From contig OX243819.1 in assembly GCA_945859605.1 (NCBI GenBank), forward strand, positions 896,361-960,360: a DNA stretch of 64,000 nt, given 5' to 3'. This stretch comes from Lumbricus rubellus (Eukaryota > Annelida > Clitellata > Crassiclitellata > Lumbricidae). Numbering within the stretch: position 1 is the stretch's first letter; every line of letters starts with the position of its first letter. This document shows positions 1-64,000 of this stretch, in pieces. The notes under the pieces were generated by a model. It was not told where the DNA came from, ran no database searches, and worked only from the letters and a program-made list of their open reading frames with translations. The position numbers were made by a program, and so were the translations under genes.

Positions 1-2389
1 ATCCCTCGTTGGCACCTGCTTTCCGCACAACAGGTGGTTCATCCTCTTCCTCCTCCCTTCCTCCCCCGCAATCACTTCTTCGCCTCATCCCCAAATTATG
101 GGATGATTGGACGGGAGGGTTACTCGAATTAATCCGCGGGTTACTGAGGGGGGGATTGTTTATGGGGCGTATGGCGTAAGTCTGTTCGCCGGTGTAACCT
201 CTTGCGACAGAAGAGGGCAGCAGCAGCAGCAGCGATCAGGGTAACGGGGGCGTAATTAAGGGCAACGCGTGTGGCGTGGTGAGCGCAAGATCATTATTAG
301 CACGGTAATTTATATAATTATAGACTATAAATATTATTATCGTGCAAATCATATTCATATCAATAATTAATCATTCGTTTGTTCGTTCGAATTCAAATCA
401 AATCATAGCCTATCATTAAGAAGCGATAACCGATATTCATACGATATCAATAGATACTCATACTCGCAGAGATAAACATTCATGTTAGACACCAGCGAGC
501 AAAAATGCACTGAATCTTAATATGAGACTTCAATATGCATAGTCCTACTATCTGGGGCATAGGGTATACTCAGGTGATCGATAGTGGGTGGTTAACAGTT
601 ATGCAATATACATGGGATATATCTTCGTAGAATTGTATACCTAAGTGAGAAGAGAAGTGCCACCACGTGGCTTATCGGTAACGGGCTTAGGCCTACTCAC
701 GGAACGGGCGGTTGCGGTTCGAATCCGGATAACGACCTTGGGCAAGTTGCATGCTTACGCACACGTGCCTCTGTCACCAAACGGTATATTTTGGTATCGG
801 CGTAAGCCAGGAAATAAACGACATGTCCTGTGAAACACTGGTCCCGTGTTTAGGACCTTGGGGTTCGTCCATTGCCGACTCAAGGGCCTTGAAAAGGAGA
901 TGAGCGCCTCACCAACGGGCCTTCGGCACAGGGACGACTTTAAGACAGAAATTGAGAAAACTCAACTAAACAATATTATAATCGCAGTCAGTAAGCTTAT
1001 AGTACCAAAGCCGTTTAGAACAAACATGAATAATTGACATAATTTTATTATGACCGGTAACAGTATAAGGTTGGCGACAATTTCCACGTTTGACAAATTC
1101 CACGTCATCAAGGACGCTTTAAGGCTTAGCCTATTTTCAGTTTTCCTTCTATAAAAATCGTCAGAATTTACGTGGCGCTATTACAAACAGACGCTAAAAC
1201 AAGTGTAGGATGAGGCTGAAAAAGAAAGCGCAGAGTCAGCGTGTAATGGTGAAATACTCTTAAATAATTGCATCAGACGAAGCTTGAGATAAACTGGCTT
1301 GCAAGTTGCACTGCTAGGCCTATATATATATACAGGTCGTATCAACAAGTCCCAGCATGCATCGCAGAGAAGTTGCGTCGCATATCGTGAATGTTGTCCC
1401 TCTCACCGCCCACTCCCACGTTCGCTTCCTGATTTATCTAAGTGACCCTGGACAAGCAGATGCTGCTTGAAGGGAGGGGCTGTGAAAAACAGTATCTACC
1501 CTGGCTACGAATTCAGCAGAACACCCCCTCCCGTGTTTACAGTTGGACAGACACTTCTGCATGCGATCGATCTTCTGGACATCATCTCGACTGAATCTTA
1601 TTTATCGGATGTTTAACGTTGATGTTGCTGTGGTGTAGAGGGCGCTTCAAAAAAAGTCTACCGGCAAATTTGGTGTCCTACTTGAAACAGATTCTCTCGT
1701 TCATTCAAGGCCTTTCAAAAGGCTTTACTATAGCAGCGCATTTTAATTAGTTAATCTGCAAGATTTAGAGCTTCAGGGCGCTCTTGTGAAATCCACAACA
1801 TTGTACAGGACGTTTAAAATAAAAGACACCGCCATCGTTATCATCTTTCATGGAATAACGAGATAGTTCTTTTGAACTGTAACAACAAAGGAAGCAAGTA
1901 TACAAAGTGACAGCGTGTTAACATCTCATTACCTTCAGTGCATGGCCCCTATAATCACCATTTGCCACTAATGACCAGTTGACCCCATGCATGCTTACTT
2001 CCCCGCAAACCATCAAGACTCATTGATCTGACTTGTGGGATTGTAATTTGTAACTCATCGCAGTGTGACTGTGACGAGTCGTCTTATCACTGCACAGGCT
2101 TTCCGCTTCAAATTGAAATCTCACCATTTCAAGAGTTCTACCCTAATCCACCCAATCATCCGCCTTCTTAGCTTCTTATCTTCCTCGGCAATTAATAGCT
2201 TTCTAGTCCCTGTGGCAATCAGCTTCGGATCATCACCTGCCATCTATGGACGACATAACTCTCGTGAATAAGCTGATGCCCTGGAATTATCTTTTTTGAG
2301 TATAGCGCCTTAGATATGAATTCGGAAGATGCTATTACGAGGCCATATATCTAAAAAATGCCAATAATGCGCAGAAGTTCTTGGCCCAC
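1..2389. other. Intergenic, no gene recognised
   Basis: Short open frames only, with no recognisable domain or splice-linked coding stretch. The one interpretable item is a SINE-like relic near 700-830. The rest is AT-rich non-coding sequence with a few TA runs. Confidence 0.5.
700..830 (+). repeat. Decayed SINE fragment
   Basis: Contains a box-B-like GGTTCGAATCC followed by ACCTTGGGCAAGT. The same order is seen in the better preserved tRNA-derived SINE at 45613-45836. The 3' part has diverged and no target duplication is evident. Confidence 0.45.
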
Positions 2390-2486
2390 CCATCCAGCCA
2401 TCCATCTACCCATCTATCTACCCACCCATCTACCCACCCATCTACCCATCCATCTACCCATCCATCTACCCATCCATCTACCGACC
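2388..2486 (+). repeat. CCATCTAC/CCATCCAT microsatellite
   Basis: Tandem array of 4- and 8-bp units (CCATCTAC, CCATCCAT). It creates repetitive open frames on both strands that do not look like genes. A short CCCT/CCTC tract follows at 2547-2575. Confidence 0.9.
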
Positions 2487-3143
2487 AGAGGAGCATCTTC
2501 AAGTGATGAAGCCTCCGGTGCGTCTGTGGCACTTGCAACATACCACCCTCCCCTCCCCTCCCCTCCCTCCCTCTCAAGGCGATCAAGACAAACACAATTG
2601 TTTTGTATGTGAAAATAGCGAAGCGCTTAAGAGACCATTGTTCAATTACTCCTCCGTCCTAAATAAATCCACCCCCAATTCTGGTAATCATCTCAGTCAG
2701 AGAAGGGGCCTGGACCTGTCCAGAAAACCCTCACCCAGCCCCTCACCCAACCCCCACCGCCGCCCGTCTTCACAGCCGACCAGAACACCCTCTTCCGTCT
2801 GCGCAACCCTCTTGAGCACCGTTGTCACCCCACCCCCGCCGACCCCCTCTCCACTCTTAGAAACCCTTCTGCTGACGACGCCCCCTGCAGCAGAGGCAGC
2901 AGAGGCGCGATGAGCTGATGAGACAAATTGAGGCTTGACTGCAGTCCTCTGTTCTTGTTTCTTAGTCTAAACACGGATAACAATCCGAATTAGGCAGAAA
3001 CTCCGTGATTTATGATGTATATGCACTTGAGAGGACCGTTCCACCCCCTACCACCACCACCCTCCGCTGTCAAGAGGCAGGGAGGGTCATGATCTGGTAG
3101 GACCACAGATCGGGGTAAACAAGAAACTGTGGTTCACCCTACG

Positions 3144-3361
3144 TGCATGGTGGTGCACCATGGTGGTGCACCATGGTGGTGCACCATGGTGGTGCACCAT
3201 GGTGGTGCACCATGGTGGTGCACCATGGTGGTGCACCATGGTGGTGCACCATGGTGGTGCCCCATGGTGGTGCACCATGGTGGTGCACCATGGTGGTGCA
3301 CCATGGTGGTGCACCATGGTGGTGCACCATGGTGGACATTGGTGGTGCACCATGGTGGTGG
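3144..3361. repeat. 13-bp tandem array, unit CACCATGGTGGTG
   Basis: About 16 near-identical copies of a 13-bp unit. The unit contains the palindrome CACCATGGTG and has no stop codon in any reading, so with a period not divisible by three the array is open in all six frames. It gives rise to artefactual proteins of His/Gly/Trp/Val repeats. Two units carry substitutions, near 3260 and 3335. Confidence 0.95.
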
Positions 3362-4608
3362 TGGTGGCAAGAACTGCGTTCATTCGAGCAACATCATTCT
3401 ACAGATGGCCAGAATTATATTACAAGAGTCATCGTCATATGACCCTGTCTAATGTTTACACCCATTTACAGATTGAAACATCTTCGCTTCTCATTCTCTT
3501 CATCAATCCGTCCTTCCGTCCGTACTTCCTTTTTCCGTCCATCCGTCGGTTCGTCCTGTATGCTATACGAATCCGCCAATGCCGATCTCTCAACCTGCAT
3601 CAACATTATACAGTTGAGTTGAGGGTGAGAATTGCCGAGGATTTGCGGTTTCAACCCCTCAGTCTTTTTTAAAGTCCCATATACATGTAGTAAAGTATGT
3701 TTTTCACATCCCCAATTCCAAGTGAATAGATAAAAAGTATCGCCTCTCTAATATAATACTTCTATTCCGCATCATAATTTACATGACGCATATCTTCAAC
3801 GTAGGTCTATATAGCCTAATACCTATACTACGATGTGCCTCAAGTGATCAAGGAAGTTATCAGTGTGCATGGTGGAAAGGTTCTGCATGGTCTATAAATG
3901 ACGACAACCAGATTCGAATCCAGATGCTGGCCTATTAATTTTTCACGAGATCAAAATATCCGTCTAAGCATGTATAGTTGTATTCCATAGCATGGTCTTT
4001 ATACACGCGGGGGGGACATTAATTAAATGGCGCGTGGTTTCATTCGAACAGGCAGCGGTGCTGAGGACTTTAAGCATAATTATCTCAACAATCAATATTA
4101 GGCTATATTTCATGAAAAACGAGCAGGGGATCATGCAAATGGTTGCATACTGACAATGCATAGTGTATACCTTTTGACACTATATACCCCGGACATACAT
4201 GTAATCCCGGCCAAAAGCCCCACAAACAAAATACCCCGATTTTACTTAGGAAATAATTCCCTCAGACATAAGGGTATAAATTATGTGTTTCTGAATTTAA
4301 ATGATAAGACTTGATTAGCCTACATTGTATTTGCTTCTTGTATGCCATCTTGTTAATGCCGTCATGGTTGAGACCTGCTACTGTCATTCAGATGTGAATT
4401 TGAACTTTGACAACTTATTCTTATAGATTTTTGGGTGAATAAACACTAAATAATAATGTCTAACACATTAATGCACACTTTAACATGTTCTTGTACATGA
4501 AAATGTTTCTGAAATGCATGCTTAATAATTATATCCTATATAAATACTTTGTCATGGCTGCATCGTCATCAGAGACAAACTTCCTGTAAATATATCCAGA
4601 AGCAGAAT
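3362..4608. other. Intergenic, no gene recognised
   Basis: AT-rich sequence with short frames only. I see no splice-linked coding, RNA gene or clear transposon ends. Confidence 0.45.
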
Positions 4609-4835
4609 CACGGGCGGAAACCTAGGGGGACAGGGGGGACGGTCCCCCCAATGAAAGTGTTGGGGGAGACGGCCCATGCATTCGTCCCCCAATTATTTGG
4701 CCGGATGACTAAAAAAGGTCATCAACTTTTTTGACGGTGAAAATGGGAAAATTTCTTGACTTTTTGGCCGTCCGGCTGAAAATTTGTTTTCTTTCCTTCC
4801 GTCCCCCCCAATCTCCGGCCAGGTTTCCGCCTATG
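4609..4835. mobile_element. hAT-type MITE, 227 bp
   Basis: Terminal inverted repeats CACGGGCGGAAACCT and CATAGGCGGAAACCT (right end reverse-complemented) are flanked by 8-bp duplications AGCAGAAT (4601-4608) and AGCAGAAC (4836-4843) with one mismatch. There is no coding capacity. The interior has G- and C-runs typical of short hAT derivatives. Confidence 0.75.
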
Positions 4836-4961
4836 AGCAGAACCCAGGTGACATCTCCAGTGTACTCTGACCAAGTGCAGCAATTAAATTCAGAGATTCT
4901 CTTTTGAATGAATCCCTTCTTCTTCTGTTTTGTTCGTCATCCACTTTCACCAGACAAATCA

Positions 4962-4990
4962 TCGTCGTCGTCGTCGTCGTCGTCGTCGTC
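4962..4990. repeat. (CGT)n microsatellite
   Basis: About nine uninterrupted CGT units, readable as poly-Arg or poly-Asp depending on frame. No surrounding coding evidence. Confidence 0.9.
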
Positions 4991-5164
4991 TCTCAATTCT
5001 GACCTTTCATCTCATCTTCCCACTCCAATGCAGTCGACCAAGAACATCAACGCTTTGGTTTGAGACAGGAACTTATTGTAAATTGCAAAGATATACACTT
5101 GAACACAAATAAAGCACATGCACTTATAGGGATCAAGCTGATCAACATCACTCTCAGCGCTATA

Positions 5165-5715
5165 TACTATTGGGGTAATGGACAATTGGACAATTGGACA
5201 TCAACCCCAAACAAAACCACCGGACAAACCCTCAAATTCCTCTGCATGGTTGGACATACCCCAGGTAGAACCTATCCTTCGAACGGCGCCGGTCCTAAAT
5301 TCAAAAATATATTTGTTGGTCCAAGTCGGATTGAAACAGAAAAATTTATATTTAAATGGCAACTGCATGCAGTATTGATGAAAATGCTCTTGCCTAAATT
5401 GAAGCCGGATCGATTAAAATTTACTTGCCTAAAAATTGGAGCTGGATTGATGAACAATAATTGTTGTTTAAATATAAGTTGGATAGATAAAAATAACTAT
5501 TGCTATTTAAATAGATGAAACGAAAATTTTCACCGCAAACTGGACATTTCCGTGTTACAGACTACAGAAACTACATTTTCACAGTGCATGGATGACATTG
5601 GATGTGGTAATGTCCGTTTTCCCGTTGCTAAATCGGGGTGGGGGTGGGTTGTCCGGGGTTTTGTACGGAGAAGTCTTGTCCTGTTTTTTTGTCCAGGGGT
5701 TAATGTCCTGCAATC
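5165..5715. repeat. Possible foldback element with GGACA-rich ends
   Basis: The left part (5170-5240) and the reverse complement of the right part (5620-5710) share CAAAACC(AC)CGGACAA and several GGACA words. Between them lie imperfect repeats around GCTGGATTGATGAAC, related to arrays at 38860-39130 and 63560-63760. No target duplication was identified, so the ends are approximate. Confidence 0.35.
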
Positions 5716-5766
5716 AGAATTTATTATGCTGCTGAATGACATAATATGTCATAAAAATAATTATTG

Positions 5767-5815
5767 CTAATAAGATTCAGGCTTATAATATTATTATAAG
5801 CCTGAATCTTATTAG
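5767..5815. repeat. Perfect 49-bp palindrome
   Basis: Two 24-bp arms, fully complementary, separated by one base (T at 5791). The left arm begins CTAATAAGATTCAGGC. Transcribed RNA would fold into a hairpin with no mismatch. Confidence 0.95.
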
Positions 5816-6637
5816 TTATACGGTGCAATAATGCTTAGAATATTGGAAGTGTCATGGATGGCCCTTCATCATTCATGCATGCACGATGTTTATGCTTACA
5901 ACATGGGTGTTCGGATTGTCTTCCCTTGTCCTTCCTTAATCCTCCTTCTTCATCCTTCTCCTCCCTCTGACTCGTGGACTTCTATCACCCTTCAATAGCC
6001 GGGTTCAATCCTTCACACCTCCCACCCTGGCTGGCCTTTTCTTTCCGTACCGTCCTGCCCTCTTTCAACCCAAGGTTCTGTGTGCATAGATCTTGCTTTC
6101 AACCTGAGTTTGGCTCTTTTCGCACTGTCCCTGATTCTCGTTTTGCTCAAGTAGCGCCCGCTCTGTATAGAGTCATAAAAGCCACTGCCTATAGCTGACG
6201 GAAAGAAACCCTTTCATGTACATGTACGAACCTGCATGTCTCGCATTATCTCTCACCCGTTGTCAGCCATTTGCTCACCGACAGTATAATTAGCTTTGAA
6301 ATTAAATTAGTTTATCCAACTATCACGAGATAGATTAAACTAATTTACAAACTGTAAACAAAAACTGCATGCATAAGCTTACGCCAAGAACTTTGATTTG
6401 CTATTTAGAAGAAACTATCCACCACGTATACGCCAGCGATCAGATTGAAACCGAGTTCAAAGAAAATAAGAACAAAGCTCTTAATGGTTCTACGGAATTT
6501 GTAGAAGTTTTAAGTTCCTCTGATTTACAAGCCTCACAAATTATACATGTAGGCTTTTATAACAGGAATATTTGCATAATATTTTGATCTGTGTCATATA
6601 TTTGGAGGAAAGCAAGATTTAATATCATTGCAGGGAT

Positions 6638-6948
6638 GTCTATGTGACTATGTCTATGCCTATGTCTATGTCTATGCCTATATATGTCTATGCCTATATG
6701 TCTATGTCTATGTCTATGTCTATGTCTATGTCTATGTCTATGTCTATGCCTATGTCTATGTCTATGCCTAGCCTATGCCTATGCCTATGTCTATGTCTAT
6801 GTCTATGTCTATGCCTATGCCTATGCCTATGCCTATGTCTATGTCTATGTCTATGTCTATGCCTATGTCTATGTCTATGTCTATGCCTATGCCTATGCCT
6901 ATGTCTATGTCTATGTCTATGTCTATGCCTATGTCTATGTCTATGTCA
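6638..6948. repeat. Hexanucleotide array TATGTC/TATGCC with higher-order structure
   Basis: About 50 units of ATGTCT or ATGCCT. In the last third the two unit types follow the order TTTTCTTTCCC (T for ATGTCT, C for ATGCCT). This 66-bp block is repeated again, incompletely, at the 3' end. Open frames over the array are Met/Ser/Pro, Cys/Leu or Tyr/Ala/Val repeats and are not genes. Confidence 0.9.
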
Positions 6949-7230
6949 GGATTAATTATAGCAATAACTCTTAAGCATAATTGCAATTTTGTCATCTTGT
7001 CAATAACTATACTGTTAAAGCCGTCGAAGATTAACTATAACCCTTGCTTTTAATGCGACTTCTCTAGTTCCCCAGATCACCTGTGGACGTTGAAAGGAAA
7101 GGATGCCGTTGTTAGGGAAGAAATTAATTCGGGAAAAATATCCATGAAATTTAGACGACCTTTACCCCTCGCCCCTCAAAGGCGAAAATAATGAATAATG
7201 ATAATTTTGTCATCGGTGTTGAGTCAAAAT

Positions 7231-7269
7231 GCTGCTGCTGCTGCCGCCGCTGCTGCTGCTGCTGCTGCA
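7231..7269. repeat. (CTG)n microsatellite
   Basis: Interrupted CTG/CCG repeat (CTGCTGCTGCTGCCGCCG...). No supported coding frame spans it. Confidence 0.9.
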
Positions 7270-7786
7270 GAGAGAGTGGATGAACTGATGAAGTGTATTG
7301 TGAATGAAGTCTATCGAAGAAGTGATGGTTTTTCTGAAACTCAATCAGTAACCGAGTTGGGTTTCACAGATGCATAGCAGCGAATTACACTGACAGGCCT
7401 CTTATCGCAGCAAAGTCCTGACCTCAAGCCAGACGTGTGAACCTTAATGGGGAGCTTTATTGGCGACCGTACGCCCCTGCAGTGATATCATGAGAGAGAA
7501 TGACGACAGACAGACAGATGCGGTGTAACTCAGAAGGAGACAGAGTAAACCAGAATGATACAGAGAGATATAGAACGAGACAGGGAAGAAACCAGCGAGA
7601 CAGAAGGAAATACAGTGAGACACGAGATAGAGAAGAACACAATGAAACACAAAAGAACATTTATTAACGAAACAGAGAAGATCATAGCAGGACAGAGAAG
7701 AGGAAGAGATAAACTGAGAATGAAACTGAGAAAGAATCAGGCAAACGCTGGCAAAGAGAGAGAGAGAGATAGAGGAAGAGAGAGAC

Positions 7787-7831
<45 letters not shown>

Positions 7832-7852
7832 GACAGATAGAGACAGAGAGAT
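7787..7852. repeat. (ACAG)n microsatellite
   Basis: Run of ACAG units inside a longer purine-rich GAGA tract (7555-7860). The 144-residue minus-strand frame over it is Leu/Ser/Cys low complexity. Confidence 0.9.
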
Positions 7853-10271
7853 AGGCAGACGGTTGCAAAGAGTGTCACTTCAAACTCTATGAGTCAAGAG
7901 ATCCACTACACTCACGATATTCAAATGAACCATTTCGTGTCCCATCACGTTCTCATCAGCCCCTCTTTCCCAGATTTTGGGCCCAAATTACACCTCAGAC
8001 ATGTGCACAAACGAGGCTGCAACCAGACAGACGGACTGACCAACAGATACATAGGCAAACATAAAGATACATTGACGGCCAGTTAAATGCACAGATATTG
8101 ACAGATGTGCGGCGAAGAGGAGTTACGTACCTGGCTTATTTATGTGGATGATATCCAGTTAGCCTAAAATCCGAGGGTTGCTGGATACCCTGATCGGAAA
8201 GACGAGAGAGGACTTCATACGCTGAATATTCATGAGAGTGCTATATATATATATATATATATCAATAAATATTCACGAGAGCGTTGGCATCGTGGGCCAA
8301 TGAGAGAGCGGCTTCGTAAGTCGGCTTCAAGTCGATTGGCTGGATGGATTGGATGGGACGTGATGTTTAACTGGTGAAGAGAGGCAGTGATCGGAGTTTG
8401 AGGTTCAAAGACTGTCCTTTGTAGCTGAAAGACTTTGCAAGAATGAGTTCAGAGTTTAGGTCTTGGATGAATTCAGGTAAGGCCATCAATTACAATACTA
8501 ATTATTAGCATTATTATCAGGCAGGCTATTATCATGGCAAAGGTCAGTCGCAGTTCCTGTCTGTCTGTCGGTTGAATATCGACCCCACCATTGAAGACGA
8601 CCAAAGTGGATTTTGACCGATTTGAGAGCAGCTCTTGCCTGCACTTCGAACAATAGACAAACGTAGAACTTGATGGGCGGGGTCTGGAGTAAAAATGTTG
8701 GGGGGTCTATGCAAAGGATGATTTCGTTTATGGCCCAGAAGTAGGCCCTATAAGACAATAAATTAAGTATGGATTCAGAGTTTAATAACACCTTTTGGCA
8801 GCAGAGGTATAATAGTTGAGCTAATAACAGAAACAGCAGAATCAGTCGGTAGGCTACTCGGCCGAAATCAGTTTGAACAGCGTTAGGCTAAAAGAGTCTT
8901 TATTACTTTAACAACAGTTTTGAACAGTGAACTTGCGTTTTAAGATGAATATTTTTTTAATGTCGAGCTAATAGTCTTTAACTCGACCTTGGTTAAATAC
9001 GATATTTCTGTGACTTTCAACAACCGAATAGAAACGATGAGGATGACTTGGAGAGCGTATAAGAGCATTGTTCTGGAAGGCAGGCCCACTTTTACAGAAC
9101 TTCCGTTTCAAACAATCTTTCAGAATTTATATAGCGCCCATTATAAATCTCTGTACTCATCGGTTTCATTCAATTTCTACACCATTTGAATTTGTCTGAC
9201 CTAAATCACATCCTTACCACAGGACCTACATGTACATGTAGTCAGAACAGAGTCACTTGATACTCGTTGACAATTTTGCTTCGCCGGAGTCGTATAATAA
9301 ATGCGCACATGTAGACCTGCTATATTGTCTATGTTTGCTATCATACTGGGGACGTTAATAACATGTTTATCTGTGTGTGTGTGTGTGTGTGTTTGTGCAT
9401 GCGTTTGTGTGTCTGTGTTTGTGTTTGTCTGTGTGTGTTTGTGTGTCTGTGTATGTTTGTATACAAATATGGGGCATGCCTACTTAATGTGAATCGGAGT
9501 GTTTGAAGAATCAGGTTGTTTACACGGTGTGTCGGAGCGGAGCGTCTTTCTGATGTGGATGGGTCAATAGGGTGAAGTGGTTTCGATGGATGGTTGCAGT
9601 GGACGAATTGAGTGGCTGCGACGGTGGACGATAATTAGATAAGATAGTCTACGAAAACTCGGGCCCAGAATGAGGGCACACATAATAATAGACCTATAGA
9701 TACCTTTATAAATTAGGCTATATGCAGCCATTGAACCATTTCCAAGCACATGCATCGGTTTGCATATCATCCTATATATTGTATGCAGCCATTTGATCAC
9801 ATGCAATAGTCTTGGTATTTATACCCAAGACTGTCTGAACGGTTTCTAAAGCTAAACTTCCCGAATGCTTAACTTATTGCTTGAATACAATGTCATGCAT
9901 GACCGATAGATCTACAAGACAGACAGAAAAAGATGACCAGACAGACCCAACTGCCTTCAGCCTGGAACGAGAGAACGAAAGCGTGAACAGTCAATGACAA
10001 TCCAGATGAGGGAATGAAGGAAGTCAAGGAACGGACGAGAAAATGAAGGAACGGTTTTTGTGATAGCAATCATTATTGATTGAACAAGAGACGATTGTAC
10101 AAGACTGAAGAATTTAATGAACATATTAATGAACAAATGAACAGACTGTACATGTAGAGGCCAACGCAGTTCTCGTTAACGTCGGTCTTGTGCGTGGCCA
10201 TGTGCATCCCGTAAGATAGAGCTAACAAGCACAAAATGTCGGGTCGGTTTAAAATGCGCTAGAACCTATAG
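7853..10271. other. Intergenic with simple repeats
   Basis: Holds an (AT)n run at 8240-8262 and a GT-rich tract at 9373-9462. A reverse-orientation LINE-tail-like word (TATATAGCGCC) lies near 9129. No host gene was recognised. Confidence 0.5.
9373..9462. repeat. GT-rich microsatellite
   Basis: Imperfect (GT)n with interspersed TTTGTGT and CTGTGT. Potential Z-DNA former, no coding support. Confidence 0.85.
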
Positions 10272-10642
10272 CAGTGGTTCCCAACCTTTTTTGACTATAG
10301 GGCCACTTTTTGTAAGTTGGAGGACACAAGGGCCACTTTTTCTTAGTTAAAGGACATTAGGGGGCCACAAGGCTAAAATTTAATTAACTAAAAGCATATA
10401 AAAATTGTTATAATTAATTCAAAGTAGAATGTTTGATGTTTATTGACTTCAAAATAAAATAATTTGTAATAGAAAATGATTATAATATAACATATTATGT
10501 TCTGTCCTGTCCAAATTGTCAATTTTTTCATTATTTTTTAGAATTCTTTGAGAGATGAGGGCCATTGTTGGGGCCTGGCGGGCCATTTTGTGAGGCCTCG
10601 CGGGCCACTTTTGGCCCGCGGGCCACGGGTTGGGAACCGCTG
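10272..10642. mobile_element. hAT-type non-autonomous element, 371 bp
   Basis: Ends CAGTGGTTCCCAACC and (reverse-complemented) CAGCGGTTCCCAACC are the classic hAT/Charlie-like terminal motif. Perfect 8-bp target duplications ACCTATAG flank it at 10264-10271 and 10643-10650. The interior carries GGGCCAC-rich subterminal repeats and no transposase. Confidence 0.9.
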
Positions 10643-10675
10643 ACCTATAGGCATTAGACATTATAAAGATAAGAC

Positions 10676-10912
10676 TATTCATTCATTCATTCATTCAGAG
10701 CATTTATATAGCGCCCCTTCAAGAAATTACTCAGAGGCGCTCTGATTACCAACCACAAACAAAGAAAAAAGACTCGAGGGACTTGTAGAACGCAGCCGGA
10801 TGGACCACAAGTAGTGAGCGAAGCGTAACCGGGAGGTCGTTCCAGACAGTAGGCCCCACGACCGAGAAAGCACGGCACTATAGTGTATTGGAAGAGATGA
10901 TCTGAACTCTGG
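10676..10912 (-). mobile_element. 3' end of a CR1/L2-like LINE
   Basis: Read on the minus strand, residues RAFSVVGPTVWNDLP are the C-terminal tail commonly seen after the reverse transcriptase of such LINEs. They are followed by GAGCGCCTCTGAGTAA, GGCGCTATATAAAT and a (TGAA)n terminal repeat. 5' truncated and not coding for a functional protein. Confidence 0.7.
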
Positions 10913-11163
10913 AGTGAATGAAAGGGTTTTATGGAGCAGATTATGCTTGGCTTATTTAACGGAAAGGAAAAATAACGAAGGCAGAACTCAAATAGTCAGG
11001 CAAATAAATTATGACTGGATTCAAGAAGACAAGAGTTAAATGAAGAAATTATGATAAAAATGAAGACTGGATAAAAATTGACGACTTTTCCCACTTATTC
11101 ACGACTTTCGATAATTATGATGAATCTGTGATAATGATATCGACAACGACGCAATTGAACGAC

Positions 11164-11208
11164 GACGACGACTTTATGATGATGATGATGATGATGATCA
11201 TGATGATG

Positions 11209-11240
<32 letters not shown>

Positions 11241-11243
11241 GGT
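11164..11243. repeat. (GAT)n microsatellite
   Basis: GATGATGAT run with a few interruptions, followed by a tandem AGGCCTATAGGCCTAT. Confidence 0.9.
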
Positions 11244-13237
11244 TAGGCCTATAGGCCTATCATCAAAAGCGGCAAGTTCTTCATCATAGGCTTACTTTAT
11301 GCCCTATGAGCTGTCTCATACTCGTATAGTCTAATTTTTGTTCCTCTAAGTTGCTATATTCTAAAGAAGTTTGATTAATGTCGTCATAGAGAGAATCGAA
11401 GCGAAATATCTTGTCTCTGGTCGTTTAGGTCATCCGCAACATTTTCATACTTTTCTCAGCTGATGAATAATATTAGATATCTGCTGTTTTTCCAATTAAA
11501 GATTTCGATAATTAAGGTCTATCTCTCACCATATAATTATAGCCTGCCTTTTTCTATTGAATCTAATTAGAAAGGAAGCCTGTCTTAGCCAATATACGGC
11601 AATCTGAGCCTCACGGTGATATTACCACATAGGCCTACGGATGCGTCGTATAATAGTTTTGTTGATTGAAATGGATGACAGTTGTGTAATACATGTGGTA
11701 TTTTATTGGCATTTGCCATGCACGAAGTGTATGAACGCTTTAAGTTACCGCGTGCAATGCATGCGTGGCCTTTTTAGCATTTGACAAAAATAATGCATGG
11801 TGGCACTGCATGGTTGTTCAGTCTAACCGCTGACTGTGTGATGGCAAATATCATTAGCGTCAACCTCCTTTTTTTTCAAGGCTTGGGACTGACACTGTCA
11901 GAGTGCAAACACTGGCGGAGTTTAGTGGCACTGGTTGTCTGCTGAGACTTATGTTATAATATAATAATATAATGTGATATGATATGATATATGATATGAC
12001 ATGATATAATATGATATAATATGATGGATTATAATATAATAGTATAATATAATATTATTATGGGACAATTGGTTAGAGCATTTGATCTGTAGCGCAAACC
12101 TCCACTCATGTGACACCGTCTATAGGCCTACACGTGGACATTCACGCACCCATGCGACATTGCTGTTCTCTCGTGTATAAACTTACGGTCCTTGGCGCAC
12201 TTCTGAATTTAGTCGATATTGCCCTTCTTGTTATGAGGGATATGAGCAACCCTCAGTGTGGCCCTTGCCGGAGGGAAGACAATTTTGTCTTTGTAGTTTA
12301 GTTAATGGATTCGTGACATTGAAACCAGCCAATCAAGTTGAGAAATTAAGATGCTTGTTGCTGCTTCATGACCCTGTATAATATCAAGGATGATTTGTGT
12401 TGCCCTCCTCTTTTATCCAGGCTTGGAACTGGCACTACCGAGCTTCAATCAATGGCGGAGCCTGATAAGTTTGCTTAACTACATTGTGTCATAAAAATTA
12501 TCATTAAATTATAAATGCCTTGTGCTCCTCAACTACGTCCGTGTTCAACGCGCGGACGCGTTTGAGGACCGCAACGCAATGCTTCAGAATGGCGACATTT
12601 CATGACTGATTACAATGACGTAAAACGAGATTGTAGACGAAGTAACGTTCAAATCGAGTGACTTAGGCAACAATCTTTCGTCTGGTTAACATGACACTCG
12701 AATCATTACCGTGGTTTATGTGATAGCAATCATATTTTCCAAATGGAGCAGAAGTTGGTAGTCAATAGCTATGATTATAGAAAACAGTAGTTCCTTGGGC
12801 TAATCTGACAGTGTCGACAGTGTATGGTCATATACTCATAATCGGCTGTGTTGGTGGTGGAGTAGATTCGGTAGATATCTGAAATAATTAGTTTCAATGG
12901 TGATGATTTGAACACATGCTTTCCGTAGGTTTAAGTATATAGTTTGTCATGCTATAACCACACTTGGTAAAGTTTATAACTTCTGAGGATTATTTTTGAT
13001 ATTTATAGCCAAAATAGTTTCAATCAATCAATTAATTAGTCGATTAACCGCTTTATTGAAGTCATTGGTAATCAATGCAGAAGTAGCAAAATGATTTTCC
13101 GTGTTTAGCAACAGAACGGAACCTAGAAGGGAGGGGGCAATATTTGCACTACGTAGAGCCACAATCTATAAACTTTCGTCATTGCCACCTAATTTGGGGA
13201 GGGGTCTGGGGTAGTGGTTAACACACTAGTACTAGTA
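11244..13237. other. Intergenic, no gene recognised
   Basis: Includes an AT-rich ATGATATAAT-type tandem tract at about 11950-12060. Two related segments near 11870-11920 and 12410-12460 share CAAGGCTTGGGACTG / CCAGGCTTGGAACTG and 'ATGGCGGAG'-like words, suggesting an old duplicated repeat. No supported gene. Confidence 0.4.
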
Positions 13238-13712
13238 GAGCGGCCTGGTGAAAAATTGTGCATTTGTGATACAAGCATGAAATTTGGTACATACCACGAA
13301 AATGTCATAAGAAAAAGATTTGGCTATACGGCCATCGCAGATTTGACCCCTGACCCCAATGGCAGCCATTTTTCAAAATGGCCGACCAAAGTACGGATTT
13401 TAAATTATCTCAGCTTCCAGTGCACTTGGAGTCGTCATCTTGGTGTCTAAACATACATAGTTTGGGGCGAGGGTTCCATAAAAGTCAATAGAAATGTTCC
13501 CCGCGGCTTTATTGGCGGCCATTTTCCAAAATGGCCGACCGAATTATGGATTTTTCAATATCTCAGCTTCCAGTGCACTTAGAATCGTCATCTTGGTGTC
13601 TAAACATACATAGTTAGGGGCAAGCATTCCAACAGAGCCATTGTAGATGTTCTCCGCGGCTTCAATGGCGGCCATTTTCCAAAATGGCCGACCAAATTAT
13701 GGATTTTTCAAA
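13238..13712 (+). repeat. Left inverted arm of the transposon
   Basis: Starts near AGCGGCCTGG, then a unique part (GTGATACAAGCATGAAATTT), then two ~155-bp units. Each unit carries CTCAGCTTCCAGTGCACTT, GTCTAAACATACATAGTT and the near-palindrome GGCGGCCATTTTCCAAAAT. The inner end falls at about 13712. Confidence 0.85.
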
Positions 13713-13971
13713 ATTTCCCGCTTATTTGAAAATCAGCTGTTTTCACCTTATGTTGCGTCAAGTGTGAATATAGTATAATCCAGCTTTTATACTATTTGTG
13801 AAAGTTTTGATTGTGTTCATGTTCATTTGGCAATAAAACAAGTTTTATAATATATGCAATTCAAGATTTTATTGATGTTTTCTGTAAATGTGTACCGTGG
13901 CATATATAAGTCCACATTTGGGAACCTTTGTCCAGACAAAGTACTGACCACAGAATTGTACATCATCCACG

Positions 13972-16298
13972 TCATTCACGGTCGCATAGGCCTCCACAAA
14001 GACAGAGACCAGTGCACTGTAGAGAAGCTTTAACACATTTGCACTGTCCTCTACATCCCTTCTCACACCCACATCGGAGCAGTTCACGACAGGCACGAGA
14101 GGCTTCGGGAAGTGTTGTCCACCTCACTTCCCAGCCACCTTCATTCGTTTTCAGCCACCCCCATTGACCAGGACATGGTAGTTTAGGATCAGCTATGAGC
14201 ATTTGTGCCCAAACGTGACCTGTTTGGTATAGGCAGCTCTCTTTGTATGTTCCACCAGAGCAGCTTGAGTTGGTGGAAGGCCATCCATGGGTCTGTCTTT
14301 CTTTGTGAACAGTTGCTTCCTTGCCTCATTCACTTTCTCCTCGCCACTAGTACGGTCATACAAAAGAACCACAAAGCGCTCAATTACGTCGAGCTGATCA
14401 AAAACAGAACTAGGAGTTGATGCTAAGGTGCAGAATGCTGGGGTGACGTCGTTAAATGTCTTCCAAATGTCCCAGACAGTCCTTTTTCCGCGGCCAGCAA
14501 AGGATGATACCGTGTCACATCCGCTGAATGCGTGCAGGAAGGGCAACGCTATGCACTTTTCTGGACCGAGAGCACGCGCCATCTCATGGGTTGGCAGGTA
14601 TCTGAAGCTTTTGCCTGAAGCAAAACCAACCCACAGTTCATCAATGCTCAGCTGCTGAACTGCTGCTATGGCCAACACCAACACGTCAGAGTCAACTGTG
14701 CGTATCAACACTTTACGATAACCATGTTTGGTGACATCGGAGACATGCAGAAAAATCTTTGAATCAGCTTCCTCCTGAGTACACGGAGCAAGTCCAGTTG
14801 TGTCTCTTTGCCGTGTACAGAGCACATCCTTGTGGTAAGTGGCTATGATCTGTTTTCCTGTTTCTATTTGTAGTTTTGCTATTTGCAGACTCAAGAAAGA
14901 AAACAACTCTGATTTGTTTTCGTCGTTCCTCAGGAATTCCTGCCAGTTTCTGGGTAAAGCACTAGAAGATTCGACGCGCCTTCGACTTCCCTTACCCCTC
15001 ACCAGTGGCGCAACTAGGGGGGTGCTGGGGGGTGCTTGAGCACCCCACCAGGCTAAAAAGGTGACCCACGCAATTTTTCCAAATCCAATGAGTTTTTTCG
15101 TGCGTGGGGGGGGGGGGGGAGGGGTCATTCGGTCTTTAAGATTACACAATCAAGCAAGTTCCTTTGGCACTCGCTACTTCGCACCATCGGCGCTTACAAT
15201 AATAATTCTGAGCACCCCCAGGAAAATTTTCTGGTTGCGCCCCTGCCCCTCACACTGCGTGTGTATGTCTTCAAGCTGCCACGCACATATTCATCCCATA
15301 CAATATCTACTCTATGCACATGCTCCAGCTGTCTTGTGATGTAGGGCAAGAAAATATGAGAGGCATAATCTGAAAAGGTGCATGCAGTGCCAGGTTTCAG
15401 CATGTTGACTATGACGGCTCCATCCAGTATAAGAGCGTCCACAATTGGAACGCCCAATGAATGGCCTGGTTGGATATCTGCCGTGGCCTCATTTGTTGAA
15501 GTAGGAATCAGTTCTTCCAGGCAATTGACAATGTCTGACTTGGTTCCTAGCCGTAATTTGCCCATATTTGAGAGTGATGGTGGGCATGCCTGGTTCTCGT
15601 GTGCAAAAAATTCGTCCAAGTCTCCTTCACGTGTCTGACAGGAAATATACAACCTGGAGAAGAGTGAACAGTCCTTTTTCGCAGATGACAAATGTTCTTT
15701 TGCTCGTGACTTGTTCCGTACAGGTGGACGACTGAAGAGAGGGAAGTTATTTCTTTTTATTGGATCACTGACAGGGCGCGTTTGATTAATGAGACGTTCC
15801 TTGACAAAAGTTTCGTACTGCTCTTGTCCAGTTTTCTCAAGGATGCACATGGTGTTTAAAACTGCTTGATCGGCCAGATCTCTGGTATCCAGGACAAGTA
15901 GGTCATTGCTGTCGTCCAGAAATGGGTTTCCCATCTCCTCGATAACGCTGCTGAGAGCCTTAACCTGATTGAAAAACTTTACCTGTGTGCTTTTTGTCTG
16001 CTCATGATGGCGAAATTCTGACTCCGCATCTGGTTTCCTTATCGATCCCTGGAACTCTTCGATTAGACGGGCCATCTCTGGTCCAGACACCATCCATCGA
16101 CGTAAGGCTTGCGGGTTCTGCGTGAGGCCTATAGCACCTCTGTCATCCTTCACATAAGCGTTGTTCTGCTCGTGAGCTTGGTCGATTGCAATATTCGAGA
16201 ATGCACGCCCTGTCTTCTTGACTGTGAAGTTACCACGCAGAAATTCCTGGAATACAGCAGGATGCTTCTCTGCTAAGACGATCATGTAGAAGAACTGG
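13972..16298 (-). pseudogene. Decayed transposon-borne gene (PIN-like core, Cys-rich tail)
   Basis: The reading starts at a splice-acceptor-like TTTTTAG at 16299-16305, so 5' exons are missing or outside the arms. In order it shows AHEQNN, NPQALRRWMVSGPE, a DSDVLVLAIA strand, FSGCDTVSSFAGRGK, and a Cys-rich tail (CGCEKGCRGQCKC, CTGLCLCGGLC). I recognise this order from uncharacterised repetitive proteins of aquatic animal genomes but cannot name the family. The acidic DxD and GCD motifs suggest a PIN/FEN-like nuclease fold, and the tail resembles a CXC-type DNA-binding motif; both are inference. Two lesions are seen: a 243-bp MITE at 15003-15245 and a one-base frameshift near 14205 that separates the Cys-rich tail. 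Deleting the MITE plus one target copy (251 bp) brings both halves into the same frame. It is confined between inverted arms, so it is transposon cargo or transposase rather than a host gene. Confidence 0.7.
15003..15245. mobile_element. hAT-type MITE inside the transposon gene, 243 bp
   Basis: Terminal inverted repeats CAGTGGCGCAACTAG and CAGGGGCGCAACCAG flanked by perfect 8-bp duplications CCCCTCAC (14995-15002 and 15246-15253). Carries a long G-run and no coding capacity. It interrupts the minus-strand gene. Confidence 0.95.
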
Positions 16299-16512
16299 CT
16301 AAAAATAATACCGCTACATATTACTTAGTATTAGTGATTCTGTATGGCTCAAGGGTGCGTACACTTGGAGTGAATAGACTGGCGGATAATGAGTTCCCGT
16401 GCATCTTTTCACAACAGCAGCTTATTAATTATCAAACCAGATGGATGTGATGAAGCGTAGGTGTTCCACAACGTGGGTGAAATCGTCACAGTCCGATGTC
16501 TGCCGATGTCAG

Positions 16513-17165
16513 AGCTATTAAAAATTCCGTAATTTTGGTCGGCCATTTTGGAAAATGGCCGCCATTGAAGCCGCGGGGAACATTTACAATGGCTCTGTTG
16601 GAATGCCTACCCCTAACTATGTATGTTTAGACACCAAGATGACGATTCTAAGTGCACTGGAAGCTGAGATATTGAAAAATTCCGTAATTTTGGTCGGCCA
16701 TTTTGGAAAATGGGCGCCATTGAAGCCGCGGGGAACATTTACAATGGCTCTGTTGGAATGCCTACCCCTAACTATGTATGTTTAGATACCAAGATGACGA
16801 TTCTAAGTGCACTGGAAGCTGAGATATTGAAAAATCCATAATTTGGTCGGCCATTTTGGAAAATGGCCGCCGTTGAAGCTTTGGGGAACATTTGTAATGA
16901 CTTTTATGGAACCCTCGCCCCAAACTATGTATGTTTAGACACCAAGATGACGACTCCAAGTGCACTGGAAGCTGAGATAATTTAAAATCCGTACTTTGGT
17001 CGGCCATTTTGAAAAATGGCTGCCATTGGAACCAGGGGTCAAATCTGCGATGGCCGTATAGCCAAATCTTTTTCTTATGACATTTTCGTGGTATGTACCA
17101 AATTTCATGCTTGTATCACAAAATGCACAATTCCTTCACAGTTTGGTTCCAGGCGGCTCCACTAT
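16513..17165 (-). repeat. Right inverted arm of the transposon
   Basis: Reverse complement of the left arm, with three ~155-bp units (about 16540-16692, 16693-16846 and 16847-17000) followed by the same unique outer part. The extra unit relative to the left arm indicates unequal exchange or slippage after arm formation. Confidence 0.85.
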
Positions 17166-17221
17166 ACGAAAAACACACAGATGTGAGCTCGCTGTCCGTA
17201 ACCCTTTCAAAGGTTAACTCG

Positions 17222-17241
17222 ACCTTCCATTCGGCAGATGG
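17222..17241 (+). repeat. 20-bp motif ACCTTCCATTCGGCAGATGG, copy 1
   Basis: A perfect 20-bp inverted partner of 23675-23694. An 18-bp match, in the orientation of the second copy, also lies at 20520-20537. It may mark ends of a DNA transposon, but no target duplication was confirmed. Confidence 0.6.
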
Positions 17242-20200
17242 CGTTTGAATAAAATGAGTAGTAGAAAGTTAAGTCATATTCCACTCCTGTAAGAAATTGT
17301 GATAATAAAATTAATCATACTATCAATTATTGTAATCTTACTGCGTTGTGTCAGTTCGAAATTAACCGAAAATATAATATTATTATTTGTCATCTGTTTT
17401 TCGTGATTGTCACGCTACTTATGGTTGCCTGTTAGGATATTTCGTGATTGTCACCTATCACTAAAAATCATTTAATCATTAAAAACTTGTCTAATTCTGG
17501 TCTGCACACCTGGTCGAGCTATAATAGCCATTTAGGCCTACATATTTATTTATTAGTAACCTAAGTTTGCTATTTCAAAAGTCCAGAAGTTAAATAATCT
17601 TTTAAGGCAACAAATTAGCTCACATTATATCTGTCTATGAAGTTAAATATTAAAGATGTTTTATCGCTCATTAAATACAGAAAATTAATAGACATCACTG
17701 TTGCTTTAATAATTATGCTCCTGAAATGGCTATAATTACTTACTTTTGTATACTTAGTACTGTTACTACACTGTACATGACTTACAAAATAGTCGTGCAT
17801 TTGACGGGCTAAAATGTCGACCACCATCTTTCAATCTAACACAGTCGCTTATACCGACCATTTTCCTATTTACTGCTTGCATGATATTGAATGGGCCATT
17901 TCTAAGACTACGAAGCTTTTTAGACAGTAAATAACTGCGTGCGTAAAAGGCTGCGATTTTACGATCCTGATATCTTAAATGTGGCCAGTTGTGCGATACT
18001 TAAAACTCAAGAAACAGGCTATAAATAGCCGCGAAGGTCTCTTAACTGATTTACAAATTGTTCCTGACCAGCAGGCGCGAAGACGGAAGCAGCCCCGGGC
18101 GATTAGAGTTCACCCCGACCCAGTCTACCCCACGTTAACCCTCGCTTCACCCCACTCTGCCCTATAGCTCCGTCGAAGGATTTAACGGTCCTTAATTAGA
18201 TGATCTGCTATCCATCGAATTGCAAGTCAATTGAAAAGTTTATGTTTTCGTGCGACGGAAAGTTAGTGCGTGATGGCGCAGTTTGCGTATAATTATATGC
18301 TGGGAAAAAGAAGAAAAGAGGGAATGGGAAAGAAAAGGGAGGAAATAATGTGGGATGGAAATGATAAGGAGAAGAATGTGGAAAACACGAGTGATTGGAA
18401 AGAAACGAACGGTTAAGGTTGAAAAGGAAGCAGAGCATCATTATTTTATTCCTATGTCCTGATTAACTTAACAAAACAGCGGGTTATAGAGAAAGAATAT
18501 GAAAATAAGAGAGATTTCCCTAAATAAAAAATAGAGCATAAGAAGAAACGGAAGAAAAAGATTGAAACAAATGGAAAGGAGAAAAGGACTTAATTAAAGC
18601 TTGTAGGGAAAGGAGGAATATAAGGAGCACAATAGTCCATGCATGAGAGGAGACAAGAAGACCAAGGACAAAGCAAGTGTCAAATAATTCAGACAGGAGC
18701 AGAGAATTGAAGGCAGGATTTATATGCAGCAGATTTAGATGGATGGAAATGAATAAGAAAGACGAGTAGGGGCTTATAAGTATAGAAGTCGAGAACTTTA
18801 TAGGAATAGCGAATTGCGTAGGAAGAAACGATTAAGAAAAGAACGCACGAGCAGAAAGGAACTCTTTGTCGTCATGCAATGGAGGAGGAGAAATTTTTGC
18901 TTGTAGGATGTGAGACAAGTGTGCCACTAACTAGTGTGGGTGTTTGCACTGCAACAATAAAGATTACCTACTTACTTATAAGAAATTCAACGTAGCTATT
19001 CGAAGAGGAAGTGTTAATATAATAGAATCTGCAGTTTATCCACCACTACTTCCTTCTACAATCATTATCCCTCTGTTTCCGGGAAAGGACGCCAGGAAAC
19101 GACCTCCGCCGACGACGTAAGACATCCGTCTGTCATCAGCCACTTAGCATCGCAGACAATGGTCAATTGTCTCCACCACCATTAACAACCAATTGTCCCT
19201 TTACTATGTCAGCATTCGAATTGCCGGCGATTGTAATGTACACAATGTTATTCAACAAAGACTGAATGAATTGATCGGAGATTTTTTCATGACTGCCCGT
19301 TTGCCACACCATTTAAAGCCTCAGTGAACAGACGTCTAAAAGTCTATAATAATAATAAATATATTATAATTGTAATAAGAAAATAATAATAATAATAAAT
19401 AACAATAAATAATAATAATAGCAGTAGAAGCAGCAGCAGCAGCTGCAGAAGAAAATTGTATCTCCAGAAACAACAATTAAGTAATTGTAACAGTAATTTT
19501 AATTAATGACAATTATAGCAATAATAACATTTATTGGTAAACTTGACGAATCTCAAGACCCATATAAGAAAAGCAAGGTCTGCACTCTGCAGTCTTCGTC
19601 TTGGCTGCGGTCAAGGTCAGAACCACCAGAGCCTAGACTGAGTCAAGACATATTGCGGTCTAACATGACTGATGGAAATTATTATGCAAGTGTATGAAAC
19701 CGATGTAGGCTAACCATGATATCTACTCTGGTCTTCATATCTTTATCATGACCAGATGCAGTACTATTATGTTCATACAAAAAAAATGCACTATATCTGC
19801 GCCTTCAAATGTAATAATTCCAATCCCCTCCCCAGATGGCAGTGAGGCTCTTTCAAGTCAAACTTGGCGGTGGCGTTGACCGAAATATTAGTCTGAGTTT
19901 TTGTGCCCTCTGTGAACATGCAAAGCCATCGGAGGTCAGCCGCAGCAAACAGCCGCCACAAACTTCGATGGCATTGCGCGAGGACCCCGGTATTAAAGGC
20001 GTAGCCTGGACGATTACCTGTCTATTGCCATATACAACAGTTGGTCTACTGCATGCAGCAAATATCTATCAAGTTGATACTCTCACAGCACTTAAAAAGC
20101 CAACAGAGTTTGATTATTAAGCATTTAAAGTGACTCTGCAATGTTTTTAGGCCATATTACATGTTCTTGTATTAGCACATGCACAAGCACAACACAGCGA

Positions 20201-20519
20201 CACAGTCAAAGTTAAAAAAAACAAGAAGCAACCGCAGTGCACACACCAAGAGTGAATAGTACAGTGTTATTATACACACAGCAACTAACATTCCGGTTAT
20301 AATAATGATAATAAAAATGCATAAAATAGGCATAAAAATGAAAATTGTTATTAATAATAATAATATTCGTTCATTTTCAAACTGATACAACACATTGTGA
20401 TTACAATTTGTAGTATGAATGAATGATCACAAGTTATTACATCCATGGACCATGGTCGACTTTACCTGTAGGCAGCCATGCAAGGTATCCATAATGTCCT
20501 GAAATCAATTTGCCAATGT
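17242..20519. other. Intergenic, no gene recognised
   Basis: AT-rich sequence with AAT-rich tracts (19345-19440) and a GA-rich stretch (18300-18800). The 94-codon plus-strand frame at 19836-20120 shows no recognised domain and no clear splice context, so I do not call it. Confidence 0.45.
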
Positions 20520-20537
20520 CATCTGCCGAATGGAAGG
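20520..20537 (-). repeat. 18-bp motif CATCTGCCGAATGGAAGG, copy 2
   Basis: Lies 25 bp beyond the stop codon of the THAP reading frame, in the same orientation as the copy at 23675-23694 and opposite to 17222-17241. Confidence 0.6.
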
Positions 20538-20562
20538 ATGAGCGGACCAAGCAGCAGTTTCC

Positions 20563-21688
20563 TCACTTCTGTGATGAGGTGCTGGTGAGCTTGGCCAGTT
20601 TGCGTTTTTTGGCCGACGAATGGCCAGATTGACCCGACAGTTCATTTGCTTTGTTCGTGAACTCTTTGGCTAAGTTCTTAGCCACGCAGTTAAAAAACCG
20701 CCGGGCAATCAAAGGCAGCAAATCGTGGCCACCAGTACACACGTCCTCGCCTTGAAACTGATCTACGAAGTTGCCGGTGTAAGAGGCGCGATCCATCATT
20801 TTGCAGAACAGTGATCTTTGAGAGGAACTGGAGAGGAATAGTTGCATCATTTCTGGTGTTGACCTCACTTCTTCCCAGACTCTCCAGCAGAGAACGGCCA
20901 CCATGAACGCGAAATCAGTTGGCTTTGAGAGACCACCACGATTAATGCTATCCAGGAATATCGTGGAGGTTCACGATTTGTGACAGCTTTGTGAGTGAGC
21001 CACTGACCAGGTCTTTGAACTGTGTCATATTGACCAATTTCTCCTCAATACTGACAGCTACAGACAGATTGGCCTTAACAGTAACTGATGCCTTAATCTT
21101 AGGCACATCATCTGTCACTTCAAGAATGTAGATGAAGAGGCTCTGATCGATGTGGGTCATTGTGAAGCCCTGAGGAAGAGTAGTTTCCTTCTGCAAGCGG
21201 TCGGCGATTTCAGCTGTTGTTAATTGTGAAATATCATCCGCAGCTAGGGAAGACTCTTCCATTTGCTCGAGGACACTCGCTTCATGCTCCAGTCTGCTGC
21301 TCGTTGTGGCTCTCACAGTTATCCTTGGTGCCACACCTGTGTTTGTCAGGTACCGAGGAGCATTTGGAAGGATCGAAGGGACAGCGCCATCCTTCAGATA
21401 TCGCCGGAAAAGTTGTTTGTCGTCTCCTTTTCTCCGTTGCTTGTTGGTGTCCCTACTTGCCTCAACGAAATCGACTTCTCGGAAATGTAGCGAACAGAGC
21501 TTTGAATGTTTGGTCGGCACAAAGTCTTCTCGCCGTATCGCACGAACCCATCTGTCGCATAAGTCCTTGTCCTGAATGGGAAAGGCATGGTACGACAGCT
21601 TTGAATCTCCTCTTGTGCCAGTATCATCAAGTGTGGATTTTTGGGATTTATACCCACTCCGACAACCATACGCTGCACAGTTCACCAT
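20563..21688 (-). pseudogene. THAP-domain protein gene, frameshifted
   Basis: The N-terminus MVNCAAYGC with a later LCSLHF gives the C2CH zinc ligands of a THAP DNA-binding domain. DRWVRAIRR and GAVPSIL match the conserved Trp and the AVPTIF-like box. After about 246 codons the frame ends at 20948. A different frame immediately continues with FLDSINRGGLSKPTDFAF and runs to a stop at 20563, the C-terminal segment typical of THAP/P-element-type proteins. A one-base frameshift (or unrecognised intron) near 20950 separates them. No RNase-H-like transposase core is visible between the two, so this is a truncated transposon derivative or a short THAP protein gene. Function beyond DNA binding is not inferable. 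Confidence 0.75.
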
Positions 21689-22654
21689 GCTTACATGAAA
21701 TGTATTCTACAGACAAATTGAACACAACACAAGAACCATGCTGAATGATCTAAATACAATATCGAAAATACTGTTGTGAAGGCGAAGCTTTTCGTGTCTG
21801 CTGTCTCCATTATATTTGTCATAATAAGTATGAAAGCAAACTAGTCTAATGCACACAACATAAAATAACAGAGTACTATATCTATAAGCCCCAGTCTCTT
21901 CAATATCCAGAAGGTAAATCAACTGGAGAAGATAGGCTGCGCCTGCCTATAATTATTATACTGCACATAAGCCAACTGAAAGAGAACAGAATGAAAGCAC
22001 AGACAAAGTCAAACAGAAACATGGAGTAAGACTAATTCAAATGTAGGACAAGCAGCCAAGGAAGTTAGTTCAACAAGAACACTTCTAGTTAAAACTAGTG
22101 ATGAACTTATAGAATGCTGACAAGTTTGGGGAAATGAATACTGGTTTAAAGTACTGTATATATACATGTACACTCTGATATTTGACATTCAACAGCCCTA
22201 ATTGACAAACAGCAGCTTTTCAGATCATCCACACTATTACCAAAAACTGGGTCACCCATTCCAATGGTTGGATGATAACAGTACAGTTAAGCAAATATGG
22301 TTAGAATTACCCTGCAGATCAGAAGTTTATAAACGCCATCGGCAGCTGTAACAATATGAATGCTGATTAAAATATTAGTCTCAGCATGTCATCATATTTT
22401 TAATTACTTACCAAACTAAAGAGTTTATGTGTCTAACAAAAGCTAATTCTTAAGAAAGTAACAATATTGCTACATGTACAATTATACATCCAGCGTACTA
22501 CTGCCTGCTGCATTAAACTTTGAACTCATTCTGTGTACAGCCTCCACTGCCTGCATGCACCCAAGTAGATCAACTGTTGTATATGACTCACATCTATAGA
22601 GCCTCTGGTAAGCGTCCACGCGCTACGCGCTTATACCGGGGTCCTCGCATTGCG

Positions 22655-22718
22655 CCACCACACTCCACCCCACCCCCACCCCACCCACCCCACCCCCACC
22701 CCACCCACCCCACCCCCG
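22655..22718. repeat. C-rich CCCCACCC tract
   Basis: Repeated CCCCACCCCACCCACC units, potential i-motif/G-quadruplex on opposite strands. Low complexity, not coding. Confidence 0.85.
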
Positions 22719-23674
22719 ACAGATTAGTTTACACGATGCCGCAACATCTCTCCAGTCTCCGCAGCTCAGCCGGACCATCCATCAGTCACCGCTTTCAACT
22801 GATGAGGCTGATGGGGCAGAAGAAGCATTCAGCGCTCCTCCGTCCTGACATTCCTAATCATCTACACATAATATATGCGTATATTTATTGCATACTGTAT
22901 GTACTATACATATATACATATATATGTATATTTGTATATATGGCCTATATGTATGTATATATAATTTTGAATATAATATTAAATGTACACACATGTCGTC
23001 GATAAATCACTGGCGTGATTAAGTATGAACACCAATCTGTTGATACGTGTTTAAAAGTTTTTGAATATTTTATCTTCAGCGTTTATTATAATGTATGCGG
23101 CACGTATAATGGTCTGCGTAGGAATACTCTGCATGTGCATCTTAACATGCTACAGATGTCATAGAGCCAAACCATTTGATGTTATTACATCGGTATGCTC
23201 ATAGTACGTTACCCAATAATATGTATAAGTAGGTTTAAGGTGGCTCAAATGTATACCATTAAAACGATGGCCGTATATATATATATATAGGTTTTGCATT
23301 ATAAGAGTTTGCTAACTTTGCTTGTTGTTGTTGTTTAACAACAAGTGTCATATCAAAGATAACTAGTGAAGCCATCCTCCTTTCCCCCCTCGCTTGATGA
23401 AGCAATACGACATTGACGTGAAAAGACAGCTTTTATGTAGCCCTAAAGTAGATTCGATTGTGCTGCCAACAGCATCAGCACATTGCCAGCAGCTAAAAAT
23501 TAATGGATAGGATATTGTAATATCTTCGTTTTTAATTTTCAATCTGCCATAAACCTCAGAGTGATTTGCAATTCGCAGCACGAACGGATGATAACAAGTT
23601 ATTATGGGAGCAGAATAATATTTAACTTTGGCAGACATGCAAAGCGACTTAGGCTACCCGTAATCTTACTATCC

Positions 23675-23694
23675 CCATCTGCCGAATGGAAGGT
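23675..23694 (-). repeat. 20-bp motif, copy 3
   Basis: CCATCTGCCGAATGGAAGGT, exact reverse complement of 17222-17241. Confidence 0.6.
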
Positions 23695-24739
23695 TAAAAT
23701 GGACTCACAGTCTGCTTGGATGTATAACACATCTATGTGGGTTTACTTGTCTGCCTGCATGTCTCTACTTTCGCCTCTCTCCTTTATTGCCCGTCTCTTA
23801 CTCTGTGTACAATAATTATTCTGTCTCTGTTATTTCTGAGTTACCGTGCACAACATGACATTCGACTGTATAGAGCACAAACGTAATATCAACTCTCTAA
23901 ATCGCATTGGACATATTACGTTTGTCCTCGAATTTGTGTTAATGACTGTCTCTCAACCTGTTTACAGCACTTTGTCCTTCTTCCTGTCCTCCGTCCTGTT
24001 TCCTTCTTTCCAGTGTCCTGTGCCTTCCAATCCAAGGCCAGCTTTCTTCACATGACTCCATTCTCCACTTCCTGTCGACTAAATTCAACCACAATGCACC
24101 GCTTCTCTGCAGCGGAAATGATTTTGAATTTATAAACGGGGTCTTACAACAATCTTTTGCAATATTTATTTGCACCAGTAACTGTTTATGAATTTTACAT
24201 TACAAAGCCATGAACCGAAGTCATCGAAAATATCTTGAGAGGAACCAGTATAGGTCTATCTGTGATCTATAATATTATAGAGGACTATTCCATAGGCCTA
24301 GTCCATTGTTTAGTATACGATCTTTAAGTTTGTAATATTGCAATGCAATATCCTACTTGCCTCAAGGACGCGCTCAAAGACAACAAAGTAATTAAGGCAG
24401 GACGTCAAGTCCAATTTGGTTAAGCTATTTCAGTACTTCCTTTGATGTAACAGCAAATTCAGTCCGAGTACAGACTGCAGCTTGTAGGCTACTGCTTACA
24501 AGATCTGGTTAAGTGTCTTTACTGGATGCTGTATAATTAATTGAAATATTCCATGATTCCATCCATTAGCAAAAGTTAGCCCTGCAAGGTCAACGCAGTT
24601 TTTGACTAAAATTCTGAGCCATAGTAGGCTACATAATATTATTACGTTGGAATGAGGACGTATACGTAAAAGGAATGGCAGAGGTTTTGGCAACGACGGA
24701 AGATTACAGAGAGAGATCGAAAGTAGTTTTTGTGGATGG

Positions 24740-24960
24740 ATGCCACAATGGATATACGTGGGTGTATGGATGGATGGATACAAAGTTTGCGGGATGGATT
24801 GATAGATGGGTGGATGGATGGTTTAATGGATGGAAGGATGGAGGGTGCATGAGATGAGATGTATGGAGAGATTGATGGATGTAGGGATAGATGGAAGGAT
24901 GGATGCATGGGTAGGTAGGTGGATGACATATAGATGGATAGATGAATGGATTAGTGTGTA
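24740..24960. repeat. GGAT-rich microsatellite
   Basis: Diverged GGAT/GATGGATG tandem repeats. They generate Gly/Trp/Met-rich or Ser/Ile/His-rich frames on the two strands. Confidence 0.85.
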
Positions 24961-25229
24961 TAAAATTAATGGATGTAGCCTATTCTTAATCTCACATAAC
25001 CATAACCATAAATTTTATTGTACCAAAATAACCAAAACATTTTTTGCGAAGTACATGTACAAAACAGTCACAAACGGAAACCCAGAAGGAATTAGAAGTC
25101 CCACTGGTAGGGTTACCTATTAACTTTTTCAGACACCTCACAACCTACTCAATATCACCTAATCTGAACTCATGACCTAACCTCGTTTGACGACCGCAAT
25201 AATAATTTATTATTTTTATTCTTTCGTAG

Positions 25230-25550
25230 ACATGAACGACGTTGCATACGTCGACATTCCTGGTCTCCCGCCGCTCGATGGCAGCACGGACGACCAAAGC
25301 CCACTGATGACTGGAGGAGACGGGAGTCCAGCAAACAACGTGTGCGCCATCTGCAGTGACAGAGCCACAGGGAAACACTACGGTGCTGCCTCCTGCGACG
25401 GATGTAAGGGATTCTTTCGACGCAGTGTACGCAAGAACCATACGTACACATGTCGATTCAACAGAAGCTGTATCGTTGATAAGGACAAACGCAATCAGTG
25501 CAGATACTGTCGACTGAAGAAATGCTTCCGCGCTGGAATGCGCAAAGAAG
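25230..25550 (+). CDS. hnf4: hnf4 exon: N-terminus and DNA-binding domain
   Basis: Preceded by TTCTTTCGTAG and ended by GAAG|GTAAGG (phase 1). Encodes both zinc fingers in one exon ([18 protein letters not shown] to [10 protein letters not shown]). ATG is at 25232. Confidence 0.95.
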
Positions 25551-28500
25551 GTAAGGACCGTAAGGCCATCGATAGGTTATGTAGCCTATTGATCATAATG
25601 AATTGATATTAATATTAATTAATTTAATTAAATAAATAATATAATGTATATCAATAAAATAAAATAAAATAAAAACTTAAAATTTAAAAATAATTTAAAT
25701 AACTTAAATGAATTGGTCAATGCATTAATTAAATGATTGGTCTTTAGACGTGGTCGATTGGCTGATTGATTTCTTTGTTTGTTCGTTGACTGAATGATTG
25801 ATCGATTGATTGATTTAATGGTTTGTTTGTTTGTCAGTAAATAAATACATGAAAAAATGAATGAAGGCGTAAGCAAAAGCCACTACGCACCCCCACCCCA
25901 TCCATAAATCGATCAACGAATCCACGCATAAATTCATTCATCAATGCAAGCTTACATGGGTCAGTGGACTCAGTGGCTTATTAAAATAAATAATCTGGCA
26001 TGTTGTTTATTCCGTATTTGTTATTCGTGCAGCTGTGCAGAATGAACGAGATCGAATAAGCAACCGTAGATCCACGTACGATGACATCAGTCAGACTGGT
26101 TCCCTGTCGGTCAATTCTTTAGTCCATGCCGAAGTCTCCTCCAGACAGGTGAGTCAATGCCAAGGCTATCTTATCAGCCATGTAAGTCATAGTGCCAAGG
26201 CACATTATTATCAAACAGGTAGGTCATGGTACCAAGGACCGTCTATTCAGACAGGCAAGTCATTGTACCAAGACATGACTTATCAGAGGCAAGTCATAAT
26301 ACCAAGACATGACTTATCAGAGAGGCAAGTCATAATACCAAGGCACGTCTGTGTCAGACAGGCAAGTCAGAATTGATAACGAACATTCTTATCGTACAGG
26401 TAAGTGATAAGACCAAGAAACAATTTATCAGATGAAAGGAAAGTGAGTCAAGTTTGGTTTTTAAACTGGTTACTTGGGGTAATAATAAAAAAATATAATC
26501 TTCGTTTAATTACAAACAGGCACAACGCAGAATGCTTACAACCCAATAAATCAATAAAATTTAATGTCGCCCATCACATCCTAATACTTATTTAGCCAAC
26601 ATCACCACCTACCGATTGAAAGTTAGACGCAAGGAAACTTAATTTGCCGTAATTTGCCTACTAACCACAAAATAAAGAGAGTTGATTGGAAGTGTAGGGC
26701 CTAATAGTAAATTTCTATAGCGCCTTATCAAGTGCATGCAAGAGTACACACTGTTGAGGTAGGCTACAATAAGAACTTTCAGAATTCTTCTTAGTTAACT
26801 GCAATAAAAACGGCTGACATGATTCTTAACTTTCAACTAATCAGGTATTGCATATGTCCCTAACCTGTTTCAGATGGCCGCACCATCGCCGATATCCAGC
26901 GTAGATATATCGCAGAAGACGATAGCAACGATATCCGATATCTGTGAGTCAATGAAGCAGGAACTGCTGATCATGGTTGAATGGGCAAAGTTCATCCCCA
27001 GCTTCTGCGAATTGCCACTCGACGATCAGGTATGATTCACATCAGACTTAACTCCGGATCAGTAAGCCTATCTAATGTTTTCATATAATTATTATGGCAT
27101 TCGGAATCTATGTTCTAAGTCTCATTAATATCTTCTTACAAGTCAGTAATTATACAAGCAACCGTTAAAGCAGATTACAATCCGTCGACGAGTTAAGCTT
27201 ACACCAACAAGAGTGCACACTGCACTCACGCACGTTGGTCCATCCCATTGGAACAATCTTCCAGTTCAGATAGAGCCTATTACATGTATTATTCTGTAGC
27301 CATGTGAAGACCCATCTGCTTTAATACTTTAGCCAGCCATGTTCATAGTGCTCTTGATGGTTTCGTATAATGTAGTTTATATCGCGTTCTGAAATACATG
27401 CATACATTGTACCTACAATGTGTAACATACGATGTCATACGTTACGTACAATACAATACAATATAGAAGTCAAGTCGCCACGTATGGACCTTGGGAAAGT
27501 CCTTCACTCGCAATAATTACTCAGCGCTTTGACGTGAAACTCCGATTCAGTGTCCGCGCTGAAGGGCGCTATAGCAAGTGCACATACAAACAAATGTAAC
27601 AGAATACAATACATGTCTGTTTTATTTTAGATATAATTGAGTGTATGATACGGACACGACAATAGCCTGTAAAACAACGTGTGTCTGTTTGTGTGTGGGG
27701 TGTAGGTGGCTCTTCTTCGAGCGCATGCTGGTGAGCACCTGTTGCTGGGTTTGGCCAAGCGATCGTTGCCGCACAAGGACGTCCTTCTGCTCAGCAATGA
27801 CACGATCCTTCCTCGCAATTCGCCTCATGACCCCAACGTCAACAGAATCATCTCTCGAATCCTCGATGAGATCATCCAACCACTCAGCGAAGTTCAGTTG
27901 GATAATGCAGAGTTCGCCTGCATCTCAGCCATCGTCTTCTTCGACCCAGGTCAGTTTAATAGTAGATCATCATCCTCTCCAGCAATGGGTAACGCTTAGA
28001 GCTTTCAGACTGGAAAGCGGAGGGTATACGCGAATTCCAGCATCAACCTGGTATAGAATTTGTGAAATAATTATTTAACACGAAGTTGTGTGCGTCCAAT
28101 TCTGAGTTGAGATTAATGAGGCGAAATTTTAGGATGAAGACAGTCAACTCAAAGTTGGATTCAAGACGTCTTGTAACTAAATGCACACCACAACCATCAG
28201 TGACTGGCCTTAGAGTATTTTATTCAAACTGAGAACCCTCTTTCTCCGCAACCCGGGTCCTTACCTCTGCCGCCAACTTCAATTTCCTATTTTTCTTATT
28301 TATTTATTTATTGCCAAAGAAACAAATTGAATCTATTCACTGAGCCGTTTGATGGTCACGCTGCCTGAACCTTGGATCATAAACTGGATGAAAGACTGAC
28401 CTTACCTATTTCTCCAGTTTGTTTCTACGGAAACCATAGGCTACGTGCCATATTGCGACAAAATTTTGAGAGCTAGATGATTGCAATCCTCTTAAACACG

Positions 28501-30466
28501 AGCATTACTTAACTGGGCCCATCAAAACATATTGCACAACTAAATTTAAGAGATTTAATTCTATGGAAAAGTCTGTTCACAAGAGTAAAATATTTTGCCT
28601 CAAAATCAACACTGTAACGACGAAAATGTACTAAAAACGACTGGTAAACTAATGCAAAATGGTCGTTAGAGCGTAAAACATGTGCAGCTGTATACATTGC
28701 AGAATCTCAAACGGTTAATAATATTGAAAATGATGTTGCGGTTGAACTTGCAGATGCGAAAGGTATAAGCGATCCGCTGAAGATCAAGTCAATCCGCTAC
28801 CAGATCCAGGTGAACCTGGAAGACTACGTCAACGATCGACTGTACGACTCGAGAGGTCGCTTCGGAGAGATCCTTCTCATCCTTCCAAACCTGCAGAGCA
28901 TCACGTGGTTGCTCATCGAGCATGTCCAGTTCATGATGACTTGTGGAAACCTGAAGATTGACAGTCTTCTACAAGAGATACTCCTAGGAGGTTAGAGTTT
29001 ATTCTTGTCTCGGATCTTATGACCTAATTTTATACCTATAGTCTTGTGCAGAATTACAATGGTCTTGCTTAATCATATAATGATCTTATCTGGTATTGTA
29101 TCCAATCGTATACCTCCTCTTTGTGAGCATAATTATCTATATAGTACCTTATCATCACCTGCTTTATCTATCTTTTATGATCGTGTCTCGTCTTATGTTA
29201 TGAGCTCATTATCTCGCATTAAATGACACTTTATCTGATTCTGATAACATCTGATCTTAATTGTCTAATTATAAAAATCGATATCGGATATCTACTAATT
29301 CTACTTGTCTGATTATTTTATTATTGCTGATCTGTGCTTTTTTTTTATCTCTTTCTCAGACGATTTTTTATTGGATGATTCAGTGTATAAAATTAAATGA
29401 AAATAATTAAATAATTATAAGTGACACAGCATTGGTTAGAAGCTGCCTAATATGCTGAAGTAGTTTATTTTAGTATAACCTATCGATAGGCATAATGCTC
29501 CAACGTAGACTAGGGCCTATAGGCCTATAACTAAATAAAGTCTCATAGGGCCTATGCTGAAGTCTTTCATTGTTGCTAAATAATTCGAAAACGTATCTTG
29601 TTACTAAATACGGTGCATCGTCCTTGTATTGTAAGAGTCTACCGTTAAACTGACAATCGGTTTCGTCATAAAAATCTGAAGACACATTTTCCATTTTAAG
29701 GCAGTGCAACTTTGTGGTGACCTTGAAAGGCGCTTCATAAGTATCCAACAGGACACATGTTTAGAACAAATGAATGAATGAACGAATGTACGAGGATGCC
29801 AATGAATGAATGAATGAATGAATGAATGAATGAATGAATGAATGAATGAATGAATGAATGAACGAATAAACGAATGAATTAATGAATTAATGAATGGATG
29901 AATATCACGTGACACTGATTATTTCTTTAATTGTTTCGACAGGAGTGATCTACGACGGTTCATCGAATGGACCAATGGGAGCTGGACCATCTCCAACTTC
30001 TCTCTTTCTGTCGCAGTCCTGTGGCAGTGTGCTCCAACCGATCCACTCCTCACCATCATCGAACAATTCCTCCTTCAACTGCAACCCATCTTCGTTGGTC
30101 TCACGTGACTATCATCCGTCACGCCCCTCGCGTCGCCACCCAGTCACCAGCTTTGACTTTGCCCCCTCTGATGACGGATGTCTCCCCCATGGTCTCCTAC
30201 CCTCTTCCGCAATGACGGCAGAGCACGCCAGAAACGCCCGGCTGAGAAACGATTTTCAATATCACCCCATGCACCACCAGCAGCCTTTAAGCAAGGACGG
30301 GGTTGCAGCCAACTCACCGTCCAACGCTTCTGGAGCCATCATCGCTGAGGCGTATCGAGCCATCACTGACCCATACGGACTGCAGACCGTTGAGACGTAT
30401 AACTCCGGACCAACGTATCGGGACTTCGTTCCCAGACACCAACTGAAGACGGAGATGCTAGGGTAG
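25232..30466 (+). CDS. hnf4: Hepatocyte nuclear factor 4 orthologue (NR2A), six coding exons
   Basis: Nuclear receptor transcription factor that binds direct-repeat DNA as a homodimer; in animals it controls gut, metabolic and lipid genes. Coding exons: 25232-25550, 26033-26148, 26874-27029, 27706-27949, 28754-28990, 29943-30466. All introns are GT-AG and phases match (1,0,0,1,1), giving 1,596 nt, 531 codons plus stop. Residues ~36-102 form the two-zinc-finger DNA-binding domain with P-box CDGCK. The hinge and ligand-binding domain follow, with [18 protein letters not shown] and [20 protein letters not shown], which match HNF4 specifically. The C-terminal F region is Pro/Ser-rich and ends [11 protein letters not shown], with a sumoylation-like LKTE. 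The start chosen is the first ATG after the acceptor at 25228-25229. An alternative N-terminus from an upstream exon is possible because only ~35 residues precede the first zinc Cys. Very confident in identity. Confidence 0.97.
26033..26148 (+). CDS. hnf4: hnf4 exon: C-terminal extension and hinge
   Basis: Acceptor TTCGTGCAG, first complete codons [17 protein letters not shown], donor CAG|GTGAGT at phase 0. Its donor is the first unit of the tandem array that follows. Confidence 0.95.
26141..26437 (+). repeat. Tandem array of 5'-splice-site-like units at the exon 2/intron 2 border
   Basis: Eight ~36-bp units. Donor-like positions are 26149 (GTGAGT, used), 26182 (GTAAGT), 26219 (GTAGGT), 26255, 26289, 26325 and 26362 (GCAAGT each) and 26400 (GTAAGT), spaced 33-38 bp. 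Between them the units share CATxxTACCAAGxC...ATCAGACAG. The frame remains open to 26376, so some downstream donors would lengthen the hinge. Confidence 0.85.
26874..27029 (+). CDS. hnf4: hnf4 exon: start of ligand-binding domain
   Basis: Acceptor CCTGTTTCAG, donor GATCAG|GTATGA, phase 0 on both sides. Encodes [20 protein letters not shown], helix 3 of the receptor fold. Confidence 0.95.
27030..27705 (+). other. hnf4: hnf4 intron 3 with SINE/LINE tail fragment
   Basis: Contains at about 27478-27590 a fragment with CCTTGGGAAAGTCCTTCACT and AGGGCGCTATAGCAAGTGCA. It matches the 3' half of the SINE at 45613-45836. Confidence 0.7.
27706..27949 (+). CDS. hnf4: hnf4 exon: ligand-binding domain helices
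   Basis: Acceptor GGGGTGTAG, donor CCCAG|GTCAGT (phase 1). Encodes [20 protein letters not shown] through ISAIVFFDP, the signature helix 4-8 region of HNF4. Confidence 0.95.
28754..28990 (+). CDS. hnf4: hnf4 exon: ligand-binding domain C-terminus
   Basis: Acceptor GAACTTGCAG, donor AGGAG|GTTAGA (phase 1, a weaker GT). Encodes [24 protein letters not shown] and the AF-2 helix segment [11 protein letters not shown]. Confidence 0.95.
28991..29942 (+). other. hnf4: hnf4 intron 5 with (AATG)n tract
   Basis: AT-rich intron. An (AATG)n microsatellite of about 24 units (29764-29895) ends roughly 50 bp before the acceptor. A diverged AGGCCTATAGGCCTAT word lies at about 29514. Confidence 0.85.
29943..30466 (+). 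CDS. hnf4: hnf4 last coding exon: F domain
   Basis: Acceptor TTTCGACAG. Encodes [15 protein letters not shown] and a Ser/Pro/His-rich low-conservation tail ending [12 protein letters not shown]. Confidence 0.93.
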
Positions 30467-30990
30467 TCAGAGTGGGATCGGATTTATGTCAGGTTGTGAA
30501 CTGACCTCACATGAAGTTGACTCTCGTCCAATCCAGAGTTGAGTTTAGTGAGACCTTATTATTATGGTTTCCTGTACGACGAAATTAGGATGGAGTCAAT
30601 TCAAAGGTGGATTCAGTGAGAAAAGAAGATGAGGAGATTGAAGTCTCTTGCAACTGAACACACACTATGGCCATCTGTTGAATTATCCTTCGTCACATAT
30701 ACATGTAGACACTGGACGCCATAGTCAAATTGTTACAAGAGCAGTTCCTAGTCGATGCACTCGGTCTGTAATGCGTCGTTTCGTGGTCTCCAGTGACGTC
30801 CTCTTAGACCTGTGTCCAGAGTTCATATCCTAGTTCAAATTTTGTTCTACACCAATTCATGGACTTCAAAAGAATAGTGTCAGGTTTTGGACCGGCTACA
30901 TTATGCCTACATATACCAATGCGAAGACCCATGCGAAACTGAAGATCAGACACCTGAGAACTATGTTCATGAAGACGAGCAATAAACCGA
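30467..30990 (+). other. hnf4: hnf4 3' untranslated region
   Basis: First AATAAA signal at 30981-30986. Later AT-rich sequence may extend longer isoforms. Confidence 0.6.
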
Positions 30991-32812
30991 ATGTGCCATT
31001 TAACTTATCTTTTCTTAAGTTTGCAACCAAGCTAGATATTGGAATTCATCCGACTGTGTCAAATTGATGTGCCTTTTAAGTCGCTTGGTTGCTCACAGAT
31101 GAGAAATAGTAAAGAGACGTGATTGATTGGTTGATTGATTGATTGATTGTTGAGCTGAGTTATTATATGAAATGACTTCACTCTTAATTGCCTTAACACT
31201 TGAACCCGAACCAATTTGCCAATTTGTACAAGACTTAGAGAGGATTTTAGGTCGGAAAAGCTTTTTTTATAAGCTTACAACCCGTTAGGGTCTACATTAT
31301 GTAATTAATAATCTTCTATCTTTTTTACCACTATTTGCAATTGAAAAATTCTTGTGGGAACTACAAAATGTTAAATGTGTTATCTGTAACATGTCGACAT
31401 TTAGATTACACCTACTAGACACAACTGAAGCAGATTTGATTTGAACTCACCTGCAAACGGTGTTCTGTGGACTTGTGATTGTCTTTGATTATTGCTTATG
31501 TTTTATGTTCTGTATTATTTCACATATCAAGTCATCCGACGACTTTCTAGGCTCTGTTCCTGGATAGAATTAGAAATGGATAGAAAGCAGAATGTGTAGA
31601 TATCATTGTAATCTCAACTATAATTATATTATATTATGATAGTTAATTTCAAGTGTTCTTAATGTAACTTCTTTTATGTAAAGCCATTCTGCAAAATTGG
31701 ATGAACTTTTAAAACCAATGTCTTCAGTTTTGGACTTCTCTGCATTATTTTTCAACGTTGTTTGCAAGTTGTATACACTCTTGCAGGTATAGCATATATA
31801 AATTGTTTGCTGAATTGGATCTTTCGATGTTTAGTTTTTGATAAAATTCTTAACTGGTGGTTTCGTGTTGGTCTGACTATTTACTGGCTGTGATGAGACC
31901 GGTGATTCGGTGAAAGATTGAGGCTACCAAGAAAGAAAATGCCGTGAACAGTGCCAGGATTTCAGTTGTGGGAGCTGAACTCCGGGAAAAAATCCAAAAT
32001 TTCTGATGACCTTTTTTAAGTTAGTCATCCGGTCGAAATCTTGCAAAAAGTTTCCATTTTCACCGCCACAATTTCTGATGACCTTTTTTAGTCATCAGCT
32101 TCAGTTTTTTTTTGGGGGGGGGGGGGCTGAACGTCGAAATTTGTCATTTTTGCACGTGAAAAAAGGATCGCCTATTTTGGTGGGCTTAGCCCCCTGAAAC
32201 CCCCATGCCGCCGCTACTGGCCGTGATATGTATTCATGTAACTCAACTGACCTAGACTATATTAGGCAAAAATCAGCTTCCTGGTTCAGAGTGTATCAGG
32301 TCAGTTGAGCAGCAATCGACTACATTATTTCCTGCAATAATTATTATTCGTTTAGACGAAACTCGTAACAGTTCGTAGCCGGACTTCGAATGTTCTTCAA
32401 TTGTTCAGTAGTAGGCTATATCTGTCTAGATGAGGTTCTTTAGCTGCCCATGGTTGATAAACAAGGAGGGAATCTCAATGTGCATCAGAACCATCCAACA
32501 CACAGCACAATGAGCACATCTATCACATTTAAATAGCAATGATAAAATCCGATAATATTATGCTAGAAAATGTTCAAGCGCAACTAGATAAATATTAATG
32601 TTTTAAATAATGTAAAATTATGCAGATAACAAACGTCAGAAAAAGTTCAAGGATCAATGTTCAACCACCGAGCCATGTATTAGAAAATGTATATCTTACG
32701 AAATATCCACACAATTGCTATTATTATTCAGTGCAACAACAGCTAAGAAAAGTTCAAGTGCAATTTATAATTAATCAATCAAGAAAGATGTGATGGGTTC
32801 CAGACAAAGTTT
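30991..32812. other. Tail-to-tail spacer between hnf4 and the channel gene
   Basis: No gene. Holds a (GATT)n stretch (31118-31150) and the MITE at 31949-32219. It must contain the 3' ends of both convergent transcripts. Confidence 0.6.
31949..32219. mobile_element. hAT-type MITE, 271 bp
   Basis: Begins CAGTGCCAGG and ends CCGCTACTG, flanked by GCCGTGAA (31941-31948) and GCCGTGAT (32220-32227), seven of eight bases identical. Interior has repeated TTTCTGATGACCTTTTTTA and a long G-run. The inverted repeats are imperfect. Confidence 0.65.
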
Positions 32813-33057
32813 TCATTTGATTATAACAGTCTTCAAAGGTAGAGGGCCATTAGCCGGGGACGAATGAACTTTAACTCCGGACTGTGAGCGAGGATTTTTT
32901 ATGTCTGACTTTGGTCTAATGTTGATCCTTTTTGTCATCAAACCAATCTTTCTGCTCGTCAACTTAACTACGAGGTTGTAGACGAGAAGATCCAGAAATT
33001 CGAAGAAAGAAAGAATACTTCCTCCTAGGAACAACCCGAAACATCCGCCGAAATCAC
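32813..33057 (-). CDS. Channel gene exon 27: TM2 and cytoplasmic tail
   Basis: Encodes SDFGGCFGLFLGGSILSFFE then FLDLLVYNLVVKL, the pore-forming TM2 with a G-G-S in the G-x-S filter position, followed by a basic tail ending TVIIK-stop. Acceptor GAATTTCTTCAG, phase 1 to stop (245 nt). Confidence 0.93.
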
Positions 33058-36000
33058 CTGAAGAAATTCAGCAGAAACACCCATAGATGTTTGTCGGTTC
33101 AAATATACATACACCTGAATCGCTCTATTCTGTCTGTCTCTTTGGCTCTTGTTCGGCATTGCTCTTAACCCAAATAGAGAGAAAACTGGTTTAGCTCTTG
33201 AAATATAGACTCTATATAATGCGGTAATGATGTCTACACTGACCAAGCAAAAATGTTGCTGATGAAAATTTAATAACTTCAATGCTTTTACTTTAGAGTA
33301 AAGGTTAATAAATTGTGTTGGATGCACACATGTTGTGAACATACTTAGGAACTGGACTAAATCGTATCCAGTCGTCTGTTCATAGGTTCGATATTTCAGT
33401 TCTCCGTAGAAAATGTCGACTTGCAGGAAATTGTTCCTAAAGAAACGCAGCAAAAAAGCAATGACAGATTTCACTTGCAATAAGACTACTTTCATATTTT
33501 CCTAGAGCACATTTCATCAGCTGAGAACAGAAGGAAAGAGAAAACTGAAAGAATTCTGCTCTGAACACCTTTAACAGCAGACTTTCTCGCCATCTGGGAG
33601 GTCTTGCTTGAATGCACCATTGTATTCCATGACATAATCCATGGCCGTAAATCATGTTACAAGATGTGGAAAGAGAAACTGCCCATTTGGAAGCGTGCTT
33701 CATTCCCTACTCAATTCAGTTACACATCAGGTTAAACAAAAGAAGTTAATTGTTCTCAGTAGACAAACCTGTGAAGTATCAGAAGAGCAAAAGGAGAGAT
33801 CACATTGTCTTATGATCAGAGAATATAATTATATTAATTATGCAAGATAGCGTAGGTTAGCAATTCCTTAATTCGTGACTAGCTATTCCAAATACCAATC
33901 ACAATCGGTATTTGACAGGAATATTATAAGAATACAGCGTAGGCCTATGCATGATTCCATCACAGCTCTTGGTTGACCATGCTTATGTCGCAGCTGACAG
34001 AAATGACGGGCGTTAGAAAATGAAAAGGTCCGTTAGACAAATTTGTGGTCAGGGAAGTCCATCTTATTCCCACCTCAAGCTCAAAAGGTGGGAAGTAATG
34101 CCACCTTTCTCTCCAGATAATTCAGGGCACTGTTAACAAATATAAATACCTGACAAAATTGTCTCCGATGAAAGTAGAATCGTTGAAATTGGTGAGCTGC
34201 TGGTTGAGAGTATTGACGTTCTTGATGACAACCTGTTGTGCTGCACGAAGCTCCAGTTGGACATTGGTCAGCGTCTGCTTGAGATTCGAATCGTAAGCAC
34301 GAACAATCATCGGAACAATAGTTGCGGAACTGTTGACTAACCCATCGAGAGTCAAGTCTCCTCCTATAACCTGTTCAATCTGATCGGAATTCAACTGAAA
34401 CCCAGCAATCTGTATAAAAACACAGACGAAATCGATAATCGCTGCAGATCCAGTTACAACACGTCAGGTCAAACAATTAGAGTTAGTTTTGCTTAGTATA
34501 CATGGCATTTGTATAACGTGTGAAGTATCAGAAAGGAAACAGGATACGATATTGTAGGTTGGAAATTACTTAATTCGTTTCGACTAAGTAGTTAAACTAA
34601 TGCTTACGAATAAAAATAAATACAGAAAATAGCAAAAGTAAATGAATCAACTCATCATAACAAATGATCGTTCATACATACCACAAATAAGAAATTATTC
34701 ACTCAAACGTTAAAGTTTACAATGCTAAAAGTTAGAGCCACATCCATTGAGACATAATTTTATGTGAAGATTTCTTCACACATCTAAAATCTTCCAAAAA
34801 GCTTTATGCAGGCCTAGATGTCGAAGATCACATAAACGATTACTAATCAGACTAATCTTTCCACACTGATAAAATCAGATGGCCTATAACTTACTATTTT
34901 GTCTTGAAGCATCGGAATTGGACTTCTCCACAAAAGCATTTCTCTGGCGAAACCACTGACAGTTGTTTCATTGTATGCCATATATGTATACACTTTATAC
35001 AAGTTGGAGATTAGCTGTGAGTAGACGGAAATTGTCCTCGTCTCGATGGTATTTATGACAGACGTCACATCCGTTAGAACTGAAGACTCGATCACAGACA
35101 ATGCATTGTCGACATGAAGCAACAATCTGCTGTTTGACTCTTGCAAAAATTGACCGGAAAGTTGAAGTTTCGTCAGACTCCCGTTTTGGTATGCAACCGT
35201 CAGATCGGTTAGCCAGCTTGCATCCACCGACAGCGTGTTCGCGGAACGCGTTGCACTTGCCATGTCGACCGTTGACACAGTCCGATCAACAGAATCAAGG
35301 AAGGACTGAAACGTTTTCAAAAGGTCTGTGTAATCTGTCATGCAGTTGAGGACGTCAGACAATTTCAGCTGCATATTCGACAACAAATACTTAATTAGCA
35401 AGAATCGATCTTCTTCGCTAAATTCATCGCATGCCTGCGATGCTTTTGTAGAGCTTGGAAATAATGTGGTAAATATGGACAATGTGCTTGATGGAGAAGT
35501 TGTTGACGTTGAAGCAGTACTAGAATTACTGGCAGTTGAAGTGCTAGAGCCACTTGGCTCGCCGTGGACAAAAGACGTGTCAGTAGAACCGGCAGTGGTA
35601 GTTGACGAAGTTGTGGGACATTGTTTTCTAGACGAAAGAATAAGTAAGCCATTTATCATATCGTTTATGTCGCCCATAAGCATCGGGCATTTCTTAACAG
35701 TGAAGTTCGCTGGACAGAACTTGCGTAGGGAGCCACTTACTGATGACATCGATTTCTTCACAGACTCAAGTACATTCCTTAGATACTCGTATTCTTCAGT
35801 TGTCATGGAAAGATTTGCAGAGTTCGTTAAATTTGAGAGCTCGTCATTCAAGAATTTCGTCTGATCGGAAATACTCTGAACCAAGAATGTAACGTTATTG
35901 CCGTAGCATTCTTGGAACTGATCTAAAAGTCGCTGACTGGAGTCGATATCGTTTCCAGCGACCTCCATTAATTTTCCGACAGCCTTTAAGATGAGACTCG

Positions 36001-39000
36001 TCTTAGAAGTTGCAGGATTTAGAAAGTTCTTGAAGACTAGAGTCTTTACTTGTCCATGACTGAGAATCACTGACTCCAGGCCAGAGATGGTTTGCGTCAG
36101 TACTGTGTCGTCTACTCTATTAGCGATTTCCAGGCTGTGCCAGTAGCTCTCCCGTATGCTGTCTGTGTTCCACAAGGTATTTGCCAAACCAACTCCAGAG
36201 AGTTGAGATACTGACAATGCAGTTGCGTATGAATAGACGAAGCATTCCTCCGGACAGTTGCAAATACCCTGATCTGTGAAAAACCACCTGATTTTTAAAT
36301 CATTTTGTTAATTTATTGGACTAACATCAAACACATTAGCAAAACCTGAAAAATGATGTTAGTCGTCTAAAAAGACGCGCAGGTCCGGTGCACCATATGA
36401 ATTTCACAAAAAGACTTCTCTTATAAATAGAATTTCATGGTGAATCGTTTCATCCATACGGATTGTCGTTGGTCAGCATTTCTCGTGGGTTCTGGGATGA
36501 GGTCTACAAATATGTCGTTCTCGAACGTTTGTGGCCGGTTGACTATTTGGTTGCCACACCAAGTAGGCGCAAAAGTAAGCGTGCTGTGCATGTTAATTTG
36601 ATGAAGAGGTTTGGATCTCGTGATCTGTGTGCACACGGGAGATGGGTTGGTAGAGCCTGTGTCTTCGACCGATGTGTCTGAAGGTGTGTGTTCGGGCATG
36701 CATGTTCGCCCGGCACAGTCGCCTGATTTGGCTGAAGTTGTCTTTAACAAGTCTTTTGAATGTTGTGCAGATGGATGAATTGCCGTGCACGCTATGTGCG
36801 TTTAACTCTACCAGTTCATTTTTAAATTTTAAGCCCGTTTTCAGCGGATATTCTAGGGACAAACGGGTAAAAGATTAAAGATGCGTTTTGCGATGTACCA
36901 GACAAGATCTCACTAGTTGCACATCATGTCGAATTGACACTTCGTGCCCGTCCTGGACCTCAGACGTCGTATCGGCTGCATCCTGAGCGTAAGGCACAGG
37001 TAGACGCATAAATTAACAACCCAATTCAGGTAGGCATTGTTGAAAAGTCCGACAGTGTATGGGCCGCACCTGTTGTACTTGTGCCTAATGCCGATGGCTC
37101 TACGAGGATGTGCACCGACTTTCGAAAATCAAACGCGCTTACAACAGCCGATCCCTATCCTATGCCGAGTGTGGAATCTCTACAGGGTGCGGCCAAAAAA
37201 TAATCCATTTCGAAAATTGCGATTTCTCGAAAACCGCTAAATATTTTGTTACAAATATTTTCATTCTTATTCGTAACATATTTTTGCATATTATGTGAAA
37301 ATTTTATGTCAATATCTTTATATTTGTGATCATGACAGCAGGCAGAAGAAGGAACTGCCTTTTTTCAATTGAACAAGACATTCACGAATTAGGAAATCAT
37401 ATTTTTACATAAAGGAGCCTGCGGTGTGCCATAATTACGTCATTTCCGCTTTGCAGACGATGTTTTGTTTACATTTTGAGTAAAATTGCAATTGTAAGCA
37501 AACAGTTTTATCGAGCGAAGAAAAAAAACGATATCCATCCAAGCCGTGTTTTGGCCGAAAGAGCCAATTTCTCTCCCCACATCATGATTTCTGTAGGTGT
37601 CACTGTCCGGACTTCATCGACAAGGATTCATGGCCCCCAAATTTTTTAGATATGAACCCACTCGACTCTGCTGTCTGGGGTGCAATGCTTGAGACTTGCA
37701 ACAAACTTACCACAAACCCAAAGAACATTTCTGAACTGGACAATACGCAGCAAATCATCTGGAATGACTTGCCACTTGAGACCATTCAGAAGTCTGTTCT
37801 GGGCTTCCCAAGACGTCTGCAAACTTGCGTAACAGCAAACGGTGTTCACTCCGAACATTCATTGCACAAAACTGAACAGTTTGGCCTAATCTTGTCAATA
37901 AAAATAAGTAACCTTGAACTTTGTTACATTTTTGTTTGCGCCGTTACTTTGGTACTTATTTCTGTGACTAAATGTTTGTTGAAACGAAAATAGCATTGTT
38001 TCATTTCAGGGTTGCACCATTGTGGTGTTATTGATTCAAATTTAATTAGATTTAGCCAAGTTGTAGATAAATATGTGTCAAATAGACTGGCAAAGTTTTG
38101 TAACAAGATATTCAGCGGTTTTCGAGAAATCGCAATTTTCGCAATGGATTATTTTTTTGGGCCGCACCCTGTATACGACAAAGTTGGAGAAGCTAAATTT
38201 CTGACAAAGCTTGATGCAACATGGGAGTTCTGGCAGATTCCGATGGACCGTGAATCTATCCCTTAAACTGGATTTGTAACTCCCCGTGGTCATTATTAGT
38301 TGCGCTAAAATAATGGCGTTTGGCTTAAAGAACGCATCCGCCGTTTTTTCCAGTCTGATTTTTAAATTACTGCATGGCTGAGATCAGTTTTGTGATGGTT
38401 TTTTGAATGATTTGATCATTTTTACTTCGTCTTTGTCTGATCATAATGGATCGCTTAAAATGTGTTCTTACTCGCATTGCTGATGCTAACTTATCTTTGA
38501 ATTATAAAGAAATGTGTTTTCGCTAATGCCGAACTAGATTTTCATGGCCACCATAATGACCTAAATTCTTTGAGAAGGAAGCGCTTGGGTAAACGTGTAT
38601 TTTAGTATGGTAAATTATTTTCACGCTTATAATTGCACAAAATTAGTCTAAAAATATTTCTGGCAACGTGCTATTGTCTAACTGATGTATTATTATACTT
38701 ATAATTTGCTAAAAAGACGTAAATCGATTGAAAAATTGTAATATTTGGTCATAACAAACCTCCAATCGAAGTTGTTATTCAATTATGACCCTTTCCGGAA
38801 GTTGCGTGCGGCAAGTGTGCAATAAGACAGCACGCAAAAATAAATAAGTAAGTAAGTAAAAGTCCAGCTTTTTCAATTGCGTCAGTTGTTTTATGAATCC
38901 AACTTCTCTTTCAATAATAATTATTTTTCATCAATCCAGCTCCAATTTAAGCTAGAATATTTTTATTAACCCAGCTTCCATTTCTCGCCCGTGATTTTCG

Positions 39001-42000
39001 TCAATCCAGCTTCTATTTCAGGTACTAAAAACCCTTCATCCAGCTTCCATTACTTAAGCGTTTTTTCATTAATCCGGCTTCTATTTCAGATCTAGAAATA
39101 CCGTCATCCAGCTTCCATTTATCATTTTGAACTTAGGACCGAAGTTTTGACGTACACGTCGATGGTTTGGGCGCGTACCCCAACTTCCGGTCATATGTTG
39201 TGGTTCAATGGCGATTCGAGCGGCGATTGCGCATGGGAAATGTGACATTTTAAAAGCTCATTTTATGTCAATATTCTTGTTCTTAACAAATTTTAAGCAT
39301 GCGGTTCGATGAGTTGGTCAAATTGAAGCTGTTTGGAATAATTTATAACACTTTTTGAGTCATTATGAGCGTGAAAATAATTTACCATACTAAAATACAC
39401 GTTTACCGAACACTAGACAAAAACGGGTTAAACTGAACGCGTTGAAATCGAAACTTAGATGCTCATGCGGGTAGCTTGAACACAATTTTATCTTACCCTG
39501 CACGAGTTCAGAATCAGATTATTCCTCAAACAATTATTTTACTCCAGGGTTCAGGTATGGCATAGGAGTACGATAAAAGGGTACTTTTTAAAGATATCTA
39601 ATATGTTATGCACTTAATCTAGTGAGTGGTTTCGTTCAAGTGGCGTTTGTTAAATATAGATACTAGCTCTCAATCTAGTATGCATCACGTGTTTTATTCA
39701 GTAAACGCATAATTTGTAAGCATAAGAATAGATGATTTTGGCTGAAAAAGAGTAGTCATTTACACCGATCACGAGTAATATGAAACAACCAGCTACAGGC
39801 TCAGTGGTCCAACTACAACTATCGTTTCCGAGGTTCAACCTTGAGAAATGCGAGTTCTGTAACACGAGACCTCGCAATTCTCAAGGCCTCAGTCCCAAGC
39901 GAAGAACTAGATACGCCCCTGAGCCTGATGAGCTTAAGCATATTTTTGGGGCGTCAACCTCGTCTAGGAAAACCTAAGCCTAAAAAACCCAACGATAGTT
40001 ACTTCCCCTTTCAGGCCGACTCGGGGTAATACGAAATTGATTTAAGAATAGTGGGAAAGAAATGGACCGTAACTTAAGCCCTTCGTTCCGGTACCAAATC
40101 GAGAAAGCAATGTGGCTTATACAATATACAAGGCTGTGCAGAAAATCCGATAACGAACCTGAAGCTGACAATATTTTGATAGAGACATCTTACCATTCCA
40201 CGATTCAATGCAAGATAGGTAAGAATCCAGGGAACAAATTTCACTGCGACCTAAAACATTCAAAGATATCTATATTAAAATAAAATATGTTATATCACAA
40301 AAAATAACACAAATATTTTTTCAGCTCATTTCTAGTGGGAACTGATACCAGGTTTCAGTCAACAAGATTAATTGTAGTATACTGATCTTGTAAGATAGGA
40401 CTACACACAATCAGGCCTACGGTACTATTTATGCGTGAATGCAAACAATGACCTTCTAAAGAACCTTCTCGTCTGTTAAGAGACAGCATTAACCTCTTGC
40501 AAATATTCACTGACTACATAGTTTGGTTATGGAATTCGATAAACTATTTTCGCAGAGAAATTGATTAAGTCAACTGGTTGGAGAAAGATTTTAACGGGTT
40601 GCTTCAGCCGACCTGGCATATAGACGTCTTTGCAGCCACATTTGGCCAACACAGATCTCGTTTTGCATTCCCGTTGACACTTGGCCGCTGTGTATCGGTC
40701 GGTTGAGTTGAAAAACTCGTAGTCCGTCGAAGAACATTGTCCCCAAGGAGGACTCAGATTCTCAGCCTTAACGACAACAAAAACTACAATAGCACAATAG
40801 ACTTTTCGTTTTGACCAGGCCTGGGTTGAGAGCGCCTCTGATTAGTGATCTTGAAGGGGCGCAATATAATATTTATGTGATTAATTGAATAGGTTCAGGG
40901 AAATCAAATACGAAAACATTGCATTTACCATGCATGTCGGTTAGTTGTTTCTATTCGAAGTGGAACAATTTGGAATGCGTAGCGTACAAGTCTCAAATAT
41001 TGATGCTAAAGATATTAAATTCCCACACCATTTATTCAGCAACATCTAACCAATGTTATAAGCTGAACAATTAATGCTATTGTTCGAATAGCCAAACAAA
41101 AGGAGTTAACATGGAAAGAAAGTCTAGAGATGACGGAGGAGATGCGGTTCTGAGAGATGAAACTCTTGTTAAACGATTATTCAAAGCCAAAATGGCGTTG
41201 TGACCTAAGGTCGTTGTTTGTCACAGGACAAGTATGGAAATATTGAAGAGCGAAACAAGTTAAGAACAGGTCTTGGTAATAAACAGTACAGTAGGCTACG
41301 AAAGATAATGTCGTTATTATTGATTTTGTTGTGGATATAACAAAAACATGTTTCTTAAAGAAAGGCGTAGACATATCGAAAATCGAACCTTGAGGCACGC
41401 CACAATAAACAATGGTTTGATACTAGAAGTGATTGATATGCAGGTCATTATGGGGGTAAATTTATTTCTATAATAGATATAATCTGTCAGTCATACAAGA
41501 CCATGCAGACGGTAGTGAACGAGCTCCTCAATATGAATTTAACAATCAACTGTGTCGTAAGATTTACATAGATAAAACAACCAATGGAAAATTTTTACAT
41601 AAAAATGTGTAATTCGAATAGTGCTAGTCGTTATTTTCTTGGATTTGATGCATGAAACCCAGTCTAATCAGGAAGTTTTGGTGGCACGCTAACTGTTGTT
41701 CACCAGACATTGGACACAGGTACAATAATGAGGTATGCTATGTGGCAGTATGTTATATGAAAAAACCAAGAAGTATAAGTACCGTCTGGTAGTCAAGCGG
41801 TGCCAACGTCTGGTATCCAGGTGCAGCGGTGAAACCGGAATCTGCAACTTGAGGAACGTCGTCATAGATATGCATGTGAATCTGAAATCAACGATGAGTC
41901 AACACACTGCAATTGCTGCATACACTATACAGTACTATACACTCAATCACACTCTATCAATTGAAATCAACTGAAACCAACTGAAACGAAATTAAGTCAA

Positions 42001-45000
42001 TCGTCTAATTCTTTTCTATCGAAATGCTGGCTAATATTCATGGTTGATACCAAATGCAAAATGTTGTTGATATAGAACCTTAATTCCGGTGTTCTGGTTG
42101 TATACAGGAACGTTTTCATATTGTTCCACGTTCAGCAACAGACGAAGACCAAAGTTCGCTCCTGTTAAAAACAAAATAATTTTCTAATTTGTAAAATCAA
42201 TTCCTTCGAAATTCTCGCAATTCAAAATTCAGAAACTTGCAATTATTTTGGGTTCTTTAACTAAATTAAATATCTGGCCATCAACGTAAGACATCGTTTT
42301 ACGCTCATTTGAACCCAAAGTGGCATGATAGCACGTGTGATAGCACGTGTGATAGCACGCACTAAGGTTGGTATGATGCGGTATTGCTCTCTCCCAGCCG
42401 AGAGAGAGAGCATATTTCAACAGGGTTGAGATGTTGTCTCGCGCGGAGACTTTTAGGTGAGACTGTCACGGAACACCAGAAGCTATTTTCATGATTCATG
42501 ACTTTTGAAGATGATGATGATGATGATAACTTGATAAGGACGATGATGACGACGACGACGATGTTTCTGACCCGTTTTATCCGAAGACAGTCTGCGGTTT
42601 TCGTCTCCGTTGAAAGTGTAGCAAAGACCGAGATCTGTGAGTTGACTGCGAATGTCAGTTTTGTTACACGCAAAACCATTCCACTGGCAGCTGAATAAAT
42701 ACACATCAAATTAAAGAAATCTGAAATTGCTGAAACATTATGCAAGAGCGCAACTTGTTCATATAATAGCCATTAAATTTATTAGCACCTGTTGAATTTT
42801 GACATGGAATGGGTTGGGATGTTAGCAGGCATGCACTCCTTTCCCTCAGGTCAATAGAAGATTAGGGGTTTTCTAGTTCTGGATCCACTATAGATCTTCG
42901 TACAATAGATAATAAAATTCTAAACCTATAGTCAAAACAACCCACCACTCCTAAGCAGAATACACTTCGACAACGCATTTTCATAGATTAAAATAACTAC
43001 AATTATAAGAATTACTGTTAACTAGAACCAACTTTTCACAGGGCATATTGCGGCTTAACACTAGTTTTACGGTCACTCAATATCGACCGCGTGAATGAAT
43101 GACTCTTCTTAACACCCACACCGAAGCGATTTCTGGGCGCAGTGGTCCAGGGGTATGTTCGGGGTTCGCGTACGTTTCGTCAAAGGACGATTCGTCTACT
43201 GAACTTCAACATTAAGATAATATTATCGCCATATGGGGTCGTGCAGGTAAGACAGTTGCTATGCAAAGCAGTGTATATGCAGCTAAAATAATGATGTAAG
43301 AAAACGGAATAGATGTAATAGCAATTTGAAAATTTACGTATAGATGAGACGTTCCTGCAAGTGACCGTTCATAGTTGCGAAGTCTCCCATGTCATATTCT
43401 GCAAAACAAAAAGGGTCATCACTACATTGGTAATTCAATAAGAAACTGCGTTGTTCAATAAACTTGTCCGGCACATCATTCGTTACCAATATTGTACGCA
43501 TAATTTATGTCACATTTTCCAAGAGCGAGAGGATGTATAGGATCCTGTTCATTTGAATTTAAAGCGAAGTTAGTAGGCTAAAATAGACATAATCTTTTAG
43601 TTCCTCTGGTCCTTTCGAAACGACATTCGAACACACTGGCGTTTTATTGCAGACAGAAAAAACATAATGCAAACATAATTTACATTTGCACATGCATTAC
43701 ATGCATGTAGGCATATGCATTTATTACTGAAAATACATCCAGACATGACTGTATACACTATACAGTGCATAGACTCATATACTCTACAAAAACCAGTTTC
43801 ATGGATCCTTGTGTGCGTGATAAAATCAGAATATCTATATGTCAGAAGACTTGCTTAAAAAATTATAGCATCGAAAAAACCCCGAATAAAAACAAATTGA
43901 AGACGACTGTGTAACTCACGAGCAGTGTCATTCAGAACGAATTGAACGAAGGAGTCGCTTGGTAGAATGTCTCCAGTGTATTGCTCTCTCTTTTCCTGCT
44001 TACCCTCATTCGTACCTGTCAAAGAGTTATTCAAATCAATATGCTGCCTTTGCCATTCGTGTCCAGGATGCCGATTAAAATTATACAAGTCATGGGTAAC
44101 GTCTCTGTGATGTCCATTGCTTTAGATTTGTGGTTATTTAATATACATTGTCCTAAAATCTTAATTGCGAGAACCTATGCATTAATTTAAAACAAAAACA
44201 ATAACTCTGAATGTAAACGTTATCTTCGAATTCTTCTGATCATGTCAACATGACATGGCAAAGCAGAACATGACCGACAGCGATTAGAACATCGATGCAA
44301 TTACCTGGACATGGCGAATTGGTCATTGTGATGCCAAGAAGAGCTGCGTGTTCAATCTCCAAGGTGAATCCAATTTTCTCTGCCACAAATGCCACTTGTT
44401 GCACTTGACCATAGGTGTTGCTTAATGTCACATTCGCAGTATCCCAACCGGTGGCGCTCGTCTGAGGCCCATAACCCAGTTCCATTAGCTTCCAAGTGGA
44501 CGAGTTGGAGAGACTGGTCGTTTGTATGCTGAGAATGACCTTCGGATGACTCAGTCGATATTCAAAGTTCAGACAGACTGATCCGCTGAGCTCAATCGGT
44601 GGAGACATTAGCACAGCAGAGTCCAACCATTCTCCAAATAGAGCCTTCATAAAGTATTCTGCAAGACAAACCAAACCGTATAGCTACTTATGCACTATCA
44701 AGTTATCTGCTTGCTAAAAACAGAATTTGGCAGTCGTCCGACCTATTCTGAAGAATAAAATTGTCACTGTGCTTTCAAGTAACATCAGCAATTATACCCG
44801 AAGAAGTGCACGCCTTTCCAGATAGCACGAGTGGATTACACGAAAAAGATCCATGATCCAAGTTAGGGATTCGATTTGATCGTAACCGACACCATAAATT
44901 CTAACACCCTGGGAGCTCGCCAGATCGACCCTGTCCTCAAACAGCCTGCTCAAAGCCCCTTGAGCAGCTCCAATGCTCGCCTGAAAGTGGAAAGCCATGA

Positions 45001-48000
45001 CGGTTTATTGTGGCCAAGTTTGGACACGTGACTCAATCATTGCTTTGACTGCGGATGTTTCACGTGTTTACAGCAATGATTTGTTCACATTTCGACTCAG
45101 CTTACTTGACTGCATTAAACCGCAGTGCAAGATATCATCATGAAAAGTAAATGAAAACTGAATTAACTAATTCATTAATCCCAATGAAAAGAAGACGATA
45201 CCTTGACAAACCGGTATAGGGCAGTATTCCTTTGAATAGTATGCACCGTTGACATAGCACCAATGCCAGACGTCGTAAGTTCCATCAAAAGATGGATTGC
45301 GACAGTAGTTGCTGACATCATCCAGAAGAACCTCTCTTCCAGTCTGATCAGCACCAAGAAATGAATCTGCAAAGTATGTGACGTCGTCGTAGGGATGACC
45401 GATGGGTTCCTGTTTGTTCCAAGCCTGACAACGTCTTCCACTGTATGTCGTGTTTAGTGTCCCTACGTATTTTCTGCCATCCGCGTATGACACACACTCA
45501 CGCCGAACTACAACACCTAAAGCAACACACGCACATTTGAATTTCTTCCTTTTAACCTCCATCGTCGTCAAGTAATCTATTCTGACATCTCTTTCTTCAC
45601 TGTCATCACATCGTGGGAGTGCTGTGGTGTAGTGGGTATGTTCGTTGCCGTGCAGCCGGAGGGTTGCTGGTTCGAATTCACCTCAAGTCGTCTCGTCGAG
45701 ACCTTGGGCAAGTCCTTCACTCGCAATATTATTGCTCAGCGCTTCGGCGTGAAACTCAAATTCAGTGTCCGCGCTGTAGTCGGGAGCGCTTCTGAGTAGC
45801 GATCTTGAAGGGGCGCTATAACAAGTGCACATACAAAACTATGATATTCGTCGTTGTCATGCACTATCATCATTATCATCATAAATTACATAATTTTTTC
45901 TGTGGTCATCATGCCCTTTATAATCGTCATATCTAGTCTTCGTCATCGCAACCGCTATCGTCGTCGTCGTCATCATCATAATCATGACATCCTGATAGCA
46001 TAATATCTCACCTGTTGGTTTCGGCCAATAACCTGTAGCCACCCAACGCGATTCCTTCTCTGATGCGTCGTGGTATCCGCAGTTGTCGAACTTCTCGAAG
46101 TCACACGACAGATTTGTCGTTGGCACAGATGCTGGAGAAACAAATCATTTACAAAGTCAACATGTAGTCTTCTGCGCTGAATATTGGGTGACATCTGTTC
46201 TAGTGCGGAAAGTCCATAAGGTTTCTTAGGGTTCATTCGCAATTTTATTTATCGTTTTCACGCAAAACTAGGGGTAGAGGCGAGTGCGCGTTGCAGTTGC
46301 CTAGGCCTGTCACATATTTGTGAGGTGAGTACACTATGCCACTCTATGTGTGCCCGTGTATATCCTCGACTACAGCCCTAATGTTAAAGCCAGAAAGAAA
46401 CATGGTGGGCACTAGGCGAAGTGCCACAGAATGCCCATTCTAGGAGGCAGGGCATAATGGAGCAATACTTATTACGGGTGTAGGACATTATCCCCCGGAC
46501 ATTATCCCCCGGACATTATCCCCCCCGGGGTAGGATATTATCCCCCCAGTCTATTATATCATTACCAAAAAATGATCCATAAAATATAACAATAGACCTA
46601 TGTTAAGTTAATATCTATACATCACACATTAGTTTATCTTTGTAAAAGATGGATTGAAGTTCATATGACGTTAACAAACCTTTGTATGCCTACTGACTGT
46701 ATACTATTCCAATTGGTTCATTCATCTACTGTGAAGCTTAGACGTTAACAAACCTTTCTTGTAGACACTAAACAAATAGGTCCTACATACGATTCTCATT
46801 CGTTTATTTCAAATATAATTCTAGGCCTACTCCTACTGACACTAATTGGACCTACGTAAATGACGTTAACAAACCTTCATAGGGCTACCTACCGACTCCA
46901 ATTCGATCATTTTCCTACTGTATTAAATTAAATTTTGAATGGAAAGGTCAGATGTAGTGACTAGTTAAATGACGTTAAGAACTTTCGAAGTCTTATCGGT
47001 TACGGCACTATTCTAGAATTTGTACATGAAGGGGGATAATGTCCGGGGTGATAATGTCCTACGAAAATGGAGGGGGGGATAATGCCCGGGGGAATAATGT
47101 CCGGGGGGATAATGTCCAGGGGGGATAATGTCCGTTCCCCACTTATTACAGCGCGTTTTGAAGACTCTCACAACTTCTAGCGAATTTTATTAAGTGATCA
47201 CCGGTCTCGTGACAGGGTCCGAATTCCACGCTGATGTTGTTAATCGTAGCATTCTCAGTGAAGTAAACAACGAACTGAATTTGAACAGCATCCCTGTCGA
47301 GTGACACTTGGAATTCTCCGCGAATTCGGTCATCTGTGACGCTGCCACTCGTGAACACACTTTGGTTCCAGACGGTGCCATTCTGCGATTGCTGAAATAG
47401 CATCGTCTCGACGCTAGATGGCAGAACAAAGTCCACTGCTAAACAGACGATTCCAGCAGATACACTGAGGACCTCTGACGTCCACTGAGCCGTCACATTA
47501 TTAGTTTCTTTGAGATCGCTTTTCAAATTCCTTGTCAACTCCAGCGAGTACCCTGGACAACAAAAGTTACACAGAGATGCAGAATGTTGGCTGGAGCTAG
47601 GCCTACATCAGTCAGGTAAGTATATCAGGATGTGATTTGCTACGGCGTGATCAGGCTGACCGAAGGGAGCAGGAATGACCACTTAACTATTGGCCTTTCA
47701 GCCACAGAAATTGAATTGACGTAGATGAATGTTTCAGTAAAGAGCGGTTAACTATGGCAATATCGGAACGATTTATAGAGATTGTTTTTCACGTCCACCA
47801 AATTCATCTATCTTACTGTGTATAGGATAAACAGGTAAGATACCGAGAGAACGGTCCAAGAAACAATTAAATAATGACTTTTAGTTAGCTGAATCCTTGA
47901 GAGTATGGTGACCACATAAAAAATATCATGGAAAAAATTAAGGAGAATAATACCAGAAAATAAATAAAGTTACATAAAACAGCATAAAACGACACGAAAA

Positions 48001-51000
48001 ACACAAAACGAAAAAGCGACGATTTTTTGAGAGAATAAAAATTAAAAACGAAAAAAACGTTTTAAACATTTATGATTCCTACCTTTCGGAGGATCACTTC
48101 CATGAATGACATACGTTATGTTATTCATGCAGAATCCCAAGATCGACTGAAGATAAACATAGAGCACATCATTTGAGGCCCAAGTGTTTGATGACGTGAA
48201 GTTGATATTTTCCGCTTTAACCGTCATTTCTCCATTCTCCTTTCTGCTAACCTGTGGGATTGCGTCAATTTCAACCGCAATCAAAAATCTTCACGTTAAG
48301 CTCCAACGTAATAGCAAATAGCCGCATAGTCCTTCACTCGCAGTTGCTCATGCGCTTCGGGCACTACCTCGGAGTTTCACGCCGAAGCGACCGATCAATT
48401 GCGAGTGACGCACTAGCTCAAGGTTCCAACGCGGCGGCTTGAGGTGGATTCGAACCTGGAACCCTCCAGCTCCAAGCCACCGACGCCACCACAGCGCCCC
48501 ACATGTATGCATGCACACTTCTTGCTGGTAGTCTCTCCTCTGCTTTGTCTCTTCTCAAAACTTGTTTCTTCTCGCGGGGCCTTGCGCACTGGGAGCGCCT
48601 CTGAACGGTTCACCCTACTAGAGGCGCTTTATAAATGTTTAAATACAATACAATACAATGGTGTGCATGATTGCATGTGTTCTTTCAAAGTATCCAATAT
48701 TATGGACTCGAATTTTTGCGTAGAGTAACCGATTGCGTCTTACAGGCAAGGGCGGATACAGAAACTTTGGACGGGGGGGGGGCCAAAAATTTATGCTTTG
48801 AGTCTGGGTAAAAAAAAATTCGTATCCGCCGAAAAAGTTGACGACTTTTTTTTTTTTAGTGATCAAGGATTTTTCGGGATAAATATACCATTTTCGCCGC
48901 CAAAAAGTTGACGGTCAAACCAAATGGGGGGGGGGGGCCACGATACATGGCATTTCTAAATGGGGGGCCATGGCCGGATAAGCCCCCCCTGGATCCGCCC
49001 CTGCTTACAGGCACATCACAATTACATGTATGTTCAATTTTTTCGTAGTGCTTCCCTTGCATTGTATCACACTGGAACAATTTCGGTGCTAAAATATATC
49101 TTCGTAGAGTTTTGTTCTTTTTATAAGCAATGCTGAAGACATCACAAGATATTTTGCATTTAAAATATAAATTTAAAAGTATAATCGTTTTCCAATACAG
49201 GTGAACAATGAATGATTTAGACACAACAAAATAATTAATCAAATAGCGTGAAACTAGACTAACACTTGTAAATGCATATTTTCGCTCTTGATTGCATAGA
49301 TAATTGCAAAAAACTTCATATAGCTTAAGCCACTTGCTGTATGCCTCCCATAGACATATACGCTAACACTGCAGGCCTATAGATGTAGAAATGTGTATTT
49401 GTGCATTGAACGTCATTAAAATCGTTCGCTTTCGTATCAGGATATCGATTTGAAACACGATGTTTCTGAAGACGTAATTCAGTTTTAAATTGAAAGTAAG
49501 GCAACGCACAAAGACTAACCTGTGCGACATAGTTTGTGTTATCAGGACATTCAGGCTTTTCCTTTGCACTTGCAATCCTCAGCTGCAGAGTTGCGCTGAA
49601 ATTTCCAGCCGCATTCAGGTGAATGGCTATGCCACGATCAAGTCCAGTTACATTGAGCGCTCCGTAAAGATCATAAATGACAATCAAAACGACTAGAAAA
49701 CAGAAATCAAGACAGATGATATGATCATGGTTAATTGAACCAGCGCCCTCGCTTGGCAAGGCTGCTCTTTAAACTCAACAGCTTGAGATGACCGTCGCTT
49801 ATTTAAGTATTTATAGCAAAGAAACCGTTTAGCAAGAGCAGCATATCCTATAAATGAATCATATAGATAATCCTTATAATCCTCAATTCATAGGAGATAG
49901 AAGTTTGTATATATATGTTGAAAAGTGTGTTGGGAAGCTGCAATACGTGACTAACAAGAACAGTGTATGAGCCGCAATGAACTCGGTTTCTAAGAGACAG
50001 TAGGACACAGATGAAGACTGGGTCATCTGCATGTATAATCCATCCTGATGCTGAAACATCCGGCACCAGCGTCTGGGAACTATCAGGCCTAAAATTTTAC
50101 ACACTATCAGCAAGACTAGCAAAAATGTAACAATCACAGGAAATGAATGTCTTTTGAGTAAATGGTAAGACTTACTACTAATTGAAAGTGAAAGAATAGA
50201 CAATAGACATTCAAGGGCATTATTTAGTAATCGAGTGCTTTATGTTCTATGATTATATTTCTGGGAACAGCTAAGACATCAAAGGAGCGAATGAGTTCTT
50301 TTCGATGCAATGCGTTGTTTAGAACTGGCATCAACTGCTGATAGAGATACTTTCGTTTCTGATAATCCAGACAGATTCTTACCATCGCCTGTTTTTTGAA
50401 CGAATCTACTCGTTGAATATTTCCAGATGAACTGCGGAGACGGACTCATCACCCGAGACAGACAAACGCTGTCGTCGGCACACACTAAAACGGTCAAAGC
50501 AAGTCAGACGAAATCATAACCATAGTATCTCCCCAAAAACAGTTTTTCAGAGGATGTCCAAAAATTTCGAAGGCGTCATTTTGCTATAGAAGTTTGAACA
50601 GTGTATGGGGTTTAGGACTCACTCAAGTAGTCATTTGTAAGGGCACATATGCGGCAAACGCCGCAATCTCCTCTTTCCTAGAGAATCCCAATATAATTAT
50701 ACCGATTTCGCTCACATGAAAATGAAGCATAATAAACTTATTTACTTTGGGTCAAGATAAAAAGAATCGGTAAAGTGGCATTCGTCAGGTTTTTTTAACG
50801 TGCAGTTGTACACAAAATGTGCAGTTGTAGAAGAATTTCTGTACAGCTAAAACTAGCAAAAAGGTCATTGTTCTCCGATTGAAAGTAATTTATCATGGAT
50901 GATGGTAAAGGAAAGAAGGAGTTGTGCAGTTCTAAAACTTTTACTTTTGAACTGACACTGGAAAAATTAGGTTTAAGAGTAGCGTTGAAGGCAGCTACTT

Positions 51001-54000
51001 ACAGTCGTTGAATTGTGTTTGCGTACTACAATTTGTTTCTGTCAACTGAAAATCAGACAATTGAATTAGTGAGGAAACATAATAAGCGTTGGTGTATGCC
51101 AGAAACGCCAATTGGAATCGTCCAGTTGGAAGACACAGTTTAACGGTTGCATTCCGAACACCAGAGTAGGTGGCCAGTTTTGATGTAAGGAGACCAAGTG
51201 ACGATGTCTTATACACATCCAAACTGAGTTTAGTATTGGATCGAGTAGCACGTGCTTCTGTGAATTTTAGAGTAAATCTTAGTGAAGCAGATTTGTCGGT
51301 GTTGATGTAAGGTGTTAGTGCCACATTTTCCATGTACGTATAGGTCGTCAGAATGTTTCCCGTTGAAAGACCCCATGATATATCTACAAATAAACGCAGC
51401 AGTTAGTCAATTCAATTTATTAACATACATGTAGCTATCGAGGAACCATAAGCATGCATCAGGTCCCGTAATGCAGTGAAATTAAAGTACGATTTGCTCT
51501 GGTGACCTCACGAGCAGAAACGCTGAACAGAAGATAATAATCTATCTGTAGGATGTCACAACACATAGTTAGCAAAATAGGATATGACAAATATAGTCGC
51601 CTCGATGGAGATCATGTTGGATAATGGATATATATAATTAGATGATCTATGCAAAATCAGTCTTACAGTGTTTGTTATCAACGGTCGAATAATAATCAGT
51701 CCAGTCCTCTCCCAATTGGTACCCACACGAACTGAACGACTCCGTGCAGTTGATTGAATCCGTTGCCACAATCTCTGAAATAAATTGCACACGTATTTTA
51801 AAGATGTTAATACCTTGAACATAGACAGTGGTATCTCCACGTAATACATAGCCTACCTTTCTGAATATGTGCATCCATTGAGCGCTCTTTTAAGGCAATG
51901 AACAGCACAGAGAAGAGGACCATCAGTTGAACAAGACAAGGAGGCATGATAAGAACACTTGAAGTGGATCGTCTGCGACAGGTTCTCGCAAACTTGAAAG
52001 AAAGCAGACAAACAGACAGACAGACAGTCATACAGACAGACATACAGACAGATATACATACAGACAGACAGACAGACAGACAGACGACAGACATACATAC
52101 ATACAGACAGATATACATACAGACAGAAACCGAGACCATGAGAGTCGAACGTCGCATTGTAAAAATGTAGAACCGTTCAAAGGCGCCCCAGCTTTCAAGA
52201 CATCGAGAAAACAAAATTAACAGGTTTTGAAAATCAAAGAAGGAGGAGGGCTACCGGCCAGGATTCGATAGAGAAGGAGACAGCACATTTTAAGGAGAGG
52301 GACCAATTGAGACACAAGAATTCGCCTGAGACGTTAGGTTATATTATGAGGACCTGCCTATGGCGAGGTACTCTTTTGACGTCGTATGATGGCTGCCTGT
52401 GTCAGAGTGCGTGGCTTGTCTCTGACTAAAATTATGTTTGTCAAGGAGTCCTTGTAAAGACATATGCAGCGTTACAACGCAATAGAAATTGTCGTCAGTA
52501 TACTCTATAACGCTGTAATGCCTATATTTATTATCTTTTTACCCGAGTTATCAATAATCTCTGAGGCCTCAGATATTAATAAGCAATTTTAACTCTAGAG
52601 TGGCCGTCAATGTCCTATTGTGAACAAACTGAGCAAAGGTGCAAAATCAGATAACCGCAAACCCATTGTATTCAACAACACAAAGTAGTTAATGAAAAAA
52701 TATACAAATAGGTTCAATTAAAATGGAGCCTTCGCTGAACATACATAACAGGCCATGCAGCGAATGAAGAATTTAAATTACTACCGGTATTATAGCCTGT
52801 GTAAATATCGTCTCTCCTCAATCTATTTTTAGCGACTTCCAAGGAACCTGTCGATTGTATGATGCTCGAAAAGTTCGTTGTGATCTTGCTTGGTTGGACT
52901 CTGCATGAATTTGGACAATGATCGAGTGAAAAGCATTATCGTAACCTTACCAGGGTAGACGACTTTACACGTATTCGGTTCAATGCGTCGAAGGAAGACA
53001 GCGGCATACTCCATCGATCCAGAGTAGAACTGACTAGCGTTGATCCCCAGCATAACTGGAACTCCAACCGGTAGATGGATGTAGTACAGCTGGATATTGG
53101 ATTCGTTCGGAGAAGCTGTCTGGACGACATCTGGCGGAGGCAGAGGATCCGTGTTGTCTGTTGGTATTAGTGAGAAACTAAGACGGATATTGGTGGAGTT
53201 GAATGTGACTGAGAGCAGGAGACATGGCATCTCTGCGGTTGAAGTGTACGTAGGAGAAAGTAATCTGGACAATTCTCCCACGGTATAGCCGTCGAATTCA
53301 CTACGAAGGACTGTCGTCGATTCTGTTCAATTTGCACAAAACATTATGATTGATTTTTATGGCTAAAAGAGCATAATAACCATCATGAACTTGAATATTA
53401 GTTTAGAAGAATTCATGGAGTCATCTGGAACGCACGTCAACAGATCATTTTTATTAAACAACGTGACCGCCTATGCCTCATGGCCAGAGGCGATATTAAA
53501 TTGACCTTCAGTTTAAAGTGACGGGCGCCTAACTGGTCGCCAGAGAGTCAGATTCGACTCCTGTTACAACTTGCATTCATTCGCTCACGCTTCATAAGAA
53601 TTATGACTTGCAATTTATAGGCCTACTGCCGTGCGTCAGTTTCAATTAATGGTAGTGTCCAAACATGTATAACAGGCCTATAGACAACGGGGGAGCTTTT
53701 GGTTCCTCGAGCTCGCACTTCTACAAGACAGCGCCGAGCCTTTTCTTCTGTGGGTCCCGCTATCTGGAATGGCCTCCCACTAAACTTGCGACTTATGCCT
53801 AGACTAAATTCACCTGCTTTTTATAAGTCGCTCAAAACCTATTATTTTAGCTGTGGCTGGACTGGGAGCGCCTCTGAGTAGTTTCTTGAAGAAGCGCTAT
53901 ATAAATTCACGAAATGAATGAATGAATGAATGAATGAATGTAAACACTTGTATGAGGTCGCCAAGGAGATGATGCTAATTCGCTGGTAACAAGACAAAAG

Positions 54001-57000
54001 TATGTCTTTGAAAGACGAACAATACGATGAAAAACCGAAAAGAACCGAAACTTGACGAACTTTACGACTTCAATAAACCACTGCTTCACAACCGCAAAAA
54101 GAAGGGGCTTTCGGAGAAATTTGCCAGAGAGGCAAACACCTGAGTTGTGGAGACTTCAAATCAAATCAAATCAAAACTCGTTTATTCAAAGAGATCAATG
54201 CAAAAAAAGAAAACCCACTCAAATAGATCAGACGAAATAATATAATAAGGCACATAAGAATTGAGTAGCTAAAATATTAGTCTAAAGTGATAGAAAGGAT
54301 CCCTAAGAATAGGTAGCCCAGAAAGGGTGTGAACCCGCTAAGCCTGGGCAACCACATCAGGCAGGAAGAAATCAGATGGTGGAGAGCAAGAAAATTGAGT
54401 GTGTGGCGAGACAATAGGAAAACGAGTTGAGTATATAAGAAAGAATAGTAGAGGGAAGATGAGAATGGTCGTAGTAGAAAGTCAAGTCAAGACTTGGCAT
54501 TTAAAAAAAACGGGGAGAGGGAAATCAGCCCCATTTTGCAAAATCCCTCAAATCTAAAATATAGTTTCATTTCGTTAGTAATGTTAATAATTATTCAATT
54601 AACACTCCTTCTGCATAATGCCGAACTTTACAGTTCTTCTATTTTGGTACGGACCTATCGCGAGCTCTCAAACCAACCCCCACATCCACGCACACGCACA
54701 CCATGCATATGCACACACAACACACAATTTGACTGTTACCTGAGATGGAAGAAATAAGTGGAGCAGGTGACCAGCTGTACCCGGACTGTGATTGGTGAGA
54801 TATAGGACATGACGCTTCTGCGGATGAAAAGTCGCAAAATCCGTTCCAAGCCACGTCGGTCGCAAAATCTGTTGTTAAAATTTTAATGTAATTACTAAAT
54901 TACAAAAACCAGAAAGACTTCATATTGATCCTCTATCGTTCAATTCTTAATCGCTGCATCTTCCTCCTCCTCGTCTTCCTCCTTCTCCTCATCTTTTTTC
55001 GTCCACTTCACGTCGTCCATGACTTTTCAACCTTAATAATAATAATAATAATAATAATAAGACTATTTATATAGCGCCGTAGCTCAGCCGAGGCCGAAGG
55101 AAAGGGCGCTGTACATGGGATAACATGTTACACACTGTCAATAACTATACGATTGTTTAAATAGGTAAGTTTTGAGACTGGATTTAAATGTCTCCAGAGA
55201 TGGTGCCATCTTCACATGGTCAGGAAGACTGTTCCATGCAGTTGGTCCCGACACAGAGAACGAGCTTTCTTCTTCTCTTCCATCTTCTTTCCTTTTCCAT
55301 TCGATCTCGTCCTTCTTCTCCATCTCTTCCCTCACGAACGTCTTGTCCTCTTTGTCCTTCTCCTCCCCTTTTGACCCTCACACATCTCCTACTCGTCCAC
55401 GTTGCCCTCTTTTCTCCGCTGTTTTTTGCATTCTTTCTCGTCTTTCATGAGCCAGAAAAAGACACCGTTCACTTACCACTTTCTTTTCATCTTTTTTCTT
55501 CCGAACTTTTCCTCTCCCCAAGTTCTATACTCTGTCTTCTTTCCCTGCTTTGTTCTCTCTCCCCTCCTTCTCCTACTCTATTCTTTCTCTCTTTACCGTT
55601 CTTCGTGTTCTCCACGTCTTACTTGTCCTCTGTACAAATCCTGCGGCTTCATTAAACTATCCTTTCCACTTATAGTTTTCTTTATGGCACTCCTAAATAA
55701 TATTATTGAAAAACGTTAGATGAAATTTCATCCAGCACTAAGCTTTAGTTCTTCTCTCTCTCTTCCTCTCGTCATCCGGGTTTTCAATTACCTGCAAAGC
55801 AGCGTGTCTCTCTGCATGTCTGTCTATGTGACTCTGTATTGAAACTAATGCAATGTACGGGTCATTGGAACCTCAAATCACGATAAGAAAGTTTTCATTC
55901 ATAAGGATTAGAGAATTTTCGTACAGTTACACTGGTTCTCCAGAAGTTGTATTTCGCTGATGATGAGCAAATCTCCGTTCAGTTCTTGACCTTTCGACTC
56001 AAAGATGAGGACGAACTGTTGTCCTTCGACCGTAAAACCACCAACGAGTCTTTTAAGAGTAAAGAATTTGACGGAAGACATTGGCTTCAGATTGCGATGA
56101 ACCAATCTCTCCTCGTATTTACCGTCGCTCTTCACGTATCCGAGCATGACTCTGAGCTCAGCCAGAGCTTTGAATTGGAGGACGAGACAAGACGTCTTCT
56201 CTTTACTCAAATGGAATACAGGAGTTATCAGTCTGGCCATCTGTTCACCAACGCCCATCTGTTCGTTGTTCTGGGAGTTCACGCGCAAGATAAACACCAT
56301 GGCTACAATGAGACAGAGGTGCGATTGGCTTATGGACTTAGCGACATGTCAGGGAAACTAGTATGAAAATTATGAACAAATGCAACTCGGCAACCAAACT
56401 GTAAATCTGACAATGTTGCAACAACGTTCTAGTAGGGTCTACATTGTTGACACCTCGTTCAACATGCACTACACCGTTTGCTAAGCTGAGATGCATTATA
56501 GACTTCCGCAGCACATGCGTGTAGCAATCAGCGTCGTGTAGGCTTATGCATAAGGCAAATCATCAATAAAGGTAAAGGCTGTTAGTGCAAAGCGCAACCT
56601 GTCCGAGGTCAACCTTCGCAGACTTCTAGATTGAATGCGCACACACATAACATAACATAGCATAACACACATCAATGTATACACCTGAATAATTGCGTGC
56701 TGTCATTTGGATATATTTAAAATAAGATCCTATAAATAGCCAGAATCGATTCTTAACAAAGGCACACACTCTTACCTGTGTTCGGAGGCATGGAGACTTT
56801 GTAAGAGAGGTTGAATTTGTATTCGTCAACTAGGCTGTACTGATTTTCGAAATAGATGATCCTCAATCCAGTCGTTTTAACCGAATAAGTCGGCGGTCGA
56901 CGTGAAAACGTTAGTGCTGTCCATAAAGTCCAATTCTGCTGCAATTCGTCATAGAAACGTATCTAAAACCAGAAAAAATTATTTTTTAAAATATCATCGA

Positions 57001-60000
57001 ACGACTTACACACATCTTGTCGGTTTTTTGTTTGGCGAGTCTACACATTTATTTTTAAAAAAAATATATTATAGCTAGGGTCCAACTCACGAAGTGCAAT
57101 GAATTGTAACATTGATAAGCCACCGTACCTCTATATACTGGCCACGGCCCGAGTAGTCAAGATGCACGAAGTCGTATTTCAGAGAGATGACACTATCGTT
57201 GGGAGCACGTATCTCGCTTGTCGATTCGTGACATTCATTATAGGCTAAAGTCATGAAGGCGATAACTCCCACCTTGTCTCGATACACCTGTTTGCAATCA
57301 CTGGGCTCCACCACGTCGCCTAAAAAACGAGCGACATCATGATCCATGCTAGAATAATAATATAGCATGGTAGGCTACTCATGCGGTTTTCGTAAATAGA
57401 ATCTGGAACACAGCGAAGACCAGAGGCGGAGCTGACTAAATGATGTTAATTGGCAGTCATTGGTGAAGCTTTATTAGCTTGACCAACAACTGGTAACGAA
57501 ACAATAGCGAATCCACTGAAGCGTTGCAGACCAAACAAAGTTGTACTTAAAAAGTAAGTAAGCTTGTAACTCATAACTTGCATTTATTAAGGCAAAACCT
57601 ATAGTATCGGTAAGTGTGTTTGTAGTAAACTTCTAATGATGGCACTATTCCTAATTCTAAACCTAACCGACAGGGTAGCATCTGATGAACTAACGTATTC
57701 GTTCAATATCTCAGGAGGCAGGGATGCGGGATGTGGATTAGCACCAGATTGGTTTAGCCTGCTGCTGTAGGTCTTCCTCGATTCTCCCACATTTCTACAT
57801 TCATGACTGTCACAACGACCCTTCAATTGCGTCGATGGACCAGGTTCTTTACACTTCTCAATAAGTCAACACGTCTTCCAGAATAAACTCATATCTTATT
57901 AACAGAAATAGCCTTTCTTAGGCATATAAATGAACATCTTTTAATAAGTTTAATCTTCGTCGCTTCTCCAACTCCGAGTCCTTCATCCGCTCCAGACACA
58001 CAAAGTACAGTTCGACCAGACTGGTCGGCGGTGGTCATCCGACTGAATGGTTGCTGACGCCCCTCTAGCTACCTTCCGAAAACACCAGAGGGCGCCAGGA
58101 ACGAAAGGTTCGTCAACACGAGAATGGTCCAAGGAAGGGCGGAAGGATCGGTCCACGTGCACGTCGGTGATACGTGACAATGACTGAACAACCTCACTGG
58201 CTTCCGCTCTCGGCTCGTATACAATTTAAAGTCCTGATTTTAGTCCTTACGTCTCAATTGGGTCTTGCCCCGAAGTATCTGTGTGATCATATACTTCGCC
58301 CCCCTTTCTGCCACTTCGTTGCGTCCTCTTAGGTCCTCTGATCGGCATGACCTCTTTGTCCCCCGAGTCAGGACCGCCATGGCTCAATCCAGATCATTTG
58401 CCTGCATTGGTCCCTCCCTATGGAATGGACTTCTCCCATCGGTTCGCTCTGCCATCCACTCTGGTACTGTATCCTCGTCTTTCTGTCGTCTGAAAACTTG
58501 CCTTTTTTGTTCGGGGTTAAACGCACTGGGAGCGCTTCTGAAAGGCTCTTGCTGCGAGAGGCGCTTTATAATGGTCAGATACAATAAAATACAACACAAT
58601 ACTGAGCTGTGCAATGAATTCTGTCAAAGTTTCAGTGACAAGAAATGAACATATTCCTACCATTCTGCGTTTTGTTTACGCTACCGACCTTGCAGCAGAG
58701 TCACCGTGCCAATTCCAGGAAGGGACAGCAGTAACAGGTTTCTACTGAGAATGTAAATATGTTTAAAAAAACAACCACCGGAAAATAACATAAAGAGCGG
58801 ACGGTGAGATTGAATTGAGACGAGTGGAGCAAGTAATAGAGTTTCATTACGTAGACAGGTAGACTAATCTCCTCTGGCTCATTTATGAAAGAACTAGCTG
58901 GATACCCGGCGTTGCCCGAGAAATTTAGGATTTGCCTAGTTCCCTATCAATCCCCTACTTCACCACCCTCCCTTCACCCCATCCAACTCCTATTTCCCAT
59001 CCCACTCACCCACCGAACCCCTAACCCACCGGCCCACCTTGCCTCCACCTCTCGGCTTTTGGACCACACGAACCAGCCCCAACCGCCCGCTCCCCACCAC
59101 ACCAGACCCAACCCTACCACACTCCGACGTGACGCTAAGTGGTACCTACTTGTTAGTTCCTGGAAAGTGAAAGAGGTTTCCAAGTTGGATGTAGTTGAAA
59201 CGAGAGAGTAACCGCAAGCGTCGCTTCTCACAAACGTGCAATTCACAGACCGCGTTGCTAAGCGTTAAAAACCAGAGAGAGATAGAGCTAAACACATTGC
59301 AGCATAGAAGACCAGCTGTAAATTTTGCACAAAATAAATAATTTCAGGGTAACAATTATCATCTTGATCATTATATTTAAGAGTTTTGGAGAATGTAACA
59401 CGGACTTATTGCATATTGTACTTTCTCTTTTAGAGAAGTCATTTATATCGTGAGATAATCAGTTATTCTGTTGACTTTAACCAGCAAACCAGAAGTCAGC
59501 TCAAATCCTGAGCATCACATTCCAAAAACAATTTTTAATTGCATTTAATTGCAATCATATCTTCAGTAAACTCTAAATGTCACGATTTTCCTGGTTTGTC
59601 GGCCTACAAATTCATTGCACCTGAAGTTTACGTGTTCTAACTTGAATTTAATCAATCAATTCATTTCAACGGGGCTGTTCGTAGGCAAAAAAGCAGTAAC
59701 ATAATTGAACAACAAAAGAGACGCCAATAGTCCCGTTTGGTAGGCCACCTTAGTTATCATTAGCATCAAAGTAAATAACAGGCGGGAGAGAACCTAGCAT
59801 AAATTCTCAATGAGCTACATATATAAAGAGAATTCTATCGCGAAATATGGAAAGAATCTTAGTTAGATTCACACTGATGAACCACAACACGCGTAAAATT
59901 ATGCTGCTTAGCAAAGCCTAGTTGTACTAGGCCAACACATTTGGAAGTAAACGTCATTCACTATCATCTGAAATGAAACGTAGCATGGGTAAATAATTAT

Positions 60001-63000
60001 TAATGCTAAAAAGTCGAGGCTCTAGAAAAAGGTCAGTAATTAATGATAGCTAGGACGACCAACCATGGCAAACAATCAAAAAAGAATGAGACAATAACCT
60101 TAGTATAATTTTGCGTAACGGCGTTTGAATTACAGCACAGGTTAGGAGTAGCCTACCGTAAACGAAGATTAAGAATTTTATTGTTCGATGCGGCCGCCAT
60201 GATTGTGTCATTTATTTGAAAGCAAATTGGAATTAGTTCCAAAACCTCTACAGGCTCTACTATACCCTGAGCATAAAAGTTAGACATGCAAGAGAAATAA
60301 TCTGTAAATGCAGGTGGTAATAAATTTATGGCAAAGCAGAACATAAATTCACCAAATTAATAGGCCTATCTGCGATTTCCTGATCCACACAATTAAATTT
60401 TTTTGCAAAGTTTGAAAAATGTTTTGCAAGAATTCATTTATTAATTTATTATATAACGAATAAATTCCCTGATTGAAAAGACATTGAAGCATCTGCGTTC
60501 GATTACAGCTACAGCGAGTTCTCGTGAGTTTCAAACCCATAAAAAATTACAATTTATCATCTTTACCGTTCTTGTTTGTCGTTGGTTTGGAGGCGACCAA
60601 GCACGGCTCCATTGGCGAAACCTGGATACTATCGATGGCCATGTGCGACACGAGAGGATTTCCTATAGTGGTCTGGAAAGATAGACGGTATGTTCCAAAC
60701 GGAAGACAGACGATCGCCCGCTGCCAAGAACTGTCTACACTAATGCTGTTATCGAACAGCAACTGACCGGGAATTCCTAACTTGTGAACCTGGTACAGCT
60801 GAAGCAGGGTCCCTCCATCGGATTGCTTACGGAACATGTAGTACGAGAACTGCAGTTGGGTTGACTGAGAGATGGTGATGAGTGGAGATATCAGCTGCAC
60901 CCTGTCGCCCATCTGGCCAAGGCGAGAGTTGAAAACCATGTAGTATCCTACCGTTGACACAGAAACCAAACATCAATTATTATGTTAATCCAAGTTGCGG
61001 AGTAATGGCGTTTATTTAGAAACTGAATAATTGTGCAATTATATTGCGGATGTCATGAATATTGAATAGTCGAAAACACAAATATTCCATGCGATTGTCT
61101 AGACAAACATCCCAGAAGCGGACTCGGACACATTAAAAGTTCTAATAGACGAGACATTTACAATCACACAGCTTAAAACCCAAATAAACCTGCACATTCT
61201 CTCCGAGCGAAAATCGGCGGTGACCGGATGTTCGGCTAGCGAGATCCCGAAATCTGCAATCAATCTTGTCAGAAAGGCGCTTCTAAAACCTCATCGTCTT
61301 GCGTAATACTTCCCCATTATCAGGGGTGGCATTTTAATGGCGCGCACAATGGGATTTTAGCAATGTTCCTACTTTCATACCTGCACAATGCACACATCAA
61401 CAGCACGGTAGTAATTTAATTGCGCCTTAACTACAAACGGGAACAATAATATTGTTCGTAATTAGAATTCCAGTCAAAGCAATCCAGGTTCACACAGTTC
61501 AACCTGCCTGAAAGGAATGGCTCATTTAAATTTAGAGCATAGCTTAATCCATAACTAAAATTCACTCCCAATCAAATAAAGAACCAACATATTCTCCGGT
61601 TATCCTGTTCTGAATGTTGAAACTGGCCTTAAGCATCGCAATTCACTTCATCGCATGTAATATGAACAGAGTAACGGACGAACCGTTCAAGGATCCACTG
61701 GCATCTGTTAGTGGTCCCTTGAAGCTGGTGTCATCCGAGTCGCTGGCTTTTCTACGACCCCACGATAGAGAAATTAGTGCCCGAGTTTCATAGCCGCACA
61801 AGTAAGAGTCCTCAAAGTCACAGCTAACACTTGTCTTCATCGCTGAAAGCATGTCAAATATGACATTTTATTACCACATATTATATGCATTATGTAGGCT
61901 ATGTGCAAGTACAAAAGCAGTTACATTTCTAGCGTCAAATGAATATTATTGCTGGCATTTATCTATATCTATAATTTATGATCTAAGTAGGTCTATGTAT
62001 GTATGTATGTATGTATGTATGTATGTATGTATGTATGTATGTATGTATGTATGTATGTATGTATGTATGTATGTATGTATGTATGTATGTATGTATGTAT
62101 GTATGTATGTATGTATGTATGTATGTGACGGACTTTGTCCAGAATGCACGCTCACAGTTTCGCAGCTATTGATCTGAAACTTTGCACTTAGATAGAGGGC
62201 CATCAGGATTAAAAAAGTACAGGGTTGGCGAATCTCCCACACCATGGGGGCCAGGGTTGTGGGTCAAACCCTCCAATGTTTGTCACTAAAACGCAGCTAT
62301 TGATTTCAAATTTTGTACACAGACAGAGGGCCATCAGAACCACACGGTGGAGAGGTTGACTAATCTCTACCACCATGGGGTCCAGAATGGGGGGAAGGGC
62401 GAAAACCCTAAGACGGCAGTTTATTAAACACCTCCTTAAACGCTTGCATGGCGAGAACAGCTGATGTAGATTTACGCGTACCGGTGGAGGTCGGAGTTAG
62501 TGGTGGCGTGTCGTGGGGTGGATGGGGCCCAGGGGGAGTGTGAAGGTGGAGAGGGTGGTGGGGGGAAATTTTTTCCGAAAACTCAAATTTCACGGGTGGC
62601 GTACCGGCGGAGGTCGGAATGTGGTGTGGGGAGGTGGGGTGGAGTGGGGGGGGGGGGGGTGGAGTAGGGGTGAATGAGTGAGGTGGGTGGCGAGCTTAGA
62701 GAGTGGTTAGGTTGTGGGGGTGGAGGGGTGGAGTGAGGGGTAGAGATGGATGGGTTGGGTGTAGTGGGGGGTGTGGAGAGTGGGGTGGAGGGTGGGGCAG
62801 AGGTTTTAGGGAAAGAGGGTTTGGGGTGGAGGTGGGGTGGAGGTAGGTAGCTGGCTTGGGGTGGAGGTGGGGTGGAGGGGGGTAGGGTGGTGGGATTGGG
62901 GTGGAGGGGTTTGAGGTTGGAGAGTTTGAGGGGTTGGTGAGTAGGTGGGGGTGGACGTGGAGGTGTGGTGTGGTTGTTCCTGGAGCTGGTCGAATCCTAA

Positions 63001-63363
63001 ATTTCCCGAGTAACGCCGAGTACCTCAGCTATAGTATATTAACAATAATGAACAAGCTTATACTTGACAATAGTAAAGGAAAAACTACATGGGTCTCGGT
63101 GGCTATATTTGCACCAAGGTTAATAAAATATAAAATTAGATTCGATTAGATAGTGATATATTTCTAGACGGAACCTCCTTATTGCACAAAGTTCGTGCAT
63201 ATCGGACACTATTGTCATCTGCATAAATGAAATGTTTAAGATATACCGCACAGATTTGGGTCTTCGTCGCTTCCATCGCTGCATTCAGGAATCCCATTAC
63301 ACGTCATACCCGGTGGAAGACACATTCCATCGAAACAATGAAAGTGACTCGGCACTCGGCACT
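32813..63363 (-). CDS. Chimeric DEG/ENaC channel with LDLa, MAM, CUB and kringle ectodomain (5' partial)
   Basis: Twenty-seven exons, each listed separately, chain on the minus strand with matching phases into 6,563 nt (about 2,186 codons plus stop). From N to C: LDLa; MAM (two exons); CUB-like; MAM second half; two complete MAMs; MAM first half; CUB-like; MAM second half; MAM first half; kringle; MAM second half; then DEG/ENaC extracellular sequence (TDLGLCYTFNG, SPPWGQC, CGCKDVYMP, CNCPEEC), a long inserted region, pre-TM2 strand, TM2 with GLFLGGSILSFFE and a ~50-residue basic cytoplasmic tail. DEG/ENaC channels are trimeric sodium-permeable channels with two membrane spans and a large Cys-rich extracellular loop. 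The cytosolic N-terminus and TM1 are not in the window and should lie beyond 64000. The modules would therefore form part of the extracellular loop, for ligand or matrix contact (inference). An alternative is two adjacent genes split near 44.0-44.3 kb, but no start, stop or signal peptide is seen there and phases match. Confidence 0.85.
33345..33436 (-). CDS. Channel gene exon 26: pre-TM2 strand
   Basis: Encodes NNFLQVDIFYGELKYRTYEQ, the conserved L-x-V-F-Y-x-E-L-x-Y-x-x-x-x-Q strand preceding TM2. Acceptor CGTTTCTTTAG, donor CTAA|GTATGT, phase 2 to 1 (92 nt). Confidence 0.9.
33437..34894 (-). other. Channel gene introns 24 and 25
   Basis: Apart from exon 25 (34150-34409) this is AT-rich intron sequence with no transposon or other gene that I can recognise. 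Confidence 0.5.
34150..34409 (-). CDS. Channel gene exon 25: remainder of the insertion
   Basis: Encodes IAGFQLNSDQIEQVIGGDLT and a probable helical segment (LTNVQLELRAAQQVVIKNVN). Acceptor TGTTTTTATACAG, donor TCAG|GTATTT, phase 0 to 2 (260 nt). Confidence 0.85.
34895..36273 (-). CDS. Channel gene exon 24: Cys motif then large insertion
   Basis: Starts QGICNCPEECFVYSYATALS, the C-x-C-P..C motif of the family. It then diverges into about 440 residues not expected in DEG/ENaC: helical segments, a CPANFTVKKCP pair, a Ser/Thr-rich stretch (about 35440-35620, mucin-like) and further helices. Acceptor GTTTTTCACAG, donor ATA|GTAAGT, phase 1 to 0 (1,379 nt). The open frame of this length argues for genuine coding. 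Confidence 0.9.
36440..38580 (+). mobile_element. Ty3/Gypsy retrotransposon remnant, integrase before RT
   Basis: About 36530-36640 reads as an integrase C-terminal end (WPVDYLVATPSRRK, VHVNLMKRF). About 36940-37182 then reads as RT fingers (YRLHPERKAQ, SVWAAPVVLVPNADGSTRMC). RT continues after the mariner insertion at 38174 with KFLTKLDATWEFWQIPM, then, with stops and frameshifts, MAFGLKNASAVF and NDLIIFTSS (YxDD box region). Integrase upstream of RT is the Gmr1-type order. The copy is broken by stops and has no LTRs seen. Confidence 0.75.
37183..38171 (+). mobile_element. Tc1/mariner element, 989 bp, internally deleted
   Basis: Inverted repeats of ~70 bp starting CAGGGTGCGGCC at both ends, flanked by TA dinucleotides (37181-37182 and 38172-38173). 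The plus-strand remnant around 37590-37860 keeps the transposase C-terminal part (FLDMNPLDSAVWG, the third catalytic Asp region), with no N-terminal domain and frame breaks. Its removal with one TA restores the Gypsy RT frame. Confidence 0.92.
38588..39407. mobile_element. Non-autonomous DNA element with ~45-bp inverted repeats
   Basis: GGTAAACGTGTATTTTAGTA at 38588 is mirrored at the right end to 39407, with about 44 of 45 arm bases complementary. The interior (38860-39130) is an array around TCATCCAGCTTCCATTT. No target duplication could be fixed, so superfamily is open. Confidence 0.8.
38860..39130 (+). repeat. Degenerate tandem array, core ATCAATCCAGCTTC
   Basis: At least seven copies of a 30-60-bp unit around ATCCAGCTTCYATTT. 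Reverse-oriented relatives (GAAGCTGGATTGAGGAAC) occur at 5395-5515 and 63560-63760. Confidence 0.75.
39840..39995 (+). mobile_element. Possible second Ty3/Gypsy RT fragment
   Basis: Reads FNLEKCEFCNT and, after a frame change, DELKHIFG, similar to the post-YxDD part of Gypsy RT. Short and decayed. Confidence 0.35.
40613..40766 (-). CDS. Channel gene exon 23: DEG/ENaC thumb
   Basis: Encodes LSPPWGQCSS, CQRECKTRSVLAKCGCKDVY and MP. The cysteines form the disulphide ladder of the thumb. Acceptor TTGTCGTTAAG, donor CCAG|GTCGGC, phase 0 to 1. Confidence 0.92.
40826..40872 (+). repeat. LINE/SINE 3' tail fragment
   Basis: GAGCGCCTCTGATTAGTGAT followed by CTTGAAGGGGCGCAATATAA, the shared tail of the local SINE and LINE families. 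Confidence 0.6.
41783..41881 (-). CDS. Channel gene exon 22: DEG/ENaC palm
   Basis: Encodes IHMHIYDDVPQVADSGFTAA then PGYQTLAPLD, the IH...P...G...APG strand of DEG/ENaC. Acceptor TTGATTTCAG, donor ACG|GTACTT, phase 0-0. Confidence 0.88.
42079..42161 (-). CDS. Channel gene exon 21: DEG/ENaC beta-ball/palm
   Basis: Encodes GANFGLRLLLNVEQYENVPV and ends NTGIK, matching the G..xGLRLxLN strand of the family. Acceptor GTTTTTAACAG, donor AAG|GTTCTA, phase 1 to 0. Confidence 0.88.
42572..42690 (-). CDS. Channel gene exon 20: DEG/ENaC finger with CYTFN motif
   Basis: Encodes CQWNGFACNKTDIRSQLTDL then GLCYTFNG, the hallmark C-x(n)-C...G-x-C-Y-T-F-N of DEG/ENaC. Acceptor GTGTATTTATTCAG, donor ACGG|GTCAGA, phase 2 to 1. 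Confidence 0.9.
42780..43330 (-). other. Channel gene intron 19
   Basis: No gene. A SINE-head-like GGGCGCAGTGGTCCAGGGGT lies near 43136, otherwise AT-rich. Confidence 0.4.
43338..43398 (-). CDS. Channel gene exon 19: DEG/ENaC finger region
   Basis: Encodes YDMGDFATMNGHLQERLIY. Acceptor TTGTTTTGCAG, donor AC|GTAAAT, phase 1 to 2 (61 nt). Corresponds to the helix before the finger cysteines. Confidence 0.7.
43920..44015 (-). CDS. Channel gene exon 18: junction into DEG/ENaC extracellular domain
   Basis: Encodes GTNEGKQEKREQYTGDILPS followed by DSFVQFVLNDTA. Acceptor TTTGACAG, donor GCTC|GTGAGT, phase 1-1 (96 nt). Assigned by position and phase; it resembles the palm-to-finger linker of the family. 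Confidence 0.65.
44305..44658 (-). CDS. Channel gene exon 17: MAM domain, second half
   Basis: Encodes EYFMKALFGEWLDSAVLMS, SGSVCLNFEYRLSHPKVIL and ends GITMTNSPCP. Acceptor TTGTCTTGCAG, donor CCAG|GTAATT, phase 1-1 (354 nt). Last adhesive module before channel sequence. Confidence 0.83.
45202..45516 (-). CDS. Channel gene exon 16: kringle domain
   Basis: Single-exon kringle with six cysteines in family order: RECVSYADG, SGRRCQAW, NYCRNP, WHWCY, EYCPIPVC. Acceptor GTTGCTTTAG, donor CAAG|GTATCG, phase 1-1 (315 nt). It sits between a MAM first half (exon 15) and a MAM second half (exon 17). Confidence 0.92.
45613..45836 (+). mobile_element. tRNA-derived SINE
   Basis: A box A-like TGGTGTAGTGGGTATG and box B GGTTCGAATTC form a tRNA-related head. 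The body has ACCTTGGGCAAGTCCTTCAC and a tail GGGAGCGCTTCTGAGTAG ... GGGGCGCTATAACAAGTG shared with LINE ends in this window. Lies in intron between exons 15 and 16 of the channel gene, opposite strand. Confidence 0.85.
46012..46131 (-). CDS. Channel gene exon 15: MAM domain, first half
   Basis: Encodes NLSCDFEKFDNCGYHD and RWVATGYWPKPT. Acceptor TTGTTTCTCCAG, donor ACAG|GTGAGA, phase 1-1 (120 nt). Confidence 0.88.
46476..47140. mobile_element. Foldback MULE-like MITE, 665 bp, 9-bp target duplication
   Basis: Ends GGGTGTAGGACATTATCCCC and (reverse-complemented) GGGGAACGGACATTATCCCC, each continued by further GGACATTATCCCCC units. Flanked by perfect 9-bp duplications ACTTATTAC (46467-46475 and 47141-47149). 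The interior repeats GACGTTAACAAACCTT at about 46669, 46741 and 46862, with a diverged copy near 46971. A 9-bp duplication and G-rich ends suggest Mutator-like origin. Confidence 0.85.
47202..47552 (-). CDS. Channel gene exon 14: MAM domain, second half
   Basis: Encodes GYSLELTRNLKSDLKETNN, IVCLAVDFVLPSS and ends NISVEFGPCHET. Acceptor TTGTTGTCCAG, donor ACCG|GTGATC, phase 1-1 (351 nt). Confidence 0.82.
48083..48251 (-). CDS. Channel gene exon 13: CUB-like module 2, second half
   Basis: Encodes VSRKENGEMTVKAENINF and NDVLYVYLQSILGF, ending ITYVIHGSDPPK, parallel to the end of exon 5. Acceptor AATCCCACAG, donor AAAG|GTAGGA, phase 0 to 1. Confidence 0.7.
48322..48502 (-). mobile_element. SINE copy, minus orientation
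   Basis: On the minus strand shows GGGGCGCTGTGGTGGCGTC, box B-like GGTTCGAATCC and the CCTTCACTCGCA region. Matches the SINE at 45613-45836 in order. Confidence 0.75.
48570..48658 (+). repeat. LINE/SINE tail with (AATAC)n end
   Basis: GGGAGCGCCTCTGAACGG, AGAGGCGCTTTATAAATG and a terminal AATACAATACAATAC repeat, the same tail type as at 58500-58600. Confidence 0.65.
48747..49003. mobile_element. hAT-type MITE, 257 bp
   Basis: Terminal repeats CAAGGGCGGATACAG and CAGGGGCGGATCCAG, with perfect 8-bp duplications CTTACAGG (48739-48746 and 49004-49011). Interior has homopolymer T and G runs, no coding. Confidence 0.92.
49520..49692 (-). CDS. Channel gene exon 12: CUB-like module 2, first half
   Basis: Encodes VLIVIYDLYGALNVTGLDRG, AIHLNAAGNFSATLQL and ends NTNYVAQ. 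Acceptor TCTGTTTTCTAG, donor CAG|GTTAGT, phase 1 to 0, the same phase pattern and module position as exon 4. Fewer cysteines than module 1. Confidence 0.65.
50383..50484 (-). CDS. Channel gene exon 11: MAM domain, first half
   Basis: Encodes CADDSVCLSRVMSPSPQFIW and FVQKTGD. Acceptor GACCGTTTTAG, donor GATG|GTAAGA, phase 1-1 (102 nt). The next confidently placed exon is 13's counterpart at 49520-49692, not a MAM second half. Confidence 0.75.
51003..51383 (-). CDS. Channel gene exon 10: MAM domain, second half
   Basis: Encodes ISWGLSTGNILTTYTYM, FTEARATRSNTKLSLDVY and ends TETNCSTQTQFND. Acceptor GTTTATTTGTAG, donor GACT|GTAAGT, phase 1-1 (381 nt). Confidence 0.85.
51667..51774 (-). CDS. Channel gene exon 9: MAM domain, first half
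   Basis: Encodes DSINCTESFSSCGYQLGED and DYYSTVDNKH. Acceptor TTATTTCAG, donor CACT|GTAAGA, phase 1-1 (108 nt). Confidence 0.8.
52004..52130. repeat. (CAGA)n/(CATA)n microsatellite
   Basis: CAGACAGACATACA-type tract in the intron between exons 8 and 9. It gives Cys/Leu/Ser/Val-rich frames on the minus strand, not genes. Confidence 0.9.
52951..53310 (-). CDS. Channel gene exon 8: MAM domain, second half
   Basis: Encodes GYTVGELSRLLSPTYTS, MPCLLLSVTFNSTNIRLSF and ends IEPNTCKVVYP. Acceptor TCGACGACAG, donor CCTG|GTAAGG, phase 1-1 (360 nt). Confidence 0.85.
53695..53942 (+). mobile_element. 3' end of a CR1/L2-like LINE
   Basis: Reads VPRARTSTRQRRAFSSVGPA then AFYKSLKTYYF, the C-terminal tail after RT in such LINEs. 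Followed by GGGAGCGCCTCTGAGTAG, AAGCGCTATATAAATTC and (TGAA)n. Confidence 0.8.
54740..54868 (-). CDS. Channel gene exon 7: MAM domain, first half
   Basis: Encodes NGFCDFSSAEASCPISHQSQ and SGYSWSPA. Acceptor TTAACAACAG, donor CTCAG|GTAACA, phase 1-1 (129 nt). Confidence 0.8.
55030..55345 (-). mobile_element. 3' end of a related LINE, minus orientation
   Basis: On the minus strand SFSVSGPTAWNSLPDHVK and LKTYLF, then GGCGCTATATAAATAG and an (ATT)n end (55036-55061). Contains a weaker GC-rich body than the copy at 53695. Confidence 0.7.
55346..55910. repeat. CT-rich low-complexity tract
   Basis: Pyrimidine-rich TTCTCCTC sequence between exons 6 and 7. It yields Ser/Leu/Phe-rich plus-strand frames without domain support. 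Confidence 0.7.
55925..56302 (-). CDS. Channel gene exon 6: MAM domain, second half
   Basis: Begins AMVFILRVNSQNNEQMGVGE and ends LLENQCN; aligns with the start of exon 3. Acceptor CTCATTGTAG, donor AACT|GTACGA, phase 1-1. No MAM first half precedes it directly; a CUB-like module does. Confidence 0.78.
56776..56962 (-). CDS. Channel gene exon 5: CUB-like module 1, second half
   Basis: Encodes IRFYDELQQNWTLW and TTGLRIIYFENQYSL, ending KVSMPPNT. Acceptor CTGGTTTTAG, donor ACAG|GTAAGA, phase 0 to 1. Confidence 0.75.
57129..57319 (-). CDS. Channel gene exon 4: CUB-like module 1, first half
   Basis: Encodes GDVVEPSDCKQVYRDKVGVI, a second Cys (AYNEC), then IRAPNDSVISLKYDFVHLDY and QYIE. This matches the Cys...Gly-Ile...Tyr...Cys...beta-strand pattern of CUB. 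Acceptor CGTTTTTTAG, donor GAG|GTACGG, phase 1 to 0. Confidence 0.75.
58204..58600 (+). mobile_element. 3' end of a LINE, plus orientation
   Basis: Reads APKYLCDHI-like sequence, LRSSDRHDLFVPRVRTAMAQ and RSFACIGPSLWNGLLPS, then GGGAGCGCTTCTGAAAGG, AGAGGCGCTTTATAATGG and a short AATACA-rich end. A CR1/L2-like C-terminus, 5' truncated. Confidence 0.8.
58888..59150 (+). repeat. C-rich repeat with GATACCCGGCGTTGCCCG head
   Basis: Head GCTGGATACCCGGCGTTGCC CGAGAAATTTAGGATT followed by ~170 bp of CCACCC-type sequence. The reverse complement of 62450-63010 shows the same head and C-rich body. Confidence 0.7.
60567..60947 (-). CDS. Channel gene exon 3: MAM domain, second half
   Basis: Starts YYMVFNSRLGQMGDRVQLIS, contains FSYYMFRKQSDGGTLLQLY and ends SPMEPCLVASKPTTNKN. 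Acceptor CAACGGTAG, donor AACG|GTAAAG, phase 1-1 (381 nt). Confidence 0.87.
61684..61842 (-). CDS. Channel gene exon 2: MAM domain, first half
   Basis: Encodes SCDFEDSYLCGYET, the classic CDFE..CGY start of MAM, and ends GPLTDASGSLNG. Acceptor ATGCTTTCAG, donor ACG|GTTCGT, phase 1-1. The donor is weak but gives the correct MAM continuation. Confidence 0.85.
61996..62127. repeat. (ATGT)n microsatellite, ~33 uninterrupted units
   Basis: A pure TATG run of about 130 bp in intron 1. It encodes artefactual MYVC or THIH repeats. Confidence 0.97.
62130..63015 (-). repeat. Composite repeat: CGCAGCTATTGAT units plus G-rich body
   Basis: Two ~135-bp units (62160 and 62296) share CGCAGCTATTGAT and AGAGGGCCATCAG. 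They are followed by GGGGTGGAGG-rich sequence (62500-62960) and the head ATCCTAAATTTCCCGAGT AACGCCGAGTACC, inverted relative to 58888. Probably one old retroelement end. G-quadruplex potential is high. Confidence 0.65.
63247..63363 (-). CDS. Channel gene exon 1 in window: LDL-receptor class A module
   Basis: Six cysteines in LDLa spacing ending CNGIPECSDGSDED, the acidic calcium-binding motif. Acceptor GGTCTCGTCAG, donor GCG|GTATAT, phase 1-1 (117 nt). The short hydrophobic stretch upstream of the acceptor (MIFLLVSS) could mimic a signal peptide, but the pyrimidine-rich acceptor and symmetric phase favour an internal exon. Confidence 0.85.
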
Positions 63364-64000
63364 CTGACGAGACCAACAGAAAGATCATGACTAAGCATTT
63401 TCTCCAATCATGTAGCAAATTATCACAAATCGTTCTCTAATTCACTATCTATAATAGTGAGTAGGACAATATTCAAAACGCACTGCATTGTCCATCCTGT
63501 CACTTCTTGTGGAGAAAAGCAAGACACTTTTCTAGTTTAAACAATTGTAGTGAAAGCGACTAAAAGATTATTGCTGAAATTGAAGCTGGATTGAGGAACA
63601 ATAATTGTTAGTTGAATATTATATATTAATGAGAAATAGTTGTTGTTGCTCAAATAGAAACCGAATTGAGGAAACGAATCTTTGCCTTAATGGAACTTAC
63701 GGAAGCTGTAGGCTACTAATGAAATAGGATTCATGCCAAAGCTAAAAGTCGGATTGATGGAAAAATAATAGCTGTGATAGGCGCGATGATAAATATAAAG
63801 ATGAGACAAAAGAATTGGGTGGGACAGTTGTTGCGAGGTAACTCATTGCAGAAAGAAATAACTGATTGTTGTACATTCCGCAACAGTCACGCGAATGCTT
63901 TGTTCTTCACCAGCATGGTGGGGTTTTGCAAATGAGGGTCAGAAGAGTTGACTGTCCGCTATTATTAGAAAGTTGACACGACAGGTTTTTGTTTTGCCCA
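63364..64000 (-). other. Upstream intron of the channel gene
   Basis: No exon recognised. 63560-63760 carries imperfect repeats around GAAGCTGGATTGAGGAAC, relatives of the array at 38860-39130. TM1 and the N-terminus of the channel must lie beyond the window. Confidence 0.45.

Follow-up and report, generated by a model that had tools for sequence, protein, structure and literature searches.

The window that we analyzed, a 64,000-nucleotide stretch of the genome of the earthworm Lumbricus rubellus, carries on its minus strand a coding chain running from 63363 to 32813, in which 29 exons join in phase to give 2,243 codons and a stop, with no internal stop. All 28 internal introns of this model are bounded by GT-AG dinucleotides, the shortest being 166 nt long. 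A first-pass annotation of the same DNA had already drawn an in-phase chain on this strand; that part stands, but its tally of 27 exons and about 2,186 codons is corrected by the present count.

The exons were modeled with a small gene-finder, run once with looser and once with stricter settings, together with hand curation from the sequence. For 20 of the 29 exons, one or both runs gave identical ends and an identical frame, an agreement that is not independent, since the codon model of the gene-finder was trained on seeds chosen from the same gene. Nine exons (E1, E8, E17, C3-C7 and C10) were set by hand; for C7, the gene-finder gave identical ends in a different frame. Four exons of the looser run that had no counterpart (58689-58741, 55146-55367, 37711-37816 and 31831-31923) were left out, as were many short exons from a low-penalty run. 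The chaining score was 334.8 on the real strand, whereas eight dinucleotide shuffles scored 13.5-55.8, the plus strand 66.8 and the reversed sequence 80.9, a comparison tilted toward the real strand by a codon model trained on this same coding sequence. The exons of the module-bearing half (E1 to E18) are as follows:

63247..63363, minus strand: E1, LDLa module, phase 1 in and 1 out (PF00057, 1.6e-7 in plain translation; ends hand-set)
61684..61842, minus strand: E2, N-half of MAM unit 1 (gene-finder; E2+E3 match PF00629 at 1.6e-21, profile positions 1-154 of 158)
60567..60947, minus strand: E3, C-half of MAM unit 1 (PF00629 alone, 1.2e-11, profile positions 44-154)
59150..59257, minus strand: E4, MAM-like N-half of unit 2 (22.4 bits to the other N-halves; 0 of 500 shuffles as good)
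57129..57319, minus strand: E5, first exon of X1, phase 1 in and 0 out (gene model; no CUB match in Pfam or PDB)
56776..56962, minus strand: E6, second exon of X1, phase 0 in and 1 out (gene model)
55931..56302, minus strand: E7, MAM-like C-half of unit 2 (gene-finder; assigned only from its place and pattern; 65 of 500 shuffles as good)
54740..54868, minus strand: E8, possible MAM-like N-half of unit 3 (hand-set; 218 of 500 shuffles as good, hence no support)
52951..53322, minus strand: E9, MAM-like C-half of unit 3 (gene-finder; 27 of 500 shuffles as good)
51667..51774, minus strand: E10, MAM-like N-half of unit 4 (gene-finder; 0 of 500 shuffles as good)
51003..51383, minus strand: E11, MAM-like C-half of unit 4 (gene-finder; 57 of 500 shuffles as good)
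50383..50484, minus strand: E12, possible divergent MAM-like N-half of unit 5 (gene-finder; 408 of 500 shuffles as good, hence no sequence support)
49520..49692, minus strand: E13, first exon of X2, phase 1 in and 0 out (gene-finder; E13+E14 without Pfam match)
48083..48251, minus strand: E14, second exon of X2, phase 0 in and 1 out (gene-finder; E13+E14 without Pfam match)
47202..47552, minus strand: E15, MAM-like C-half of unit 5 (gene-finder; 44 of 500 shuffles as good)
46012..46131, minus strand: E16, N-half of MAM unit 6 (PF00629 weak alone, 14.3 bits, profile positions 1-24; 0 of 500 shuffles as good)
45202..45516, minus strand: E17, kringle, between the halves of MAM unit 6 (PF00051, 1.6e-14; 5' end hand-set, 45507 in the gene-finder)
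44305..44658, minus strand: E18, C-half of MAM unit 6 (PF00629 alone, 3.6e-7, profile positions 54-158)

A Pfam search of the spliced product returned four families, each above its own curated cut-off: LDLa (PF00057) at 1.1e-6 and 29.2 bits against 24.1, or 2.9e-8 in a shorter piece; MAM (PF00629) at 2.2e-32 in two stretches; kringle (PF00051) at 1.2e-12 and 54.4 bits against 34.3; and DEG/ENaC (PF00858) at 1.2e-60 and 206.3 bits against 23.6. All four are also found in plain three-frame translations of the minus strand, made without the gene model and with stops read as X, and the matches are therefore independent of our choice of exons. In the sequence itself, the LDLa module has its six cysteines and an acidic calcium site (CSDGSDED), and the kringle has the six cysteines of its family, with plasminogen and HGF as its closest counterparts in the PDB. 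The LDLa, kringle and DEG/ENaC calls of the earlier annotation are borne out by these matches. Its two CUB-like modules, which correspond to X1 and X2, are not: neither shows a CUB match in Pfam up to E=10, nor does X1 in the PDB. No EGF family is among the four matched on the product, which accordingly does not show the EGAS-type pairing of EGF with ASC. A single-sequence AlphaFold model of X1 (pLDDT 41) was too poor for use.

The repeated MAM halves proposed at first pass hold up in part. Pfam recognizes MAM in two of the six units, E2+E3 and E16+E18, but leaves the other four unmatched. When each half was scored against leave-one-out profiles, with 500 shuffles apiece, four of the six N-halves and two of the six C-halves gained support, the others being assigned by place and pattern only.

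Inspection of the last unit points to a kringle nested within a MAM domain. With E17 omitted, E16 and E18 join into one MAM stretch that covers profile positions 1-158 at 42.4 bits; with E17 kept, the score is 37.9 and the match falls into two stretches. The C-half exon of unit 1 begins near profile position 44. Because E16 and E18 alone give one full MAM match, the kringle occupies the site of the intron of unit 1, and the alignments support the view that the kringle exon splits unit 6. If so, the locus would provide an example of a module inserted inside a MAM domain. The joined E16+E18, searched as one protein in the PDB, returned nothing even at E=10, and a single-sequence AlphaFold model of E16-E18 reached a pLDDT of 36, again too poor for use. 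The same layout recurs twice, as E4-[E5,E6]-E7 and E12-[E13,E14]-E15, with two-exon inserts phased 1-0-1. Pfam finds no MAM match in joined E4+E7 or E12+E15, and among E4, E7, E12 and E15 the sequence supports E4 only, so we treat insertion of X1 and X2 into MAM domains as conjecture.

Several introns of the gene hold sequence that we take to be transposon-like. A simple repeat containing GGATAATGTCC occurs in the intron between E15 and E16, with copies in opposite orientations at 46.5 kb and 47.0-47.2 kb, and simple-sequence arrays at 61995-62130, 6.6-7.0 kb and 51.9-52.1 kb give rise to spurious open reading frames.

The remaining 11 exons make up the channel half, whose 881 codons are open throughout and joined at GT-AG sites:

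43920..44015, minus strand: C1, linker into the channel, with a dibasic QEKREQ (gene-finder and chaining)
43338..43398, minus strand: C2, where ASIC1 homology begins, at about residue 151 of 7rnn_D (alignment; gene-finder exon)
42572..42690, minus strand: C3, extracellular core of the channel with GLCYTFNG (PF00858 and ASIC1 alignment; hand-set)
42079..42161, minus strand: C4, extracellular core of the channel (ASIC1 alignment; hand-set, weak donor of 0.5)
41783..41881, minus strand: C5, extracellular core of the channel (ASIC1 alignment; hand-set)
40613..40766, minus strand: C6, channel core with SPPWGQC (PF00858, 4.5e-12 in plain translation; ASIC1 alignment; hand-set)
40194..40250, minus strand: C7, channel core with the thumb cysteines (ASIC1 alignment; hand-set)
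34895..36273, minus strand: C8, CNCPEEC and then most of the knuckle insert (single open exon of 1,379 nt)
34150..34409, minus strand: C9, end of the long insert (gene model)
33345..33436, minus strand: C10, last palm strands, LQVDIFYGELKYRTYEQ (second block of the ASIC1 alignment; 3' end hand-set)
32813..33057, minus strand: C11, TM2 with SDFGGCFGLFLGGS, a short cytoplasmic tail and the stop (ASIC1 alignment)

Structural alignment targets in the PDB rank this half closest to ASIC1 (148.6 bits), followed by ASIC2 (142.3), ASIC5 (92.8), ENaC alpha (91.1) and an FMRFamide-gated channel (86.4). The similarity to ASIC1 (2.8e-42) falls into two blocks, residues 151-382 and 398-462 of the 528-residue chain 7rnn_D, and the PF00858 match begins at profile position 123 of 455. 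The first block contains a cysteine-rich extracellular core with the conserved motifs of the family; GLCYTFNG, SPPWGQC, CNCPEEC and GLFLGGS, singled out at first pass, are all present and aligned to ASIC1. In the second, TM2 aligns together with its G-x-S tract (SDFGGCFGLFLGGS), which we take to be the selectivity tract, and a hydropathy scan places the membrane-like segment of this half in C11. The product thus shares with ASIC1 the core from about residue 151, the cysteine pattern, TM2 and the G-x-S tract. It differs in the size of the knuckle, about 15 residues in ASIC1 and about 500 here, and in that TM1 was not found; to our knowledge, ASIC1 carries no adhesion modules. A long open reading frame at 37.0-38.4 kb, within the intron between C7 and C8, resembles mobile-element sequence.

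The knuckle enlargement had escaped the first-pass annotation, as had the missing TM1 and first palm strand and the kringle exon within a MAM domain. Where 15 residues separate the two aligned blocks of ASIC1 (382 to 398), this product has about 500 (residues 1611-2128), which follow CNCPEEC and precede the last palm strands. The insert contains nine N-glycosylation sequons and, within C8, a 60-residue stretch of which 41 residues are Ser, Thr or Pro. By its order in the chain, we take the site to be the knuckle, at helix 6. In ENaC, as described in PMC6197857, the knuckle touches the neighboring subunit at its finger helices 1 and 2 and builds a collar with them, and the GRIP domain lies between those two helices (PMC6197857). 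With the module array at the finger and the insert at the knuckle, both enlargements would therefore fall in the collar.

Placing the array at the finger depends on where the first transmembrane segment lies. LDLa, MAM and kringle modules are normally extracellular, and in DEG/ENaC channels TM1 and the first palm strand precede the point that corresponds to about residue 151 of ASIC1. The array ends before the ASIC1-like stretch that starts there, and its own upstream context lies beyond the window. The N-terminal part of PF00858, which covers TM1 and the first palm strand, was not matched in any of the three minus-strand frames at 40-64 kb, although a scan of this kind can overlook exons of very small size, and neither C2 nor C4 was picked up on its own. 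A strict FPxVTxC-type pattern gave no hits across all six frames of the window. Nor does C1 have an in-frame Met before its upstream stop. In light of the missing profile match and strict motif, TM1, if present, should not lie between the modules and the channel, and we infer that it either precedes LDLa, in DNA beyond the window, or is absent. In the former case, the modules would sit within the extracellular loop, at the finger before what we take to be its third helix. The earlier description of modules that simply precede the channel is right as to their order in the chain, but in a normal channel the topology and the missing TM1 would place them inside the loop.

A looser VTxCN-type pattern gave 19 matches, all on the minus strand and judged by eye to be chance. 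The match at 43660 was rejected, no donor having been seen that keeps phase into C2, and the one at 63859, upstream of E1, had an exon score of -4.4 or worse. The 637 bp that precede E1 offer 37 phase-compatible candidate exons, of which none resembles TM1 or the first palm strand. The best of these 37 (63505-63446) contains a possible start, which stands outside our model:

63446..63488, minus strand: possible start exon, MQCVLNIVLLTIID, phase 1 out (donor 2.7, hydrophobic core 2.91)

This candidate lies 82 bp before E1 and would join it through an 82-nt intron, shorter than all 28 introns of the model (at least 166 nt each). Its hydrophobic core is short, at about 10 residues, and the sequence leading up to the join with E1 is, as far as we can judge, unlike a usual signal-peptidase site. 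Among 23 intron tiles one had a comparable start, as did one of 50 plus-strand tiles and four of 300 shuffles, or about 1-4%. A chance occurrence is possible, though it would not be our first guess, and the MQCVLNIVLLTIID start consequently counts toward readings without TM1 and lowers the odds of the one that we prefer.

That preferred reading, to which we give a probability of roughly 0.45, is of a single gene for an ASIC-like DEG/ENaC subunit with an extracellular loop that has grown at two sites and bears a matrix- or ligand-binding arm. A single fusion of modules to channel, as first proposed, is partly supported: phases are continuous across the junction, the intron between E18 and C1 spans just 289 bp, and the channel lacks both an in-frame Met of its own ahead of C1 and a TM1 within the stretch searched. 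Against it stand the TM1 unseen in the window, the MQCVLNIVLLTIID start, the read-through of E18, the four of six MAM units that Pfam leaves unmatched, and the stricter gene-finder run, in which the chain came apart as two genes at 42.36/37.86 kb, within the channel part.

The read-through bears on whether one gene or two are present. Continued past its donor, E18 encodes 21 further residues (GNCIDVLIAVGHVLLCHVMLT; 44242-44304, minus strand) with a hydrophobic tail and a stop at 44242, and an ATTAAA lies at 44142, 100 nt beyond that stop. This extension could be an alternative end that yields a module-only isoform. Combined with the possible start exon before LDLa, it also allows a self-contained module gene to be drawn: it would span about 63488 to about 44242, encode an LDLa/MAM/kringle protein that is either secreted or anchored in the membrane, and lie inside or beside a DEG/ENaC gene with its TM1 exon beyond 64 kb. 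The module exons, as a phase-1 block, could be skipped without loss of frame. Both gene-finder runs nevertheless join E18 to C1, across a strong donor (6.4) and a good acceptor (4.9); the channel half has neither a start nor a TM1 of its own at 44.3-42.7 kb; and the entire module gene would have to sit in one intron of the channel gene. We regard two genes as unlikely, if well short of negligible.

A single gene need not encode an ordinary channel. The product might instead be a single-pass protein that begins at MQCVLNIVLLTIID, has lost TM1 and keeps the DEG/ENaC core and TM2, which would account for a possible start exon and for a searched stretch devoid of TM1. Such a protein would retain the GGS tract, an SDFGG stretch and TM2, which are unexpected without a pore, and it would begin with a short start peptide whose hydrophobic core is a mere 10 residues, spliced through an intron of a length below that of all 28 in the model. 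We consider this improbable. Least credible of all is a decaying or misassembled locus in which rearrangement or assembly error has set a DEG/ENaC fragment beside a module gene: the transposon-like sequence in several introns and the missing TM1 would suit it, but 881 channel-side codons stay open across 11 exons with GT-AG sites, and the conserved motifs are unbroken.

Returning to the single enlarged channel subunit, the phases suggest how it might have arisen. From the acceptor of E1 to that of C1, 17 of 19 splice boundaries are in phase 1, as against 5 of 10 within the channel, although phase was one criterion for placing the nine hand-set exons and the argument is weakened to that extent. 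This bias fits insertion into a phase-1 intron, and the array, made mostly of phase-1 modules, may have been shuffled into such an intron of a channel gene; class 1-1 modules are described as the kind used in exon shuffling (PMC8001218). Isoforms with and without the array are possible.

The gene-model chain, the LDLa, MAM and kringle identities, the ASIC-like core with TM2 and the large insert are observed directly, and they are matters of anatomy. The function that we propose would build on them as follows. TM1 and the first palm strand would be encoded ahead of LDLa, in DNA beyond the window. The array, at least 1,362 residues long, would emerge after the first palm strand and before the last finger helix, at about the position that the GRIP domain has in vertebrate ENaC; the second insert, some 500 residues long, would sit at knuckle helix 6, so that both would occupy the collar at the outer rim. 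The partner of the arm would be matrix, or else a ligand, soluble or on a cell surface, in keeping with the matrix- or ligand-tethered channel that the earlier annotation proposed, which we consider a reasonable suggestion. A pull, binding or displacement at finger and knuckle might reach the pore by way of thumb and palm. The result would be a subunit of a trimeric sodium channel held by its arm. The dibasic QEKREQ (residue 1371), just before the channel, could by analogy be a cleavage site. In ENaC, removal of part of the finger insert has been proposed to rearrange finger and thumb (PMC6197857), and tethering is presented in PMC10148893 as a standing model for DEG/ENaC mechanosensing.

In its fullest form, this proposal would have both halves of the collar carrying giant inserts, a finger arm of more than 1,360 residues (LDLa, MAM, kringle and unassigned modules) and a mucin-like knuckle stalk of about 500, with the kringle, and perhaps X1 and X2, lodged in the intron that divides MAM. 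Adhesion receptor and channel would then form one chain, gated by load or ligand, from which the arm might be shed at QEKREQ or spliced out. Taken as a whole, this elaboration is speculative, and we think it unlikely to be right in every part.

Known channels offer partial parallels. Vertebrate ENaC with its GRIP domain has extra material at the finger, as this product would, an insert described as protease-sensitive and as gating the channel (PMC6197857). The GRIP domain is a small beta-stranded insert with inhibitory tracts, in contrast to the LDLa/MAM/kringle chain that would take its place here, and ENaC is less similar in sequence to this gene than ASIC1 is. A further parallel is given by the C. 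elegans proteins EGAS-1 to -4, which also join a DEG/ENaC channel to extracellular modules (EGF + ASC). PMC10424705 describes them as channels that combine DEG/ENaC with EGF modules, and reports no significant current for EGAS subunits; their modules differ from ours, no EGF having been matched in this product. On the module side, multidomain animal proteins such as MALRD1 combine LDLa with repeated MAM. We know of none among them that has a channel domain, whereas here a channel is fused in the model and a kringle stands between MAM halves.

Searches for the same combination elsewhere returned no counterpart. In open-licence literature, we found no DEG/ENaC or ASIC channel with MAM, LDL/LDLa, kringle or CUB modules among titles and the opening lines of abstracts, and a term search for LDL or kringle gave no uses in two papers on DEG/ENaC evolution (PMC10507113 and PMC9822975). 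In a large protein collection queried with the channel core, 0 of 446 and 0 of 1,004 candidates reached E<=1e-5, the second search allowing ordinary channel lengths; the lack of a fused relative there means little, because the collection appears to hold few or no animal DEG/ENaC proteins. One scan each of prokaryote genome contigs and of viral contigs likewise gave no relative.

It is not yet settled how force is sensed by DEG/ENaC channels. The tether model, as set out in PMC10148893, relies on separate matrix proteins, and mechanosensitivity is hard to show outside the native setting (PMC10148893). If our reading is correct, a subunit with a built-in tether at finger and knuckle would make that model testable in a single protein whose arm is cut or shortened. 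It would also mean that exon shuffling reaches into the loop of an ion channel, and it would represent an unusual way of tying such a channel to its surroundings.

Elsewhere in the window, an HNF4-like nuclear receptor gene lies on the plus strand at 25181-27038, perhaps extending to 30463, and is convergent with the channel gene. Its DNA-binding domain is closest to HNF4-alpha in the PDB (1.5e-40), and the start of its ligand-binding domain is recognized in Pfam; the gene is a potential synteny anchor for finding relatives of the locus. Long mobile-element-like open reading frames occupy 14196-16324 and 20566-21706 on the minus strand, and together with the one at 37.0-38.4 kb we take these to be THAP-like and retroelement-like.
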